A program made the position numbers and the translations under genes. From positions 310,001 through 374,000 of the forward strand of contig NZ_CP012996.1 of assembly GCF_001412655.1 (NCBI RefSeq): a stretch of DNA of 64,000 nt, given 5' to 3'. Origin of the DNA: Pedobacter sp. PACM 27299. Its GTDB lineage: Bacteria; Bacteroidota; Bacteroidia; Sphingobacteriales; Sphingobacteriaceae. Every line of letters starts with the position of its first letter. The stretch's first letter is position 1. Below, piece after piece: positions 1 to 64,000 of this stretch. Below the pieces are notes generated by a model. The model saw nothing but the letters and a program-made list of their open reading frames with translations, was not told where the DNA came from and did no database searches.

Positions 1-715
1 ACCAATCCTTATAAAAATTGCGGATTTTATCGTGTGTAAAGTTTTGCAGCAAGTCAATTTTACCAATTGGTATGCGATTTTCATAACGTGAACCTTTCAA
101 AATTAAAGGCAGCATTTGCTTTTGCATCCTTTCCTGCGCATTTTTTCCACGCTGACGATCTTCTTCAATGATTACACCACGTTCTTTATCGATTTCTTCG
201 CCATCCATGCTGATTTTTCCTGCCCAGTTGGCGAGGATTTTAAATCCTGACTTGAATACTGCAGCACTATCGGTAGGGATAGGCAGTTGATATACGGTTT
301 GATTGAAACTGGTATAAGCATTTAAGTCGGCGCCAAAGCGAACGCCTGCTTTTTGCAGGTAATCAATCATTTCATTTTTTGGGAAATCTTTAGAACCATT
401 AAAAGCCATGTGCTCTGTAAAATGGGCGAGGCCACGCTGGTCATCGTTCTCCATTAAGGAGCCTATGCTGGTGGCTAAATACAGCTCTGCCCTGTTTTTA
501 GGCTCTGTATTTTTTCTGATGTAATAAGTGAGTCCGTTTGAAAGTTTTCCTATTTTAACATTTGGATCATTCGGGATGAGCTGTCCATCCGTTTTTTTTG
601 CAGGGCTTGTAGTACCGGTTTTCGCAGCACCGGTTTTTTTTTGGGCATATCCGGGGCTATAAACAGTCAATTGTGCGACCAGTCCTATCGCAAGAATATA
701 AATATTTTTCTTCAT
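1..715 (-). CDS. M16 family zinc peptidase (insulinase-like), N-terminal part only
   Basis: The gene runs off the left edge, so only about the first 238 codons are visible. The reverse-strand reading begins with a signal peptide (MKKNIYILAIGLVAQLTVYS), then a Lys/Thr-rich linker. The core reads K-L-S-N-G-L-T-Y-Y-I, the usual opening of an M16 domain. The inverted zinc motif HFTEH lies at residues 98-102, followed by M-A-F-N-G-S, with the glutamate-rich helix I-I-E-E-D-R further on. M16 proteins of this type in Bacteroidetes are exported, usually about 900-residue zinc peptidases that degrade peptides in the periplasm. Nothing can be said of the C-terminal half. The start is the only ATG in front of the signal peptide. 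Confidence 0.9.
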   Translation of the reverse strand, partial: MKKNIYILAIGLVAQLTVYSPGYAQKKTGAAKTGTTSPAKKTDGQLIPNDPNVKIGKLSNGLTYYIRKNTEPKNRAELYLATSIGSLMENDDQRGLAHFTEHMAFNGSKDFPKNEMIDYLQKAGVRFGADLNAYTSFNQTVYQLPIPTDSAAVFKSGFKILANWAGKISMDGEEIDKERGVIIEEDRQRGKNAQERMQKQMLPLILKGSRYENRIPIGKIDLLQNFTHDKIRNFYKDW

Positions 716-810
716 GTAGTTTGGTAATAAGTTGGACTAAATTATAGTTTTATCATGAGTATTCATGAGCTATCGGCAAAGATTTTCTGTTCAGAATAAA
801 ATGGCGTACA

Positions 811-845
811 TAAAAAAACCGCTAAGCTTCAGGAGCTTAGCGGTT
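811..845 (-). terminator. Rho-independent terminator after the nagB fusion gene
   Basis: A perfect 12-bp stem (817-828 with 834-845) has a 5-nt loop. Read on the minus strand it ends in a run of seven T. It lies 27 bp past the stop of the 872-2791 gene and before the next minus-strand gene, so it separates the two units. Confidence 0.9.
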
Positions 846-871
846 GTAAAATATTTAAGTATTAAATACGA

Positions 872-2791
872 TTAAAAATGGTATCGCACAAAGGCTTCCA
901 TTGCTTCATATTCAGCTAATCCAAGGTGGTCATAAGCTTCTGCAGTTTCTCTGTTTCTGTCTTCAGCTCTTACCCAGAATTCTCTCGAATCATCACCAGG
1001 GAATACTGCGCGGTCTTTTTGCGACTGGTGTTTGAAAATAGCAAATTTCTTTTTCTCTACTTCTTGCGGGCTCAATGGTACGGCCATTTCGATCTCATAA
1101 GTATCAAACTCTAACCAGGCACCACGGTATAACCATAACCAGCAGTCTTTAACCCAGCTTTCAGTTTTCGCTAGTCTTTGTAATGCTGATAAAATGATAT
1201 TGAAACATACGATGTGTGTACCATGTGGATCTTCAAAATCTCCAGCTGCAAATACCTGCTCTGGTTTGATTTTTTGTAAAAGTTCCATTGTCAGTTCGAT
1301 GTCTCTCTCTGTTACCGGATTCTTTTTAGTTTTTCCACTTTCGTAGAAAGGAAGGGCCATGAAATGGATATGGTCGTCTTCCAAACCGCAGAATCTGGCA
1401 CCAGCAATCGCTTCTCCTTTTCTGATCAATCCTTTAACCGTTTGTAATTCCGGAGTATCTACCTGATTTGGTTGTTTAGTCTCGATGAAGCTGCGGATAT
1501 TTTGGTAAATACCTTTCATTTCATCCTGAGCCATGCCCATTTTTTCTGAGAAATCGATGTTGAATTCTAGGAAACGCAGTGCATCATCATCCCAAACTGC
1601 AGTATTGCCTGAGGTTTGGTAAGCCACATGTACATCATGTTTCTGGTCTACTAAGCGGATAAAAGTACCACCCATAGAGATCACATCATCATCAGGATGT
1701 GGAGAGAAAATTACCACACGTTTGTTAGCTGGTTCCGCGCGCTCTGGTCTTTGAGAATCATCTGCGTTTGGTTTACCACCTGGCCATCCAGTGATGGTGT
1801 GTTGTAATTTATTGAAAATGTGGATATTAATGTTGTATACCGGACCTTGTTCCACTGCAAGCTGAGCCATACCGTGGTTATTATAGTCATCTTCAGTCAG
1901 TTTCAAAATTGGCTTACTTAAAGTATTTGCCAGCCAGATTACTGCTTTTCTGGTCATTACTTCATCCCAGATGCAGTCTTTTACCAACCAAGGTGTATCA
2001 AAACGTGTCAATAAAGAAGCCGCATCTTGATCCAGAATAAATTCTACATGCTCAGATAATTGCAGATAAGTAGCAGGAACTTCACTTGAAATTTCACCTT
2101 CTACTGCTTTTTTAATGATGGAAGCTTTTTTCTTATTCCAGGCCATAAGAATGATCTCACGGGCTTTGAAAATAGTACCGATACCCATGGTGATTGCTTT
2201 TGTAGGAACAAAAGATTTACCACCAAAGTCGCGGGCCGCATCTCTTCTGGTCAAATCGTCTAGCGTTACTAAACGAGTACCTGAGTTTGGCGCAGAGCCT
2301 GGCTCATTGAAACCAATGTGACCAGTACGACCGATACCCAGAATCTGAATATCTAAACCACCAACTTCAGTGATCTTTTTCTCGTAAGCTAAACAGAAAG
2401 CAGGAATGTCTTCCAGTTTCAGGGTACCATCAGGGATGTTTACGTTTTCTTTTTCAATGTCAATATGATCAAATAAATGATCATTCATGAAAGATACATA
2501 GCTCTGTGCAGCAGTTGGCTGCATAGGGTAGTACTCATCAAGGTTGAATGTGATTACATTTTTAAAGCTCAAACCTTCTTCCTTATGCATTCTAACTAAT
2601 TCCGCGTACACCGCTATTGGTGTAGCTCCGGTAGCTAGGCCTAAGACAGCCTTGGAATTGTTCTTTTGTTTTTCTTTAATAAGGTCCCCGATGCGGTGAG
2701 CAACACTTAAAGATGCTGCTGTAGGATTTTCAAAGACAGAAACGGGCAGTTTTTCAAAACGCGTTTCTTCCAGAAGATTTAATCTTGCCAT
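872..2791 (-). CDS. nagB: Glucosamine-6-phosphate deaminase fused to a PIG-L/LmbE-type deacetylase domain
   Basis: This 639-residue protein has two parts. Residues 1 to about 280 match NagB, which converts glucosamine-6-phosphate to fructose-6-phosphate and ammonia: LATGATP is at 52-58, FNLDEY at 82-87 and GHIGFNEP at 157-164. From about residue 357 a second domain opens with FSPHPDDD (362-369), the zinc site of PIG-L/LmbE N-acetyl-sugar deacetylases, with a later P-H-G-T-H. E. coli NagB is only about 266 residues. The fusion is a known Bacteroidetes form, and a deacetylase joined to a deaminase would suit GlcNAc-type substrates. One change stands out: the Asp of the E. coli triad (D141 in NDGH) is Thr156 here, while His158 and Glu163 remain. 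The exact substrate is therefore uncertain. No signal peptide is seen. Confidence 0.9.
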   Translation of the reverse strand: MARLNLLEETRFEKLPVSVFENPTAASLSVAHRIGDLIKEKQKNNSKAVLGLATGATPIAVYAELVRMHKEEGLSFKNVITFNLDEYYPMQPTAAQSYVSFMNDHLFDHIDIEKENVNIPDGTLKLEDIPAFCLAYEKKITEVGGLDIQILGIGRTGHIGFNEPGSAPNSGTRLVTLDDLTRRDAARDFGGKSFVPTKAITMGIGTIFKAREIILMAWNKKKASIIKKAVEGEISSEVPATYLQLSEHVEFILDQDAASLLTRFDTPWLVKDCIWDEVMTRKAVIWLANTLSKPILKLTEDDYNNHGMAQLAVEQGPVYNINIHIFNKLQHTITGWPGGKPNADDSQRPERAEPANKRVVIFSPHPDDDVISMGGTFIRLVDQKHDVHVAYQTSGNTAVWDDDALRFLEFNIDFSEKMGMAQDEMKGIYQNIRSFIETKQPNQVDTPELQTVKGLIRKGEAIAGARFCGLEDDHIHFMALPFYESGKTKKNPVTERDIELTMELLQKIKPEQVFAAGDFEDPHGTHIVCFNIILSALQRLAKTESWVKDCWLWLYRGAWLEFDTYEIEMAVPLSPQEVEKKKFAIFKHQSQKDRAVFPGDDSREFWVRAEDRNRETAEAYDHLGLAEYEAMEAFVRYHF

Positions 2792-2821
2792 TTAATTGTT
2801 CTTAAATTTTGTACGGAGCAG

Positions 2822-2853
2822 TAAATATAGGGACTCTGCCGACTTAATCCAAA
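2822..2853 (-). promoter_or_regulatory. Candidate promoter of the nagB fusion gene
   Basis: On the minus strand TTTG (2853-2850) is followed after 20 bp by TATATTTA (2829-2822), one base off the Bacteroidetes -7 consensus TAnnTTTG. It lies about 30 bp upstream of the start codon. Confidence 0.45.
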
Positions 2854-3008
2854 TTTTTAACCCCGCTGTGTTTTTTGTTTCAAATTGGCAATCAAAATGG
2901 TTTTTTTTTGCAAAACTGTTAGTTTTTTCAACGGATCGGGAGGATTTTTTATGAAATCCCTTCAGACAATTGATTTTAACCTATTTTAGTATCCGACAAA
3001 TCAGCCTT

Positions 3009-4208
3009 ATGAATTCAAACTGGAAATCACTCTTCGAAATACTGCAGAAACCGGAACGCCTGATCATCGGACTGATGTCTGGCACCTCTCTGGATGGTCT
3101 GGATATTGCCCTTTGCGCGGTAAAAGGAAATGGTGCCGAAACCGTTTTAAAAGTGCTGGAATTTACTACGGTTCCTTATCACCAGGAGTTTAAGCATGAA
3201 GTCAAATCTGTTTTTTCCAGAACAGATGCTGACCTGCAAATGGTTTGTCTGATGAATGAGAAGATTGGGCTATACCATGCCGCGCTGATTTTGGAAACCT
3301 TAAAAAACTGGGGAAGGACACCTGCAGAAATTGATGTGATCGCCAGTCATGGTCAAACGATTTTTCATGCGCCTGCAACTTTACATGGCCTGAAGGATTT
3401 CCCAAATGCCACCCTTCAAATTGGTGATGGCGACCATATCGCGGTGAAAACCGGCATCATTACCATTTCAGATTTCCGTCAGAAACACCTGGCAGCAGGA
3501 GGAGAAGGAGCACCATTGGCAGTTTATGGAGATTACCTGCTCTTTTCAAAAAAAGGAGAGGACCGCATCATGCTCAATATCGGAGGAATTGCCAATTTCA
3601 CCTATCTGCCAGCCGACCATGATGCCTCGAAAGTTTTTTCTACGGATGTTGGTCCCGGAAATACCATGATGGATCAATTTGTTCAGCAGCATTATCCGGG
3701 CTTATATTTCGATGAAAATGGAGCAATCGCTATTGAAGGAACAGTGAATGAAGACTTATTAACCGCTTTATTAACAAATGAATTTTTAAACGCTGATTTT
3801 CCGAAAACCACCGGGCCTGAACTTTTCAATCTGAGCTACTTATCCACAGCACAAGAACAATCAGGCACTTTAAACCTTGCTAAAGAAGATGTACTTGCCA
3901 CTTTATGTGCCTGCTCGGCAAAAGTGATCCTGGCTGCTATCAACAAATGCTTTGAAAAAACAGCCACACCTTATATATATATGAGTGGAGGAGGGATGCA
4001 CAATCCGCTTTTAGTAAGGATGCTGAAAGCTGGTCTGCCAAAGGCGAAATTCGGCACTACAGCACAGCTGGAAATTAATCCGGATGCTAAAGAAGCAGTG
4101 CTTTTTGCCGTCCTGGCTAATGAGACTTTAGTTGGCGAAAAAATCAATTTCGGTGCGCGCCAAGGTGTCCCTTCCATCCGAATGGGAAAAATCTCTCTGC
4201 CTGATTAA
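3009..4208 (+). CDS. anmK: Anhydro-N-acetylmuramic acid kinase
   Basis: AnmK phosphorylates and opens 1,6-anhydro-MurNAc released by peptidoglycan turnover, giving MurNAc-6-P in the cytoplasm. The protein (399 residues from this start) shows the ATP-loop GLMSGTSLDG near the N-terminus, then QIGDGDHIA, NIGGIANFT, DVGPGNTMMD and the late MSGGGMHNPLL, the usual series for this ASKHA-fold kinase. The reading frame stays open upstream to a TTG at 2970, but the ATG at 3009 gives the length and N-terminus expected of the family. It is divergent from the nagB fusion. Both act on amino sugars, which fits cell-wall recycling. Confidence 0.93.
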   Translation: MNSNWKSLFEILQKPERLIIGLMSGTSLDGLDIALCAVKGNGAETVLKVLEFTTVPYHQEFKHEVKSVFSRTDADLQMVCLMNEKIGLYHAALILETLKNWGRTPAEIDVIASHGQTIFHAPATLHGLKDFPNATLQIGDGDHIAVKTGIITISDFRQKHLAAGGEGAPLAVYGDYLLFSKKGEDRIMLNIGGIANFTYLPADHDASKVFSTDVGPGNTMMDQFVQQHYPGLYFDENGAIAIEGTVNEDLLTALLTNEFLNADFPKTTGPELFNLSYLSTAQEQSGTLNLAKEDVLATLCACSAKVILAAINKCFEKTATPYIYMSGGGMHNPLLVRMLKAGLPKAKFGTTAQLEINPDAKEAVLFAVLANETLVGEKINFGARQGVPSIRMGKISLPD

Positions 4209-4250
4209 CCGGAGAATACGGAATCCCTGTGCTCCTCTCATAAATTTTCC

Positions 4251-4258
4251 TATTTTTG
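4251..4258 (+). promoter_or_regulatory. -7 box (TATTTTTG) before the CsbD-like gene
   Basis: This is an exact match to TAnnTTTG, 20 bp before the ATG at 4279. No clear -33 TTTG is seen at the right spacing. Confidence 0.45.
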
Positions 4259-4278
4259 CAACCAAACTATAATACATT

Positions 4279-4494
4279 ATGGCAAGTTTTACACTTACTC
4301 CTGAGACCTGGACAAAGGTTAAAATTAAGTTTCTTAGAAAATACCGCGATCTGGCGAAAGAGAACCTATCTTTTGTGCCTGGACAAGAAGATCAATTGGT
4401 AGAGCAATTGATGAGCTTAGTGAAAAGAAACCGCGAGTATGTAGAATTTACCATCAAGAAAGCCCTGGCTGATCCTGATGGCAACAGGCTATAA
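4279..4494 (+). CDS. Small CsbD-like protein
   Basis: This is a 71-residue soluble, charged protein. The pattern W-x-K-V-K-x-K-F-x-x-K-Y-x-D-L, then a Glu-Gly-like turn (VPGQEDQLVEQL) and a closing helix, resembles the CsbD-like stress proteins that are common and short in Bacteroidetes. This is recognition by pattern rather than by a strong motif, so the family call is tentative. It has its own -7 box and lies between anmK and the S41 protease gene. There is no signal peptide or membrane segment. Confidence 0.6.
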   Translation: MASFTLTPETWTKVKIKFLRKYRDLAKENLSFVPGQEDQLVEQLMSLVKRNREYVEFTIKKALADPDGNRL

Positions 4495-4508
4495 TTCCCA
4501 TTAGCCTA

Positions 4509-4537
4509 TTGAGTTCCAAGCCTTTTTTGTAAATTTA
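4509..4537 (+). promoter_or_regulatory. Candidate promoter of the S41 protease gene
   Basis: TTG at 4509-4511 is followed after 18 bp by TAAATTTA (4530-4537), one base from TAnnTTTG. The ATG at 4549 follows within 12 bp, so the leader would be very short. Confidence 0.4.
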
Positions 4538-4548
4538 CGCTTCAACAG

Positions 4549-6258
4549 ATGGGTAAAATGAAAAAATTCAGACTTGTAGCCGCCTTTTCGCTGATCGCTT
4601 TTGCTTCCATAAGCTGGTCTTTTAAGGAAGATCTTTTTCAGGTTTCCAAAAACCTGGATATTTTCGCGTCTTTATATAAAGAGATTAACGTCAATTATGT
4701 AGACGAAACCAATCCATCCGACCTCATGCGTAGCAGTATTGACGCCATGCTGGATGGACTGGACCCCTACACAGAATATATTCCTGAGTCTGAAGTAGAA
4801 GACTATAAACTAAAATATGTGAGCACCCAATATGGGGGCATCGGAGCGAGTACGCTTTTTATCGAAGGAAAGCTATTTGTAAATGAAGTGACAGAAGGCT
4901 ACCCTGCAGATAAGCAAGATCTGAAACCTGGCGATCAGATTGTAAAGATCAACGATGTTGCGGTAAAAGGAAAAGAGCGCGCACAGGTAAGTCAGCTGCT
5001 GCGTGGCCCTCGTGGTTCAGCCCTGACTTTGTTAGTCATCAGAAATGGCGCCGTGATCACCAAAAATCTCAATCGGGATGAAATTAAACAACCTAATGTT
5101 TCTTATTCAGGCATGACTGAAGATCATTTTGCCTATATCAGATTGGATAAATTTTTGGAAAATGCAGGACAGGAGGTAAAGGATGCGGCCATCAATCTGA
5201 ATAAACAGCAGCCTAAAGGAATGATCATTGACCTGCGCTACAATGGCGGTGGAATCTTGCAGGAAGCCGTAAAAATTGTAAACCTCTTCGTGAATAAAGA
5301 CGTTTTAGTGGTGACTCAAAAAGGTAGAAACCCACAAAAAACCATTACTTATAAAACCTTGGCAGATCCCTTGCTTCCTCAAATCCCATTGGTAATTCTG
5401 GTAGGAGGTAACTCCGCTTCTGCCTCAGAAATTGTGGCGGGTGCTTTACAGGATTTAGACAGAGCCATTATAGTAGGGCAGCGCAGTTATGGAAAAGGAT
5501 TAGTGCAGCAAACTTTTCCCTTGCCTTATAATAGCCTGGTGAAAGTAACCGTGGCCAAGTATTTTACGCCTTCAGGCAGATGTATTCAGGCCTTGGATTA
5601 TGCCCATAAAGACCAGAATGGAAAAACACCTAAAGTAGCGGATTCCCTGATGAACAAATTCAGTACCCGTACCGGCAGAAGCGTCTATGATGGCAATGGA
5701 ATTTATCCTGACATCTTTGTGGAAACACCTAAACTGAGTCCAATTACGATTTCTTTATTGAATAAGAGCTTGTTTTTTGACTATGCGAATGCCTATAAAA
5801 ACAACAACAAAACCATTGCCCCTGCAGTAAGTTTCCAATTGACAGATCAGGACTATGCTGCTTTCCTGACTTCCCTGGAAGGAAAAGACTATGCCTATGT
5901 TTCTAAAACAGAGCGTTTGCTGGCAGATTTGCGAACGGAGGCAGAAAAGGAAAATAAACTACCGGCTGTAAAAGCAGATCTGGAAGACCTTAAAGCTAAG
6001 ATGTTAGTGGCAAAGAAAACAGACTTGACTACCTTCAAACCGGAAATCAAAAGGGTATTGGAAACACAGATCGTAAGCAGGTATTATTATGAAAAAGGGA
6101 AGGTGATCCAGGCTTTCCAATATGATAAAGAGCTGAGTGCAGCAAAAGCTGTGTTGAGCAATTCGTCAAAAATGATGGCAATATTGAAAGGAGAAGGCGA
6201 ATATAAAACTATAGGCAGCCCAATCAAGACAATTGCGGCTGCTCCTATAGAAAATTAA
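4549..6258 (+). CDS. S41 family C-terminal processing peptidase (CtpA-like)
   Basis: This 569-residue exported serine protease has a signal peptide (1-24), a PDZ domain at roughly 90-165 (YGGIGA to RGPRGS) and an S41 catalytic core. The core shows D-L-R-Y-N-G-G-G (228-235), GGNSASASEI with probable catalytic Ser291, and SYGKGLVQ with Lys316. The 25-residue Ser-to-Lys spacing is the one known for CtpB-type enzymes. About 180 residues of charged helical C-terminal extension follow. Such enzymes trim or degrade envelope proteins. The start could also be the second ATG at 4558. It converges on the ferredoxin gene with no base between the two stop codons. Confidence 0.93.
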   Translation: MGKMKKFRLVAAFSLIAFASISWSFKEDLFQVSKNLDIFASLYKEINVNYVDETNPSDLMRSSIDAMLDGLDPYTEYIPESEVEDYKLKYVSTQYGGIGASTLFIEGKLFVNEVTEGYPADKQDLKPGDQIVKINDVAVKGKERAQVSQLLRGPRGSALTLLVIRNGAVITKNLNRDEIKQPNVSYSGMTEDHFAYIRLDKFLENAGQEVKDAAINLNKQQPKGMIIDLRYNGGGILQEAVKIVNLFVNKDVLVVTQKGRNPQKTITYKTLADPLLPQIPLVILVGGNSASASEIVAGALQDLDRAIIVGQRSYGKGLVQQTFPLPYNSLVKVTVAKYFTPSGRCIQALDYAHKDQNGKTPKVADSLMNKFSTRTGRSVYDGNGIYPDIFVETPKLSPITISLLNKSLFFDYANAYKNNNKTIAPAVSFQLTDQDYAAFLTSLEGKDYAYVSKTERLLADLRTEAEKENKLPAVKADLEDLKAKMLVAKKTDLTTFKPEIKRVLETQIVSRYYYEKGKVIQAFQYDKELSAAKAVLSNSSKMMAILKGEGEYKTIGSPIKTIAAAPIEN

Positions 6259-6579
6259 TTAGTGTAGTTTAACGACCAGTCCATCCATTGCTGGACTCAA
6301 CTGTAACTGGCAGGCTAACCTGGAATTAGGAAGTAAATCTGGTAAGGTGTCCAGCATGGCATATTCGTCATCGGTCATCTCATTCAATTTTTCTTCTCCT
6401 TCCAGCACGTCTACGCAGCAAGTTGCGCAAAGTGCCATTCCACCACAGGTGGCAAGAATATCGTATTCACATGCTTTCAGGTATTCCATCAAGCTCAGGC
6501 CCATATCTACAGGCGCTTCTAATGTTGTTCTGCTGCCGTCCGGATTTTGGACGTGCAGGGTAATGTTATTTTCTTCCAT
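6259..6579 (-). CDS. [2Fe-2S] ferredoxin
   Basis: This 106-residue protein has an adrenodoxin-type cluster site: TCGGMALCATC supplies the C-x5-C-x2-C part and LACQ supplies the fourth cysteine near residue 91. It carries single electrons in the cytoplasm. It starts 2 bp after the reductase gene on the same strand, so the pair is almost surely co-transcribed and works as reductase plus partner. The acidic stretch E-M-T-D-D-E-Y-A is the type that docks ferredoxins to their reductases. Confidence 0.92.
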   Translation of the reverse strand: MEENNITLHVQNPDGSRTTLEAPVDMGLSLMEYLKACEYDILATCGGMALCATCCVDVLEGEEKLNEMTDDEYAMLDTLPDLLPNSRLACQLQLSPAMDGLVVKLH

Positions 6580-6581
6580 GC

Positions 6582-7592
6582 TTAGAATTCGGATACTCCG
6601 TTTACGGTAGTGTATTTCATGGTATATTTAACACCTGGGTTCATGTACTGGTAAGCACTATGACTCATTAGTGCCGCTTCGTGGAAACCGCAAAGGATTA
6701 ATTTTAATTTATTCGTGTAAGTATTGATGTCGCCAATCGCATAGATACCTGGGATATTGGTCGAATAGTCATCTGTATTTACTTCAATTGCACTTTTGTT
6801 GATGTTTAAGTTCCATTGTTCAATTGGACCTAATTTAGGGCTCAATCCGAAAAGAGGAATCAAATGATCCGCTTGGATTGTACTTTTTTCCAGGCTGCGG
6901 TTATGAACAAGTTCCACTGTTTCCAATTTTCCATTTCCATGAACAGAGCTTAAATTGCTGTTCAATACCAGGTTGATTTTTCCGCTTTCTGCAAGAGCCA
7001 TTACCTTGTTTACTGAATCAGGTGCACCACGGAAACTTTCACTGCGGTGAACTAAAGTCAATTCGTCTACAATATCCGCAAGGAAAATTGTCCAGTCTAA
7101 AGCAGAGTCACCACCACCGGCGATTACCATTTTCTGACCACGGTATTTTTCAGGATCAAGAATCATATAATTCACCCCTTTACCATTTTCAAACTGTTCT
7201 AATCCTTCTACTGCTGGTTTACGAGGCTCAAAACAGCCTAATCCGCCTGCAATTACTACTACTTTAGCTTCAATGATCGTACCCATGTTAGTGGTCAACA
7301 CAAAATCTCCTTCTCCACGTTTCTCCAGACCTTCAATGCGTTCTCCTAAAGTAAAACCAGGATGGAAAGGTTTCCCTTGCTCCATTAGGTTGTCAATCAA
7401 TTCCTGAGCTAGTACCGTAGGGTATCCAGGAATGTCATAAATAGGTTTCTTAGGATATATTTCAGACAATTGACCACCTACCTGAGGTAAGTAATCGATC
7501 AAATGACAACGCATTTTAAGGAGTCCTGCTTCAAAAATCGCAAATAAACCAACGGGTCCGGCGCCAATAATGGCTATATCTGTAGAAATCAT
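6582..7592 (-). CDS. Ferredoxin-NADP+ reductase, thioredoxin-reductase-like type
   Basis: This 336-residue flavoprotein resembles B. subtilis YumC. An N-terminal FAD Rossmann motif (IIGAGPVGLFAIFEAG) is followed by Q-V-G-G-Q-L, a second dinucleotide motif (IAGGGDSALDW) for NADPH and a C-terminal A-I-G-D-I-N for FAD. The CxxC redox pair of true thioredoxin reductases is absent from its usual place after the NADPH motif, which supports the reductase call. Its neighbour 2 bp downstream is a [2Fe-2S] ferredoxin, the likely electron partner. Confidence 0.93.
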   Translation of the reverse strand: MISTDIAIIGAGPVGLFAIFEAGLLKMRCHLIDYLPQVGGQLSEIYPKKPIYDIPGYPTVLAQELIDNLMEQGKPFHPGFTLGERIEGLEKRGEGDFVLTTNMGTIIEAKVVVIAGGLGCFEPRKPAVEGLEQFENGKGVNYMILDPEKYRGQKMVIAGGGDSALDWTIFLADIVDELTLVHRSESFRGAPDSVNKVMALAESGKINLVLNSNLSSVHGNGKLETVELVHNRSLEKSTIQADHLIPLFGLSPKLGPIEQWNLNINKSAIEVNTDDYSTNIPGIYAIGDINTYTNKLKLILCGFHEAALMSHSAYQYMNPGVKYTMKYTTVNGVSEF

Positions 7593-7704
7593 GTGTTTAA
7601 ATTTTGTGCGAATTTACGAACTTTTGTTTTAATAACCGCGACTGTTTAGATATATTCTAGATAATTGGTAGAACTTATGACAAACCTGCGATATTTTTTT
7701 TACT

Positions 7705-7712
7705 TATCTTTG
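7705..7712 (+). promoter_or_regulatory. -7 box (TATCTTTG) of the LpxH-like gene
   Basis: This exact TAnnTTTG match ends 9 bp before the ATG at 7722. If it is used, the leader is only a few bases long. It lies inside the upstream TTG-initiated reading frame, so it also argues for the 7722 start. Confidence 0.5.
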
Positions 7713-7721
7713 TTGATACTG

Positions 7722-8465
7722 ATGACAAAAAACATATATTTTGCTTCTGATTTCCACCTGGGTTCTCCCAGTCATCAGGAAAGTAGAAAGCGCGAAGATC
7801 GAATCATTCGTTGGTTAAACGCTATAGAAAGCAGTTGTGCTGAGCTTTTTTTGATGGGCGATATTTTTGACTTCTGGTTTGAATATCGGGAAGTAGTCCC
7901 AAAAGGTTTTGTTCGCCTGCAAGGTAAGCTCGCTTCGATGACAGACGCAGGAATTAAAATTTATTTTTTTAAAGGCAACCATGACATGTGGGTGAGGGAT
8001 TATTTCACGACAGAAATGGGAATTGAAATCATTAGCGATGAAATGGTCATGGAGCGAAATGGTAAAAGTTTTTACCTGCACCATGGGGATGGACTAGGAC
8101 CTGGTGATGAAAAATATAAGTTGTTAAGAAAAGTATTTAGAAACCCGGTTTGTCAGTGGTTATTTTCCATCGTACCCCCACGTATTGGACTGGGAATCGC
8201 CAATTGGTGGTCTGGAAGCAGCAGGGTAGCCAATAAAACTGAGGAAGCATTTCATGGAGAAGAATTCGAATGGCTGGCGATTTATGCAAAAGAACTATTG
8301 CAAAAGAGACATTACGACTATTTTGTATTCGGACACCGCCACTTGCCTTTAGAGATCAATCTGAATGGGAAAAGTAAGTATGTGAACCTTGGGGAATGGA
8401 TTAATTTTAATTCTTATGCGGTATTTGACGGCAAAGAATTAACACTGAACTATTTCGAAAAATAA
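7722..8465 (+). CDS. lpxH: UDP-2,3-diacylglucosamine diphosphatase-like metallophosphoesterase
   Basis: The protein has 247 residues from this ATG. The dinuclear metal motifs of the calcineurin-like fold are in order: ASDFHLG, GDIFDFW, GNHDMW, HHGDG and GHRHLP. The spacing and sequence (DFHLGSPS, FEYREVVPKGF) match the Bacteroidetes enzymes that act as LpxH, cleaving UDP-2,3-diacyl-glucosamine to lipid X in lipid A synthesis at the inner membrane. The frame is open to a TTG at 7665, but the extra 19 residues are hydrophobic and unlike the family, and a -7 box falls inside them. The gene is divergent from the reductase gene. Confidence 0.85.
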   Translation: MTKNIYFASDFHLGSPSHQESRKREDRIIRWLNAIESSCAELFLMGDIFDFWFEYREVVPKGFVRLQGKLASMTDAGIKIYFFKGNHDMWVRDYFTTEMGIEIISDEMVMERNGKSFYLHHGDGLGPGDEKYKLLRKVFRNPVCQWLFSIVPPRIGLGIANWWSGSSRVANKTEEAFHGEEFEWLAIYAKELLQKRHYDYFVFGHRHLPLEINLNGKSKYVNLGEWINFNSYAVFDGKELTLNYFEK

Positions 8466-8528
8466 TCATCAGGGCTGTAAGAATCCGGCAAGCATTAAAT
8501 TTTTAGTGTCAATTAACTGAAAAAGCCG

Positions 8529-8536
8529 TATTTTTG
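8529..8536 (+). promoter_or_regulatory. -7 box (TATTTTTG) upstream of prfA
   Basis: This exact TAnnTTTG match lies 90 bp before the prfA ATG. It implies a leader of about 80 nt. No clear -33 element was found. Confidence 0.45.
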
Positions 8537-8626
8537 CCTTCCAAAATAAATCAATTGCCAGGACAGGATCCGCAGGACGGGTCTGAATCAAGAAGGCAAC
8601 AAGTATTAATTTTCTGAAAAAAGAAT

Positions 8627-9700
8627 ATGTTAGAAAAATTAGAAGCAATTAAGCTACGCTGGGAAGATGTAGAAGAACAGTTGAGTAATCCTGATACGAT
8701 GCAGGATATGAAACGTTTTGCGGCTTTAAATAAAGAGTATAAAGATTTAGGCAAGATTGTAGACCAATATAAAATCTACAAGAATGTAATGAGCAATATC
8801 GAAGCAAACAAGGAGATCTTATCTACGGAGAAAGATGCCGAAATGCGCGAAATGGCTAAAGAAGAATTGGATATGTTGCTGAAGCAGCAGGATGAACTGG
8901 AAGAAAAAGTACGTTTGATGCTGATTCCTGTAGATCCTGAAGATGCTAAAAATGCCGTATTCGAGATTCGTGGTGGTACTGGTGGTGATGAAGCAGCTTT
9001 ATTTGCTGGTGATTTATACCGTATGTACAGCCGTTTCTTTGAGCAAAAAGGCTGGAAGGTAGAAACTGTGGATGTAACTGAAGGTACTGCCGGTGGTTAT
9101 AAAGAGGTGATCCTGAAAGTGAGCGGAGAGGATGTTTATGGGCAATTGAAATATGAATCAGGTGTACACCGTGTACAACGTGTACCAGATACAGAAACTC
9201 AGGGTCGTGTGCATACTTCAGCAGCCTCGGTAGCGGTATTGCCAGAAGCAGAAGAAATCGATCTATACCTTAACCCTGCAGATATTGACTTGCAGACTTC
9301 CCGTTCAGGTGGAGCCGGAGGTCAGAATGTGAATAAAGTAGAGACGAAAGTGCAATTGACCCACAGACCTTCGGGACTGGTAGTAGTTTGTCAGCAGGAA
9401 CGTTCTCAGCTTGGAAACAGGGTGATCGCAATGGAGATGCTGCGTAGTAAACTATATGATATCGAATTGCAGAAGAAAAATGGAGACATTGCGGCAAGAC
9501 GTAAGACGATGGTATCTACCGGTGACCGCTCTGCAAAGATCAGAACTTACAACTATCCTCAGGGAAGAGTAACAGATCACCGCATCGGATTGACACTTTA
9601 TAACCTAAATCATGTGATGGATGGTGGTGTTCAGGAGCTGATCGATGCATTGCAGTTTGCAGAGAATGCTGAAAAGATGAAAGAAGGCTCTGTGGTTTAA
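8627..9700 (+). CDS. prfA: Peptide chain release factor 1
   Basis: RF1 releases the finished peptide at UAA and UAG codons. The protein (357 residues, normal length) has the catalytic GGQ loop in [14 protein letters not shown]. Its codon-reading motif is of the P-x-T type ([14 protein letters not shown]), not the SPF of RF2. The N-terminal coiled region and the C-terminal [14 protein letters not shown] are typical. It is followed by the tRNA-Asp promoter. Its presence matters for the TAG stop in the dioxygenase gene at 12.6 kb, because UAG should be read as a stop here. Confidence 0.97.
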
Positions 9701-9726
9701 CCAGTTGCGATTATTTCAAAAAATAG

Positions 9727-9757
9727 TTTGTAAATATAAATAAAGACTCTATATTTG
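9727..9757 (+). promoter_or_regulatory. Promoter of the tRNA-Asp pair
   Basis: TTTG (9727-9730), a 19-bp spacer and TATATTTG (9750-9757) form a full-consensus Bacteroidetes housekeeping promoter. It ends 20 bp before the first tRNA gene. Confidence 0.85.
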
Positions 9758-9777
9758 CAATCCCGAAAGGGAACAAC

Positions 9778-9851
9778 GGACCGGTAGTTCAGCTGGTTAG
9801 AATGCCGCCCTGTCACGGCGGAGGTCGCGGGTTCGAGTCCCGTCCGGTCCG
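9778..9851 (+). tRNA. tRNA-Asp (GUC), copy 1
   Basis: This 74-nt cloverleaf has acceptor GGACCGG/CCGGTCC with G73, a D arm with AGCTGGTTAGA, anticodon stem CCGCC/GGCGG around anticodon GTC (9812-9814), and a T loop GTTCGAGTC. The CCA is not encoded. A short CCCG-A-AAGGG dyad lies just upstream. Confidence 0.97.
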
Positions 9852-9925
9852 CAAAAGTTTCTCATCGAGAACTTGAAGTTGTTAAGTAGAGGATCTACTA
9901 TAAAATCCACCCGTAAGGGAAACAC

Positions 9926-9999
9926 GGACCGGTAGTTCAGCTGGTTAGAATGCCGCCCTGTCACGGCGGAGGTCGCGGGTTCGAGTCCCGTCCGGTCCG
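9926..9999 (+). tRNA. tRNA-Asp (GUC), copy 2
   Basis: It is identical in all 74 bases to copy 1, with the anticodon at 9960-9962. The 74-bp spacer between the copies ends in a similar short dyad (CCCGTAAGGG) and has no separate promoter. The two are probably cut from one transcript. Confidence 0.97.
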
Positions 10000-10000
10000 C

Positions 10001-10029
10001 AAAAAGCCACTCCAACGAGTGGCTTTTTT
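10001..10029 (+). terminator. Terminator of the tRNA-Asp unit
   Basis: A 7-bp GC-rich stem (10006-10012 with 10017-10023) and a 4-nt loop are flanked by A5 and followed by T6, immediately after the second tRNA. Confidence 0.9.
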
Positions 10030-10129
10030 GATTTACAGGGATTTTGACCACCCAGCCATAAGCCCGCTTCAATAGCTATCCTTTATATATATTAATAAAC
10101 TGATAATTTTGTAAAAACATTCAGAATAA

Positions 10130-12121
10130 CTACTGACTAATTTTTTGCCTATAAATATAATCGGCAATTCTAAATATCGCATAGTTTTTGTCGCGTACAT
10201 GCTGGACAAAAAAGCTGCCCTTTGTTAGATGATCAATAGCCTTACCGAACTGAATAGAGTTGGATTTGAGTTTCAATGCCCCGTATTCGATATTCCATGG
10301 CATAAAAAGGTAGTTTGGGCGGTTGTAGGAATTTTCGACAATGAGTCTTTTACCATCCTTAAAAACAAGGATTATTCTTCTTGTATCAATTGTGGTACTC
10401 CAATAGCTGTCAGCTTGGGAAAACACAGCATTGAGCAGTTCAGGAGATAGGGTGTATAATGAATCTGCAACCTGTTTATAATAATTGAAATCTGTATTTT
10501 CTCCTGGAAAAGTATAAACCGTTTCATCGAAACGGTGTTCATCAAGACCTTTAATCTTAATCTGCGCTGCTTGCTGATCAATATATTTTTTGAAACGTTC
10601 GATGTCATGCTTGTTGATATCAAGATCTTCAATGCTTAGTTTATCGGTCTTGAAGCCAGCGATCATTCCTGCTAGTGTATTTATAGTGTTGGCATCAATT
10701 GTTTCGATAGCGTTGGCTAAAAAAGATCCGCGTGAAACTTTTTTATCGAGCATAAACCGCTTTCCATGTCTGACAAAGGACTGAATTGAATTGCTATGGT
10801 GAAAACACCCCTGGCTGCCATGCTCCAAATGGAACTCTTCAACTGGATTGGCCTTAAGGTCAATCACTATTGAGGGTACCTGAACAGGAAGAAGCATCTT
10901 TTTTGGGAGATTTAATTCATAAAATTTGTTGTAGCTTCGATTAGAAATCAACAATTTTCCATTTATAGTGTTTGCATTTGTGATGTGAAAATCAAGGCGC
11001 ATATATCTAAACCATTGGTTTCTTACGATATCGTATTTAAGAATATCTTTTCCGACAAATCCGTAGTTTTCACCTTCAATCTGCAGTTGCAACTCAGGTT
11101 TGGATATACTACTATTACTGCGGAGTAGTTCGGTGCTTTCAAAAATGCTGGGACCGATCGTGTAGAGCTGTTCATGAGTTAAGGCAGTAAGTTTTTCGCC
11201 ATGAACGGCTATCGCAGCAACAGGTAGTTGTAATTTTTGATTGGATGTCCATAGGGCTGAGAAATCAGAACTGTAAAGCTGAACATTCCGGTCTTTCTGT
11301 ATAGCATATAGTTTTCCAGAGTCAGTAACTTCGAAATCTACAATTTCCGGGAGATAACGCCACTCTATTTGATCTGTTTTGCTGATAAATGTTCTTCCTT
11401 CCTGCTTAATGATATAGTGGTTGTCTAATAACCTGATTTTTTTTATTTCGGGGTGACTTGTTTTGGAAATTCTGACATATTTCTTTTGGTCCAGCGGTGT
11501 TGGAATTTTGATCCAGCTTTTGCAATTATCTAATGTCAGATATAGGGCATTCCAGGTAGATCCGAAAAGGCCTGTTTTTCCATCTTTTTTAAAGTGAGCG
11601 GAGATCAGTCTTAGGTTACCTGTTTTTTCTATTTTATCAAATGTTTGCCAGGTCTTGCCACTGTCTTTAGTATAGTAGATGTATTGCGAATTACCGGTCA
11701 TCCAAGCTTTTCCATCTTTACTGAAATAGGCTCCGTTTAGCCAGCTGCTTTCACCAAACTGAACCTTTGCCCAGGATTTTCCACCGTCTTCGCTTCTAAA
11801 AATAAAATCCTCTTTCCTGTTTTCCTGTAAGAATCCGGACAAAACAACAGTACTATCTGAAAAGAAATTGATGCGCTCGAAGTGATTAGAGCTATGATTA
11901 TCATTGGCGCTGATGCTATTCTCCCGCCAAAGCTGATCGGCTTGAGACCGATAATATACTTGTCCCGATGCAGTGGCCACCCAGATATCTCCTTTTGGTG
12001 AGACTCCCAGTTCTCCAATTATGCCACTTATTGAAAGCCTGGCTAAATATGGATTCTGGGAAAATACCGGTTTTATAACGAATAACAGCAGGATGATAAA
12101 TATTGGTGAGATGAAACGCAT
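10130..12121 (-). CDS. Exported BNR/YCF48-like repeat protein of unknown function
   Basis: This 663-residue protein has a clear signal peptide (to about residue 21, ending V-F-S-Q). The N-terminal half repeats S-x-D-x-G-x-x-W motifs, for example RSEDGGKSW and YTKDSGKTW, and WVATASG-type strands. These are the Asp boxes of BNR or YCF48-like beta-propellers. The C-terminal 250 residues look helical and mixed, and I do not recognise them. Such propellers in Bacteroidetes are usually secreted or periplasmic and may bind protein or sugar; no enzymatic residues can be named. It is divergent from the decayed dioxygenase cluster and stands alone. Confidence 0.75.
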   Translation of the reverse strand: MRFISPIFIILLLFVIKPVFSQNPYLARLSISGIIGELGVSPKGDIWVATASGQVYYRSQADQLWRENSISANDNHSSNHFERINFFSDSTVVLSGFLQENRKEDFIFRSEDGGKSWAKVQFGESSWLNGAYFSKDGKAWMTGNSQYIYYTKDSGKTWQTFDKIEKTGNLRLISAHFKKDGKTGLFGSTWNALYLTLDNCKSWIKIPTPLDQKKYVRISKTSHPEIKKIRLLDNHYIIKQEGRTFISKTDQIEWRYLPEIVDFEVTDSGKLYAIQKDRNVQLYSSDFSALWTSNQKLQLPVAAIAVHGEKLTALTHEQLYTIGPSIFESTELLRSNSSISKPELQLQIEGENYGFVGKDILKYDIVRNQWFRYMRLDFHITNANTINGKLLISNRSYNKFYELNLPKKMLLPVQVPSIVIDLKANPVEEFHLEHGSQGCFHHSNSIQSFVRHGKRFMLDKKVSRGSFLANAIETIDANTINTLAGMIAGFKTDKLSIEDLDINKHDIERFKKYIDQQAAQIKIKGLDEHRFDETVYTFPGENTDFNYYKQVADSLYTLSPELLNAVFSQADSYWSTTIDTRRIILVFKDGKRLIVENSYNRPNYLFMPWNIEYGALKLKSNSIQFGKAIDHLTKGSFFVQHVRDKNYAIFRIADYIYRQKISQ

Positions 12122-12258
12122 GTTGCAATGATGAGGTTTTTTTTAGGATTCCACAAAATATTTTCCAAAACTCTATGAATTGGTTGCTGACCTTTTTCAT
12201 AAAGTCCCAGTCGGCAATAGGATTGTTTAATATTTTAATCTATCTGTATATTCGATGT

Positions 12259-12999
12259 ATGGTAGATTTTAATAAGTATAGGGTTGAAATTGAAGACACA
12301 GGCTTTGTAGCGATTGATAATGTGTTTTCTGATGCTAAAATCGAACAAATTATCCAGCTAATTGATCAAGCTGATACTTCCAGAAAAACATTCAGAAAAT
12401 CTACTGACCTGTTTGCAATCAGGCAATTTTTAAAGGAAGTACCAGAAATAGGAGAGCTCATCATTAATGATGAATTTAAGCTGCTCATTCAAGAGCTTTT
12501 TGGTTCAGATTATTTTATGGTAAAATCTATTTATTTTGATAAGCCTGGACAATCTAACTGGTTCGTTTCTTATCACTAGGATTTGACCATATCAGTGGAC
12601 AGAAAGGTAGAATTAGACGGATATAGTAAGTGGACAGTAAAACAAGACCAATTCTCTGTTCAGCCGCCATTGGACATCCTAAAACAGAGTTTTACCGTTC
12701 GTATACATCTTGATGATACAGATGAAAATAATGGAGCGTTAAGGGTGATTCCTGGCTCTCATTTAAATGGGATCTATAGAGTTGAAGATATAGATTGGTC
12801 TTTTGAGACTGAACATACTTGTGAGGTCACGAAAGGTGGAATCATGATCATGAAGCCATTATTATTACATAGTTCAAGCCGCAGCATCAATAACAATAAA
12901 CGACGAGTGATCCATATCGAATTTTGTAATCAGGAGCTGCACGAGGAATTAGAATGGGCAGAACGAATGAATTTTCATTGCAGCAAATTTAGTCTATAA
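12259..12999 (+). pseudogene. Phytanoyl-CoA dioxygenase (PhyH) family gene with one in-frame TAG
   Basis: One continuous frame of 246 sense codons is cut at codon 107 (12577-12579) by TAG. The reading on both sides fits a PhyH-type Fe(II)/2-oxoglutarate dioxygenase. His106 and Asp108 form the HxD metal motif, with the stop exactly between them, and the late H-S-S-S-R-S-I segment supplies the third ligand and the 2-oxoglutarate arginine. A CAG (Gln) to TAG change is the simplest cause. The frame is otherwise clean, so the lesion is recent or is a base-call error. The start is the ATG at 12259; the frame is open further up to 12175 but without family sequence. The methyltransferase gene follows after 6 bp. 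Confidence 0.85.
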
Positions 13000-13005
13000 C
13001 AGCAA

Positions 13006-13626
13006 ATGGGATTTGGATTTAACTTGTTTTTTATCTTCATATTGATTCCGGTTACAGTTATTCTTTTATTAGCTTGGTTGTCGACAAAGAAAATCATCTA
13101 TGGAAAGGTCGTTGGATTTACCTGGTTAGGCATCATTAATATAAATGCTGGATTTGATGAGACGAGTGTTATTCTAGGAAAGAGGTTTATGGCTGCAGAA
13201 TTAATTGTGCTGGATTTTTATGACCCCTTAATACATACTGAAGTCTCAATTAAAAGAGCCAGAAAAGCATATCCGGCATTTCCTGGCACTCGAAATGTAA
13301 CATCAGATAATTTGCAGCTGGAGGAAAATTCGGCTGATAAAATATTTGTAATTCTATCCGCACATGAGATTAGGAACAAAGAGGAACGGATAAGATTTTT
13401 TAAAGAGCTAAAACGCCTAATAAAACCTTCGGGTCAGATTTTTATTGTTGAACATTTGAGAGATAAGGTCAATTTTATGGCATATAGTATTGGTTTCCTT
13501 CATTTTTATTCTAAATCTACCTGGTTTGAAGTCTTTCAGGCAGCAGAGCTTAAAATTCAAAATGAAATAAAAATTACACCATTTATTTCCACATTTATAC
13601 TTGAAAAGAATGGAAATACATTTTAA
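13006..13626 (+). CDS. Membrane-anchored class I SAM-dependent methyltransferase-like protein
   Basis: The protein has 206 residues. One transmembrane helix (about residues 5-24) is followed by a Rossmann-like domain: I-I-N-I-N-A-G-F-D-E-T, L-D-F-Y-D-P, then S-A-D-K-I-F-V-I-L-S-A-H-E-I and L-K-R-L-I-K-P-S-G-Q-I-F-I-V-E-H. The last parts are the usual motif IV and post-motif region of SAM methyltransferases. The glycine-rich loop is weak, with only one Gly in N-I-N-A-G, so activity is not certain. It sits between two genes that each carry a premature stop, overlapping the downstream one by 17 bp. The substrate is unknown. Confidence 0.7.
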   Translation: MGFGFNLFFIFILIPVTVILLLAWLSTKKIIYGKVVGFTWLGIININAGFDETSVILGKRFMAAELIVLDFYDPLIHTEVSIKRARKAYPAFPGTRNVTSDNLQLEENSADKIFVILSAHEIRNKEERIRFFKELKRLIKPSGQIFIVEHLRDKVNFMAYSIGFLHFYSKSTWFEVFQAAELKIQNEIKITPFISTFILEKNGNTF

Positions 13627-14011
13627 AATTATTGGCGTTTTATTAATTGCATTGTCTTTTATGCATGTGATTTTCCCAAGGTATTTCAATTGGTCTAAAT
13701 AACTGGTTTCTTTGAGTCTAGTCAATCGCCAGATGATGTATGTTCATACATTTTTCATCGCTTTGGTTGTATTTCTAATTGGAGTGTTATGTCTAACCTT
13801 GTCGGATGAATTACTCTCCACCGGACTTGGAAAGAAGATTGTTTTAGGGTTTGGTGTTTTTTGGTTAATCAGATTATTGATGCAGTTTTTTGGATATTCT
13901 TCGGCGCTCTGGAAAGGAAAATTTAAGGAAACCGTAATACATATTTTATTTTGTCTGTTTTGGACGTATTTAACTGTTATTTTTTTACTTCCTATTGGAT
14001 TTGAAAAATGA
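13610..14011 (+). pseudogene. Four-helix membrane protein gene with one in-frame TAA
   Basis: The frame opens at an ATG that overlaps the methyltransferase end, reads 30 codons with one hydrophobic helix and ends at TAA (13700-13702). It then continues in the same frame for 103 more codons with three further hydrophobic segments (YVHTFFIALVVFLIGVL, FGVFWLIRLLMQFF and HILFCLFWTYLTVIFLL). The residue after F-N-W-S-K is the stop; GAA to TAA would be a one-base change. Read as one protein it is 133 residues with about four helices, of unknown function. A TTG at 13712 could in theory restart translation but would lose the first helix. Confidence 0.65.
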
Positions 14012-14182
14012 TTGATCGTAAGATATTCTCTTCTATCAATTCATTTTGTTATTAATTGTAGAGCAGTCTAAATTTAGTGCAAAAGGGAAATTACTATCCG
14101 AACCACTCTCAGAATTATGTAAAAGATTCGCATAATCCTGTAATGCTTATCTTAAATAGCTGAGCCATCTTTGTGACTCCTT

Positions 14183-14593
14183 ATGAAAAGACTGCTCAGC
14201 CTGTTTCTTTGCCTTTTGTTTCTGATCGTATCCACTGGATTTACGACCAGTGCTCATATTTGCAAAGGGATAAAGCAAGAAATGCGTTTATTTTCTAAAG
14301 AACATCAGGGTCAGGTATGTCCGGTTTGCGCTTTAAAAAACAAGCAGAAAACCAAGAAGGACAATTGTTGCAAACATGAAAAGGAGCAGGTAAAGCTAGC
14401 GGATAAAGTGCAAAAGATCGCCCAGCAGGAAAACCTTTTGAAATTCTCAGGAGAAGCGGTTTTATACCTACATCCAGCAAATGCCACCATTTGGGATCAT
14501 AAAATAAAAACCCTTAAAACGGATAATTTCTATTTTTCTACCCCATTAAAACAACCCCCATTCTACATTTTACATTGCGTATATCTGATATAG
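14183..14593 (+). CDS. Small exported Cys-rich protein (HYC_CC_PP-like)
   Basis: This 136-residue protein has a signal peptide (to about residue 24), then S-A-H-I-C-K-G, C-P-V-C, a Lys-rich stretch with N-C-C-K-H-E, and near the end K-Q-P-P-F-Y. This order of a His/Cys motif, a Cys pair and a Pro pair matches the small HYC_CC_PP proteins often found beside heavy-metal efflux genes in Bacteroidetes. The canonical H-Y-C is H-I-C here, so the call is tentative. A TolC-RND-MFP operon follows 79 bp downstream. A periplasmic metal-binding role is plausible but unproven. Confidence 0.6.
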   Translation: MKRLLSLFLCLLFLIVSTGFTTSAHICKGIKQEMRLFSKEHQGQVCPVCALKNKQKTKKDNCCKHEKEQVKLADKVQKIAQQENLLKFSGEAVLYLHPANATIWDHKIKTLKTDNFYFSTPLKQPPFYILHCVYLI

Positions 14594-14672
14594 GCCGTCT
14601 TCATTTTGAATTCTGGAGCATGGAAACATCCTCCTTCATCATGATGGTTTAATTTCTAAAAGATATAAAACA

Positions 14673-16124
14673 ATGAATATCAGATTCATTGCGTTAGCGG
14701 CATTTTGCGGCTTATCGACGGTGTCGTATGCCCAAACTTTGCAGCTGCCAGACGCACTACAGCGTTCTATTCAGAACTACGAAAAAATCAAAGTAAAAGA
14801 GGCCTTAATAAAAGCTTCACAAGAAAACACAAATTATCAAAAAAGCCTGTATCTACCAGATCTTACAGTACAGGCGCAACAGAGTTATGGGACGATCAAC
14901 GCGCAGAATGGTCCGTTGTATGGTTATGGAGGATTAGCTTCGGCAGCTACCTCTATGCCACTGGCAGATCAAAATTGGAATGCGGCTTTTGGATCGCTAT
15001 ACCTGGCCAATATCAACTGGAACCTGTTCACATTTGGCAGGATCAAAAACCAGGTGCAGCTGGCTAGAGTCGAAGAAAGGCAGTCGGCAGCCGACCTGGA
15101 GCAAGAGAAATTCCAGCATCAGGTAAAAGTAGGTGCTGCTTATTTCAACCTCTTTGCCAGTCAGCGGATCAAATATGTGCAAGAGAAAAATCTGGAGCGT
15201 GCTCAGGTATTCATGAGTACTACACTGAGCCGTGCAGCTAGCGGATTGATTCCGGGTGTGGACGCCTCCTTAGCGAAAGCGGAGGTCTCTAACGCGCAGT
15301 CTGCACGAATTAAAGCCTACGACATGGAATTGGAGTACTCCAAAATATTGGCAGTATTACTTGGAGAAGAATATCAAAGTTTTACACTGGATTCCGTATT
15401 CACCAGTAAAACTCCGATGTTGACCGAACATGAGCTGACTGCGCGTAATACTTCAGCAGGAAAAGTATCAGGAACTCAAGCTTCTGATCCGATTGCGCTA
15501 CCTTTGAACCTAATCAATCATCCATTATTACAATGGCAAAAGAGCAAAATCTCGGGAAGCACGAAATCCGAAAAAATCCAGCGTTTGCAAAAACTACCTT
15601 CCTTATCTGCTTTTGGAGTAGTACAAGGGCGTGGATCCGGCTTTGAATCCAATTACGTGCAAGACAACAGTGCTTTTTCAAAATCTTATCATAAAGGCGT
15701 AGGCATACAAAGGGGGAATTACCTGGCAGGATTAACCTTGAGCTGGAACCTGACCAATCTTTATCGTTTCGGTGCTAAAGTAAAAGAGCAAAAATACCAG
15801 ACGCAAGCGCTTCAAAACGAGTATCACCTGATGCATGAGGAATTGTCAGCTCAGGCCCAACTCGCAGATGCGAAACTAGAAAATGCAGTAGAAAACTTTG
15901 AAGAGACAAAAATCCAGGTTAAAGCGGCGGCGGATGCGTATCGTCAGAACACCACTTTATACCGGAGCGGCTTAACCACGATTGTGGACTTAACCCAATC
16001 GCTGTACGCCTTAAACCGAGCGGAAATCGACTTGGAGATTGCCAGAAATAATATATGGCAGGCCTTACTGTTAAAATCTGCTGCGGCAGGAGAACTGTCT
16101 GTTTTACTAAATGCCATTCCATAA
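14673..16124 (+). CDS. TolC-family outer membrane efflux protein
   Basis: This 483-residue protein has a signal peptide (ending V-S-Y-A-Q at about residue 21) and two long helical repeats typical of outer membrane efflux proteins. Features include T-L-Q-L-P-D-A-L-Q-R-S-I at the start, N-W-N-L-F-T-F-G-R-I-K-N-Q-V and the matching L-S-W-N-L-T-N-L-Y-R-F-G-A-K-V in the second half. The late Y-R-S-G-L-T-T-I-V-D-L-T-Q-S is the classic end of the second repeat. It forms the exit duct for the RND pump encoded 12 bp downstream. It is the first gene of the operon, which is unusual since the outer membrane gene is often last. Confidence 0.92.
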   Translation: MNIRFIALAAFCGLSTVSYAQTLQLPDALQRSIQNYEKIKVKEALIKASQENTNYQKSLYLPDLTVQAQQSYGTINAQNGPLYGYGGLASAATSMPLADQNWNAAFGSLYLANINWNLFTFGRIKNQVQLARVEERQSAADLEQEKFQHQVKVGAAYFNLFASQRIKYVQEKNLERAQVFMSTTLSRAASGLIPGVDASLAKAEVSNAQSARIKAYDMELEYSKILAVLLGEEYQSFTLDSVFTSKTPMLTEHELTARNTSAGKVSGTQASDPIALPLNLINHPLLQWQKSKISGSTKSEKIQRLQKLPSLSAFGVVQGRGSGFESNYVQDNSAFSKSYHKGVGIQRGNYLAGLTLSWNLTNLYRFGAKVKEQKYQTQALQNEYHLMHEELSAQAQLADAKLENAVENFEETKIQVKAAADAYRQNTTLYRSGLTTIVDLTQSLYALNRAEIDLEIARNNIWQALLLKSAAAGELSVLLNAIP

Positions 16125-16136
16125 CCCTGAAAACCC

Positions 16137-19100
16137 ATGAATTTATTACGTATAGCATTGCGCAAGCCCATTTCCATTATGGTGATGGTGATGGGGCTTT
16201 TGTTCTTCGGGATCAAAGCCTCCAGGAATATCAAGATTGATATTCTTCCGGAAATGAACCTTCCTGTGGTATATATCGCCCATTCTTTTAATGGCTATAC
16301 CCCACAGCAGATGGAAGGATATTTTACTAAAATGTATGTGAATATGATGCTGTTTACCAGTGGCATCAAAAGTATAGAAACCAAAAATACACAGGGATTA
16401 ACCCTGATGAAACTCAATTTCTATGAAGGGATTGATATGGGACAGGCCATTGCAGAGATCTCTGCGCTATCTAACCGCTCGCAGGTGTTCTTACCGCCAG
16501 GTGCTCCACCTCCCTTTATCATCCGTTTTGATGCTTCTTCGCAGCCTGTAGGACAGCTGGTATTCCGGAGCGAAACGAAAACGAATAATCAGTTGCAAGA
16601 TATTGCCAATTTTACGGCGCGTCCCTTCCTGATTGCCATCCCCGGGCTCACTACAGCGCCGCCTTTTGGCGGTAGTCCGAGAACAGTGGAAATCAATATT
16701 GATCCGAATAAACTGCGCAGTCACCAATTATCTCCGGATCAGATTGTGGAGGCGATCAGTCGGAATAACATCACTGCGCCCTCAGGAAATGTCTATATCA
16801 ATGACATCAACTATCTGACGCCAACAAACAATACCATAAAAGTGGTAGAAGATTTCGGGAATATCCCTATTTTCAAAGGAAAAGCCGACAATCTGTACAT
16901 ACGGGATATTGCCACGGTAAAAGATGGTGCTGACATCACTACTGGCTTCGCCTTGATCAATGGCAAGCGTTCCGTATATATCAATATCGCTAAATCCGGC
17001 AATGCATCCACTTGGGATGTAGTGAGCAAGCTAAAAAAAGCCATTCCGAATATCCAGAACAACCTTCCCGACGATATAAAAATTTCTTATGAGTTTGACC
17101 AGTCGGTTTATGTGATCAATGCGGTGAAAAGTTTAATATTAGAAGGCGTGTTAGGTGCTTTACTCACCGGACTAATGGTATTGCTGTTTTTAGGAGATAA
17201 GCGCAGCGCGATCATTGTGATCCTCACGATTCCAATTTCTATCCTTTCGGGCCTGCTGTTCCTGAAACTTTTCGGGCAATCGATTAACATTATGTCCTTA
17301 TCCGGGCTGGCATTGGCGATTGGAATTTTGGTGGATGAGAGTACCGTCACCATTGAGAATATCCACCAGCATCTGGCCATGGGCAAAGCAAAATCTCAGG
17401 CGATCTGGGATGCCTGTAAAGAGATTGCCTTTCCAAAACTATTGATCCTGCTGTGTATTTTGGCTGTTTTCGCCCCAGCGTTTATGATGACTGGCATCCC
17501 GGGTGCTTTATTTATGCCTCTAGCCCTGGCCATTGGTTTCTCCATGATCGTTTCGTTTTTATTGTCGCAAACCTTCGTGCCCATTCTATGTAACTGGATG
17601 ATGGAACCGCATTCGGTGGAAGAACTACAGAAAGAAAGCCGCTTTGATCGTTTTAGAAACCGCTTTATCGACTTCCTGACAAGCCTGCTGCCCAAAAAGA
17701 AACCAGTGATTCTGCTGAGTTTCCTGGCTGTTGGTACTTTGATTTACCTGATGTTCAGTATCACCGGAACAGATGTACTGCCTGCGGTTAATTCCAGTCA
17801 GTTTCAATTGAGAATCAAAGCACCGGAAGGGACTAGAATTGAAAAGACAGAGCAAAAAATCAAGCAGGTGCTGCGGGAATTGGAAACAGTGATAGGCAAA
17901 GATCATATCGCGATTTCTTCCGTGTTTATCGGACAGCACCCTTCTTCTTTTGCCGTAAGTCCGATTTACCTATACAATGCTGGCCCGCATGAAGCTTTAA
18001 TGCAAGTAGCCTTAAAAGACTATACCGGAAATACCAGCCTGTTAAAAGATGAAATCCGAGCACACCTGAAAAAGAAAATGCCGGAACTCCAGCTTTCTTT
18101 TGAGCCGATCGAGCTGACAGAGAAAATCCTGAGCCAAGGGACAAACACGCCTATTGAAGTCCGCTTCTCCGGGATGATGAAAAAGAGAAACATCATGTAT
18201 GCGAATAGGCTGCTGGCAAAACTGAAGGAGATTGATTATTTGAGAGATCAGCAAATTCCCCAATCTTTAAATTATCCCGCATTGGCGATCAATATCGACC
18301 GAGTCCGGGCAGCGCAATTGGGAATTGATGCTCAGGACATTGCTAAATCAATGATTGCCACGACCGCCTCTTCCCGTTACACCAGCAAAAACATGTGGGT
18401 AGAGGGGATGATGGGAATCGCTTATGATGTACAAGTGCAAACGCCTCAAAATATCCTAAACAGTAAAGATGAGCTGGCAAACATCCCGCTGTCCAAAAAT
18501 TCCGCCCGACCGGTATTGGGGGATGTGGCTACGATTATGCCTAGCACTACCTTAGGCGAAAGTTATAACCTGGGGACGATGGCTTATACCACGGTGACCG
18601 CCAATCTGCACCAGATGGATCTGGGAAGGGCGCAAAAAGATGTCAATGCAGCAATTGCTTCCTTAGGGGAGATTCCTAAAGGCCTGAATATTTCTGTAGC
18701 AGGGATGGCGCCTGTACTAGACGAAACTATGGACAGCCTGCTGAGTGGATTATTAGTGGCCATATTGGTGGTTTTCTTGATGCTGACCGCCAATTTCCAA
18801 TCTTTCAAAGTGTCATCTATAATATTGACCACTGTGCCTTTTGTGGCATTAGGGTCATTGGTGTTGCTTAAAATCACCGGATCAACGTTAAATCTGCAAT
18901 CTTATATGGGCATTATTATGTCTGTGGGGGTGTCTATTGCGAATGCGGTACTGCTGATTAGCAATGCAGAAACGTTAAGGCTGCAAAGCGGAGATGCCTA
19001 TGCTTCTGCCATGAAAGCAGCGGCTTTGAGAATGCGCCCGATCATTATGACCTCTATGGCGATGATTGCTGGCATGCTGCCCATGGCTATCGGTCATGGG

Positions 19101-19286
19101 GAAGGTGGAGATCAGGTATCGCCATTAGGCCGTGCGGTGATTGGTGGATTATTCGCGTCGACCTTCTCTGTATTGATTTTATTGCCATTGGTATTTGCCT
19201 GGGTACAGGGAAAAACCGGTACAACCTCTCCGTCCTTAGATCCGGAAGATGAAAACAGTTTACATTTTGTTAAACCAAACGCTTAA
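16137..19286 (+). CDS. RND-family efflux pump inner membrane permease
   Basis: At 1049 residues it has the full AcrB/MdtB-type layout. There is a first helix (IMVMVMGLLFFG), a large periplasmic loop, a helix block around residues 330-500 with G-x-x-V-D-E-S-T-V-T-I-E-N, a second periplasmic loop and a final helix block ending in LLPLVFAWVQG. The proton-relay helix 4 reads Asp400-Glu401 where most drug pumps have Asp-Asp. The sequence is closer to the hydrophobe/drug type than to CusA, but the substrate cannot be told from sequence. It lies between the TolC gene (12 bp) and the adaptor gene (5 bp). Confidence 0.92.
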   Translation: MNLLRIALRKPISIMVMVMGLLFFGIKASRNIKIDILPEMNLPVVYIAHSFNGYTPQQMEGYFTKMYVNMMLFTSGIKSIETKNTQGLTLMKLNFYEGIDMGQAIAEISALSNRSQVFLPPGAPPPFIIRFDASSQPVGQLVFRSETKTNNQLQDIANFTARPFLIAIPGLTTAPPFGGSPRTVEINIDPNKLRSHQLSPDQIVEAISRNNITAPSGNVYINDINYLTPTNNTIKVVEDFGNIPIFKGKADNLYIRDIATVKDGADITTGFALINGKRSVYINIAKSGNASTWDVVSKLKKAIPNIQNNLPDDIKISYEFDQSVYVINAVKSLILEGVLGALLTGLMVLLFLGDKRSAIIVILTIPISILSGLLFLKLFGQSINIMSLSGLALAIGILVDESTVTIENIHQHLAMGKAKSQAIWDACKEIAFPKLLILLCILAVFAPAFMMTGIPGALFMPLALAIGFSMIVSFLLSQTFVPILCNWMMEPHSVEELQKESRFDRFRNRFIDFLTSLLPKKKPVILLSFLAVGTLIYLMFSITGTDVLPAVNSSQFQLRIKAPEGTRIEKTEQKIKQVLRELETVIGKDHIAISSVFIGQHPSSFAVSPIYLYNAGPHEALMQVALKDYTGNTSLLKDEIRAHLKKKMPELQLSFEPIELTEKILSQGTNTPIEVRFSGMMKKRNIMYANRLLAKLKEIDYLRDQQIPQSLNYPALAINIDRVRAAQLGIDAQDIAKSMIATTASSRYTSKNMWVEGMMGIAYDVQVQTPQNILNSKDELANIPLSKNSARPVLGDVATIMPSTTLGESYNLGTMAYTTVTANLHQMDLGRAQKDVNAAIASLGEIPKGLNISVAGMAPVLDETMDSLLSGLLVAILVVFLMLTANFQSFKVSSIILTTVPFVALGSLVLLKITGSTLNLQSYMGIIMSVGVSIANAVLLISNAETLRLQSGDAYASAMKAAALRMRPIIMTSMAMIAGMLPMAIGHGEGGDQVSPLGRAVIGGLFASTFSVLILLPLVFAWVQGKTGTTSPSLDPEDENSLHFVKPNA

Positions 19287-19291
19287 AAAAA

Positions 19292-20383
19292 ATGAAAAGA
19301 TTCACTTATATCCTTGCGGGATTGACGCTTGCTCTCGCCGCCTGCAGCAATGAAAAAAAAGTAACGGAAAAAACGGCAGCTATGCCGATGATGATGCAAA
19401 GTTTTGAGACGATTACCATTCATAAAACAAATCCAAAAGTTACTTTGAAGCTGGCAGGAGAGTTATTGGCAGATCAGGAAACGGCATTATATGCCAAAGT
19501 CAATAGTTATGTACAGCAGATCAAGGTCGATATTGGCTCAAAAGTGACAGCTGGCCAAGTGCTGGTGGTCTTAGATGCACCAGAGATCCAAGCCCAGCTG
19601 GCCACGGCGAAATCAAAGCTGCAAGCACAGGAAGCGATCTACATCGCGACCAAATCCAATTACGACCGGATGTTTGTTGCCGATAAAACTGAAGGCGCCA
19701 TTGCCAAGGATGCTTTGGACCAGATTACGGCCAAAAAATTAGCAGATGAGGCGCAGGTAAATGCGGCGAGATCCATCTACAATGAGCTCAAAGCCATGAA
19801 CAATTACCTGGTGATCCGGGCACCATTCAGCGGGACGATAACCAATAGAAATGTAGATTTAGGTGCCTATGTAGGGCCAATGGGTAAAGCGGCAGATCTA
19901 CCTTTATTGGTTATACAGAGCAATCAAAAGTTGCGCTTATCGCTATCGGTGCCAGAAGCGAATACACCTTATCTAAATATTGGGGATACGATCCGGTTCA
20001 AAGTAAAGTCTATTCCTCAAAAGATATATATGGCCAGGATCTCCAGAAAATCGGGTGCCCTGGATGAGAAATTGCGTTCTGAAAAAATAGAGGCAGATCT
20101 GCTCAATGTAAGCCAGGAGTTGAAGCCAATGATGGTGGCGGAAACGAACATCCCGCTCCAAGCGGCGGAAGCCAGTTTCTTTATTCCAAAAACAGCTTTG
20201 GTGGATGCCAATCTAGGCGTATATGTGATTCGAATTGAAAATGGAAAAACCAAAAATATTTCGGTTGCTAAAGGCCGAATGATGCCGGATCAGGTAGAAA
20301 TATTTGGGGACTTGAAAGGAGGAGATGAAATCCTGTTAAAAGCAACTGAAGAAATCGAAGAAGGTGCAACCGTCAAAAAATAA
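19292..20383 (+). CDS. RND efflux periplasmic adaptor (membrane fusion protein), lipoprotein
   Basis: This 363-residue lipoprotein has a lipobox at A-L-A-A-C (Cys at about 18). The biotinyl-lipoyl half motifs (KVNSYVQQIKVDIGSKVTAG and VIRAPFSGTI) flank a helical hairpin of about 70 residues. A beta-barrel domain and a C-terminal G-G-D-E-I-L-L-K segment follow. It links the RND pump to the TolC duct. It is the last gene of the operon. The spacing of 5 bp after the pump gene implies strict co-expression. Confidence 0.92.
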   Translation: MKRFTYILAGLTLALAACSNEKKVTEKTAAMPMMMQSFETITIHKTNPKVTLKLAGELLADQETALYAKVNSYVQQIKVDIGSKVTAGQVLVVLDAPEIQAQLATAKSKLQAQEAIYIATKSNYDRMFVADKTEGAIAKDALDQITAKKLADEAQVNAARSIYNELKAMNNYLVIRAPFSGTITNRNVDLGAYVGPMGKAADLPLLVIQSNQKLRLSLSVPEANTPYLNIGDTIRFKVKSIPQKIYMARISRKSGALDEKLRSEKIEADLLNVSQELKPMMVAETNIPLQAAEASFFIPKTALVDANLGVYVIRIENGKTKNISVAKGRMMPDQVEIFGDLKGGDEILLKATEEIEEGATVKK

Positions 20384-20411
20384 CTGTTTTTAACAGATAA
20401 GAATTTGTTTA

Positions 20412-20437
20412 GAAAGCCAACCCTCGGGCTGGCTTTC
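20412..20437 (+). terminator. Dyad after the efflux operon, possible terminator
   Basis: An 8-bp stem (20412-20419 with 20430-20437) with a partly paired loop lies 28 bp after the adaptor stop. No T-run follows on either strand, so it may be a processing or Rho-linked structure instead of an intrinsic terminator. Confidence 0.4.
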
Positions 20438-20504
20438 ACCTAAAAAAGGCTGTCGCAAAAGACCGGCTTTACAAGGGAAAGAGACCTGCTCGTCTTTGGA
20501 GGAA

Positions 20505-20577
20505 GGAAGGGGGTTGGATAGGGTCTGGATAGCAGGGACTAAGGCAACCCTACGTAGACCCTATCCAAACCCCTTCC
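20505..20577. repeat. 22-bp inverted repeat (21 of 22 matching), REP/BIME-like
   Basis: The left arm 20505-20526 and right arm 20556-20577 are reverse complements except for one base, with a 29-bp centre that itself holds a short AGGG/CCCT dyad. The base composition is unlike the AT-rich surroundings. It is not a terminator since no T-run follows. It looks like a dispersed palindromic element; whether it recurs in the genome cannot be told from this window. Confidence 0.75.
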
Positions 20578-20880
20578 GCTCCCTATTATAAGGCCCTTCT
20601 CTTCCCGACCACTTCCCGACGACTACCTATCTTTCTTTAAAATTATTTTTTTCCCTTCTTTTTTAACATTTCAACCCCAGCAAATTCAGAAAAAATCCAC
20701 CGAAACAAAAGAAATGTTTTTTTAAAAACCCGAATAATTTAGTTTCAACTGTAAAACCAAAACAACCAGTTTTTGAAAATTAAGCCCAAAAATCTTCTTT
20801 TTTTGCCGTCTTTATTTTTAATAATTCTGGATATATGCCATGGAAAGTGTAAAAAGGCGATTTTTTGTAAATTATCCCGG

Positions 20881-20894
20881 AGCGCAAACGTTTG
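20881..20894 (+). promoter_or_regulatory. LacI-type operator candidate, copy 1
   Basis: AGCGCAAACGTTTG contains the perfect 10-bp palindrome CAAACGTTTG (20885-20894), the central-CG form bound by many LacI/GalR regulators. The same 14 bases occur in reverse at 21271-21284. Confidence 0.45.
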
Positions 20895-21197
20895 TGTGGA
20901 GTAGAAATTACAATATTTTTAACGGTAAACAACTGTAAATCTCTTTTTTAAGCCCTAAGAAAGAGGACATTCTGGTCTAATTCAAGAAAACTTTGCTTTT
21001 AATATGTAATGATAATTACCTTATTTATAAGCTATTAGTAAATAAAAAACACGATTATTATTTCTGTTATGAGTTCATTTTTTTAAAACACCTCAGTAAT
21101 GTAATAGTTTGGTCAAAATAATTAGTTCGTTAATACTATTTTATCACTTGCTTCTTAAAACAGAATCTGCGTCTCTATTTTAAGTATTATTAAATTG

Positions 21198-21254
21198 GAC
21201 ATATTATACGGAAAAATTATTGCGCTTTACTTGTTGATATTGACATATTATGCG
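21198..21254 (+). repeat. 13-bp direct repeat GACATATTATRCG, two copies 44 bp apart
   Basis: Copies at 21198-21210 and 21242-21254 differ at one base. The 44-bp spacing is about four helical turns, which would place the two on the same face of DNA. They lie just before operator copy 2 and could bind an activator. Confidence 0.4.
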
Positions 21255-21270
21255 ATAATAGTACGTTAAT

Positions 21271-21284
21271 CAAACGTTTGCGCT
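21271..21284 (-). promoter_or_regulatory. LacI-type operator candidate, copy 2
   Basis: CAAACGTTTGCGCT is the exact reverse complement of copy 1 at 20881-20894. The two centres are 386 bp apart, which would allow DNA looping by a tetrameric regulator. It lies about 500 bp before the first susC gene. Confidence 0.45.
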
Positions 21285-21780
21285 GTCATTTGCGGAAAAG
21301 TCGCGATATAAATATCCTAAATTGCTTTCATTAAGTATTACATAATCTTATGTCGTTGATCAACCACCAGAATAACTTATTCTGCAACACTAGGATAGCC
21401 ATACGAATGCCATTGAAAAAGACATTTAAGCAACATATGCTATAACTAACCAAACAGCAACCTAAACCAAACAAACTATGATTACAATCTTTACTCTTTC
21501 TCAGCAATTGCATCTAAATTGTTTGATCCAGATTTAACCCCATTCGATTAAATAGAACAATCAGGTTATTCCATTATTAAATCAGATCATCAGCTCTTTT
21601 CTATAACACGTTTTCCAGGGCTTTATTATCTACCAGATATTTTTTAATGATTAACCCATTCCACATCATTTTGTGGTCAGTGGATTTTTATGGCCTGTTT
21701 TTTAAATCATCAGCGCTCTTGTGATTTATCCGACAACAGGAAATTAACTAAGCTAACAATCTAATAATTAATTAATACGA

Positions 21781-24780
21781 ATGAAAATGGTCCGAATTAT
21801 TGCGAGTGCGTTCTTTGCGGTCCTGGTTTCTGCCCTTTGTTTTGTAAAGGCAGAGGCAAAGCCCCTTTATACCGCTCCACTGAATTACCACAGTATTCTC
21901 ATCAGACAGGATACGGTGCCCGAAGACTCTGCTGAGTTAAAAAGGATAGACAAAGCAATATCCAAGAAAATCAGTAACTCTGCTATACTTAAAGGAACCA
22001 GAGACTCTGTCAATATCAGAGTTGCAGCCTTAAGTCCAAATATTTCCCTCCAGCAAATGCTAAAAGGAAATGTAGCCGGAGTGTACGTTCAGGAAACCAC
22101 CGGAGAGCCCGGCGCTGAACAAAGTATGTTGATCAGAGGACTTTCTGCTCCGATCTTCAGTAGAAAAGACGTATATGCAGTACAGCCTGCAGTGTATTTA
22201 AATGGTATTCCTTTATCTCAGGACAACCCTTTTGCTTTTGAGATCCAAAAATACGACTTCAATCGTATTGGCCCTGCCACCAACCTTTTATCCTTTATAG
22301 ACATCAACGATGTCAACTCTATAGAGGTCATCAAAGACCCGGTAGCATTGGCGAAATTAGGGCCTAATGCAGCCAACGGCGCAATTTGGGTGACTACTAA
22401 AAATGCAAAATCCGGTACCAGACAAATTAGTCTGAACAGTTACTTCGGAATGGTGCAGTCCAGTAAGGTAAATACGGTGAATGGTGCGTATGAAAATGCT
22501 TTCCGCCAGCCTTTCTACCAGAAATATGCGACCGCAGATGACCGCGCTAATTATGTAGGTTATTTAAGAGATTCTACCAGTACCGACTATTATGGGCCTT
22601 CCAACTGGAACGACCTGTATTTCAAAACAGCTCCTGTTTACTCACTTGACTTAAGCTTAACCGGTGGATCTGAACGTGCAAACTTCAGATTTTTTGGCGG
22701 TAATACCCGTAGTGCCGGCAATGCCGATGAAACTGCCTTAAACAGGTATACTGCAGGATTTCAAATCAACATGGCGCCATTTGAATGGTTAACATTGTCT
22801 ACCAAGATCAATGCGACCAGATTAGATAGAAACAGGAATAGAAGCGTGAGAGATCGTTTTGGTGAAACCACTTACTTGACAGATTTTACCACTCCGTTAT
22901 CTCCAAATAAAGCGCTTTACCAAAACTTCTTAGATGAATATAAAAAGGTAATTGACGACAATACCAATACACTTTTACAAGGAGCAGTAGCACTGACACT
23001 GAAACTGGATAAAATCAGCTTCACCACCAGTGTGCTTTTTGACTATATGGAAGGCACCAGGGATGCTTTCTTCCCTTCTACCTTAATGGAAGACAATAAT
23101 TTTGTTTCCAATTATTTTGGGTTTAACCAGCGTGTGATCCTGAATAACGCATTTAGTTATAAATATGATTTAAATAAAGACCACAAGTTCGAATTCGAAT
23201 TGGGGCAGTCTTTACAGGACGATACCTATAAATATAACTACGCGAAAGCTTATAATGGGCCTAACGATTTTATCAAAATCAATCAGGTAGATGGTAATAG
23301 AGACCATGATGATTATTTGGAATCTCCTTATGGTGGATTTTATGTATCCCGTTTCAACGATCGCGAAAAGAGTAAATTACTTTCATTTTATGGCGCAGCA
23401 AGATACCAATACAAAGACCTGCTTACTTTAAGAGCCAGCCTAAGAAATGATGGTTCTTCAAATGGGCAGCCGGATAGTCGCTGGATGATAACGCCAGCAT
23501 TTGGTGCGGAATGGAGCCTTAAAAACCAATTCTTAACCGCAAATAATTTATTCGAAGATTTAAGAGTAACGGCCTCCTGGTCTAGAATCATGAAGCCATT
23601 TAATGACGATCGTTTCGCTGGCGGACCTCAATACAGAGTAAACATGGGATGGAATGAAGAGCCAACTTTACCTACCTATGGTGGTGGTGGTGGTATCATG
23701 AGACCTTATACTTCTGGATGGGTAGGTTACGGCATTGGACTTCCTTATGTAGATCAGTTTAACCTGGGCTTAGAGGGCAGTTTCTTAGAAGGCCGCTTAA
23801 ATGGAGGTATTACCTACTACCAAAAGAACGATAAGAGAATGGTATTGAATTTACCATTGGTGAAGGAAAGTGGTTACGCAAGTATCAATGCTACCGGAAT
23901 GGATGTGAGAAATACCGGAGTAGACCTGACTTTGAATGCGCAAATTCTGAAAAGAGAAAGCAGTTTAAGCTGGACTACAGGTTTCAATATGAATTTCAAT
24001 AAAAACAAACTGACTGCTTTGCCAAACGGATTGAAAGAGCTGATCATCGGCGATCGCCTCCTGAAAGTAGGAGAGTCTATTGGTGCTTTCTGGTTGTATG
24101 AAAATAAAGGAATCTATAATAACAGTGCTGAAATTCCAGTAAATCCAGCCAATGGCAGAGCATTAACATTTGATGGCAATACCTTGAAAGCTGGTGATCC
24201 GATCTGGAAAGATCAAAACGGAGACTATGTGGTAAACGATGCAGATAAAGTATTGAAAGGCAGTCGCCTTCCCAAATTTACTGCAGGGTGGACCAACCAG
24301 TTCAGTTATGCAGGTGTAGACCTGACTTTACAGTTTTTTGCAGCCATCGGACAAAAAGCATTGAATCAATATGATGCCAGCCGTTACGATTTTATCAACA
24401 GAGAAAACTCCAATAACATTGGTTCCATCAGAGAAGTAAACTCCTGGCAGATCAGCAATAACGCAAAAAGTTATACGATTTACAACCCATGGAGTGATGT
24501 GATCCCTTACCGTATCGATCAGGACCTATTCTTAGAAAATGCTTCTTATGTAAAATTAAGAACAGTTTCATTAGGATATGACCTTACGAAAACGAAAGCA
24601 ATCAGAAACATGAAAGCAGACATCAAGAGAATCTATGTATATGTGACTGCCAACAACCTGCTTACCATGTCTCCATTTACAGGTGGTGATCCCGAACTAA
24701 TTGATTATACGGGCATGTACAATGGTTACGGAATGGCTATTCCAAGAACCTACACGCTTGGGGTAAAGTTTGATTTATAG
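21781..24780 (+). CDS. SusC/RagA-type TonB-linked outer membrane transporter, short N-terminus
   Basis: This 999-residue protein has a signal peptide (1 to about 26), then about 55 residues of linker. The TonB-dependent plug begins near residue 80 (L-S-P-N-I-S-L-Q-Q-M-L-K-G-N-V-A-G-V, G-E-P-G-A-E-Q-S-M-L-I-R-G), with SIEVIKDPVALAKLG, then a large barrel ending in Y-T-L-G-V-K-F-D-L. The carboxypeptidase-regulatory-like domain found before the plug in most SusC proteins, and in the second copy at 28153, is missing. There is no STN signalling domain. It would import a sugar or peptide ligand with the SusD protein encoded 20 bp downstream, energised by TonB. It is the first gene of the locus. Confidence 0.93.
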   Translation: MKMVRIIASAFFAVLVSALCFVKAEAKPLYTAPLNYHSILIRQDTVPEDSAELKRIDKAISKKISNSAILKGTRDSVNIRVAALSPNISLQQMLKGNVAGVYVQETTGEPGAEQSMLIRGLSAPIFSRKDVYAVQPAVYLNGIPLSQDNPFAFEIQKYDFNRIGPATNLLSFIDINDVNSIEVIKDPVALAKLGPNAANGAIWVTTKNAKSGTRQISLNSYFGMVQSSKVNTVNGAYENAFRQPFYQKYATADDRANYVGYLRDSTSTDYYGPSNWNDLYFKTAPVYSLDLSLTGGSERANFRFFGGNTRSAGNADETALNRYTAGFQINMAPFEWLTLSTKINATRLDRNRNRSVRDRFGETTYLTDFTTPLSPNKALYQNFLDEYKKVIDDNTNTLLQGAVALTLKLDKISFTTSVLFDYMEGTRDAFFPSTLMEDNNFVSNYFGFNQRVILNNAFSYKYDLNKDHKFEFELGQSLQDDTYKYNYAKAYNGPNDFIKINQVDGNRDHDDYLESPYGGFYVSRFNDREKSKLLSFYGAARYQYKDLLTLRASLRNDGSSNGQPDSRWMITPAFGAEWSLKNQFLTANNLFEDLRVTASWSRIMKPFNDDRFAGGPQYRVNMGWNEEPTLPTYGGGGGIMRPYTSGWVGYGIGLPYVDQFNLGLEGSFLEGRLNGGITYYQKNDKRMVLNLPLVKESGYASINATGMDVRNTGVDLTLNAQILKRESSLSWTTGFNMNFNKNKLTALPNGLKELIIGDRLLKVGESIGAFWLYENKGIYNNSAEIPVNPANGRALTFDGNTLKAGDPIWKDQNGDYVVNDADKVLKGSRLPKFTAGWTNQFSYAGVDLTLQFFAAIGQKALNQYDASRYDFINRENSNNIGSIREVNSWQISNNAKSYTIYNPWSDVIPYRIDQDLFLENASYVKLRTVSLGYDLTKTKAIRNMKADIKRIYVYVTANNLLTMSPFTGGDPELIDYTGMYNGYGMAIPRTYTLGVKFDL

Positions 24781-24800
24781 TTTTAAATAGAATAGAGAAG

Positions 24801-26366
24801 ATGATAAATTTTATAAACAGGAACACAACTTTTAATAAAGCCCTAACCGCTTTGTTATTGCTGGCAGTTTTGTCAGCTAACTTCTCCTGTAAAAAGGCAT
24901 TGGACGTGCAATCAACAAGGTTATCTACTGAAGAAACACAGTGGACTACATTGGAAGATGGTTTATCTGGCGTATTGGGTATGTATGCTTTAATGCGTAC
25001 TGCAATGGCCAGTAACAATACCCACTGGTTAATGGGAGAATTGAGACAAGGAGATTTTCAAGCCACCAACAGGTCTGATTTAAAAGCCATCATTCGTGGA
25101 GATTTGAAAGCTTCTTATCCCATCATGAATGAGATCAGCAACTGGCGGAGATTTTACTCTGTGGTGAATGCTACGAGTTTGTTTATTGAAAGATCAGGAG
25201 AGATCCTTGCAAAAGATAAACGCTATACCAAAGTCAACAATGACGTGGATATTGCACAGGCAAGAGCTTTGAGAGCATTCGCTTATTTTTATATGGTACG
25301 CATCTGGGGTGATGTTCCTTTGCTGACTTCTTCACACGATGGACAGTTTGAAGAACATGAAAGAACCGATCAGAAGAAAGTACTGGCATTTGCAGAATCT
25401 GAATTGTTAGCTGCGGCAAAAGTGCTCCCTATTTATTATGGATGGGCAGATCCTCAGCTTCCAGGTGATTATTACGGTAGAAACCGTGATTACTGGAATG
25501 GGGTACTGTTCACCAAGATTTCTGCTTATGCAATTTTATCGCACATCACTGCATGGCAGGGAAAATATCTGGAAACGGAGATTTACACCAAATTTATCAT
25601 GGAAAATTTCCAGAAAGATGGTTCACAATCTTCTCCAAGGTACATTTCTATGAACGATTTGACTGAAAACGGTTTCTACAGTCCTTTTGCCTTTAAGAGG
25701 GGAGTACAGATTGTTGGTTTCGCCTTCGAATATGGAAATGGTGAAGCAACTGCAAACGGTCACATTGAGCAGCTGACTTTAGCCGCTCCAATTACCCGTA
25801 AGCCAGTACCAGACATGTATGTGCCAAAAGACACGATTCTTAGCGCCTTTAAGGACTTGAAAGATCAACGTTTTGGACTAGATACAATTACTAAACTGTA
25901 CCGCACCAATTACTTTGTGAATTTCAATACAGAAAAACCAATTTTCAAAAAGATTGCGGTTGTCCAAAATGGTGACATCGGTAATGACGGAACTTATGCC
26001 GTGTTCAGTTCAGCGGTATTATTTACCCGTCTAGAAGAATTAACTCTACTTAGGGCGGAAGCACTGGCAGTACTTGGCTTTAGAGATGAAGCGATTAGCT
26101 GGTTAAATACTGCAGCAGCGAAACGTGGTACTACCGCTTTTTCAAATACTTCTAAGGCTGACGTGATGGACGCCATTTTTGCGGAACGCAGAAGGGAGCT
26201 GATGGGCGAAGGATGGCGTTGGTATGATCTGGTAAGATACAATAGAGTCAAACGCAACAACCCTGGTTTTAATAAACTGCTGGATGAAAACGGAATCTAT
26301 TGGCCAATCTCAAGAGATGTGCTGAATGCCAATAAAAAGATCGTTCAAAATAGTTTCTGGAATTAA
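24801..26366 (+). CDS. SusD/RagB-family surface lipoprotein, copy 1
   Basis: This 521-residue lipoprotein has a lipobox ending N-F-S-C-K-K (Cys about 30). The SusD pattern includes Q-A-R-A-L-R-A-F-A-Y-F-Y-M-V-R-I-W-G-D-V-P-L in the TPR region and the C-terminal E-R-R-R-E-L-M-G-E-G-W-R-W-Y-D-L-V-R signature. SusD lids bind glycan at the cell surface over the SusC barrel. It is paired with the 999-residue SusC 20 bp upstream. The ligand is unknown; neighbours point to glycoprotein glycans. Confidence 0.95.
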   Translation: MINFINRNTTFNKALTALLLLAVLSANFSCKKALDVQSTRLSTEETQWTTLEDGLSGVLGMYALMRTAMASNNTHWLMGELRQGDFQATNRSDLKAIIRGDLKASYPIMNEISNWRRFYSVVNATSLFIERSGEILAKDKRYTKVNNDVDIAQARALRAFAYFYMVRIWGDVPLLTSSHDGQFEEHERTDQKKVLAFAESELLAAAKVLPIYYGWADPQLPGDYYGRNRDYWNGVLFTKISAYAILSHITAWQGKYLETEIYTKFIMENFQKDGSQSSPRYISMNDLTENGFYSPFAFKRGVQIVGFAFEYGNGEATANGHIEQLTLAAPITRKPVPDMYVPKDTILSAFKDLKDQRFGLDTITKLYRTNYFVNFNTEKPIFKKIAVVQNGDIGNDGTYAVFSSAVLFTRLEELTLLRAEALAVLGFRDEAISWLNTAAAKRGTTAFSNTSKADVMDAIFAERRRELMGEGWRWYDLVRYNRVKRNNPGFNKLLDENGIYWPISRDVLNANKKIVQNSFWN

Positions 26367-26400
26367 GCTCCTTTCAGTTCATCACCTTAAATAAATTGTA

Positions 26401-27081
26401 ATGAAAAATACTATAAAAAATCTCTTTTTTCTCCCGTTTATGGCAGCGGTAGGTCTATTCATGATCCTGCCTGGATGTAAAAAAACAGATAAAACTTATT
26501 ACGCCTACGAAAATAAGATTCAGGAATTTGATGGGACTGCTTTGGGCTACCTAAAATCACAAACAGGACAGTATGACTCCCTTTTACTGGTGCTTAATCG
26601 CCTGCCTGCTTTGCAAGATTCCCTGGAAAATAAAAACCTGACGGTTTTTGCGGTATCGAATAGAAGTTTTGAATCGGCCATTAAAAACCTGAATGTGACG
26701 AGAAAGATGGAGCTAAAAGCACCAATCTATCTGGCTACGGCAGACCTGTCAGAATTGGAAATAATGGTATGTAAATACCTGATCGCAGGTAAAACAAAGT
26801 CGGATGATTATATGAGCTACTCCGATGGTCTGCATGTAAAGACCTTGCTTCATAACTATCCAATGCACATCCTATATTCAAAAGCAAGTGCTTCAGGACT
26901 GATCAATGGTGGCCCTCAGATTTTAACCTATAGCGATCCAAGAGGTTCCATTTTCGTGAAATTCTGGCAGCGCAGCCCAACCAATGCGGTGAACATTCTG
27001 ACCCATAACGCAATTGTCAATATTCTGGCACCTAGCCATGAATTTGGCTTTAATGAATTCACACAAAGGATTAATAAATAA
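26401..27081 (+). CDS. Fasciclin (FAS1)-domain lipoprotein, copy 1
   Basis: This 226-residue lipoprotein (lipobox I-L-P-G-C-K-K, Cys near 26) has one FAS1-like domain: G-T-A-L-G-Y-L-K-S-Q followed by NLTVFAVSNRSFESAI, which is the FAS1 H1-type segment, and a closing T-H-N-A-I-V-N-I-L-A. FAS1 domains mediate adhesion and are regular partners of SusC/SusD pairs in Sphingobacteria. It lies 34 bp after SusD copy 1, and a relative occupies the same place in the second module (32860). Confidence 0.8.
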   Translation: MKNTIKNLFFLPFMAAVGLFMILPGCKKTDKTYYAYENKIQEFDGTALGYLKSQTGQYDSLLLVLNRLPALQDSLENKNLTVFAVSNRSFESAIKNLNVTRKMELKAPIYLATADLSELEIMVCKYLIAGKTKSDDYMSYSDGLHVKTLLHNYPMHILYSKASASGLINGGPQILTYSDPRGSIFVKFWQRSPTNAVNILTHNAIVNILAPSHEFGFNEFTQRINK

Positions 27082-27092
27082 GGCAATAAGAC

Positions 27093-28121
27093 ATGAACAA
27101 TAAATACTCATTCACATCATTCTATATGCTTTTCATAGGGATTGCAGTAATGATGACTGTATCCTGCAAAAAGGACCTTCCTGATGACCGTTTGGCATTG
27201 GGATCGGATGCCATTTTTACAGCAAGCCTCTATAGCCCTGTATTAGGGCGTAATACCCTTTTTACCGATAATTTTAATTCTGGTACAGGTTCAGGCCTAC
27301 CACTGGATTTTAAGATTATCAATATGCGCAGAAGAGATGGTTCTCCAGCGCCTGAACTGACAGAAAACTTTCCTGTTACCGTCTGGAAGAAAGCTTATAC
27401 CGGTAAGGAGACTTCATTAGAAGAAATTGAATCCAAACGTGCAGTAGAAAATCACCCGCTTTTTGAAATTCGTCAGCACTCTGGTCAGTTTCTTATGTGG
27501 TCAAATTCAAATTCTTCCTTTGTTAAAGCACGTCCTGATTCAGGCTATGTGTTTGATGTGGAAGTTTCTAACTCTGGTGGTAGGAGGTATTTCAGAGATT
27601 TTAAACTGATGCCATATAGAGAACGGGCTTTTGAGCCTTCTAACCTTGATCCAATTACGGGCCAGGCACAATCACTGGGGGTAATGATTTCTGAGATGTC
27701 CAATCTGAAAGGCGAGCGGAGTTTTATCAGCCCTTATGACATTGAAGCTGTTTTTAACAAGAAAAACAGTACAGGTAATTCGCTGACTTTCAAATTTAAA
27801 GATTCCCTGAATAATGCGATCGATCCGGCATTGTTTAACACCACCAAATGGAAAGAATTGGTACATGGATTTAATATGAAAATGACTAAGGAAGCGGTGA
27901 CCTATGATGTGTCTTATCCCATTCCATCGGTGGAATTCCCTACCATTTACACCAATCCTAGTGGAACCAGATCAAGAGCCGTATTCCGATATGAAAGACT
28001 CGGTTACGGAAACAGTTTGATCCAGGCATATATGGCTATGGACTTCAGTATCTATGAACGTGGAGATTGGGAAATCATCTTCAAGTTTAAAGGAGAGCGT
28101 CCAAAATTTACCAATGACTAA
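27093..28121 (+). CDS. Surface lipoprotein of unknown function (possibly DUF5007)
   Basis: This 342-residue lipoprotein has a lipobox at T-V-S-C-K-K-D (Cys about 25). It is predicted to be beta-rich, with a region F-T-D-N-F-N-S-G-T-G-S-G-L-P-L-D-F and many Tyr/Phe-rich strands. I recognise the position and general look from Sphingobacterial SusC-SusD-fasciclin loci, where a protein of this size is labelled DUF5007, but I am not certain of the family. It is the last gene of the first module, 31 bp before SusC copy 2, and probably helps to bind the same ligand at the cell surface. Confidence 0.6.
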   Translation: MNNKYSFTSFYMLFIGIAVMMTVSCKKDLPDDRLALGSDAIFTASLYSPVLGRNTLFTDNFNSGTGSGLPLDFKIINMRRRDGSPAPELTENFPVTVWKKAYTGKETSLEEIESKRAVENHPLFEIRQHSGQFLMWSNSNSSFVKARPDSGYVFDVEVSNSGGRRYFRDFKLMPYRERAFEPSNLDPITGQAQSLGVMISEMSNLKGERSFISPYDIEAVFNKKNSTGNSLTFKFKDSLNNAIDPALFNTTKWKELVHGFNMKMTKEAVTYDVSYPIPSVEFPTIYTNPSGTRSRAVFRYERLGYGNSLIQAYMAMDFSIYERGDWEIIFKFKGERPKFTND

Positions 28122-28152
28122 CCAAGGTTATAATTTTTAATATAAATCAGAT

Positions 28153-31100
28153 ATGAAGTATCTAATTATAGTGTTTTCTTTACTCCTGCTCTGCGGCTTT
28201 AATAAAGAGGTATTTGCGCAGCAGAAGCAAGTGATCATACAGGGAACTGTTTTTGATAAGGCCGAAAAAATCGGAATGCCCGGCGTTAACATTCAGTCCG
28301 GGAGCCCATTGAAAAGTGTGGGGGTGACGAATGAGAAGGGACAATTTTCTGTGAGTGTTCCAGAAAATGCAGAACTGTTTTTTAAATATATTGGCTATAC
28401 CACGGTTAGAAGAAAATCGGATAGCAAGTCAAAAATGAGTATCTATTTAGCGGAAGAGCAAAGTGCGCTAAAAGAAACGGTAATTATTGGTTATCAGACC
28501 AAAACCAAGGAAACGAGTACAGGATCAAGTGTGGTAATCACCGCCAAGATGATCCAGGATGTACCGGTTGCCAACTTAATGGAATTGATCCAGGGTAAAG
28601 TTCCTGGTTTGAACGTGCAGAACAACAATGGATCTCCAGGGATGCGTGGATCTATTAACTTACGTGGTTTATCTAGTATCAATGTTCAGGAATCTGGAGG
28701 ATCAGCCTTTTTAACACCAACATCACCATTATTTGTAATCGATGGGGTGCCGATTGAGGATACTGAGACTTTTGATTATGGTTTCCAGCAGTCGGGTCCA
28801 GGTATTAGTCCACTATCCCTGATTCCAGCGGAAGATGTGGAAAGAATTGAGATCCTTAAGGACGCGCAGGCGACCGCATTATACGGTTCCCGCGGGGCTT
28901 ATGGGGTGATCCTGATCACTACCAAACGTGGAAATTCAAAAGTACCGATCATCAAATATGTATCCAACTATTTCATGAACACTATTCCTAAATTAAGAGA
29001 TGTGATCGGTGGTAGAGGAGAACGTGATATGCGTGTCAATCAGATCTTAATGAACGACAGTAGTTACTACCATGCGATGCAAATGATCAATGGAAGTCCT
29101 TTTCTGGCAGATAGTTTGAACTCTTTTTACAACAATTCTACAGATTGGCAGTCGTATTTCTTCCGCAGAACTTATAACCAGTCGCACAACGTAGACATCT
29201 CCGGTGGTGACAACACGTTCAACTATAAAGTGAACACTGGTTATTACGATGAAAAAGGAATTGTGGAGAACACGGGACTGAGCCGTGTAAGTTTAAATAT
29301 GAACATGCAGTACCAGCCAAGTCAGAAGTTCCGGATGTTTGCCAGTATTAGTAATGCCCTGGCTAAAAACAGTAAAGGAAGCGGAAACGGCTTGCTGCAA
29401 AAAAAGGCAGCTGATGGCGGTTCGCAATCTTCGTTGCTTCCGGCGCCAAGTCAATATACTTCGGTAAATTCTGTACTGGCGAGTAAGCAGACCCAAAATG
29501 AGAATAAGACTATTAATATGGTGGCCAATATGGACTTACGTTACGAGTTTCTGAAAAATCTGGCCGCTTCTACTAGCTTTAGTTATACGTATGCTTCCGG
29601 AACGGAGGATAATTTTGTACCTGCGGCGATCAATAACAATGCTGGAGAACTATACCTCTACAACGATAAAAAAGTAGCCTTATACAACAGAAATACGCTG
29701 GCTTATAACCTTTCAATTGCTGAAAAACACAACATTAATGCAACGGTATTTAATGAGTTAACCTCCACCAAGTTTTCTGCAGATGCAATGATCAACAGAA
29801 ATACCGTGAATGATTATATTCATGGCCCTACTATGGGTTACAGTTATCCTTTCTCTCCGGGTGGTACACTGGATAATTTCTTTGACCGTCGTTCTGTGGC
29901 TTTTGCTGGATCGTTCTCTTATAACTATATGCAGAAATATGTATTGGATTTAAGTTACCGTCTGGATGGAACTTCTACCAACGGACCTGAGTCCGGTTAT
30001 GCTAAAAATCCTTCTATAGGCGCAAGGTGGAACTTTAGTAAGGAAGATTGGTTATCAAAAATTAGCTGGCTGGATTACGCTTCGCTAAGGGCAAGTTATG
30101 GTAGTAACATTGTGCCTACAGGAACCATTTACGATGTGTATGGCCGTTATGTTTCTTCCGGTAATTACAATAACAATCCAACGGTTAGTCTGGATCTGAG
30201 AACTGTGCCAAACATTGCATTAGAGCCAAAATCTACTACCACTTATAACCTTGGTTTCGACGCGGGAGTCTTTAACAACAGAGTAAATGTTGTTTTTGAT
30301 ACTTACTGGAAATATGTTGACAATGAGCTGAGAGGAAAAGAATTGGCAACAATGAACTCTTTTGAGAAGATTTCTACTAATGAGATGAGTTTTATGGTTC
30401 GCGGTTATGAACTTGCCATTAACTTTAAACCGCTGTCAAACAACAGTAAGTTGAACTGGACGATCGGCATCAACGGGGATTACCGTAAGGAAATCTTAAC
30501 TGGTTTGCCAGATGGTGTTAGACAATTCATGATAAAAGATGCAAATACTGGTCAGAACATTTTATACCGTTTAGGTAGAAACACCCTTTCTAACGTATTG
30601 CTAAATACAAATGGTGTGTATTCGAATACCGCTGATGTGCCTGTAGATCCAATTACTGGATTAAGGTACCGTACCGGAACTGGTGGTAATGTAAAATACT
30701 TCCAGGGTGGTGATCCAAGATGGACTGATTTAAATGGAGATTATGTATTGGATGATCGTGACCTGGTATCTGTAGGTACTGCGCAGCCTTCCATGGTTGG
30801 AGGTATTAACTCCAGCATGATTTACAAGCAGTTTAGTTTGAATATCAACCTTTCCTATACTTACTTGAGAGATATTTTGAACAATGCTGCGGCCCAGCGT
30901 TTTCAGAACTTTGGTTTTCCAACTTCACTGAAATCATTGACGCCTCTGGTAGAATATAACTTCTGGATTAATCCAGGTGATGTAGCCACTTATCCTAATC
31001 CTTTTGATTTTACTCGTCAGGCGGTGATTAGACCTTTCCGTTACGACCAGACCCTGTTCCAGGAAGATGGCTCTTACCTGAAAATTAATGACGTGACCTT

Positions 31101-31299
31101 CGGTTATACCTTCAAAAAAGAGTTGACAAAACGTTTCGGAATTACCGGATTACGCTTGTACCTGACTGGAAGAAACCTATATACGTTTACCAACTACTCA
31201 GGTCCGAATCCGGAGAGTGTAGATGCCTTGGGTAGAGATGATTCAGGAGGATATCCAAATAGCCGTTCTTATACCTTCGGTTTAAATGTTCAGTTCTAA
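28153..31299 (+). CDS. SusC/RagA-type TonB-linked outer membrane transporter, full-length
   Basis: This 1048-residue protein has a signal peptide (to A-Q at about 23) and a carboxypeptidase-regulatory-like domain at about 27-100 (V-I-I-Q-G-T-V-F-D-K to Y-I-G-Y-T-T-V). The plug begins with T-V-I-I-G-Y-Q-T and V-P-V-A-N-L-M-E-L-I-Q-G-K-V-P-G-L, followed by I-E-I-L-K-D-A-Q-A-T-A-L-Y-G-S-R-G. A 22-strand-type barrel ends in T-F-G-L-N-V-Q-F. The TonB box region is not obvious. It differs from copy 1 in keeping the N-terminal domain. It pairs with the SusD gene 18 bp downstream. Confidence 0.96.
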   Translation: MKYLIIVFSLLLLCGFNKEVFAQQKQVIIQGTVFDKAEKIGMPGVNIQSGSPLKSVGVTNEKGQFSVSVPENAELFFKYIGYTTVRRKSDSKSKMSIYLAEEQSALKETVIIGYQTKTKETSTGSSVVITAKMIQDVPVANLMELIQGKVPGLNVQNNNGSPGMRGSINLRGLSSINVQESGGSAFLTPTSPLFVIDGVPIEDTETFDYGFQQSGPGISPLSLIPAEDVERIEILKDAQATALYGSRGAYGVILITTKRGNSKVPIIKYVSNYFMNTIPKLRDVIGGRGERDMRVNQILMNDSSYYHAMQMINGSPFLADSLNSFYNNSTDWQSYFFRRTYNQSHNVDISGGDNTFNYKVNTGYYDEKGIVENTGLSRVSLNMNMQYQPSQKFRMFASISNALAKNSKGSGNGLLQKKAADGGSQSSLLPAPSQYTSVNSVLASKQTQNENKTINMVANMDLRYEFLKNLAASTSFSYTYASGTEDNFVPAAINNNAGELYLYNDKKVALYNRNTLAYNLSIAEKHNINATVFNELTSTKFSADAMINRNTVNDYIHGPTMGYSYPFSPGGTLDNFFDRRSVAFAGSFSYNYMQKYVLDLSYRLDGTSTNGPESGYAKNPSIGARWNFSKEDWLSKISWLDYASLRASYGSNIVPTGTIYDVYGRYVSSGNYNNNPTVSLDLRTVPNIALEPKSTTTYNLGFDAGVFNNRVNVVFDTYWKYVDNELRGKELATMNSFEKISTNEMSFMVRGYELAINFKPLSNNSKLNWTIGINGDYRKEILTGLPDGVRQFMIKDANTGQNILYRLGRNTLSNVLLNTNGVYSNTADVPVDPITGLRYRTGTGGNVKYFQGGDPRWTDLNGDYVLDDRDLVSVGTAQPSMVGGINSSMIYKQFSLNINLSYTYLRDILNNAAAQRFQNFGFPTSLKSLTPLVEYNFWINPGDVATYPNPFDFTRQAVIRPFRYDQTLFQEDGSYLKINDVTFGYTFKKELTKRFGITGLRLYLTGRNLYTFTNYSGPNPESVDALGRDDSGGYPNSRSYTFGLNVQF

Positions 31300-31317
31300 T
31301 CTCAATCCTATTTAAAG

Positions 31318-32823
31318 ATGAAAAATTTCAAATATATAATAATCGGGCTTTGCTGCAGTGTAACACTGTTTTCAGGCTGTAAGAAATTTCTTAACGTAGT
31401 GCCGATCGATAACCTGACCGGAAACAACTACTGGCAAAATAAAAAAGATGTAGAGGCCTATACTTCAGGATTGTATCAGCAGTTCCGTGCTAAGGTGGCG
31501 GGAGAGAATGCAAAGGCTTTTTATTTAACATTCGATGTTAGAAATGCGCCAATTGTTGCCGCTGCTTCACACCTGAACCTGCTGGCTGGAGGTAATATCA
31601 GGGCCTTGCAGGGCAATTCGGAGTGGGGTAAAGATGCTGCTTATGGCTATTACAGAATGACCGACTGGAAGGCTTTTTATGACATTATTCAGGCAGCTAA
31701 CATTCTAGTCGCTCAGGTAGATAAAATCCCTACAGCTACTTTCTCTGAGAATGATAAAAAGCGCTACCGTGCAGAAGCTGTTTTCATGAGAAACTTATGT
31801 TATTTATTTATGGTGAGACTGTATGGGGATGTACCTTATTATACTGAAGCTTACCATACTACTCCTTTGCCTAGAATGCCGATGGTAGAGGTATTGGAGA
31901 GATGTATTGCAGACATGGAAGCGGTAAAGGAAGATTTACCCTGGACTTATGGTGATCAGTCTATTGTAGCGATCAGAGCTACCCGCGGGAGCGCATTGGC
32001 ACTAATGATGCACCTGAACATGTGGGCTGCCGCTTTTGATCCAGGCAAGGCTGAGGCTCATTATAGGAGTACAAAAGCATTAGGTGATGAGCTGCTGGCT
32101 AATCCTGGTGTACATGAATTGCTGCCATTAGAAAGGACTAAAGAAATCTTTAAAGGGCGTACCAAAGAAGGGCTTTTTGAAGTGCTTCAGAACTCTAACT
32201 ATGGAGAATTCTTTAATATAAGATCCAACCTGGCCAGTATCATGACGTATTATCCATACCGTGGAACGGTGACCAAAACTACCAATGATGGTTATTATAC
32301 CACCAAATACATGGAAAGTATTTACCCAAGCAGTGCTGGGCCAGACAAGCGTTTAACCACCTGGTTTGACCAGCCTTTCAGCGGGAATAACAAATTTCAA
32401 TTTTTAAAATTCATCAACGTATATGGTGGAGAAGGAGTTTCTGTAAGAAATGACGATAACATCATCGTGTTCCGATATTCAGATGCCATTCTTTTGGCTG
32501 CCGAAGCTGCTGCTGAATTGGAAGATGTTGGAGAAGGACAGCGTTTGGTTAACCTGGTTAGAGTAAGGGCTGGCGCATCGCTAATCACCACTACCGGAAG
32601 CGACCTGAAAGATGATATTTATATGGAACGCTGTCGCGAGCTAATGGGAGAAGGACATTATTACAATGACCTGGTACGTACCAAGCGCATCATGAATATT
32701 AAATTCAATTTGTCGAAAGTAATGTCGGTGAGTGATTTTATCCAGGGCGGATGGACATGGCCAATTTATGAGGATGCCTTAAAGAATAATCCATATATGA
32801 AGTTGAATGAGTTTTGGAAATAA
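31318..32823 (+). CDS. SusD/RagB-family surface lipoprotein, copy 2
   Basis: This 501-residue lipoprotein has a lipobox at F-S-G-C-K-K-F-L-N-V-V-P, the usual SusD opening. It shows the TPR-like R-Y-R-A-E-A-V-F-M-R-N-L-C-Y-L-F-M-V-R-L-Y-G-D-V-P-Y stretch and the C-terminal M-E-R-C-R-E-L-M-G-E-G-H-Y-Y-N-D-L-V-R. It is well diverged from copy 1, so the two pairs may see different parts of one ligand or different ligands. Confidence 0.95.
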   Translation: MKNFKYIIIGLCCSVTLFSGCKKFLNVVPIDNLTGNNYWQNKKDVEAYTSGLYQQFRAKVAGENAKAFYLTFDVRNAPIVAAASHLNLLAGGNIRALQGNSEWGKDAAYGYYRMTDWKAFYDIIQAANILVAQVDKIPTATFSENDKKRYRAEAVFMRNLCYLFMVRLYGDVPYYTEAYHTTPLPRMPMVEVLERCIADMEAVKEDLPWTYGDQSIVAIRATRGSALALMMHLNMWAAAFDPGKAEAHYRSTKALGDELLANPGVHELLPLERTKEIFKGRTKEGLFEVLQNSNYGEFFNIRSNLASIMTYYPYRGTVTKTTNDGYYTTKYMESIYPSSAGPDKRLTTWFDQPFSGNNKFQFLKFINVYGGEGVSVRNDDNIIVFRYSDAILLAAEAAAELEDVGEGQRLVNLVRVRAGASLITTTGSDLKDDIYMERCRELMGEGHYYNDLVRTKRIMNIKFNLSKVMSVSDFIQGGWTWPIYEDALKNNPYMKLNEFWK

Positions 32824-32859
32824 TGATTAGCGGATTTTGCGCTATTAATAAAGAAAAAC

Positions 32860-33648
32860 ATGTATAAATTAATAAAAAGCCCCCTGTTAAGTCTACTGCT
32901 TGTTTTGTTGGTGCTTACAGCTTGTAATAAAGACAAATATTTTTTAGATACTGGTGTACATAAAGCAGAATACGATGGCAGTATCCTAAGTTATCTAAAA
33001 TCAAAACCTGTTTACTTCGACTCTTTGGTAAGGGTGATCAACCTGGCAGGCATGAACGAGATTTATGAAAAAGAAAACCTGACCTTTTTTGCGCCACCGA
33101 GTGCATTGGTGCATAAATCTGTAATGCGATTAAATCAATATTTAAGGTTCAATGGTCGTGATACGGTATCTCAGCTGGAACAGATTAAGCCCACGGTATG
33201 GCGTCAGATGCTGGCACTTTATACTTTCAAAGGCACAAATCGCCTGAAAGACTACCAGCAGATTGATACCACTTCCATTCTGGCTTTTCCAGGACAAGGA
33301 TACAAAGGCTACGGAAATCTGGATGAAAAGCTAAACAAAACCATGAATATTGGCGTGATATTTAATGACGCGGCGGGAGTTAAATATGCAGGGTATAGAC
33401 AAGTGGTCTTGTCTTACATCACCGACTTATCTCAGCCTACCCGCTATTTGAACTACGCTCAGGTGGCCAGTTCTGACATTGCACCAAACAATGGAATTAT
33501 TCATGCTTTAAGTATTATGGGGATAGGCTCACTGAAGCTGACCGTTGGTGGAGACATGATTTACTATAAGTATCCCCTGTATTTCGGTTTTGATGCGGAT
33601 GACTTTGTCTTGCTGGCCGTTGCAAATGGAATCTCTCCAAAAAAATAA
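32860..33648 (+). CDS. Fasciclin (FAS1)-domain lipoprotein, copy 2
   Basis: This 262-residue lipoprotein has a lipobox L-V-L-T-A-C-N-K (Cys about 22). A single FAS1-like domain includes G-S-I-L-S-Y-L-K-S-K-P, then ENLTFFAPPSALVHKSV and the closing D-I-A-P-N-N-G-I-I-H-A-L-S-I-M, the H2-type N-G-x-x-H segment of FAS1. It takes the same position after SusD as the 26401 gene and opens with the same Y-D-G-S-I-L-S-Y-L-K pattern, so the two modules look like old duplicates. Confidence 0.82.
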   Translation: MYKLIKSPLLSLLLVLLVLTACNKDKYFLDTGVHKAEYDGSILSYLKSKPVYFDSLVRVINLAGMNEIYEKENLTFFAPPSALVHKSVMRLNQYLRFNGRDTVSQLEQIKPTVWRQMLALYTFKGTNRLKDYQQIDTTSILAFPGQGYKGYGNLDEKLNKTMNIGVIFNDAAGVKYAGYRQVVLSYITDLSQPTRYLNYAQVASSDIAPNNGIIHALSIMGIGSLKLTVGGDMIYYKYPLYFGFDADDFVLLAVANGISPKK

Positions 33649-33686
33649 ACAGGATTATTTAGAAAGGACTATTAATAGAAATAAAG

Positions 33687-35294
33687 ATGATATCAATTAA
33701 TACAAAAAGATTCGTGGTGCCGCTTTACAGTCTCATGCTGATGGCTGCTTTAACGATGCCTTCCTGCAAGAAAGAACCGGTAATCGCAGATCCTTACGAG
33801 GGAGGTAAACAACCACTAGGCATAAAATTCGCAAATGAACTGGCGATTCCGGAAACCGGAATTCAGGGAGAGGAGGCTACATTTAAGGTAAGGGGACTTA
33901 AGCCATTTGAAGGGAAATTCCAAATCCTTTTGAATGAGACGGAAGCGGAGATCTTAAAATTAACAGATAGTACCGTTACTGTTAAAGTTCCGCTTACGGC
34001 AAGTACAGGAGGAATTACTGTGGTCGCTGATGGACAAACTTTTTTTGGTCCTTCTTTTCCAATAGAAGGCAGATTGAGCATTGATCCTTCGTTTAAAGTG
34101 ATCAGCGGAGCTAATGGGCCGATATTCGGGATGATCCCTGCAGACAACAACTATCTGATGGTGGGCGCGTTTTCGGATTTTGATGGAAGAGCGGCGTTAA
34201 AACCGGTGAATGGTATTTCTATGATGAATAGCCAGGGTGATTTTCAGCCTCTGATGTCTGCTCGCGGTGCCGAAAATGGTGCCTTGTTCTCTGCTAACCG
34301 ACTGGATGGAGGAAAATTGATCGTTGCAGGAATCATGGACAGTTATAACCGCAGAAAAGGGATCAATGGCATTACCCGCCTGAATAGTGATGGTTCTTTA
34401 GATTCCTCAAAAGTGGCGGTGATTAATTTAACGCCTGATAAACCACTAAATGGATTTGATACGGTAGCCACCTTTAATGGAGGAGTGAGTGGAATTATCA
34501 GGAAATCATTTGTTAGAAATAACAAGATTACTGTATTGGGGAATTTTGAATATTACCTGCGTTATTTCTATGACAGATCTACTAGAGATGAGAAAAGAAT
34601 AGACGCCACCAAAATGAAACACATCGCCAGACTGAAAGAAGATGGCACTATGGATTCTACTTTTAATTTTAATATGGTGACCAGACAAGGTAATGAGAGT
34701 CTGAATGCTTCGATATCAGATGCCTTTATGCAGGATGATGGTAAAATTGTAGCGATCGGAGAGTTTACTACTTTTAATGGTGCAGCAGCAAACCGCATTG
34801 CCAGAATCAATGAAGATGGAACTCAGGACAAGACTTTTAACGTGGGTACCGGAGCAGATGATGTCATCACTTCCATTACCTATAACCGTGTGAAACGAAA
34901 AATTCTAATCACTGGATTGTTCAGAAACTTTAATGGAAAGCCCAGCAATGGAGCGATCATGTTGAATGAAGATGGCAGTGTAGATCCATTTTTCAACTTA
35001 GGTCAGGTTACCGGTGGCATTGTCACTTTCGCTCATCAGCTGAACAGTGGTAAGATCATTGTTTCTGGGGGCTTTAAAAGCTATGCTGGTGTAGTCAGAC
35101 AAGGATTTATGATCTTAAATCAAAATGGGACACTTGCACCTGGATACAACAATACGGGTACCTTTCAAGGTTTGATCTCTACGGTAATTGAAACGACTTC
35201 TGCCTTGGGCAACCCGGCAGTTATCCTTTCTGGATTTATCAGCAAGTTCGATAATAAAAGGGTTGGTAGTGTAGTCCGTGTCGAAATTAAGTAA
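33687..35294 (+). CDS. Lipoprotein with IPT/TIG domain and delta-60 repeats (DUF5008-like)
   Basis: This 535-residue lipoprotein has a lipobox at T-M-P-S-C-K-K-E. Residues about 45-125 read as an IPT/TIG immunoglobulin-like domain (F-K-V-R-G-L, then I-T-V-V-A-D-G-Q). From about 190 on it carries delta-60 repeats, seen as R-L-N-S-D-G-S-L-D, R-L-K-E-D-G-T-M-D-S-T-F and R-I-N-E-D-G-T-Q-D-K-T-F alternating with D-G-K-I-V-A-I-G-E-F-T-T-F-N-G. These should fold as a beta-propeller. Proteins of this layout in SusC/SusD loci are labelled DUF5008. It is probably a surface glycan-binding protein; no catalytic site is visible. Confidence 0.78.
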   Translation: MISINTKRFVVPLYSLMLMAALTMPSCKKEPVIADPYEGGKQPLGIKFANELAIPETGIQGEEATFKVRGLKPFEGKFQILLNETEAEILKLTDSTVTVKVPLTASTGGITVVADGQTFFGPSFPIEGRLSIDPSFKVISGANGPIFGMIPADNNYLMVGAFSDFDGRAALKPVNGISMMNSQGDFQPLMSARGAENGALFSANRLDGGKLIVAGIMDSYNRRKGINGITRLNSDGSLDSSKVAVINLTPDKPLNGFDTVATFNGGVSGIIRKSFVRNNKITVLGNFEYYLRYFYDRSTRDEKRIDATKMKHIARLKEDGTMDSTFNFNMVTRQGNESLNASISDAFMQDDGKIVAIGEFTTFNGAAANRIARINEDGTQDKTFNVGTGADDVITSITYNRVKRKILITGLFRNFNGKPSNGAIMLNEDGSVDPFFNLGQVTGGIVTFAHQLNSGKIIVSGGFKSYAGVVRQGFMILNQNGTLAPGYNNTGTFQGLISTVIETTSALGNPAVILSGFISKFDNKRVGSVVRVEIK

Positions 35295-35310
35295 TAGTTG
35301 CACCTTATAA

Positions 35311-37098
35311 ATGAATATTGATATGATCGGAATAGAAAAACATACGGCAACGAAATGGAGGAGAGGATGCCTTTCTCTTGTGGCATTGATTGGCGTATTA
35401 ATCGCAGGAGCTTCCTGCAATAAAGATTTTCCAAATACTTTACAGAAAGATTTTAAAAATGATACTGCTGGTGTAACCCCTAAAAAAGCAAAGGTCCTGT
35501 ACCTCATTTTAGATGGAGTTCGTGGAAAAGCACTTAAGGCGATACAAGCGCCTAACATGACCCAAATTTATAAGCGGTCAATCTACGCGTTCGATGCGCT
35601 CACAGATTACGAAGGAATGGGAACCACCAATGCCGGAAGCTGGGCAAATATGCTCACCGGGGTGACCCGTTCTAAACACAATGTGACCAGCGAAGACTTT
35701 GTCGGCAATAAACTGGCACAGTATCCAAGCTTGTTCTCTACGATTAAACAAAGTAACAATGGTAAAACGAGAACTGCTGCCTACAGCGCAACATCTGCTT
35801 TTGCCAATAACCTAACCATCGATGCGACGGAAAATAAAATTTTTGCCGGTGACGATGTAGGCGTGAAAACGGCCTTGATCAAGGAATTGGAGAACCCGGA
35901 TGCCACATTGGTATTGGGAGAATTTGGTTCAGCAGAGACTGCGGGTAAATTAAGTGGTTATTCGGACACAAACCCGGCTTATGTAAATACCATCCTAAAG
36001 TTAGATACTTATATCGGTGAAATCATGGCCGCTCTGGCTAAAAGAAAGAGCTTTGCAGATGAAAATTGGTTGGTGGTGGTCGCTTCGAATAAAGGTGGGG
36101 TATTGCCTCCGGATCCGTCAGTCACAGATAAAACAGTGTATGCAGATGATGCCCGCAATAGTTTTATCGTTTTCTACAACCCAAGATTTGCAACGAACTT
36201 TATCCCTAAGCCGGATTCAGATAAAATTCCTTTTTCAGGAGTAGGTCCACGTCTGGCAGGAAATGTCGATACCAAAGGACAAGCAGTTCTAGGTAACGAT
36301 GCTGGCTTGTATAACTTCGGTACAACAGGTGAATATACCGTTGACATCAGGGTGAAAATTAACAGTACAGCCAGTAATTATCCAACTATTTTAGGGAAAC
36401 GTGAAAGCTTTACCATTGGTAAACCAGGCTGGGTGTTTTTCTTGGAAGGTGACATTTGGCAGTTAAATGTTGGACGTGTTGGTGCAGGAAATGTTCAGGC
36501 AAATGGTGGGAAAATCCGCGATGGCTACTGGCATACTTTAACAGCGAAGTTTTATAAGGATGGATCCACCCGTAAAGCAAAAGTATTTACCGATGGGGTA
36601 TTAAAAGCAACCATTGATATTACTGCATGGGGAAGTCTAGATTCACCAGCACCATTAACTCTAGGTTATATAAATGATGGTGGTGGACAAATCGATGTCT
36701 CTTACAGTAATTTACAAATCTTTAATGTACCTGTTGCTGATGAAGTGATTACGGCAAATTCACGTCGCACAGTTTTAAATCCAGGTCACCCTAATATCAA
36801 TAACCTGATTGGTTACTGGCCATTAGATGAAGGAATAGGAACGGTAATGTTCAATAAATCAACACTAGGTGCGGGCAAGAACTTCAATATGGTAGGCAAT
36901 GCCGTATGGTCTTCTTTTAGTGATTATAGTCCGAATCTGGATGCGGTTATTTCTGATGCATTTTTTAAGATCGTTCCAAATAACGTAGACATTCCTTTCC
37001 ACATTTATCAATGGTTAGGTGTTCCTGCACCATCAGGTATTTCCCTGGAAGGAAAACTATGGAAAACAACTTTTACTGACCTTAAGCTGCCTTATTAA
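35311..37098 (+). CDS. LamG-bearing alkaline phosphatase superfamily lipoprotein, probably inactive (copy 1)
   Basis: This 595-residue lipoprotein has a lipobox at G-A-S-C-N-K-D. An N-terminal domain of the type I phosphodiesterase/alkaline phosphatase superfamily has V-L-Y-L-I-L-D-G-V-R-G with first metal Asp68, then N-A-G-S-W-A-N-M-L-T-G and S-K-H-N-V. Where active enzymes have S-D-H-G-G it has A-S-N-K-G-G (Asn260, Lys261), and the D-x-x-G-H element reads E-T-A-G-K. It has therefore lost several metal ligands. A laminin-G/concanavalin-like domain follows from about 325 (T-V-D-I-R-V-K-I to V-G-Y-W-P-L-D-E-G). This layout is known as DUF4983. A binding role is more likely than catalysis. Confidence 0.75.
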   Translation: MNIDMIGIEKHTATKWRRGCLSLVALIGVLIAGASCNKDFPNTLQKDFKNDTAGVTPKKAKVLYLILDGVRGKALKAIQAPNMTQIYKRSIYAFDALTDYEGMGTTNAGSWANMLTGVTRSKHNVTSEDFVGNKLAQYPSLFSTIKQSNNGKTRTAAYSATSAFANNLTIDATENKIFAGDDVGVKTALIKELENPDATLVLGEFGSAETAGKLSGYSDTNPAYVNTILKLDTYIGEIMAALAKRKSFADENWLVVVASNKGGVLPPDPSVTDKTVYADDARNSFIVFYNPRFATNFIPKPDSDKIPFSGVGPRLAGNVDTKGQAVLGNDAGLYNFGTTGEYTVDIRVKINSTASNYPTILGKRESFTIGKPGWVFFLEGDIWQLNVGRVGAGNVQANGGKIRDGYWHTLTAKFYKDGSTRKAKVFTDGVLKATIDITAWGSLDSPAPLTLGYINDGGGQIDVSYSNLQIFNVPVADEVITANSRRTVLNPGHPNINNLIGYWPLDEGIGTVMFNKSTLGAGKNFNMVGNAVWSSFSDYSPNLDAVISDAFFKIVPNNVDIPFHIYQWLGVPAPSGISLEGKLWKTTFTDLKLPY

Positions 37099-37133
37099 GG
37101 GCTGCTATTGTTTACAATATTTAAATTTTCAAT

Positions 37134-39038
37134 ATGAAAAGCTTTAATTTTTTATTCAAAATCAGCTGTTTTATTTTAATCATGGGCTTGGCCTCTTGTA
37201 AAAAATATGGATACAGTTTTGAGGATGGAACGGATAAACCAAATGATAATCCGCTAACAAATATACAGGTCGATACGGCGATGTCCAGAGTAGATCGAAG
37301 CTTGTATCCCAGGGCACGTGTTTTTCCAGGCTTAATGGAGCCGCAGGAGATTCGTCTGAAAGACCAGAAGTTGATGATGAATTTCAACTATGTGGATGTA
37401 CAGCCTAGAATGCTAAGGATGAACATCACTCCAGATCCGCAGTTCAGTACAGGCTTTTGGGCTCCTGCGGGCGAGCTGATCAAAATTGTATTGCCAGCAG
37501 GTATAGAAGGACTAAGTGTTCAGGTAGGTGTGCATACAGATAATTTGTCGGCCATCTCGCCATTGCGAAGAGATCCTTTAATTACCACCAGAAAGCAGTT
37601 GTTTCCTGGAGTAAATTATATCCGTAACCTTTATGGCGGAACGGTTTATATCAATGCTTCGGTAGCCATTACAGCACCGGTAGAGGTAACCTTCTCAGGT
37701 GTAGTAAAGGCACCTGATTTTATATTGGGCGAAACTAATGATGCAGATTTTGCAAAGGCAGTGGTGGAATCTTCTGTACCATGGTTAGAGCTTAGAAGTA
37801 AAAATGTGATCTTCAGTTTACCAAGAGATTTGTTTCTCCGCTACCCACTAATGAACGCAACAGCTTTGATGAGAGAATGGGATGTCATTATTGACAAAGA
37901 TTATTATGAGTGGATGGGTTTATCAGCAACAACCACTGATATGACACAAAGAAGTCCGGATCTGCCTTGGCGCGTGATTTTAGATATACAGCCTTCCGTA
38001 GGTTATGCGCATTCAAACTATCCTGTAGTGGCACAGCTGGACGACAACTGGTTTACTGAGTTTACTACTTTGGCCGAGTTAAAAAATGGGGGTAACTGGG
38101 GTTTCTTCCATGAGATCGGACACAATTGTCAGCAGCCAGGAATGTGGAGCTGGGAAGGTTTAGGAGAAACCAGTAACAATCTTTTTGTATTTAAAGGTGC
38201 AAACAGAAATGGTACCATAGCCAGACACCCTGCATTATTGGAGCAGTTCCCTAAATCTCTGGCCTGGGCTGCAGTAAGCTCTACACCAAATCTAGCGAAA
38301 AACTTCAATGACAACGCCGATGCTTTCTTTAAGATTCTTCCATTTGTACAGATTTTTGAGAAACTAGGTTATAATGCCATGACTTATTTATACAAGGCAG
38401 CAAGAACAGCAGATCGCTATTCTATGAATGATCAGGATCGTCAGGACTTTGTGTACGAAAAGTTCTCTGAGTATGCGAAGCTGGATTTACAGACTTTCTT
38501 TGATTCGTATAACATCAGACTGAGTTCATTGTCAAGAAAAAAAATCTCTGGCCTTTACCCTGCCTTAACCACACAAATCTGGACTTATAACCCGATTACG
38601 AAAACCGGTGGTACGGCTGCGATTGTGCCTACCTATACGGCTAGTTCTTCACAAAGCAATGAAGGTTCTGTGGCTGCGATGTTTGATGGGAGTACCGCTA
38701 CGTATTGGCATTCGCAATATAGCCCAACCCCTGACGCAACCACTAAAAAGCCATTCACCATTAACATGGATATGAAAAAGCTGGTTTCAGCAAAAGGGAT
38801 GTCTTTCACACCAAGAATAAACTCTGGGGCTGAAAGACCAAAAACAACAGAGGTTTATACGAGTCCGGACAATGTGAACTTTACTCTAGTGGGTACAGTG
38901 GTGATTGCAAATGCGGCTACGCCTACTACGATGACTTTTACGGATCCTCAGAAGGCAAGGTTCTATCGCGTGGTGATTAAAGATATGTGGTCTACAGGTG
39001 ATTATGCCTCCCTTTCGGAAATCTCCTTTATTAATTAA
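37134..39038 (+). CDS. M60 (mucin-type) metallopeptidase lipoprotein with F5/8C domain
   Basis: This 634-residue lipoprotein has a lipobox at G-L-A-S-C-K-K-Y. The zinc site HEIGH is at 326-330, followed by Q-Q-P-G-M-W-S-W-E-G-L-G-E with Glu345, the pattern of M60/enhancin-like peptidases. The preceding A-G-E-L-I-K-I-V-L-P-A-G and L-I-T-T-R-K-Q-L-F-P-G are the N-terminal part of the same fold. Residues from about 515 form an F5/8 type C (CBM32-like) domain with F-D-G-S-T-A-T-Y-W-H-S. M60 enzymes cleave heavily O-glycosylated proteins and are surface-anchored in Bacteroides. It lies between the two phosphatase-like genes. It is the key enzyme for guessing the locus target. Confidence 0.9.
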   Translation: MKSFNFLFKISCFILIMGLASCKKYGYSFEDGTDKPNDNPLTNIQVDTAMSRVDRSLYPRARVFPGLMEPQEIRLKDQKLMMNFNYVDVQPRMLRMNITPDPQFSTGFWAPAGELIKIVLPAGIEGLSVQVGVHTDNLSAISPLRRDPLITTRKQLFPGVNYIRNLYGGTVYINASVAITAPVEVTFSGVVKAPDFILGETNDADFAKAVVESSVPWLELRSKNVIFSLPRDLFLRYPLMNATALMREWDVIIDKDYYEWMGLSATTTDMTQRSPDLPWRVILDIQPSVGYAHSNYPVVAQLDDNWFTEFTTLAELKNGGNWGFFHEIGHNCQQPGMWSWEGLGETSNNLFVFKGANRNGTIARHPALLEQFPKSLAWAAVSSTPNLAKNFNDNADAFFKILPFVQIFEKLGYNAMTYLYKAARTADRYSMNDQDRQDFVYEKFSEYAKLDLQTFFDSYNIRLSSLSRKKISGLYPALTTQIWTYNPITKTGGTAAIVPTYTASSSQSNEGSVAAMFDGSTATYWHSQYSPTPDATTKKPFTINMDMKKLVSAKGMSFTPRINSGAERPKTTEVYTSPDNVNFTLVGTVVIANAATPTTMTFTDPQKARFYRVVIKDMWSTGDYASLSEISFIN

Positions 39039-39062
39039 GTTTTTTTGCTAGAAAATAAGACA

Positions 39063-40769
39063 ATGAGGAAATATATAAATACAAACAAGGTTTTTGCCTT
39101 TTTCGGAATGGCTTTACTGCTGGCCAGCACTTTTACTGCCTGCAAGAAATATCCAAATCCTGCACCTTATTTTGAAGAGTATGGAGAGCTTGAGGTGAAA
39201 TCCTCGAGAAGGATCCTGCTCATCAGTATTGATGGAACAGATGGTGGGGAACTACAAAAGATAGCCCCAACAAATATCATGAGCCTGATTAAAACAGGAA
39301 AGTATAGTTTTAACAGGGGGCCGGAATTGGTCTCTACACAGGCTTCGACTTGGGCAAGTATGCTGACCGGTGCTTCAAGTACCAAGCATGGCATCTCTGA
39401 TAACAGCTACAGACCAGTATCTGAACCAGGTAAGGAACATACTGCGCCACCATATTTTCCAAATATGGTGGCGAGAATCCTGGATATTAAACCAGAATTG
39501 AAAACAGCAGCCATTACTTCTGATGCGGCATTAAATAAATACCTGATTGAAGCGGATCATCGCGTGTTAGCGGCTAATGATGGAGTGATTAAGGATTCTA
39601 CGCTAGCGATTTTAACCAACGAGAATCCAAATTTGGTGATCGCAAGCTTTAAAGATGTGGAGACCGCAGGTGCTGCAGGAGGATATGCTGCAAGTGTACC
39701 TGCGTATAAGGCGGCAATTGAGAAAACCGATACTTATATCGGTGAAATGGTGGCTGCGATAAAAAAGAGGAAGAACTACAGTAATGAAGATTGGCTGATT
39801 ATTGTGACGACCAATAAAGCTGGAACTGAAGCGAATCCAAAAGCAGGATTTATCATTACTTCAAACCCGGCTTTGAAAGAGGGAATGTTAACAAAAGTGG
39901 GTTTCAATGGAATGAGATTTGGCAAAGTAGGTTTAGTTGGAACGATAAAAAATGACAATGGCCTTTATGATGCAGGTAAAAACAAGGACTTCACGGTACA
40001 GGTACAGATGAAGTTTAATGTGATTACTACCTATCCTAGATTTCTTTCGAAAGGCACGCCATTGGTAAGTGATGCCATTACTGGCTGGACCATGCTACAG
40101 AATGATGGCAGTACCTGGGCAGTAATTTTTGGAGGAAAAGCTGCTGGTGGAAATGGGAAAAGACAACTGGTTGGTACTTCTGTAGCAGGTGGGGGCTGGC
40201 ATACTTTAACCTTTACGGTAAAAACTGTAGGCGCTACCAGGATTGCTACTGTGTTTACAGATGGGATCCCTGGACAAACTTTGGATATCACCAATACTAT
40301 CGACCTGAGCAGTCCTACTACACCATTGAGCATAGGTGGGGTAGAAGCTTCAACCAGCAGCAACTCTGATTTTTATGCCGCAGATCTGCAGTATTTTAAT
40401 GTGGCTTTGGATCCTGCTGTCATTAAAGCAAATGTTGCGCTGAAAGACGTCACTCAACATCCTAACTACAGTAACTTGGTAGGATACTGGCCATTTGATG
40501 ATGGTGGCGGTGCAGTGGTTGCGAATAAAGCACCTATCGGTTTTAACCTGAATATTGCAGGACCTAGCAGTTGGGCTGCTTTAGGGAATGACATCCCAGT
40601 GAGCAGAGCCCCGCAAACCATTAGCGGCGTGTCTATTGTGCCAACTAGTCCGGATGTGGCTTCTCTTTGCCTTTATTGGTTGAAAATTCCAATCAAAGAC
40701 GAATGGAAAATGGACGGAAATCCATGGATTTCAAACTATGAGATTGAATTCCTGAAAAAAATTAATTAA
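39063..40769 (+). CDS. LamG-bearing alkaline phosphatase superfamily lipoprotein, probably inactive (copy 2)
   Basis: This 568-residue lipoprotein (lipobox F-T-A-C-K-K-Y) parallels the 35311 gene: I-L-L-I-S-I-D-G-T-D-G-G with Asp57, then S-T-W-A-S-M-L-T-G-A-S-S-T-K-H-G-I, and a LamG domain from about 305 (F-T-V-Q-V-Q-M to V-G-Y-W-P-F-D-D-G). The region for the last metal pair reads T-T-N-K-A-G (Asn251, Lys252) instead of D-H-G, and the GH element is A-G-A-A-G-G. The same losses in both copies point to a conserved non-catalytic use. The frame is open six codons upstream (TTG 39045), but the ATG fits the signal peptide. Confidence 0.75.
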   Translation: MRKYINTNKVFAFFGMALLLASTFTACKKYPNPAPYFEEYGELEVKSSRRILLISIDGTDGGELQKIAPTNIMSLIKTGKYSFNRGPELVSTQASTWASMLTGASSTKHGISDNSYRPVSEPGKEHTAPPYFPNMVARILDIKPELKTAAITSDAALNKYLIEADHRVLAANDGVIKDSTLAILTNENPNLVIASFKDVETAGAAGGYAASVPAYKAAIEKTDTYIGEMVAAIKKRKNYSNEDWLIIVTTNKAGTEANPKAGFIITSNPALKEGMLTKVGFNGMRFGKVGLVGTIKNDNGLYDAGKNKDFTVQVQMKFNVITTYPRFLSKGTPLVSDAITGWTMLQNDGSTWAVIFGGKAAGGNGKRQLVGTSVAGGGWHTLTFTVKTVGATRIATVFTDGIPGQTLDITNTIDLSSPTTPLSIGGVEASTSSNSDFYAADLQYFNVALDPAVIKANVALKDVTQHPNYSNLVGYWPFDDGGGAVVANKAPIGFNLNIAGPSSWAALGNDIPVSRAPQTISGVSIVPTSPDVASLCLYWLKIPIKDEWKMDGNPWISNYEIEFLKKIN

Positions 40770-40801
40770 CAGCTGAATAGTTAAAAAATAACTTGAATAC
40801 G

Positions 40802-41671
40802 ATGAAAGGAAAGAGCCTTTATTTATTTGCGATATGTACTGTTATGACGGTTGCGTCATGTAAAAAGAGTAGTGTGGCTCCGATTGGGCCGGTAGAGCCA
40901 CCAGTAGTCGAAGTAGTGGAAGATCCAAATTATGAGATAGTGGCTAATACTGTTACGGTGTCCGCAGTATTGAACGGCGCAAAATTTAACTGGGTAAATG
41001 AGGCTAAAAAACCAGTATATCTTAAATTTAAATATGTGCAGGATGCTTTGCCTAAGGAAGTGGTTATAGCCACAAGTTCGGATGCAGCTGGTACAGCAAC
41101 CATTCCAATAGCGGCTTTAACGACTTTTAATGTGTCTGTAACTAATGTTGGCGGGCAAGCGGTGAGTACCAGAACTATGGCTATTCTTCCTTTGTTAAAC
41201 CCCGAAACAAAATTGGCCAAAACGGGCTGGCATGCAAGTGCTTCCAGTGAAATCAATGATGAAGACAATGAGTTTAATGGGGCAGAAAATATTGTGGATG
41301 ATGTGACTGTGATCAGTAAATCGTCTTCCAGCCCATCTTTCTGGCAAACAGATTATAATGCAGATCCGATGCTGATTTACCCGCATTGGTTGATCGTAGA
41401 TATGAAAACGGCAGAGAAGATTACTAAAATTGGTCTGAATGCACATACCGATAAAAATCAAGGTTTCAATACCTTTAGAATTGAAGGCAGTGTGGATGGT
41501 GTTGACTTCGATGATATTGGGGGTTCACTAAAGAATTTTGCACCAGCAGTAACCTCAGAACAATTGTATTCAGTAGTGACTCCAGTGCCAATCAGATACG
41601 TAAAAATCACTTTAATTAGTGGTTCTGATTATCCTTGTTTGGCCAACTTTGAAGCCTACGTAAGAAAATAG
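40802..41671 (+). CDS. Surface lipoprotein with Ig-like and F5/8 type C domains
   Basis: This 289-residue lipoprotein has a lipobox at T-V-A-S-C-K-K-S. A Pro-rich linker is followed by an Ig-like domain (residues about 40-130, V-T-V-S-A-V-L-N-G-A-K to R-T-M-A-I-L-P-L). A discoidin-like F5/8C domain then shows W-H-A-S-A-S-S-E-I, H-W-L-I-V-D-M-K-T-A-E-K-I-T-K-I-G-L and V-R-Y-V-K-I-T-L, read here as I-R-Y-V-K-I-T. Such domains bind galactose-like or GlcNAc-like sugars. It is the last gene before the strong terminator at 41693. The start is the ATG, 9 bp into a longer TTG frame. Confidence 0.75.
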   Translation: MKGKSLYLFAICTVMTVASCKKSSVAPIGPVEPPVVEVVEDPNYEIVANTVTVSAVLNGAKFNWVNEAKKPVYLKFKYVQDALPKEVVIATSSDAAGTATIPIAALTTFNVSVTNVGGQAVSTRTMAILPLLNPETKLAKTGWHASASSEINDEDNEFNGAENIVDDVTVISKSSSSPSFWQTDYNADPMLIYPHWLIVDMKTAEKITKIGLNAHTDKNQGFNTFRIEGSVDGVDFDDIGGSLKNFAPAVTSEQLYSVVTPVPIRYVKITLISGSDYPCLANFEAYVRK

Positions 41672-41692
41672 TTATTATTAACCCTATTATTG

Positions 41693-41726
41693 TGGGCCCC
41701 TGGATCTATCCTGGGGCCCATTTTAA
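41693..41726 (+). terminator. Intrinsic terminator closing the SusC/D operon
   Basis: The stem TGGGCCCC (41693-41700) pairs with GGGGCCCA (41713-41720) with three more inner pairs, then TTTTAATAT. It sits 21 bp after the F5/8C gene and 40 bp before the GH84 gene. Confidence 0.85.
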
Positions 41727-41765
41727 TATAGATCCCCATTGTTAAAAAAGAAACAAAAGAAGAAG

Positions 41766-44288
41766 ATGCTAAACTTTAAAAGACGACTGATCCCTATTTT
41801 TTTATGTGTACTTACTCAAGTGTCTTTCGCACAAGAGCTGCCGCGGATAACGGTATATCCTAAGCCCCATGAATTGCTGACGGAACCTGGATCATTTTCA
41901 TTGGAACAAGCACTGTATGTGAAACCTGGAACTTTAAATCCAGAACTGCAAAGCTTTTTAAGCAATGTGCTCAAGATGGACGGTGGAAAAAAAGCATTGC
42001 CATTAACGGTTTTGAAAAGTAAATCTCCGGTGCAGCGTTCAGGTGCTTATCAATTGATCATCAATAAAGAAGGCATTAAGATCATTGCTACGGATGACCG
42101 GGGCGTATTTTATGCCGCACAGACTTTAATCCAAATGACTAAGGGTAAAACTTCAGTTCCTTATGTAAAAGTTACTGATTATCCGGATGTTCCTTTTCGC
42201 GGTACAGTAGAAGGCTTTTATGGAGAGCCCTGGACACAGCAGGATAGAATTGCGCAGCTGCGTTTTTATGGTCAGCTGAAATTGAATACCTATATCTATG
42301 GTCCTAAAGATGACCCTTATCATTCTTCACCAAACTGGAGGTTACATTATCCGGAAAAGGAAGAGGCAGAAATTAAGCAATTGGTACAGGAGGCAAAAAA
42401 GAATTATGTAGATTTTGTATGGGCCATTCACCCTGGGAAAGACATCAAATGGAACCTGGAAGACAGTACAGCGGTGCTTAAAAAGTTTGAAATGATGTAC
42501 GGATTAGGGGTTCGCTCTTTTGCAGTATTCTTTGATGACATTTCTGGTGTGGGTACTGATGCGGCCAAACAAGCGGGCCTATTGAATTATATCCAGTACC
42601 AGTTTGTGAACAAGAAAAAGGATGTGACGCCATTGATCATGTGCCCTACAGAATATAATAAAAGTTGGTCTGATCCGAAGCCAGGTACCTACCTTGATAT
42701 TTTAGGCGAAAAGTTGGATCCGGCCATCCATATTATGTGGACAGGGAATACCGTAGTCGCTGATATTTCGAAGGAAGGCTTGGAATGGGTCAATAAACGC
42801 ATTCGCAGACCTGCATTCGTATGGTGGAATTTCCCGGTTAGTGATTATGTGCGTGACCATTTATTAATGGGGCCATCCTATGGAATTGATACTGATGCCC
42901 AGCAGGATATGTCTGGTTTCGTCTCTAATCCGATGGATAAAGCGGAGCCTTCGAAGACTGCTATATTTGGCGTAGCAGGTTATACTTGGAACATGAAGAA
43001 TTATGATCCGGAACAGGCATGGCTGGCTTCTCACCGTTACATCATGCCGGAGGCGGCAGAAGCTTTCCAATTGTTTAATGCCCATAATAGTGATCCGGGA
43101 GCCAATGGCCACCGTTATAGAAGGACAGAGTCTGTAGAAATCAAGCCTTATACCCTTGCTTTTCTGAAGTCGCTGAGTGAAGGAGGGTATTCGATTGCCG
43201 ATGCACAGCGCCTTAAAAAAGAATTTGAGGGGATGATTGCTGCAGCTAGAGATATTCCCTTAAAGAGCCAGAATAAAAGGTTAGTGGAGCAGATTAGCCC
43301 ATGGCTTCAGCAATTTGATTTACTGGGAAGAGCGGGGATTGCAGTAATGGGTTTAGCGGAAGACTGGAACAATAAATCCTTTGCTGCGGCCTGGGGTAAA
43401 TACCTGCAGACTGAGCGGTATCTGGATGAAATGACTGACCTGGATAAAAGGATGAACTTGAATCCTTATCAGCCAGGCGTTAAAACAGGCTCCCTGGTGA
43501 TGACCCCTTTTGTAAAGTCGGTCTTACTGATGATTGGTCAGCAAATGGCTCAGGGGAATAGGTTGGCTGCTGTGAAAGCTACGGCTAGTCATCAGGAACA
43601 GACTACGCTGTTCAGTAATGCGGCCAAATTGAAAAGTCAACCGTTACAGATTGGCAATCAAAGCGTAGCTATTGCGCCGATCTTGGAAAACATTATCTTG
43701 AAGTCTGAGGAGTATTTCGGCTTACGTTTGCACCCGAATTTAACACCTTTGGCTTTACAGTTTAACCTGGAATCGGCTTCGCTTGGTGCCTGGGGGATGT
43801 TTGAAAGTTCTGCTGATGGCATCAACTGGAAATCATTCCCTGTGAAAGAGAAAAAAGGGAATGGTAAGGCAAGTCAGCTTGGTAATGCGGGAGGACAGTA
43901 TATTCGCTTTAGAAATCAATCTGATCAGGCACAGAATTTTTACCTCAAATTGTTTAAATTGGACGTGAAGACGAAGAATGAAACAGACAATGGAGTGTAT
44001 GTATTAGATGGAAATTTAGCAACTTTTAGTACTTTTTCTAAGAATGAACCGGGAATGCTGCATTTACCAAAAGATTTTCAGGAAGCTGATTTAAGATGGT
44101 TACTGCGTCTGAACGGGCAATCTGTAACCGTCTTTTCAAAAGATAAGCGTGGTAAAGAGTTGGTGATCTATCAGGGTGATTCAGATCTTATTAAAATCGA
44201 GAAGTCTGCGTTGAAGAATATAGATACTTTGTACTTTGAAACGGATTCGGCTGAGCCCCTGCGTATTTACGAAATCACTAAATATTAG
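41766..44288 (+). CDS. GH84 beta-N-acetylglucosaminidase (O-GlcNAcase/hyaluronidase-like)
   Basis: This 840-residue exported protein has a signal peptide ending V-S-F-A-Q. An N-terminal GH20b-like domain (P-R-I-T-V-Y-P-K-P-H-E-L) is followed by a GH84 barrel: F-R-G-T-V-E-G-F-Y-G-E-P-W, L-N-T-Y-I-Y-G-P-K-D-D-P-Y-H and the catalytic Asp pair D257-D258 in V-F-F-D-D-I-S-G. The closest described relative I can name is Bacteroides BT_4395, which removes terminal beta-GlcNAc by substrate assistance. Mainly helical and beta-sandwich C-terminal parts follow. The frame extends nine codons upstream to a TTG (41739). It follows the operon terminator, so it may have its own promoter, though little room is left for one. 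Confidence 0.93.
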   Translation: MLNFKRRLIPIFLCVLTQVSFAQELPRITVYPKPHELLTEPGSFSLEQALYVKPGTLNPELQSFLSNVLKMDGGKKALPLTVLKSKSPVQRSGAYQLIINKEGIKIIATDDRGVFYAAQTLIQMTKGKTSVPYVKVTDYPDVPFRGTVEGFYGEPWTQQDRIAQLRFYGQLKLNTYIYGPKDDPYHSSPNWRLHYPEKEEAEIKQLVQEAKKNYVDFVWAIHPGKDIKWNLEDSTAVLKKFEMMYGLGVRSFAVFFDDISGVGTDAAKQAGLLNYIQYQFVNKKKDVTPLIMCPTEYNKSWSDPKPGTYLDILGEKLDPAIHIMWTGNTVVADISKEGLEWVNKRIRRPAFVWWNFPVSDYVRDHLLMGPSYGIDTDAQQDMSGFVSNPMDKAEPSKTAIFGVAGYTWNMKNYDPEQAWLASHRYIMPEAAEAFQLFNAHNSDPGANGHRYRRTESVEIKPYTLAFLKSLSEGGYSIADAQRLKKEFEGMIAAARDIPLKSQNKRLVEQISPWLQQFDLLGRAGIAVMGLAEDWNNKSFAAAWGKYLQTERYLDEMTDLDKRMNLNPYQPGVKTGSLVMTPFVKSVLLMIGQQMAQGNRLAAVKATASHQEQTTLFSNAAKLKSQPLQIGNQSVAIAPILENIILKSEEYFGLRLHPNLTPLALQFNLESASLGAWGMFESSADGINWKSFPVKEKKGNGKASQLGNAGGQYIRFRNQSDQAQNFYLKLFKLDVKTKNETDNGVYVLDGNLATFSTFSKNEPGMLHLPKDFQEADLRWLLRLNGQSVTVFSKDKRGKELVIYQGDSDLIKIEKSALKNIDTLYFETDSAEPLRIYEITKY

Positions 44289-44321
44289 GCGGATTTTATT
44301 ACATTTTAAAACAATAAATAG

Positions 44322-44411
44322 ATGCAGGTATACGAATGGGCAATATTAGTTTTAGCAATTCTCGATGGGATCATCGTATTGTGGATAAGTGTAATGGATA
44401 AAAAAGTATAA
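44322..44411 (+). CDS. 29-residue single-helix membrane peptide
   Basis: ATG to TAA encodes M-Q-V-Y-E-W, a hydrophobic run (A-I-L-V-L-A-I-L-D-G-I-I-V-L-W-I) and a charged tail M-D-K-K-V. It starts 33 bp after the GH84 stop and ends 6 bp before a strong terminator, so it fills the last gap of the transcript. No family is known to me. The amphipathic signature and exact fit argue for a real small protein, but there is no other support. Confidence 0.45.
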   Translation: MQVYEWAILVLAILDGIIVLWISVMDKKV

Positions 44412-44417
44412 ATAAAT

Positions 44418-44443
44418 AAGGCCCATCTTACGATGGGCCTTTT
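44418..44443 (+). terminator. Intrinsic terminator, possibly bidirectional
   Basis: A perfect 9-bp stem (44419-44427 with 44432-44440) with loop TTAC is followed by TTTT. It lies between the convergent GH84 unit and the 44459 gene; the minus strand has only a weak T-stretch. Confidence 0.88.
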
Positions 44444-44458
44444 ACTTGCAATAGCTTT

Positions 44459-44827
44459 CTATTTTAAGAGTTCCTGAAGATCGCGGTCTGCGGTAGGGAT
44501 TTTCTTTAAAAAGTCATCAAATCCTGCACCCTCCTGAGAACTGTACATGCCATAGGCATCCAGAATATAGCCAATCTGACCATCTTTATCCTCTAAGATG
44601 TAAAGGACGGAGTTATCTCCAGGGTCAGAATCACCTTCAAAACGATAGGTTTTTATAATGGTGAGATCTTCCGGGTTGTATATTTTATTCAGGCCTACAC
44701 CTTGCATTTTACCATGATCGGTCATCTTTACTTCATTGTCCAGTCCTTTAAGTCTTAATTTATCCAGGATCTGGCTAAGGGTATTCATTTCTACGGGCTG
44801 TTCCATAATGATTGCTGTTTGTTTCAT
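44459..44827 (-). CDS. Conserved hypothetical protein
   Basis: This 122-residue soluble, acidic protein has no signal peptide. It shows M-N-T-L-S-Q-I-L-D-K-L-R-L-K-G, then Y-R-F-E-G-D-S-D-P-G-D-N-S-V-L-Y and I-G-Y-I-L-D-A-Y-G-M-Y. I recall similar short proteins across Bacteroidetes, sometimes mislabelled as phosphoribosylpyrophosphate synthetase, but no function is known to me. Alternative starts at 44806 and 44788 give M-E-Q-P or M-N-T-L-S, and the latter two look more like the family. It is divergent from the orphan exbD gene. Confidence 0.7.
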   Translation of the reverse strand: MKQTAIIMEQPVEMNTLSQILDKLRLKGLDNEVKMTDHGKMQGVGLNKIYNPEDLTIIKTYRFEGDSDPGDNSVLYILEDKDGQIGYILDAYGMYSSQEGAGFDDFLKKIPTADRDLQELLK

Positions 44828-44913
44828 TAATTAACATTTATTTAAGGAAATGGTTTTTCGTTTATGTAATCGGGAGTTTTTTTACATCCTCAATTAAACT
44901 AAACTCAATTGAT

Positions 44914-45447
44914 ATGGCAACTTTAAACCTCTCCCAGAATGGCCGTGCCAAAAAGGGAAATGCAAGAACCCGCAAACCTGTTCCCGCTGTAGACCTGACC
45001 GCAATGGTAGACCTGGCCTTTCTTTTAATTACCTTTTTTATGCTGACCACCTCCTTGTCAAAGTCTCAGGCAATGGACATGCTGAAGCCGGTGATTGACA
45101 TTCCTGATCAGCCTTATCCAGCTTCAAGAACGGTTACCTTAGTTTTGGGGAAGGAGAATCAGATCGTATGGTATCGTGGAGAGGCGGGGAAATCAGCGCG
45201 CGTAAAAAGCAATTTTCAGCAAATCAATCAAGTCCTGACTGAGCATAAAAAAGCCATTGCCAATCTTCATGGCCATGATCCGAATAAGTTTATGGTAGTA
45301 ATCATTAAACCAACGGAGGCTTCCAGCTATAAGAATTTTGTAGATGTATTGGATGAGATGAAGATTGCGGATATCAAATCTTACCTGGTAGATGACGGTC
45401 CTTTACTGGAACCCGAGCTTGCTGCGTTAAAGCAGCTGAAGTTATAA
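44914..45447 (+). CDS. Orphan ExbD-type biopolymer transport protein
   Basis: This 177-residue protein has one transmembrane helix preceded by V-D-L-T-A-M-V-D-L-A-F-L, which carries the conserved proton-path Asp of ExbD. A periplasmic domain follows. It is very close to the second ExbD of the main operon (51849): both share the V-D-L-T-A-M-V-D helix, the T-T-S-L-S-K turn and a W-Y-x-G-E-A-G-K-S segment. It stands alone without ExbB, between terminators, so it must use the shared ExbB or have a separate role. The frame is open back to 44812, but the ATG at 44914 matches the paralogue. Confidence 0.88.
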   Translation: MATLNLSQNGRAKKGNARTRKPVPAVDLTAMVDLAFLLITFFMLTTSLSKSQAMDMLKPVIDIPDQPYPASRTVTLVLGKENQIVWYRGEAGKSARVKSNFQQINQVLTEHKKAIANLHGHDPNKFMVVIIKPTEASSYKNFVDVLDEMKIADIKSYLVDDGPLLEPELAALKQLKL

Positions 45448-45451
45448 CTAC

Positions 45452-45486
45452 AAAAAAGGCGCTATCCGATTGGATAACGCCTTTTC
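45452..45486 (+). terminator. Bidirectional terminator between exbD and metK
   Basis: A stem of about 10 bp with one mismatch (GGCGCTATCC with GGATAACGCC, 45457-45481) and a GATT loop is flanked by A6 on the left and T4 on the right. It can serve both convergent genes. Confidence 0.85.
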
Positions 45487-45507
45487 TAATTTTATATTTT
45501 TTCAGTT

Positions 45508-46758
45508 CTACAAAGAGAAAGCAGCTTTCACCTGATCTACGAAATCTAGTTTCTCCCAAGTAAACAACTCCACAGTTACTGTTTTTTCTTCTCCATAAGG
45601 CGTTCTGAAAGTTTTAGTAACGGTTTCGTTTTTACGACCCATGTGGCCATAAGCAGCAGTTTCGCTATAAATAGGATTTCTTAATTTCAAGCGCTGCTCG
45701 ATGAAGTAAGGACGCATGTCGAATAAGCCTTCTACTATTGTAGCAATCTCACCGTCAGTTTTGTTTACTTTGCTCGTTCCATAAGTGTTGATGTAAATTC
45801 CCATCGGCTTTGCTACACCAATGGCATAACTCACTTGTACCAGAATTTCTTCTGCAACACCTGCAGCTACCAGGTTTTTAGCGATGTGACGAGTAGCATA
45901 AGCCGCACTTCTATCTACTTTACTTGGATCTTTTCCAGAAAAAGCACCACCACCGTGAGCACCTTTACCACCGTAAGTATCTACAATGATTTTACGGCCT
46001 GTTAAGCCAGTATCTCCATGTGGACCACCGATTACGAACTTACCAGTTGGGTTGATATGGTATTCAATTGTATCATTAAATAAATGTGCGTATTGAGGAT
46101 ATTTAGCAATAATTCTTGGAATTAAGATCGATACCAGGTCAGACTTGATTTTCGCAAGCATGGTCGCTTCTTCGTCGAAGTCGTCATGTTGAGTTGAAAT
46201 TACGATAGCATCAATACGAACTGGTTTATTGTGGTTATCATATTCAAGGGTTACCTGAGATTTTGCATCCGGGCGTAAATAAGTGATGTCCTTATTCTCG
46301 CGTCTCAATTCTGCAAGTTCCTGTAGTAGTTTATGAGAAAGATCCAATGCTAAAGGCATGTAATCTTCAGTTTCATTGGTTGCGTAACCGAACATCATTC
46401 CCTGATCACCTGCACCTTGTTCTTCTTTGCTGCTTCTATCTACACCTTGGTTGATGTCTTGTGATTGTTCATGAATTGCAGAAAGGATTCCGCAAGAGTT
46501 GGCCTCAAACATGTACTCACTTTTGGTATAACCGATTTTTTTGATGACGTCACGTGCAATCTGCTGTACATCAAGATAAGTTTTCGATTTAACCTCACCA
46601 GCAAGAATAACCTGCCCGGTGGTAACAAGAGTTTCACATGCAACCTTTGAATCTGCATCAAAAGCCAGGAAATTATCAATTAGTGCGTCGGAGATTTGAT
46701 CTGCGATTTTATCAGGATGACCTTCGGAAACAGATTCTGATGTAAATAAATATGACAT
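45508..46758 (-). CDS. metK: S-adenosylmethionine synthase
   Basis: MetK makes SAM from methionine and ATP. The 416-residue protein is full length, with [14 protein letters not shown] at the start, [12 protein letters not shown] and [18 protein letters not shown] (metal and phosphate loops). It lies alone, convergent with exbD. The 230-bp upstream region carries a strong promoter and a probable SAM-II riboswitch, so expression should fall when SAM is plentiful. Confidence 0.98.
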
Positions 46759-46839
46759 CTTAAATAATTAATTTTATAATAAACAATTATATAAAATGGC
46801 CTCTGATCCTGCAACGCAGGCAGTAAATTGAAGTGTATG

Positions 46840-46910
46840 ATAGGTTAGCACTTTTTTTTACGTGGTTGCAATCCCGCTATTTTTGATGATAGCATCGCAA
46901 ATCAGTCCAC
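46840..46910 (-). promoter_or_regulatory. Probable SAM-II riboswitch in the metK leader
   Basis: Read on the minus strand, the leader holds GTGG (46910-46907), CTGATTT (46905-46899), an inserted hairpin GCTAT/ATAGC (46893-46889 with 46880-46876), ATTGCAA (46872-46866), CCAC (46865-46862, pairs with GTGG), an A-run and GTGCTAA (46851-46845). This is the order of conserved blocks in the SAM-II H-type pseudoknot (CUGAUUU, AUUGCAA, GCUAA). The hairpin makes loop 1 longer than in the classic alphaproteobacterial examples. A second hairpin (46820-46808) lies between it and the start codon. It could act on termination or translation; the 80-nt distance to the ATG leaves this open. Confidence 0.72.
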
Positions 46911-46920
46911 TTTAATGATG

Positions 46921-46951
46921 CAAAATTACTATATATATTCAAATAGTCAAA
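46921..46951 (-). promoter_or_regulatory. Promoter of metK
   Basis: On the minus strand TTTG (46951-46948), exactly 19 bp, then TAATTTTG (46928-46921). The expected start point is near 46914, a few bases before the first paired block of the riboswitch, so the two predictions support each other. Confidence 0.75.
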
Positions 46952-46989
46952 AAATATCAATTATTTTGTACCGTATTTAAACCAGTGTT

Positions 46990-47898
46990 TTGTCAAAATC
47001 GAATATATTATTTATTATCAACCCGATTTCGGGAGGAAAGGACAAGCTGAAAATTCCAGCATTGATCGATGCACATTTGGATCGGTCCAAATTTAATGCG
47101 AATTACAGTTTTACGGAATATGTTGGTCATGCCTCCGAAATTGCAGAGGAAGCGGCCAGCAAAAATTTCGATGTCATTGTAGCCGTTGGGGGAGATGGAA
47201 CGATCAATGAGATTGGGACCAAGGTGATGCAGCAGAACAAGATCCTTGGGATTCTTCCCTTTGGGTCCGGAAATGGTTTGTCGAGATTTTTAAAGATCCC
47301 GATGAACACTGTGCAGGCGATCAAGGTGATCAATGACTTTAAGGTGAGGGTGATCGATACGGCAAGGTTTAACGACAAATGTTTTTTTAATATGGCAGGT
47401 ATGGGCTTTGATGCACACATCAGCTCAGTATTTGCCGGAAATAAATCGAGGGGCTTATCTGGTTACCTGAAACTCGGATTTAGGGAAATGAGGAATTACA
47501 AACCGCAGACTTACCATATATATATAGATGGGCAGGAATATGTTCGCACTGCTTTTGTGGTGAGCGTGGCAAATTCTTCTCAATATGGCAATAATGCACA
47601 TATCTCTCCTCATGCATCGATTACAGATGGATTGTTAGATGTGTGTATCATTAAGCAGTTTCCACTTTTCAAGATTCCACTATTGGCTTATCACATGCTG
47701 AATGGTTCTACTGATCAATCAGAAATGGTCGAAATCATTCAGGGAAGAGACATCAAGATTGTGCGGCCTGCCAATGATGCCATCCACATTGACGGAGAAC
47801 CTTATTTTATGGGTAAGGAGCTGGACATCTCTATGGTACCTTTGTCTTTAAATATCATTACACCAGATGAAGAAGCGCCAGCGCTTCCTGGTGCTTAA
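46990..47898 (+). CDS. YegS/DAGK-type lipid kinase
   Basis: This 302-residue cytoplasmic kinase has I-I-N-P-I-S-G-G-K-D-K at the start, V-G-G-D-G-T-I-N-E-I-G (ATP and substrate loop), and I-L-P-F-G-S-G-N-G-L-S-R-F. The C-terminal half has H-I-S-P-H-A-S-I-T-D-G-L-L-D-V and I-H-I-D-G-E-P. Such enzymes phosphorylate diacylglycerol or related lipids. The start is a TTG, chosen because the conserved I-I-N-P motif begins eight codons later and no ATG is available. It is followed 11 bp downstream by a SUI1 gene. Confidence 0.9.
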   Translation: MSKSNILFIINPISGGKDKLKIPALIDAHLDRSKFNANYSFTEYVGHASEIAEEAASKNFDVIVAVGGDGTINEIGTKVMQQNKILGILPFGSGNGLSRFLKIPMNTVQAIKVINDFKVRVIDTARFNDKCFFNMAGMGFDAHISSVFAGNKSRGLSGYLKLGFREMRNYKPQTYHIYIDGQEYVRTAFVVSVANSSQYGNNAHISPHASITDGLLDVCIIKQFPLFKIPLLAYHMLNGSTDQSEMVEIIQGRDIKIVRPANDAIHIDGEPYFMGKELDISMVPLSLNIITPDEEAPALPGA

Positions 47899-47909
47899 AT
47901 TAAACAGCA

Positions 47910-48263
47910 ATGAAAGCGAAAAAGAAAATATTAAATGATTTTGGGGGGATTATGTTTTCTACGGATCCTTCTTTTGTTTATGAATCCGATCAGGAAGTAG
48001 ATCAAACTCCTTTGGCAGCGAATCAGCAGGACCTTAGGGTGACTTTGGACCGCAAAAACCGTGGCGGTAAAGGCGTGACTTTAGTGACTGGTTTTATCGG
48101 AAGTACGGAAGAACTGGAGGTGCTGGGCAAAATGCTGAAATCTAAATGCGGGGTTGGCGGTGCGGCTAAAGATGGAGAAATCTTAATCCAGGGTGATTTC
48201 AGGGATAAAGTTTTGTTACTATTGCAGAAAGAAGGTTATAAAGTTAAAAAATCTGGAGGCTAA
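47910..48263 (+). CDS. SUI1/eIF1-like translation factor (YciH family)
   Basis: This 117-residue protein has a C-terminal SUI1 domain: L-R-V-T-L-D-R-K-N-R-G-G-K-G-V-T-L-V-T-G-F and L-K-S-K-C-G-V-G-G-A-A-K-D-G-E-I-L-I-Q-G. It is homologous to the eukaryotic start-codon selection factor eIF1; the role of bacterial YciH is less clear, with effects on initiation fidelity reported. It lies 11 bp after the lipid kinase gene and is likely co-transcribed. Confidence 0.92.
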   Translation: MKAKKKILNDFGGIMFSTDPSFVYESDQEVDQTPLAANQQDLRVTLDRKNRGGKGVTLVTGFIGSTEELEVLGKMLKSKCGVGGAAKDGEILIQGDFRDKVLLLLQKEGYKVKKSGG

Positions 48264-48379
48264 GAAAAGCCCTTGTTAATTTGTAATTAACTGATATTTA
48301 GGTGTTTTATTGTTAGTGTATCAACAACAATAAGTAAATTTTTTCGTGCAAAAGCGCTGATAATACCTTTTTATCTGTA

Positions 48380-48387
48380 TAACTTTG
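48380..48387 (+). promoter_or_regulatory. -7 box (TAACTTTG) of pckA
   Basis: An exact TAnnTTTG match 20 bp before the ATG. No TTTG at the usual -33 spacing was seen, so an activator may be needed. Confidence 0.5.
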
Positions 48388-48407
48388 CCTCACTAACTTA
48401 TTTATTT

Positions 48408-50012
48408 ATGAGCAAAGCACTTACGCTTAAGCCGGATTTGGGATATTTGAATTTAAATTCAGATCAGGCCCTATATCAGCTTAATGTATCACAATTGGTT
48501 GAAGAGGCCTTAAAAAATGGAGAAGGAACACTTGCCGATACCGGAGCATTGGCAATAGACACGGGTAAATTTACCGGTCGTTCTCCAAAAGACAGATTTA
48601 TTGTTTGCGATGAGTTGACGGAAGACTCGGTGTGGTGGGGAGACATTAACATTAAATTTAGCCCTGAACATTTTGATTCGCTTCTAAAAAAGGTTACTGA
48701 TCACCTTAATCAAGACAAATTCTATGTAAGGGATGCTTATGCCTGTGCGGATGAGAGTTATCAAACTACCATCCGTGTGGTGACAGAAAGTGCCTATCAG
48801 AACCTGTTTGCCCATAACATGTTTTTAAGGTTGGGCGAGGAAGGCCTGCCTGCAAGCCCGGAATGGACGATTATCGCAGCACCTGGTTTTTTAGCAGACC
48901 CAGCTGTAGATGGAACCCGCCAGGGAAACTTCTCTTTATTAAACTTTACTAAAAAAATGATCCTTATTGGTGGTTCCGGATATACTGGTGAAATCAAGAA
49001 AGGGATCTTTTCTGTGCTGAACTTCATTTTGCCACAGCAAAGAGATACGCTTTCGATGCATTGTTCTGCAAATGTAGGCAAAGATGGCGATACGGCGATT
49101 TTCTTCGGACTGTCTGGAACAGGTAAAACGACGCTTTCTGCGGATCCGGATAGAGGGCTGATCGGTGATGATGAGCATGGCTGGGGTAAAGATACGATCT
49201 TTAATTTTGAAGGCGGCTGTTATGCAAAATGTGTGGACCTGACTGAAGAAAAAGAGCCCCAAATTTTTAAAGCCATCAAATTTGGTTCGCTGTTGGAGAA
49301 CATCAATTATTTTCCGGGCAGCCGCGAAGTTGATTTCAGCAATGTAGAGAAAACGGAGAATACCAGGGTGGCTTATCCAATCCATTATATAGATAATGCG
49401 ATCCTGCCTTCTATTGCGGGAGTACCTAAAAATATATTTTTTCTGACGGCAGATGCTTTCGGCGTATTGCCGCCAATTTCTAAATTAACACCAGGTCAGG
49501 CCATGTTCCATTTTATATCCGGATATACGGCTAAAGTGGCGGGTACAGAAGCAGGGGTGACAGAACCTCAGGTTACTTTCTCGGCTTGTTTTGGAAAAGC
49601 CTTTTTACCCTTGCATCCTACTAAATACGCGGAATTGCTGGGAGAAAAGATGAAGGAACATAATGTAAATGTCTGGTTAGTCAATACCGGATGGAGTGGC
49701 GGAGCTTACGGTGTCGGGAAACGAATGAAATTATCGTATACCCGCGCTATGATTTCTGCGGCTTTGAAAGGAGAACTGGAAAATGTGTGTTACAACGCAG
49801 ATCCTGTGTTTGGTTTGCAGATTCCTGAAGCTTGTCCGGGGGTTCCATCAGAAATATTACAACCTAAAAATACCTGGGCAGATCAGAAGAAATATGATCA
49901 AAAAGCGAATGAGCTTTCACAGGAGTTTATTGCCAACTTTAAACAGTTTGAAGCTTTCGCGAGTGCTGAAATCCTCGCATCCTTCCCTAAAGTTGTGGAA
50001 AACGCCTCTTAA
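48408..50012 (+). CDS. pckA: Phosphoenolpyruvate carboxykinase (ATP)
   Basis: PckA converts oxaloacetate and ATP to PEP and CO2 for gluconeogenesis, or runs in reverse for CO2 fixation in some anaerobes. The 534-residue protein has F-T-G-R-S-P-K-D-R, G-L-S-G-T-G-K-T-T-L-S-A-D (P-loop), G-D-D-E-H-G-W-G and N-T-G-W-S-G-G-A-Y-G. It is monocistronic, with a -7 box and an intrinsic terminator. Confidence 0.98.
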   Translation: MSKALTLKPDLGYLNLNSDQALYQLNVSQLVEEALKNGEGTLADTGALAIDTGKFTGRSPKDRFIVCDELTEDSVWWGDINIKFSPEHFDSLLKKVTDHLNQDKFYVRDAYACADESYQTTIRVVTESAYQNLFAHNMFLRLGEEGLPASPEWTIIAAPGFLADPAVDGTRQGNFSLLNFTKKMILIGGSGYTGEIKKGIFSVLNFILPQQRDTLSMHCSANVGKDGDTAIFFGLSGTGKTTLSADPDRGLIGDDEHGWGKDTIFNFEGGCYAKCVDLTEEKEPQIFKAIKFGSLLENINYFPGSREVDFSNVEKTENTRVAYPIHYIDNAILPSIAGVPKNIFFLTADAFGVLPPISKLTPGQAMFHFISGYTAKVAGTEAGVTEPQVTFSACFGKAFLPLHPTKYAELLGEKMKEHNVNVWLVNTGWSGGAYGVGKRMKLSYTRAMISAALKGELENVCYNADPVFGLQIPEACPGVPSEILQPKNTWADQKKYDQKANELSQEFIANFKQFEAFASAEILASFPKVVENAS

Positions 50013-50067
50013 AGCTTTTTTTTTGCTCAAAAATTTGCATATCAATTTTTTTTTAGTTTTAATTGTG

Positions 50068-50102
50068 AAAGATTGTCTCCGCATGGGGACAATCTTTTTT
50101 TA
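50068..50102 (+). terminator. Terminator of pckA
   Basis: A 13-bp stem with one G-T pair (50068-50080 with 50085-50097) and a GCAT loop is followed by T-rich sequence (six T, then TAAT). Confidence 0.9.
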
Positions 50103-50164
50103 ATATACGCCGATGCGGACAGGGGGGAGACCTAGCTCAAGGGAAGAAACTAACGATTATTTAA

Positions 50165-50194
50165 TTTGGAATTAAAATCAAAGTTATAAATTTG
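50165..50194 (+). promoter_or_regulatory. Promoter of the exbB-tonB operon
   Basis: TTTG (50165-50168), 18 bp, then TAAATTTG (50187-50194), an exact -7 match. It implies a leader of about 95 nt before exbB. Confidence 0.7.
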
Positions 50195-50295
50195 TTCTTG
50201 CAACAATTGTTTGTAATGATCGTTGTGTGTATTACAGAATAATAATCTAAATTTAAAAAAAACACGAGTACTAAAAACTAAAAAACTAAAAAACA

Positions 50296-51138
50296 ATGGC
50301 AAACGCACCAAAACCAACAACAGTTCAAAAAGAGAGCTCTTCATCTGCTTCAAATTTATTTGCAACATTAGTAATTCCTATCTGTATCATTATCGGTATT
50401 TGTATTTTCAAGTTTGTCTTGGGTAGTAGAGATAACTTTATTGACGGCGCAGATCCAGATTTGCATGAGACTATGCCAAAAGTAGGTAACTACGCAGGTA
50501 TGGCTTACAAAGGTGGTTTTATCGTACCAGTATTAATGGGTATGTTCTTAATGGTTATCGTTTTCTCAATTGAGCGTATGATCGTAATCGGTAAAGCAAC
50601 TGGTAAAGGTAGCTTAGACGCTTTCGTTAAAAAAGTACAATCACTATTAAACTCGAACAACATCGAAGGAGCTATGGCTGAGTGTGATAGACAACAAGGT
50701 TCTGTTGCTAACGTAATCAAGTCTGGTTTGAAAAAATACAGAGAGATGGAAGTTGAGCCAAACATGGATACAGATCAAAAATGTTTAGCGATCCAAAAAG
50801 ATATCGAAGAAGCAACTACATTAGAGATGCCAATGTTAGAGCAAAACTTAACAGTAATTGCAACATTAGTATCAGTAGGTACATTAACAGGTCTATTAGG
50901 AACAGTAACAGGTATGATCAAGGCCTTCGGTGGTTTAGCTAACTCTGGTGCTCCGGATCAGGCTGCATTAGCAACTGGTATTTCTGAGGCTTTGATTAAC
51001 ACAGCTACAGGTATTGGTACTTCTACTTTCGCGATTATCATGTACAACATCTTAACTTCGAAAATCGATAAATTGACTTACGCTATTGATGAAGCAGGTT
51101 TCAGCATCATCCAAACTTACGCTTCTACGCATAAATAA
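50296..51138 (+). CDS. exbB: ExbB/TolQ/MotA-family proton channel
   Basis: This 280-residue inner membrane protein has a first helix at about 25-42, one at about 75-95 (P-V-L-M-G-M-F-L-M-V-I-V-F-S), and two at the C-terminus (T-V-I-A-T-L-V-S-V-G-T-L-T-G-L-L-G-T-V-T-G-M, then T-S-T-F-A-I-I-M-Y-N). The G-L-L-G-T-V-x-G-M motif is diagnostic. With ExbD it uses the proton gradient to drive TonB, which the SusC transporters in this window need. It is the first gene of a seven-gene operon. Confidence 0.96.
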   Translation: MANAPKPTTVQKESSSSASNLFATLVIPICIIIGICIFKFVLGSRDNFIDGADPDLHETMPKVGNYAGMAYKGGFIVPVLMGMFLMVIVFSIERMIVIGKATGKGSLDAFVKKVQSLLNSNNIEGAMAECDRQQGSVANVIKSGLKKYREMEVEPNMDTDQKCLAIQKDIEEATTLEMPMLEQNLTVIATLVSVGTLTGLLGTVTGMIKAFGGLANSGAPDQAALATGISEALINTATGIGTSTFAIIMYNILTSKIDKLTYAIDEAGFSIIQTYASTHK

Positions 51139-51224
51139 AAAATAATGTATTTTTTTTTACCGGCTTTATGGAAAACCGGAAGAATAAACATCATTAGTTA
51201 AATACATAAGTAATTTTTAAAATT

Positions 51225-51839
51225 ATGCCAAGAGCAAAGGTTCAAAGAAAGAGTACTTCGATAGATATGACCGCCATGTGCGACGTATCTTTCCTATTGC
51301 TTACTTTCTTTATTTTAACAGCAACAGCACGTCAGCCTGATCCTTTGGATGTTACTATCCCTTCATCGACTTATAAACTTAAGGTTCCAGATTTGGACAT
51401 GGGTATATTGTCGATTGGAAAAGGCAAAGTGTTTTATGAAATCGTAGGGAAAGACATTAAAATGGCTACCCTTGATAAAATGGGCGAAAAGTACGGCATT
51501 AAATTCACTCCGGAAGAAAGAGAGCGTTTTGGTGTGGTTGGTGCTTTCGGTGTACCGGTACAGAGTTTAAAGCAATTCATCATGATGAGTGGTGATGAGC
51601 GTACTAAGTCAGGTATTGCGAGCGGTATCCCAACTGATTCAACAAACAATCAATTGGCGGAATGGGTAATGCAATCACGTACGGCAGTAGCAGAATTACA
51701 CGCTGCGCCAATGCGTATCAGTATCAAAGGAGACGCTAAGGAAGAATATCCTGCGGTGAAGAAAGTGATCGACATTCTGCAGAAGCAAAAAATTAACAAG
51801 TTTAGTTTAATCACATCTGCCGAAGGCGATGCTCAATAG
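51225..51839 (+). CDS. ExbD-family protein, copy A
   Basis: This 204-residue protein has one transmembrane helix after S-I-D-M-T-A-M-C-D-V-S-F-L with the conserved Asp. A periplasmic domain of about 150 residues, longer than in E. coli ExbD (141 residues in total), has an inserted region around E-R-F-G-V-V-G-A-F-G. Together with the next gene it probably forms a hetero-ExbD pair, as is usual in Bacteroidetes Ton systems. Confidence 0.93.
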   Translation: MPRAKVQRKSTSIDMTAMCDVSFLLLTFFILTATARQPDPLDVTIPSSTYKLKVPDLDMGILSIGKGKVFYEIVGKDIKMATLDKMGEKYGIKFTPEERERFGVVGAFGVPVQSLKQFIMMSGDERTKSGIASGIPTDSTNNQLAEWVMQSRTAVAELHAAPMRISIKGDAKEEYPAVKKVIDILQKQKINKFSLITSAEGDAQ

Positions 51840-51848
51840 ATAAATATT

Positions 51849-52385
51849 ATGGCTGAATTAGATACCTCCGGCGGGGGGAAAAAAGGCAAAAAAGTAAGGA
51901 GTAAGAAAGCGAATACCAAAGTCGATTTGACGGCGATGGTAGATTTAGCCTTCTTGCTGATTACCTTCTTTATGTTGACCACTTCCCTGTCGAAACCAAT
52001 TGCAATGGATATTGCAAAGCCTGATAAAGACGACAAATCGACTGAAAAGAATGAATTGCGTGCTTCAGAGACCATGACTATATTATTGGGCAAAGACAAT
52101 AAAGTTGCCTGGTACATGGGAGAAGCTGGTAAATCAAAACCTAATGTTGAGAGTTTTGCTGATATCAGAAAATCAATATTGGATAATAAAAAGAAAGTAG
52201 CTGAAACTACTGGTGGCAGACAGATCATCATGGTGATCAAACCTACATCAGGAGCTAATTACAAGAACTTCGTTGATATTATGGATGAGTTGGCGATCAC
52301 TAAGATCAAAACGGCACCTGCAATCGATGATGAGAACATTACTGATGCTGAAAAAGATTTCATGAAGAGTGCTGGAATTTTATAA
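51849..52385 (+). CDS. ExbD-family protein, copy B
   Basis: This 178-residue protein shows K-V-D-L-T-A-M-V-D-L-A-F-L-L-I-T-F-F-M-L (helix with the conserved Asp). A periplasmic part has W-Y-M-G-E-A-G-K-S and I-I-M-V-I-K-P-T-S-G-A-N-Y-K-N-F. It is the closest relative of the orphan gene at 44914. It starts 9 bp after copy A. Confidence 0.94.
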   Translation: MAELDTSGGGKKGKKVRSKKANTKVDLTAMVDLAFLLITFFMLTTSLSKPIAMDIAKPDKDDKSTEKNELRASETMTILLGKDNKVAWYMGEAGKSKPNVESFADIRKSILDNKKKVAETTGGRQIIMVIKPTSGANYKNFVDIMDELAITKIKTAPAIDDENITDAEKDFMKSAGIL

Positions 52386-52418
52386 TAAAAGAATTAATAA
52401 AATATTAAATAGTAAGCT

Positions 52419-53240
52419 ATGTTAGGTTCTAAAATAGATTTATTGAAACGGGAATGGCTTGACGTCGTCTTCGCGGGTAAAAACAAGAGCTATGGAGCAT
52501 ACCAGCTTCGCAGCACGAGTGCCGCAAATACCACAAAAGCGTTATTGATTGCTTCTACTATTTTCGTAGTTGCATTTATGACCCCAAAAGTTTTGAGCTT
52601 GATCAAAGGTAGTCTTCCAGAAGACGAGATTGTGAAGCAAGTAGAGGTTACAGTTGTGCCACCTCCACCGGTGAACCCGGATACCCCTCCACCTCCACCG
52701 GTAGAGCCACCGCCACCGAAACAGGATCAGATTAAATTCCCTCCTCCGATTGTAAAACCGGATAATGAGGTGATTGACAAGGAGCCGGTTCAGATCGAAG
52801 ATTTGAAGAAAGCGGATCCAGGTCAGAAAACCATTGAAGGTGATCCTACTGCTGATATTGTAATTGCCGGTCCTGTTGGAGATGGCCCTAAACAAGCAGC
52901 TGTAGTAGAAGATACAAAGGTTTATGACTTCGTGAGTATTGAAACACAGCCAGGTTTCCCTGGAGGTATGGAGAAATTCTACGCTTACTTGAAGAAAGCG
53001 GTAAGATACCCAGCAATGGCTCAGGAAAATAACATTCAAGGTAAAGTGTTCCTATCTTTCGTAGTAGAGAAAAATGGAGACTTAACCGACATCAAGGTTG
53101 AAAGAAAACTTGGTGGTGGTACTGATGAAGAAGCAATCAGAGTATTGAAAGCTAGCCCACGTTGGACTCCGGGTATCCAAAACGGAAAACCGGTACGTGT
53201 GAAGTTCAATATTCCAATCAGCTTTACCTTATCTCAATAG
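52419..53240 (+). CDS. tonB: Energy transducer TonB
   Basis: This 273-residue protein has one helix (about 43-62, A-L-L-I-A-S-T-I-F-V-V-A-F-M) and a Pro-rich periplasmic spacer (P-P-P-P-V-N-P-D-T-P-P-P-P-P). The C-terminal TonB domain has Y-P-A-M-A-Q-E-N-N-I-Q-G-K-V and W-T-P-G-I-Q-N-G-K-P-V-R-V, the part that contacts the TonB box of transporters. The N-terminal segment before the helix (N-K-S-Y-G-A-Y-Q-L-R) is of the type common in Bacteroidetes TonB proteins. Confidence 0.95.
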   Translation: MLGSKIDLLKREWLDVVFAGKNKSYGAYQLRSTSAANTTKALLIASTIFVVAFMTPKVLSLIKGSLPEDEIVKQVEVTVVPPPPVNPDTPPPPPVEPPPPKQDQIKFPPPIVKPDNEVIDKEPVQIEDLKKADPGQKTIEGDPTADIVIAGPVGDGPKQAAVVEDTKVYDFVSIETQPGFPGGMEKFYAYLKKAVRYPAMAQENNIQGKVFLSFVVEKNGDLTDIKVERKLGGGTDEEAIRVLKASPRWTPGIQNGKPVRVKFNIPISFTLSQ

Positions 53241-53249
53241 TATTTACGA

Positions 53250-53474
53250 ATGTTTAATTTAAGAACATTTAAACAGAAATCGCCTCAACAGCGATTTCTG
53301 TTCATTTTAGGCCTGGTGATGTTTACGTTTTATTTCGTATTAGGCCTATTATTGATCTTCTGGACTGATATTCCCTTTGAAATCCAGAAAACTTATCGCA
53401 TCTTGTTTGGGTTATTGCTGATCGTTTATGCAGCCATTAGATTTGCCCGGTTAATTAATCCTAAAGACGATTAA
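53250..53474 (+). CDS. Small two-helix membrane protein of unknown function
   Basis: This 74-residue protein has two hydrophobic helices (F-I-L-G-L-V-M-F-T-F-Y-F-V-L-G-L and I-L-F-G-L-L-L-I-V-Y-A-A-I). It lies 9 bp after tonB and is read in the same direction. Similar short proteins occupy this place in other Bacteroidetes Ton operons, but I know of no function. It could help assemble or position the ExbBD complex, which is a guess. Confidence 0.75.
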   Translation: MFNLRTFKQKSPQQRFLFILGLVMFTFYFVLGLLLIFWTDIPFEIQKTYRILFGLLLIVYAAIRFARLINPKDD

Positions 53475-53547
53475 ATCCGAATTATCCTAAGCTAAAGCGT
53501 TAAAATAGCTTAGCATAATCGCATCATATCGAAAAATATTGATTCAA

Positions 53548-54456
53548 ATGAAACACTTAAGTCTGATATTGCTGTTATTCGTATTTGTGGCCTGTAAGCG
53601 TAAGCCTAAGCCGGAAAATACAGTGGAACAAAGTCGCACGACGGGGAGCGTTAAGATCCTGACTGACGCGTCCTTTGCCAGAGTGCTGGCAGATCAGATT
53701 GAGGTATTCAAAACGGATTACCCTACTGCAGAGTTCACCGTGATTGAAGGTAATGAGAATAAAATTATACCTACCTTTCTAAATGATAGTGTCAGGGTGA
53801 TGATCTCTTCAAGGATGCTGACACCAGAAGAGGACAAGATTTATAGAAATAGAAGTATTGTTCCAAGAACGTCAAGGTTTGCCATTGATGGAATTGCTTT
53901 AATTACGAATGCAGCGAATGTGGATAGTACCATTAAGGTACAGGAAGTAATCGATATTTTGCAGGGAAAATCAGTTACTGGAAAACAATTGGTGTTTGAT
54001 AATGCTTATTCCAGTACTTTACGTTACTTTAAAGACCTTGCCGGAGTAAAGGAACTGCCAAAAAAAGGAGTTTATACTTTACAAGACAATAATGACGTTA
54101 TTAAATACGTTGCAGAGAATAAAAATTTTATTGGTGTTGTTGGAGTAAACTGGTTAATCTCTAATGAGGCAGCTATGGCTGGGCCAATCGCCAAAGTGAA
54201 GATGCTGGGGGTGAAGAATTTACCAGGAAAAAAAGGGGATGATGCGTTTTATACGCCAATTCAACAGAATTTAATTAATGGGATATATCCTTTTTTAAGA
54301 AATATCTACATCATTAATGCGGAAGGCCGTGAAGGTTTAGGCACAGGTTTTGCAAACTGGTTAGTAAGTCCACGCGGACAACTGATCGTACTCAAATCTG
54401 GACTAGGTCCACATAAAATGATGCCGAGAGAATTTAATTTAAAGAATACAAACTAA
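53548..54456 (+). CDS. PstS-like substrate-binding lipoprotein
   Basis: This 302-residue lipoprotein has a lipobox at F-V-A-C-K-R-K. The fold pattern of PstS-type phosphate-binding proteins shows V-K-I-L-T-D-A-S-F-A-R-V and V-M-I-S-S-R-M-L-T-P-E-E (ligand loop region), then R-F-A-I-D-G-I-A-L-I-T-N-A. Two-domain binding proteins of this type recur in Bacteroidetes Ton operons; whether it binds phosphate is unknown. The frame extends three codons to a TTG (53539), but the ATG gives a normal signal peptide. Confidence 0.85.
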   Translation: MKHLSLILLLFVFVACKRKPKPENTVEQSRTTGSVKILTDASFARVLADQIEVFKTDYPTAEFTVIEGNENKIIPTFLNDSVRVMISSRMLTPEEDKIYRNRSIVPRTSRFAIDGIALITNAANVDSTIKVQEVIDILQGKSVTGKQLVFDNAYSSTLRYFKDLAGVKELPKKGVYTLQDNNDVIKYVAENKNFIGVVGVNWLISNEAAMAGPIAKVKMLGVKNLPGKKGDDAFYTPIQQNLINGIYPFLRNIYIINAEGREGLGTGFANWLVSPRGQLIVLKSGLGPHKMMPREFNLKNTN

Positions 54457-54519
54457 ATTTTATATTTGAACTATGAAGCCTGCTTAGGAGCTTCATTACA
54501 ATTAAAACAATAGTGAACC

Positions 54520-56235
54520 ATGAAAATGACAAAGAAAGCAATAACCTTAAGTTTAGGTTTAGTAGTGATGGGTTCTGCCTCTTTTGCTCAAAGCTTAAAT
54601 GATGCAAAGAAGGCAATAGATGCCGAACAGTACCAGAAAGCGACCACCATGCTGAAAGCATTGGTAAAATCACAAGCGAATAAAGGAGAAAACTACTTTA
54701 ATTTAGGTGATGTTTATCTAAGAATGGATTATGTAGATTCAGCTAGAGCAACTTTTACTCAAGGTGTAACGGCAGATCCTAAAAACCCATTAAACTATAT
54801 TGGTTTGGGTGAAGCAGATTTATATGATAAAAATCCTACTTCAGCAAAAACTAATTTTGATAAAGCTGTAGAGGTATCTTCTAAAAAAGATTATATCCCA
54901 CAGTTATACATCGGTAAAGCTTATATCGCTACCGATAATAAAGACTTTACTGCGGCATTACCTTACCTGCAAAAAGCGGATGAGCTGGATGCAAATGATA
55001 AAGATGCAGAGACTTTCTTAGCATTAGGTGATTACTATGCCGCTCAGAAAAAGAACTCTGAAGCTTTGCAAAACTATATGAGAGCATTGAACATCAATGC
55101 AAACTTATTGAGAGCAACAGTTCAGATTGGTAGAATGTACACAGAATCAAGAGCATTTCCAGAAGCAGAAGACCGCTTAAAAGAAGCGATTGCTGCTGAT
55201 CCTAACTACGGTCCGGCTTATAGAGAACTTGCAGAATTATATATGCAATGGGCAAATCAGGTAGCTGCTGAACAAGCTGCTAAATCTGCTTTGGCATTGA
55301 CTAACTATAAAAAATATTTAGACTTAACGGATAATTCTTATGAGTCTAAATTACGCTATGCACAATTCTTATTCTATGCAAAGGACTACCCAACGTTAGA
55401 GCAGGTAACTACTGAGTTAGCTACAATGAGCCCTAACAATGAGAAAAGCCTTGTGGTATCAAGATTACGTGGTTATTCAGCTTATGAAAACAAGAACTTT
55501 CCTAAGAGTTTAGAATACATGAACGATTTCTTTGCAAAAGTTAAAGATCCTTCACGTATCATCGCCGATGATTACCTATACCTGGGTAGAGCTCAGATGC
55601 AAACTGGTAACGATAGCTTAGCTTTAGGAAATATCGTAAAAGCAGTAGAGAAAGATTCGACAAAAGCAGAGGCTTTAGAAGAAATCGCATTGGCATTGTT
55701 CAAAGCTAAAAAATATGATAAAGCTGGTGATGTATATGCATTAGCACTTAAAGCAAATCCTAATGGTCCAAATAGCTTAACTAATAATTACTATTTAGGT
55801 ACTGCAAAATACTATGATTATGCTTTCAAAGATAGAGACGGTAAACATCCAGATAAGAAAATTTTAGCTGATGCTGATTCTGCATTTGCTAATATCATCA
55901 AGGCTAAAAATGATTTCGTTTTAGCGTATGCTTTTAGAGCACGTATTGCAAAATATAATGATGATGCGAATAACCCTAAATGGTTAGCTGTTCCTTACTA
56001 CGATCAGTTGATTCAATTGGTAACGGTGACTAAGCCTGAGCTTGCAGCGGCACAACCAAAAGAATTGGTAGAAGCTTATGTTTATGCAGGTTCTTACTAT
56101 GCACAAACTGATAAAGAAAAAGCAAAAGAATATTTGACTAAAGCTTTAGCAATTGACCCTGCAAATACAGGTGCACAAGAGCGTTTGAAGCAATTAACTG
56201 CTCCGGCAGCTAAGACTCCAGTTAAGAAAAAGTAA
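54520..56235 (+). CDS. Exported tetratricopeptide-repeat protein
   Basis: This 571-residue protein has a signal peptide ending S-A-S-F-A-Q. At least eight TPR-like repeats span residues 25-560, for example N-Y-F-N-L-G-D-V-Y-L-R-M, A-L-G-D-Y-Y-A-A-Q-K-K and A-G-S-Y-Y-A-Q-T-D-K-E-K-A-K-E-Y-L. TPR arrays act as protein scaffolds, here probably in the periplasm beside the Ton complex. It is the last gene of the operon, before a strong terminator. Confidence 0.9.
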   Translation: MKMTKKAITLSLGLVVMGSASFAQSLNDAKKAIDAEQYQKATTMLKALVKSQANKGENYFNLGDVYLRMDYVDSARATFTQGVTADPKNPLNYIGLGEADLYDKNPTSAKTNFDKAVEVSSKKDYIPQLYIGKAYIATDNKDFTAALPYLQKADELDANDKDAETFLALGDYYAAQKKNSEALQNYMRALNINANLLRATVQIGRMYTESRAFPEAEDRLKEAIAADPNYGPAYRELAELYMQWANQVAAEQAAKSALALTNYKKYLDLTDNSYESKLRYAQFLFYAKDYPTLEQVTTELATMSPNNEKSLVVSRLRGYSAYENKNFPKSLEYMNDFFAKVKDPSRIIADDYLYLGRAQMQTGNDSLALGNIVKAVEKDSTKAEALEEIALALFKAKKYDKAGDVYALALKANPNGPNSLTNNYYLGTAKYYDYAFKDRDGKHPDKKILADADSAFANIIKAKNDFVLAYAFRARIAKYNDDANNPKWLAVPYYDQLIQLVTVTKPELAAAQPKELVEAYVYAGSYYAQTDKEKAKEYLTKALAIDPANTGAQERLKQLTAPAAKTPVKKK

Positions 56236-56251
56236 TAATTTCCAATAAAAG

Positions 56252-56283
56252 AAAAAGGCAGGGTTGTTATCCTGCCTTTTTCT
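56252..56283 (+). terminator. Terminator of the exbB-tonB-TPR operon
   Basis: Stem GGCAGG/CCTGCC (56257-56262 with 56271-56276) is extended by A5/T5 pairs with an 8-nt loop; the T-run follows. It lies 16 bp after the TPR stop. Confidence 0.9.
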
Positions 56284-56309
56284 TTTAATTTTGTCCCAAA
56301 TTTAATGCC

Positions 56310-56681
56310 ATGGAAACCCAAAGTGTACCTGTAGATTTTTTACCTATTGTATTTCAAATTATTGTTGCTTTAGGATTTGTTGTTGTGACTTTGATTGCCA
56401 CACACTTTTTAGGCCCAAAAAGGAAGACAGCTGATAAGTTGGCTACTTTTGAAGCGGGAGTAAAGGTGGTTGGTAATGCACGCCAGCCTTTCTCTATTAA
56501 GTATTTCTTAGTAGCGATCCTGTTTGTTCTTTTTGATATTGAGGTGGTCTTCATGTACCCATGGGCAGTAAACTTCAGAGAGCTTGGAATGACTGGAATG
56601 ATCCAGATGTTCGTCTTCATGGGTACCTTGCTGCTAGGTTTTATCTACATTTTGAAAAAGAAAGCTTTAGACTGGAATTAA
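56310..56681 (+). CDS. nuoA: NADH:quinone oxidoreductase subunit A
   Basis: This 123-residue protein has three helices and shows F-E-A-G-V-K-V-V-G-N-A-R-Q-P-F-S-I-K-Y-F-L, the E-x-G form of the NuoA loop, then I-L-F-V-L-F-D-I-E-V-V-F-M-Y-P-W-A. It is part of the membrane arm of complex I near the quinone site. It is the first gene of the nuo cluster, separated from nuoB by a terminator-like hairpin. Confidence 0.96.
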   Translation: METQSVPVDFLPIVFQIIVALGFVVVTLIATHFLGPKRKTADKLATFEAGVKVVGNARQPFSIKYFLVAILFVLFDIEVVFMYPWAVNFRELGMTGMIQMFVFMGTLLLGFIYILKKKALDWN

Positions 56682-56738
56682 CCTATTTAGATTGTTTCTA
56701 AATGATCAAGGTTTAGGCCAATTCCTTTCAAAATATTG

Positions 56739-56746
56739 TAAATTTG
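56739..56746 (+). promoter_or_regulatory. -7 box (TAAATTTG) between nuoA and nuoB
   Basis: Exact TAnnTTTG match 44 bp before the nuoB ATG and directly next to the terminator-like hairpin. The -33 position is weak. Confidence 0.35.
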
Positions 56747-56747
56747 T

Positions 56748-56778
56748 GGTTCATTCTTTGTAGGAATGAACCTTTTTT
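56748..56778 (+). terminator. Terminator-like hairpin between nuoA and nuoB
   Basis: A perfect 9-bp stem GGTTCATTC/GAATGAACC (56748-56756 with 56764-56772), a 7-nt loop and T6. By form it is an intrinsic terminator lying inside the nuo cluster. Confidence 0.7.
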
Positions 56779-56789
56779 CGTTTTGTATC

Positions 56790-57332
56790 ATGAGTAACAT
56801 CAATATAGTAGACGCGCCTCCAGGCATAGAAGGATCTGGTTTTTTTGCCACCTCTTTAGACAAAGTAATTGGTTTGGCACGTTCCCATTCATTATGGCCC
56901 CTGCCATTCGCAACGTCTTGTTGCGGTATCGAATTTATGGCTACAATGGGTTCTCACTATGACTTCGGTCGTTTTGGATCTGAACGCTTAAGTTTTTCTC
57001 CTCGTCAGGCGGATTTATTAATGGTGATGGGTACCATCGCTAAGAAAATGAGTCCGGTGTTAAAACAAGTATATTTACAGATGGCTGAACCTCGCTGGGT
57101 GATTGCTGTAGGTGCATGTGCTTCCAGTGGCGGTATCTTTGATACGTATTCAGTGCTTCAGGGGATCGATGAGATCATTCCTGTTGATGTGTATGTTCCA
57201 GGCTGCCCTCCAAGACCAGAAGCAATCTTAGACGGCTTTGGGAAGATCCAGGAGCTGGTTAAGAATGAATCTTTGAGAAGAAGAGATTCAGATCAATACA
57301 AAGAAATGTTGGCTTCATACGGAATTCTATAA
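56790..57332 (+). CDS. nuoB: NADH:quinone oxidoreductase subunit B
   Basis: This 180-residue protein binds cluster N2: [20 protein letters not shown] and P-G-C-P-P-R-P-E-A carry the four cysteines. The ATG at 56790 is preferred; the in-frame ATG at 56766 lies inside the terminator-like hairpin. The stop overlaps the nuoC start by one base. Confidence 0.97.
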
Positions 57333-57832
57333 TGGCAGAGGTGACAAATAAAGAAATCTTGGACGCACTGAATGAAAAGTTTGGTGCTAAAATTATAGGG
57401 GTAAATGAGCCTTATGGTTTACTTACTTTCGAAACCACTAAAGATGTCATCATTGATGTGTTGCGGTTCTTAAAAGAAAGCGACACAAATTTTAACTTCC
57501 TTACGGACATTACAGCAGTTCATTACCCGGAGAAAAAACACGGTATTGCAGTGGTTTACCACTTACACAGTATGGTGAAAAAAGTAAGGGTACGCGTAAA
57601 GGTGTTTATCGATGAGCATCATCCTACTATTCCTACGGCAACCGTTCTTTGGAATGCCGCGAACTGGATGGAAAGAGAAACGTATGACTTTTTCGGTGTG
57701 AAATTCGAAGGTCACCCGGATTTAAGAAGAATATTAAACATGGACGACCTTGGTGTTCATCCGATGTTGAAACAATATCCTTTGGAAGATCCAAACAGAG
57801 TAGATAAAAAAGACGAATACTTTGGTAGATAA
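57332..57832 (+). CDS. nuoC: NADH:quinone oxidoreductase subunit C
   Basis: This 166-residue protein is separate from NuoD (they are fused in E. coli). The signature is Y-D-F-F-G-V-K-F-E-G-H-P-D-L-R-R-I-L. It is part of the hydrophilic arm, translationally coupled to nuoB by the TAATG overlap. Confidence 0.95.
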   Translation: MAEVTNKEILDALNEKFGAKIIGVNEPYGLLTFETTKDVIIDVLRFLKESDTNFNFLTDITAVHYPEKKHGIAVVYHLHSMVKKVRVRVKVFIDEHHPTIPTATVLWNAANWMERETYDFFGVKFEGHPDLRRILNMDDLGVHPMLKQYPLEDPNRVDKKDEYFGR

Positions 57833-57836
57833 GCAC

Positions 57837-59051
57837 ATGAATCACAATCAACCGGTATATACAGATAATGATCCTCAGAATGAGCTGGTCACCCTGAATT
57901 TAGGACCTACTCACCCTGCAACACATGGTGTTTTTCAAAATGTTATTCAGTTAGACGGAGAGCGTATTGTAAGTGGTGTTTCTACCATTGGCTATATCCA
58001 CCGTGCTTTTGAAAAAATCGCAGAACACCGCCCATTCTATCAAATCACTCCGCTGACAGATAGATTGAACTACTGCTCATCGCCGATCAATAATATGGGA
58101 TGGCACATGACTGTAGAGAAATTGCTGAACATTCAGATGCCTAAAAGGGTAGATTACTTAAGGGTAATCGTAATGGAGTTGTCCAGGATCGCAGATCATA
58201 TTATATGTAACACCATTATTGCTCAGGATACTGGTGCAACCACTACTTTCCTTTATCTGTTCCAGTTCAGAGAGCACATCTATGAAATCTTCGAGGAGAT
58301 TTGTGGTGCGCGTCTGACGACTAACATTGGTAGAATTGGTGGTTTTGAAAGAGATTTCAATGAAATCGCCTTTGCGAAAATCAATAAATTTTTAAAAACA
58401 TTCCCAGTAGCGTTAAGAGAATTCGAAAGTTTGCTTGACCGTAACCGGATCTTTATCGACCGTACTTCAGGTGTGGCTGCAGTAACTGCGGAAATGGCTT
58501 TGGATTATGGCTGGACTGGCCCATTACTGCGTTCTGCAGGTGTAGATTATGATGTTCGTATCAGCGAACCCTATTCTTCTTACCAGGATTTCGATTTTCA
58601 GGTTCCTGTAGGTACCAGCGGTGATATTTATGACCGTTACCTGGTGCGTAATGCAGAAATGTGGGAAAGTGTGAGCATTATTGAACAAGCTTTGGAGAAA
58701 TTGAAGCATGAGCCTGCTGGAATCTTCCATGCAGATGTTCCTGAATTCTATTTGCCAGCTAAAGAAGAGGTCTACAACAATATGGAGGCTTTAATCTATC
58801 ACTTCAAAATTGTGATGGGAGAGATTGATGCACCAAAAGCAGAAGTTTACCATGCAGTAGAAGGTGGTAACGGAGAATTAGGTTTCTATTTGATCAACGA
58901 TGGTGGTAGAACACCTTACCGTTTGCACTTTAGAAGACCAAGCTTTATAAATTATCAAATGTTTGCGCCCATGAGTGTTGGTATGCTGTTATCAGATGCC
59001 ATCATCAACATGAGTAGTATGAATATTATTGCAGGAGAATTAGATGCTTAA
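57837..59051 (+). CDS. nuoD: NADH:quinone oxidoreductase subunit D
   Basis: This 404-residue protein forms the quinone pocket: L-G-P-T-H-P-A-T-H-G-V holds the conserved His, followed by G-Y-I-H-R-A-F-E-K and the late G-G-R-T-P-Y-R-L-H-F-R-R. The frame runs up to a TTG at 57822 inside nuoC, but the ATG 4 bp after the nuoC stop is preferred. It overlaps nuoE by 8 bp. Confidence 0.96.
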   Translation: MNHNQPVYTDNDPQNELVTLNLGPTHPATHGVFQNVIQLDGERIVSGVSTIGYIHRAFEKIAEHRPFYQITPLTDRLNYCSSPINNMGWHMTVEKLLNIQMPKRVDYLRVIVMELSRIADHIICNTIIAQDTGATTTFLYLFQFREHIYEIFEEICGARLTTNIGRIGGFERDFNEIAFAKINKFLKTFPVALREFESLLDRNRIFIDRTSGVAAVTAEMALDYGWTGPLLRSAGVDYDVRISEPYSSYQDFDFQVPVGTSGDIYDRYLVRNAEMWESVSIIEQALEKLKHEPAGIFHADVPEFYLPAKEEVYNNMEALIYHFKIVMGEIDAPKAEVYHAVEGGNGELGFYLINDGGRTPYRLHFRRPSFINYQMFAPMSVGMLLSDAIINMSSMNIIAGELDA

Positions 59052-59556
59052 AGTAGAAGAACAACAACCTGTACAGTTCTCCTCAGCTTTAGTTGAAAAG
59101 TTTGAAGAGATCGTTAAAAGGTATCCGGAAGGAAAGCAAAAATCCGCGTTATTGCCAATTTTGCATGAAGTACAGGCAGAACTGGGCTGGTTAAGTCCAA
59201 ATGCTATGGATAAAGTTGCGGAATATCTGCGCATAGCGCCAATTGAAGTATATGAAGTAGCTTCGTTCTACAGTATGTACTTCTTAAAGCCACAAGGAAA
59301 ATACGTGCTGGAAGTTTGCAGAACGGGACCTTGCTGCTTGGTAGGCGCGGAGAAACTAATGGGCCATATTGAAAAAAGCCTTGGCGTTAAAGAAAACGAG
59401 GTTACTCCCGACGGCTTATTTAGCTGGAGAGGCGTAGAGTGTTTAGCTGCCTGCGGCTACGGACCAGTATTACAAATTGGCCCTGAATACACTTTCTATG
59501 AGAACCTTAACGAACAAAAGGTAGACGATTTGATACAAGACTTACGCAAGAAATAA
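59044..59556 (+). CDS. nuoE: NADH:quinone oxidoreductase subunit E
   Basis: This 170-residue protein carries the [2Fe-2S] cluster N1a: C-R-T-G-P-C and C-L-A-A-C-G-Y-G-P supply the four cysteines in a thioredoxin-like fold. It passes electrons beside NuoF. Its ATG lies in the end of nuoD, and its stop overlaps the nuoF start by one base. Confidence 0.96.
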   Translation: MLKVEEQQPVQFSSALVEKFEEIVKRYPEGKQKSALLPILHEVQAELGWLSPNAMDKVAEYLRIAPIEVYEVASFYSMYFLKPQGKYVLEVCRTGPCCLVGAEKLMGHIEKSLGVKENEVTPDGLFSWRGVECLAACGYGPVLQIGPEYTFYENLNEQKVDDLIQDLRKK

Positions 59557-60920
59557 TGAGTCGTAAACTATTATTAGAACATATAAACGTACCAGGCATT
59601 CATACATTGGATGTTTATCGCCAGAAAGGCGGGTACCGTTCCGTGGAAAAGGCCCTGAAAACTCTGACTCCTGATGAAGTAGTGGAAGAGGTAAAGAAGT
59701 CTGGATTACGCGGTCGCGGGGGTGCAGGATTTCCTACGGGAATGAAATGGAGCTTTTTAGCTAAACCTGATGGGGTAGCACGTTACCTGGTTTGTAATGC
59801 CGATGAATCGGAGCCAGGAACATTTAAAGACCGTTATCTGATGACTCACATTCCTCATGCACTGATTGAAGGTATGATTGTATCCAGCTTTGCCTTGGGT
59901 GCAAAAACATCGTTCATTTATGTACGTGGTGAAATGATGCCTCAAATTCGTATTCTGGAAAGAGCAATTGCGGAAGCTAAGAATGCTGGATTTTTAGGTA
60001 AAAATATTTTAGGTTCAGGTTACGACCTTGAATTATACGTTCAGCCGGGTGGTGGTGCTTATATCTGCGGAGAAGAAACCGCATTATTGGAATCATTGGA
60101 AGGAAAACGTGGTAATCCAAGGATTAAACCTCCATTCCCTGCAATTGCAGGATTGTACGGCTGTCCGACGGTTGTGAACAATGTGGAATCTATTGCTGCT
60201 GTAGTACCGATCATTAATGATGGTGGGGACGAGTATGCTAAAGTAGGTATTGGACGCAGTACAGGTACAAAACTGATTTCGGCCTCTGGAAATCTGGTAA
60301 GGCCAGGTGTTTATGAGATTGAATTGGGACTTCCTGTAGAAGAATTTATCTATTCTGATGAATGGTGTGGTGGTATCGCCAATGGCAAAAGGTTAAAGGC
60401 AACTGTCGCCGGTGGATCTTCTGTTCCGGTACTTCCTGCTAACCTTTCCTTAAAACTTGCGAACGGGGAACCTCGTTTAATGAGTTATGAATCATTATCT
60501 GAAGGTGGCTTTGCTACGGGTACGATGATGGGTTCTGGTGGTTTCATCGCTTTTGATGAAGACCAGTGTATGGTTAGGAACACCTGGAATTTCTCCCGTT
60601 TTTATCACCATGAGAGTTGCGGACAATGTTCGCCTTGTCGTGAGGGTACTGGATGGATGGAAAAAGTGCTTCACCGCATTGAATATGGCCATGGTAAAAT
60701 GAGCGATATTGATTTATTGGTGGATGTAGCTAAGAAAATTGAAGGGAATACAATTTGCCCATTAGGTGATGCGGCAGCATGGCCGGTAGCAAGTGCCATC
60801 AGACATTTCAGAGATGAATTTGAATGGCATGTGAAAAACCCTCAGTTATCCCTGGATACGAATTACGGATTGGCAAATTATGCTGAACCAATAGCTAAAG
60901 CAGTTAGTACAGAAAATTAA
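59556..60920 (+). CDS. nuoF: NADH:quinone oxidoreductase subunit F
   Basis: This 454-residue protein takes up NADH: G-L-R-G-R-G-G-A-G-F-P-T-G-M-K-W (NADH and FMN loops), G-A-Y-I-C-G-E-E-T-A, then E-S-C-G-Q-C-S-P-C-R-E-G-T and N-T-I-C-P-L-G-D for the [4Fe-4S] cluster N3. Normal length. Confidence 0.97.
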   Translation: MSRKLLLEHINVPGIHTLDVYRQKGGYRSVEKALKTLTPDEVVEEVKKSGLRGRGGAGFPTGMKWSFLAKPDGVARYLVCNADESEPGTFKDRYLMTHIPHALIEGMIVSSFALGAKTSFIYVRGEMMPQIRILERAIAEAKNAGFLGKNILGSGYDLELYVQPGGGAYICGEETALLESLEGKRGNPRIKPPFPAIAGLYGCPTVVNNVESIAAVVPIINDGGDEYAKVGIGRSTGTKLISASGNLVRPGVYEIELGLPVEEFIYSDEWCGGIANGKRLKATVAGGSSVPVLPANLSLKLANGEPRLMSYESLSEGGFATGTMMGSGGFIAFDEDQCMVRNTWNFSRFYHHESCGQCSPCREGTGWMEKVLHRIEYGHGKMSDIDLLVDVAKKIEGNTICPLGDAAAWPVASAIRHFRDEFEWHVKNPQLSLDTNYGLANYAEPIAKAVSTEN

Positions 60921-60989
60921 CGATCAAACCAATGCCTGGAAAGGGTAATACCTGGAAAAGCAGCGCGATGATAAAGAATATCTTTAACA

Positions 60990-61994
60990 ATGAGTGATAA
61001 AGTTAAGGTAACCATAGACGGAATAACCGTAGAAGTAGCACCAGGGACGACCATCCTAAATGCTGCGCGCCAAATCGGTGGGGATATTGTTCCTCCGGCG
61101 ATGTGTTATTATTCCAAATTAGAAGGTAGCGGTGGAAAATGTAGAACCTGCATCGTAAAGGTGAGCAAGGGTTCTGAAAAAGATCCGCGTCCAATGCCGA
61201 AATTAGTGGCTTCATGCCGTACCACTGTAATGGATGGAATGGAAGTGATGAACATTACTTCCCCGGAAGTGATCGAAGCAAGGAGTGGTGTAGTGGAGAT
61301 GTTGTTGATCAACCATCCATTAGATTGCCCGGTTTGCGATCAGGCTGGTGAATGTGACCTTCAGAACTTAGGTTATGAGCATGGTTTGCAAAAAACTAGA
61401 TATGAGTTTGAAAGAAGAACTTTCGAACGCATTGATATCGGTGATAAAATTCAGTTACACATGAACAGGTGTATTTTGTGTTACCGTTGCGTATTTACAG
61501 CGGACCAGATTACCAATAAACGTGTTCATGGTATCTTAAACCGTGGAGATCATTCAGAAATTTCTACTTATATCCAAACGGCTGTCGACAATGATTTCTC
61601 CGGAAACGTGATCGATGTGTGTCCGGTGGGTGCATTAACAGACAAAACTTTCCGATTCAAAAACAGAGTTTGGTTTACAAAACCAATCGATGCACATAGA
61701 GATTGCCCTACCTGCAGCGGTAAAGTAACCCTATGGTATAAAGGAGAAGATGTTTTGCGCGTAACGGCAAGAAAAGATGTTTATGGTGAGGTGGAAGAGT
61801 TTATCTGTAACACTTGTCGCTTTGACAAGAAAAAGACTGCAGATTGGACAATTGAGCATCCTACACACATCCCAGATACCTCTGTAATTGCCTCAAATCA
61901 CTACGAGACTTTAATACCTTTACCGGTAATTCAGGAAGATGAGCGATTGAAAGAAGCAAATAGGATTGAACTAGAAAAAACCACTAAATTCTAA
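60990..61994 (+). CDS. nuoG: NADH:quinone oxidoreductase subunit G, short Bacteroidetes form
   Basis: The 334-residue protein keeps only the iron-sulfur part. It has an N-terminal [2Fe-2S] domain (M-C-Y-Y-S-K then G-K-C-R-T-C), the His/Cys-ligated centre (H-P-L-D-C-P-V-C-D-Q-A-G-E-C-D-L-Q-N) and one more [4Fe-4S] site (C-I-L-C-Y-R-C-V, V-C-P-V-G-A). A small zinc-ribbon-like segment follows (C-P-T-C ... C-N-T-C). The large molybdopterin-type domain of the roughly 900-residue E. coli protein is absent. This short form is known in Bacteroidetes and is not a truncation, since the frame ends cleanly 1 bp into nuoH. Confidence 0.95.
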   Translation: MSDKVKVTIDGITVEVAPGTTILNAARQIGGDIVPPAMCYYSKLEGSGGKCRTCIVKVSKGSEKDPRPMPKLVASCRTTVMDGMEVMNITSPEVIEARSGVVEMLLINHPLDCPVCDQAGECDLQNLGYEHGLQKTRYEFERRTFERIDIGDKIQLHMNRCILCYRCVFTADQITNKRVHGILNRGDHSEISTYIQTAVDNDFSGNVIDVCPVGALTDKTFRFKNRVWFTKPIDAHRDCPTCSGKVTLWYKGEDVLRVTARKDVYGEVEEFICNTCRFDKKKTADWTIEHPTHIPDTSVIASNHYETLIPLPVIQEDERLKEANRIELEKTTKF

Positions 61995-63031
61995 TGGATA
62001 TAGCTTTTGTAATAGAAAAATTTGTACTGGTAGCGATTATATTCGGTATAAGTTTAGTGATAGCCATGTATTCCACTTATGCAGAAAGGAAAGTGGCTGC
62101 ATTTCTACAGGATAGGTTAGGACCAGACAGAGCAGGTCCATTTGGAATTCTTCAGCCACTGGCTGATGGGGTTAAAATGTTCATGAAAGAGGAAATCATT
62201 CCTACAAACGCCAGTAAATGGTTGTTTATGGTAGGACCTGGTTTATCAATGTTAACCGCTTGTATCGGAACTGCAGTGATTCCTTGGGGAAGCGCAATGA
62301 CGATCGGTGATCGCGTGATTCCTCTGCAGGTAACAGACATTAACGTTGGTGTGCTTTATATTTTCGGGGTAGTTTCTCTGGGTGTATATGGCGTTATGAT
62401 TGGTGGTTGGGCATCCAACAACAAATACTCTTTATTAAGTGCGATTCGTGCAGCATCACAAAATATCAGTTATGAGATTGCAATGGGTTTATCCATTATC
62501 GGCTTATTATTGGTGACCAACTCTATGAGTTTGGGCGAAATTGTTGCCAATCAACACGGATGGCGCTGGAACGTATTGTACCAGCCTTTAGGTTTCCTAT
62601 TGTTCATGATCTGCTCTTTTGCAGAGACGAACAGGGCACCTTTCGATTTACCGGAATGTGAGACCGAGCTGATCGGTGGTTACCACACAGAATATTCGTC
62701 CATGAAATTAGGTTTCTACCTGTTCGCAGAATACATCAATATGTTTGTTTCTGCAGCGGTAATGGCTAGTTTATACTTTGGTGGTTACAACTACCCAGGA
62801 ATGGATTGGGTACTGGTACAAGCAGGACCAGTGATTGCTCCTCTAATCGGAGTGGGTGTTTTCTTCCTTAAAATCTTTGCTTTCATCTTCTTCTTCATGT
62901 GGGTACGCTGGACGATTCCTCGCTTCCGTTATGATCAGCTGATGCACTTAGGTTGGAAGGTCTTGATTCCTTTGGCCATTGCGAATATCATCATCACAAG
63001 TATTGTGATTGCTATAATTGAAAAGTTTTAA
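61994..63031 (+). CDS. nuoH: NADH:quinone oxidoreductase subunit H
   Basis: This 345-residue membrane protein with about eight helices has the conserved quinone-entry loops Y-S-T-Y-A-E-R-K-V-A-A-F-L-Q-D-R-L-G-P and E-T-N-R-A-P-F-D-L-P-E-C-E-T-E-L-I-G-G-Y. It links the quinone site to the proton-pumping arm. Confidence 0.97.
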   Translation: MDIAFVIEKFVLVAIIFGISLVIAMYSTYAERKVAAFLQDRLGPDRAGPFGILQPLADGVKMFMKEEIIPTNASKWLFMVGPGLSMLTACIGTAVIPWGSAMTIGDRVIPLQVTDINVGVLYIFGVVSLGVYGVMIGGWASNNKYSLLSAIRAASQNISYEIAMGLSIIGLLLVTNSMSLGEIVANQHGWRWNVLYQPLGFLLFMICSFAETNRAPFDLPECETELIGGYHTEYSSMKLGFYLFAEYINMFVSAAVMASLYFGGYNYPGMDWVLVQAGPVIAPLIGVGVFFLKIFAFIFFFMWVRWTIPRFRYDQLMHLGWKVLIPLAIANIIITSIVIAIIEKF

Positions 63032-63051
63032 CTGTCCGCATTTAGCGGTAT

Positions 63052-63060
63052 AAAAGGAGG
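63052..63060 (+). promoter_or_regulatory. Full Shine-Dalgarno (AAAAGGAGG) before nuoI
   Basis: AAAAGGAGG ends 4 bp before the ATG at 63065 and follows a CCGC/GCGG hairpin (63036-63048). Almost no other gene here has an SD, as is usual in Bacteroidetes. Confidence 0.7.
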
Positions 63061-63064
63061 TTTA

Positions 63065-63565
63065 ATGGAACCATTAACCAGTAAAAAGAAAGTATTAGAG
63101 AAAAAGCCCCTTACGTTTGCAGAACGCATGTATTTGCCTGCAATCACTAAAGGCTTAGCTATTACCATCAGTCACTTTTTTAAGAAACAAGCGACGATCA
63201 GATACCCGGAAGAGCAAAGAGAGTTTTCTACGAACTTCAGGGGAATGCACTCTTTGAAAAGAGATGAAGAAGGTAAAGAACGCTGCACGGCCTGTGGCCT
63301 TTGTGCATTATCTTGCCCTGCTGAAGCGATCACTATGATTGCCTCAGAACGTAAACCGGAAGAGAAAGACCTTTACCGTGAGGAAAAATACGCCTCAGTA
63401 TATGAGATCAACATGTTACGTTGTATCTTCTGCGGATTGTGCGAAGAAGCCTGTCCAAAAGAAGCCATCTATTTAGACGGTCCGATTGTCCCTTCAGATT
63501 ACCTGCGTAAAGATTTTATTTACGGCAAGGATAAATTGGTAGAGGCACCATTAGAGAAGAAATAA
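63065..63565 (+). CDS. nuoI: NADH:quinone oxidoreductase subunit I
   Basis: This 166-residue protein has two [4Fe-4S] ferredoxin motifs (C-T-A-C-G-L-C-A-L-S-C-P and C-I-F-C-G-L-C-E-E-A-C-P) for clusters N6a and N6b. Its reading frame starts after an unusually strong Shine-Dalgarno. Confidence 0.97.
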   Translation: MEPLTSKKKVLEKKPLTFAERMYLPAITKGLAITISHFFKKQATIRYPEEQREFSTNFRGMHSLKRDEEGKERCTACGLCALSCPAEAITMIASERKPEEKDLYREEKYASVYEINMLRCIFCGLCEEACPKEAIYLDGPIVPSDYLRKDFIYGKDKLVEAPLEKK

Positions 63566-63619
63566 TAAGCATAGGTAACCTTTGGGTTATTAATATAAAC
63601 AGTTTAAATTATATAATAA

Positions 63620-64000
63620 ATGGGTACATCGGTATTCTATTTTGTAGCAACATTAAGCGTCATCTTTTCACTGATGGTTATCTTTTCTAAGAACCCGGTG
63701 CATAGCGTGCTTTACTTAATTGTTACTTTCTTTACATTAACGGTTCATTATATTCTATTGAATGCGCAGTTTCTGGCAGTCGTGAATTTTATCGTTTACA
63801 TGGGGGCCATCATGGTGCTCTTCCTCTTTGTGCTGATGCTGCTCAACCTGAATAAGGACAATGAGCCGCTAAAATCGAATTTGGTTAAGGTGGTAGGCGT
63901 AATTGCAGGATGTTGTCTAGTAGTCACCATCATCGGTTCTTTAAAAGCAACAGCGATTTCTGATCCGGTATTATTGAAAAACCCTAATCTTGGATTGGTG
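63620..64000 (+). CDS. nuoJ: NADH:quinone oxidoreductase subunit J, cut by the window end
   Basis: The first 127 codons are visible. They include four hydrophobic stretches and the motif A-V-V-N-F-I-V-Y-M-G-A-I-M-V-L-F-L-F-V, diagnostic of NuoJ. It lies 54 bp after nuoI. The rest of the operon, presumably nuoK-N, would follow outside the window. Confidence 0.93.
   Translation, partial: MGTSVFYFVATLSVIFSLMVIFSKNPVHSVLYLIVTFFTLTVHYILLNAQFLAVVNFIVYMGAIMVLFLFVLMLLNLNKDNEPLKSNLVKVVGVIAGCCLVVTIIGSLKATAISDPVLLKNPNLGLV

Follow-up and report, generated by a model that had tools for sequence, protein, structure and literature searches.

Thirteen co-directional genes occupy positions 21781-44288 of the window, i.e., the whole 64,000-nucleotide stretch of the Pedobacter sp. 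PACM 27299 genome analyzed here, and they raise the question of which substrate such a locus serves and where the locus ends. A preliminary description had read them as a single unit that attacks O-glycosylated proteins, with some emphasis on mucin-type ones, and trims GlcNAc with a GH84 enzyme. The ORF list and the sequence bear out the number and orientation of the genes, which are given below with the neighbouring elements (window positions).

20384..21780, + strand: leader of 1.4 kb, containing no ORF as long as 100 aa
21781..24780, + strand: SusC1, TonB-dependent transporter (Plug 42.5 bits; TIGR04056 417.1 bits, cut-off 368.25)
24801..26366, + strand: SusD1 lipoprotein (closest solved relative 3hdx, 479 bits; next chain 77)
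26401..27081, + strand: FASa, FAS1-like lipoprotein (no FAS1 match of its own; a relative exceeds the Fasciclin cut-off)
27093..28121, + strand: DUF5007 lipoprotein (303.7 bits)
28153..31299, + strand: SusC2 (CarbopepD_reg_2 and plug)
31318..32823, + strand: SusD2 lipoprotein (closest solved relative 3iv0, 343 bits; next chain 89)
32860..33648, + strand: FASb, FAS1-like lipoprotein (sub-threshold, 18.1 bits vs. a FAS1 cut-off of 22)
33687..35294, + strand: lipoprotein with DUF5008 and a DUF5122 (delta-60) propeller (domain matches)
35311..37098, + strand: PDE1 lipoprotein (degenerate alkaline-phosphatase-superfamily domain, LamG, DUF4983)
37134..39038, + strand: M60 peptidase lipoprotein (HEIGH...E; C-terminal F5/8C)
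39063..40769, + strand: PDE2 lipoprotein (degenerate alkaline-phosphatase-superfamily domain, DUF4983; the listed ORF starts at TTG 39045)
40793..41671, + strand: F5/8C lipoprotein (domain match; diverges as the block does)
41692..41721, + strand: hairpin resembling a terminator and showing compensatory base changes, put forward as the 3' limit of the cassette
41766..44288, + strand: GH84 (signal peptide without lipobox; judged to lie outside the cassette)

The order in 21781-41671 is thus SusC-SusD-FAS1-DUF5007-SusC-SusD-FAS1-DUF5008/propeller-PDE1-M60-PDE2-F5/8C. Adjacent SusC and SusD genes, the mark of a Sus-type polysaccharide utilization locus (PUL), occur as two pairs, as first proposed and now backed by Pfam and TIGR04056, with the CarbopepD domain unmatched in SusC1 by the domain scan. 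The delta-60 lipoprotein was likewise recovered as DUF5122 at 33687, where the DUF5008 domain had been overlooked, together with DUF5007 at 27093 and the separate F5/8C lipoprotein at 40793. Of the two putative FAS1 lipoproteins, neither reaches the cut-off, but a relative of FASa (L146:15130-16248, 39% identical) clears that of PF02469 at 30.7 bits. Ten non-SusC genes, rather than nine, carry a lipobox when read by eye; a strict pattern caught 8 of the 10, missing SusD1 and PDE1, which deviate from it at position -3. The PDB search returned no relative for DUF5007 and FASb. The Pfam scan recognized no glycan-cleaving enzyme, endo-glycanases included, within 21781-41671 and no GH43 among 29 window proteins; to our knowledge PL27 has no Pfam model. 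No regulator gene adjoins the locus or was found among the Pfam-scanned genes of 14673-46758. The promoter consensus TTTG-N-TAnnTTTG gave 6 matches vs. 3.5 expected, none of them preceding SusC1, and a generic promoter/terminator scan of 26000-45000 remained at chance level (43 vs. 47.4 and 16 vs. 16.4).

SusD1 and SusD2 matched 3hdx and 3iv0 far above the other PDB chains. The letters of 3hdx are those of a Bacteroides thetaiotaomicron SusD at 99%, and we take 3hdx to be BT0269 and 3iv0 to be BT0273, both from that species. According to the annotation excerpted from PMC10434189, BT0269-75 reads SusD, hypothetical, DUF5007, SusD and DUF5124, and BT0277-79 reads carbohydrate-binding, alkaline phosphatase family and hypothetical. 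These genes belong to BT0262-90, listed as an arabinogalactan PUL (PMC3243724, Table 2), whose SusC, BT0268, has been linked to arabinogalactan (PMC5061871; PMC6874557). As far as published annotation goes, the gene order of the Pedobacter block seems to agree with that of BT0269-75 and BT0277-79, in the core (BT0268-BT0279) of BT0262-BT0290; the same annotation leaves BT0276 and a second SusC unnamed and labels BT0277 'carbohydrate-binding', not M60 (PMC10434189). Annotated gene order and the 3hdx match of SusD1 therefore point to the arabinogalactan PUL as the nearest described counterpart.

The M60 gene, described beforehand as a HEIGH peptidase with an F5/8C domain, was confirmed on both counts (PF13402 at 143.8 bits, cut-off 25.8), and its solved relatives include chains named O-glycopeptidase. 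The HExGHN...E motif is retained in 21 of 21 M60 sequences. The earlier characterization of the locus as surface-exposed and import-coupled is supported. As M60 is the only recognizable enzyme of the block with an intact motif, 'protein-first' is supported too, more strongly so when GH84 is left out. An M60 gene lies within 3.5 kb of DUF4983 in at least 45 instances and at least 41 of 145 genus genomes, lower bounds that draw on 55 hand-picked M60 rows. M60-like peptidases are known chiefly as mucinases from mucosal microbes, and BT4244, an M60-like enzyme with measured substrates, acts on mucin-type O-glycans as a mucin O-glycopeptidase (excerpts of PMC11992087). A literature search on M60 in Pedobacter polysaccharide utilization returned nothing relevant.

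The genes flanking M60 had been called two LamG proteins. LamG (PF13385) was indeed matched, but in PDE1, the first of them, only; both were otherwise misread, since each begins with a domain of the phosphodiesterase/alkaline-phosphatase type (PF01663; 30.5 bits in PDE1, 43.6 in PDE2, cut-off 23) and they also carry DUF4983 (27.7 and 38.7 bits, cut-off 26.4). With ligand columns placed by a single control sequence (L111), the complete set of four metal ligands, DxxxH plus DH, occurs in 0 of 84 aligned rows, the His of DxxxH in none and the Asp of DH in one. In the register of an ENPP5 alignment, the nucleophile position holds Thr in three and Ser in one of 82 rows read (two of the 84 being unread), and in the window N in PDE1 and Q in PDE2. 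The first metal Asp (DG), read by eye, is retained in 21/21 PDE1 and 20/21 PDE2 sequences and lost in some A1 rows, so that the metal site is not wholly erased. Since the ligand set is incomplete in every row, PDE1 and PDE2 are probably binding proteins and not enzymes. On the strength of this ligand loss we rejected active phosphodiesterases or sulfatases. Their likeness to nucleotide pyrophosphatase/phosphodiesterases consists of the PF01663 match and weak ENPP4/5/7 alignments, while metal ligands and nucleophile have been replaced and LamG and DUF4983 domains added. Several proteins of this type are labelled 'Type I phosphodiesterase' or similarly in their source records, and no literature mention of DUF4983 was found. 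Nine genomes outside the window's family also harbor DUF4983; five of these loci, read over 8-20 kb, showed a PDE-like match only, and the other four were viewed over 2-3 kb. Degenerate phosphatase-fold lipoproteins would form a little-recognized class of surface binding protein.

The synteny search suggested at the outset gave more than chance: the first 11 genes (SusC1-PDE2) are collinear in 20 of 20 Pedobacter-group loci at 29-98% amino acid identity, although these loci were selected for M60 beside DUF4983 and only the other genes therefore provide an independent test. Two loci of a sister genus (G184a and G398) have the same order. In five further loci (G112b, G503b, G184b, G087b, G067b) the nine genes SusC1-PDE1 are kept with no M60 afterwards, and the three of them that were scanned carry PA14, F5/8C and PKD lipoproteins; the chassis hence does not require the peptidase. 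These variants favor plain import of a plant polysaccharide (type II arabinogalactan or another pectin side chain), with M60 as an accessory for its release from protein or dispensable altogether, and the B. thetaiotaomicron locus does respond to arabinogalactan, a polysaccharide preparation (excerpts of PMC5061871; PMC6874557; PMC3243724). We nonetheless regard this explanation as unlikely, given the lack of a recognized endo-glycanase in the block and an M60 motif intact in every one of the 21 loci. Across the 395 class genomes DUF5007 was found in six, all in the window's family; as B. thetaiotaomicron is annotated with DUF5007 too, this draw misses carriers. A starch SusD model matched five of the 395, none above cut-off.

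The blocks are about 55% identical where the flanks of the same species are 91-98% identical, and the block appears, from these discordant identities, to have been swapped in place between species. Its terminal genes also vary: GH84 in some loci, PA14/PKD in others, GH29-GH88-DUF2264 in G012 (DUF2264 presumably corresponding to GH154) and GH2-GH27-second M60 in G143. Both observations could mean that the substrate differs by lineage, the exchanged blocks representing versions of a single chassis that differ in specificity. This we hold to be very unlikely, as the chassis pieces are all collinear and divergence by itself is no proof of a new ligand. The discordance of block and flank makes these loci a natural collection of apparently exchanged PULs in which specificity determinants could be probed.

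The GH84 gene is itself intact (PF07555 at 394.5 bits, catalytic DD pair present), and its alignment with B. thetaiotaomicron BT_4395 over 723 residues (654.7 bits) upholds the D257-D258 pair reported before (numbering from ATG 41766). It follows the block in the same orientation at a distance of 94 bp and, among six genus genomes carrying GH84 (E <= 1e-100), lies beside a block in five. This near-exclusive location in its clade speaks for an association of GH84 with the block. With the O-glycopeptidase activity of BT4244, the O-glycopeptidase chains among the solved relatives and the GH2 and GH27 of G143, which are reminiscent of the GH2 of the mucin PUL BT4240-50, it favors a locus for mucin-type or other GalNAc/GlcNAc glycoproteins trimmed by GH84. 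Yet GH84 is present in 4 and absent in 16 of the 20 loci, and a conserved, covarying hairpin (41692-41721) precedes it, missing from the generic terminator list because its simple-stem loop exceeds the limit of that scan. Moreover, identity between the window and G098 is 98% in the flank, 92% in GH84 and 54% in the block, a divergence shared by the F5/8C gene at 40793 and not by GH84. As the scanned window proteins also include neither a sialidase nor a GH109 nor an intact sulfatase, in agreement with the first reading for sialidase and sulfatase, and the closest described gene order is that of an arabinogalactan PUL, we find the mucin-type explanation quite improbable. Distribution, hairpin and discordant identity led us to reject GH84 as a functional member, a working part in the preliminary description, and to judge it a neighbour and not a component; the proposed locus end moves from 44288 to 41671, and GH84 should not serve for substrate inference. 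The emphasis on mucin is weakened by the arabinogalactan-like order and the accessory glycoside hydrolases of relatives.

To the remaining reading, that 21781-41671 is one surface capture cassette for an O-glycoprotein, likely of the plant arabinogalactan protein (AGP) kind and exclusive of GH84, we assign an even chance. An O-glycosylated protein would be bound at the cell surface, with seven further lipoproteins (two FAS1-like, DUF5007, the DUF5008 propeller, PDE1, PDE2 and F5/8C) acting as binders. M60, with its own F5/8C domain, would cleave the backbone beside the glycans, glycopeptides or released chains would enter via the two SusC/D pairs, and enzymes encoded elsewhere would dismantle the imported pieces. 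Gene order, M60 motif, lost phosphatase ligands, hairpin and discordant identities are sequence observations, from which we infer surface location, binding roles, import and the substrate, a plant AGP being more likely than mucin. The accessory GH29/GH88/DUF2264 or GH2/GH27 of relatives fit an AGP, and equally other glycoproteins. Counting against this reading are the M60-less loci, the mucin-type substrates reported for BT4244, the 'carbohydrate-binding' label of BT0277, the first metal Asp retained in PDE1 and PDE2, and the lack of a GH43 among the 29 scanned window proteins. Only tentatively, and as a somewhat doubtful extension, M60 could be an O-glycopeptidase for hydroxyproline-rich AGPs and the dead phosphatases glycan receptors, within a 20 kb block swapped between species. 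The cassette would then be a possible source of AGP-cutting tools.

A description of this cassette was not found in the excerpts of PMC6874557, PMC12269599, PMC3243724, PMC11214529 and PMC8002723. The mucin PUL BT4240-50 shares with it a surface M60 with CBM32, SusC/D and a separate CBM32 lipoprotein, and differs in having one SusC/D pair, GH2, GH109 and a GalNAc kinase, DUF5007, DUF5008, FAS1 and PDE genes not being named in the excerpt (PMC11992087). PUL25 of B. caccae, which targets chondroitin, has M60-like genes and a GH88 with a GH154 dehydratase, comparable to GH88 and DUF2264 in G012, besides a PL35 lyase and GH109; the excerpt does not mention the present cassette (PMC12269599). That GH88 and GH154 serve chondroitin in an M60-bearing PUL counts against the arabinogalactan reading. 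The GH84 neighbour, placed outside the cassette, keeps the DD pair of the O-GlcNAcase BtGH84 (BT_4395). The arabinogalactan PUL of B. thetaiotaomicron includes a PL27 (BT0263) and an HTCS regulator (BT0267), unlike the Pedobacter block, which has neither a CAZyme nor an adjoining regulator. A widespread soil cassette with a gene order like that of a gut arabinogalactan PUL suggests that M60 peptidases may also be used on plant glycoproteins.

The host genome is complete (6,147,290 bases, with the window at 310001-374000), and by its M60 peptidase it is close to Pedobacter polysacchareus (96% identity in the best segment). The ORF list and the sequence give 13 genes between 21781 and 44288, all on the + strand.

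Genes from 21781 to 44288 (window start, strand, product; domains by Pfam)
21781, +, SusC1
after SusC1, +, SusD1
26401, +, FASa, FAS1-like lipoprotein gene without a Pfam match over cut-off
27093, +, DUF5007 gene
after the DUF5007 gene, +, SusC2
after SusC2, +, SusD2
32860, +, FASb, FAS1-like lipoprotein with a weak Fasciclin match
33687, +, DUF5008 with a DUF5122 propeller
35311, +, PDE1, with Phosphodiest, LamG and DUF4983
37134, +, M60 peptidase with M60-like N and F5/8C domains
39063, +, PDE2, with Phosphodiest and DUF4983
40793, +, F5/8C gene
41766, +, GH84

Intergenic gaps measure 11-38 bases from SusC1 through the F5/8C gene (ATG starts taken for the latter and for PDE2), and 94 bases before GH84. 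A lipobox, initially attributed to nine non-SusC genes, is seen by eye in ten and by a strict pattern in eight, and GH84 has none. M60 is matched once in the host genome and DUF4983 twice, the two DUF4983 matches lying on either side of the M60. Upstream of SusC1 lies a 1.4 kb leader (20384-21780) with no ORF of at least 100 aa and no adjacent regulator gene, preceded by a TolC-AcrB-HlyD type efflux operon (14673-20383), whose HlyD gene also lies left of the block in genomes G059 and G114, in the latter separated from it by one small ORF. Elsewhere, one ORF (872-2791, - strand) fuses a glucosamine-6-phosphate isomerase-type domain to a PIG-L de-N-acetylase domain, and a tandem pair of tRNA-Asp genes with equal scores occupies 9778-10000.

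Among 145 genomes of the genus, searches found DUF4983 in 82 and M60 in 75, from which 20 loci with M60 beside DUF4983 were chosen and 16.5-20 kb fetched on each side. All 20 have the order SusC1-SusD1-FASa-DUF5007-SusC2-SusD2-FASb-DUF5008-PDE1-M60-PDE2, at 29-98% identity to the window, a result in which the choice of loci fixes the presence of M60 and DUF4983 and not that of the other genes; one SusC is broken into two frames in G117 and G087. The same eleven genes occur in two sister-genus loci of the family (G184a and G398), and at least 45 M60 genes, spread over at least 41 of the 145 genomes, have a DUF4983 gene no more than 3.5 kb away, a count drawn from 55 hand-picked M60 rows, 10 of them without a DUF4983 neighbour among the matches listed. 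What follows the eleven genes varies: the F5/8C lipoprotein comes next in 7/20 loci and GH84 in 4/20, while the block ends with an NHL lipoprotein, GH29, GH88 and DUF2264 in G012, and with GH2, GH27 and a second M60 in G143. Five more loci (L144, L145, L146, L158, L161) keep SusC1 to PDE1 with no M60 or PDE2 after, and therefore this nine-gene chassis is used more widely than its peptidase. In the three of these scanned with Pfam, a PA14 or F5/8C lipoprotein comes next, plus a PKD-F5/8C lipoprotein, some F5/8C matches being below cut-off; the M60-less loci of G067, G087 and G112 have a further SusC-type gene downstream. The stretch 21781-41671 is a conserved, predicted surface cassette of the window's family, and the "protein-first" character first proposed for the locus is borne out in this form.

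The cassette and the conserved genes downstream of it (the flank, compared over genes at 45508-51839) differ in their relatedness. Between the window and G098, identity is 98% in the flank, 92% in GH84 and 54% in the block; between the window and G008, 91% in the flank and 74% in the block; between G008 and G126, 97% and 55%; and between G030 and G114, 97% in the flank, 83% in GH84 and 57% in the block. The F5/8C gene follows the block (60% to G098, 69% to G008). A higher rate of change in surface genes could not by itself reverse the order of relatedness, and in the block G008 is nearer the window than G098. Alternatively, ancient duplicates may have been lost, yet exchange of the ~20 kb block as a whole, in place between Pedobacter species and via recombination in shared flanks, appears to account best for the identities. 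The metK gene (45508) is downstream of the block in 10/20 loci, and an ExbD-type (44812-45447) and an ExbB-type gene (50296-51138) lie inside the conserved flank.

GH84 (E <= 1e-100) was found in 6/145 genomes and stands beside a block in 5 of those 6, which on its own would suggest an association, but the pairwise identities of GH84 and block disagree. In 60-base bins against G098, DNA identity is 48-81% over 41040-41760 and 81-95% beyond 41760, with a single exception at 66%. With G059, where nothing was exchanged (flank 98%, block 97%), GH84 is at 89%, somewhat faster than the flank and even below the block, so it is the remaining pairs that carry the argument. A hairpin at 41692-41721, between the F5/8C gene and GH84, is followed by TTTTAATAT; 47 folded bases give -23.2 kcal/mol. 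Across five genomes, a comparison resting on five related sequences only, 96.9% of cells are paired and 5 pairs changed on both sides, equalled by 2/500 shuffles and with none in slid versions. We read the hairpin as the putative 3' end of the cassette, and GH84 is judged a probable neighbour. The preliminary description of 21781..44288 as one locus thus holds for the 13 co-directional genes but not for its boundary, given the few loci with GH84, the discordant identities and the conserved hairpin. A GH84 relative (59%) with an internal TAA occurs at L110 in G086, a genome without an M60 match in the genus search.

PDE1 and PDE2 had been misread as two LamG proteins; both start with Phosphodiest and carry DUF4983, LamG being matched only in PDE1. 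Residues were checked in 45 aligned proteins and in the PDE1 and PDE2 sets from 21 loci; there, the superfamily's DH metal pair is mostly N-K, N-R or N-H. Over 84 rows, which include a few repeats of the same protein and whose columns were set from one control (L111), the His of DxxxH is lost in all, the Asp of DH is retained in 1 and its His in 34, and no row has all four metal ligands together. At the nucleophile position, placed via an ENPP5 alignment, 3 of the 82 rows read have Thr and 1 has Ser. Nearly all loci retain the first metal Asp, and the proteins may keep residual or altered activity; we infer that both are putative binding proteins.

The nearest solved chain to SusD1 is 3hdx (479 bits, next chain 77), itself a 99% match to a protein of B. 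thetaiotaomicron, and to SusD2 3iv0 (343 bits, next chain 89); we take these to be BT0269 and BT0273. DUF2264 is presumably GH154, and we place BT3677 in the second of B. theta's arabinogalactan PULs. The founding member of GH154 is named as BT3677 (PMC12269599), and BT3674-87 are listed under arabinogalactan (PMC3243724 Table 2). BT0269-75 and BT0277-79 are annotated in the cassette's gene order (PMC10434189), BT0268 is tied to arabinogalactan (PMC5061871, PMC6874557), and BT0263, within the BT0262-90 range, is described as releasing rhamnose from gum arabic (PMC8377490). The GH29, GH88 and DUF2264 of relatives' loci would suit arabinogalactan side chains. Because of this annotated order, the SusD relatives and these accessory enzymes, a plant arabinogalactan protein seems a likelier target than mucin. 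Several points speak against the arabinogalactan reading: GH88 with GH154 serves chondroitin too, in an M60-bearing PUL (PMC12269599), BT4244 acts on mucin-type glycans (PMC11992087), GH2 and GH27 suit several glycoproteins, and the host genome's own two DUF2264 genes lie elsewhere. With the gene order shared as annotated, the likely counterpart of the cassette, likened by published annotation, is BT0262-90, the B. theta arabinogalactan PUL (PMC3243724 Table 2).
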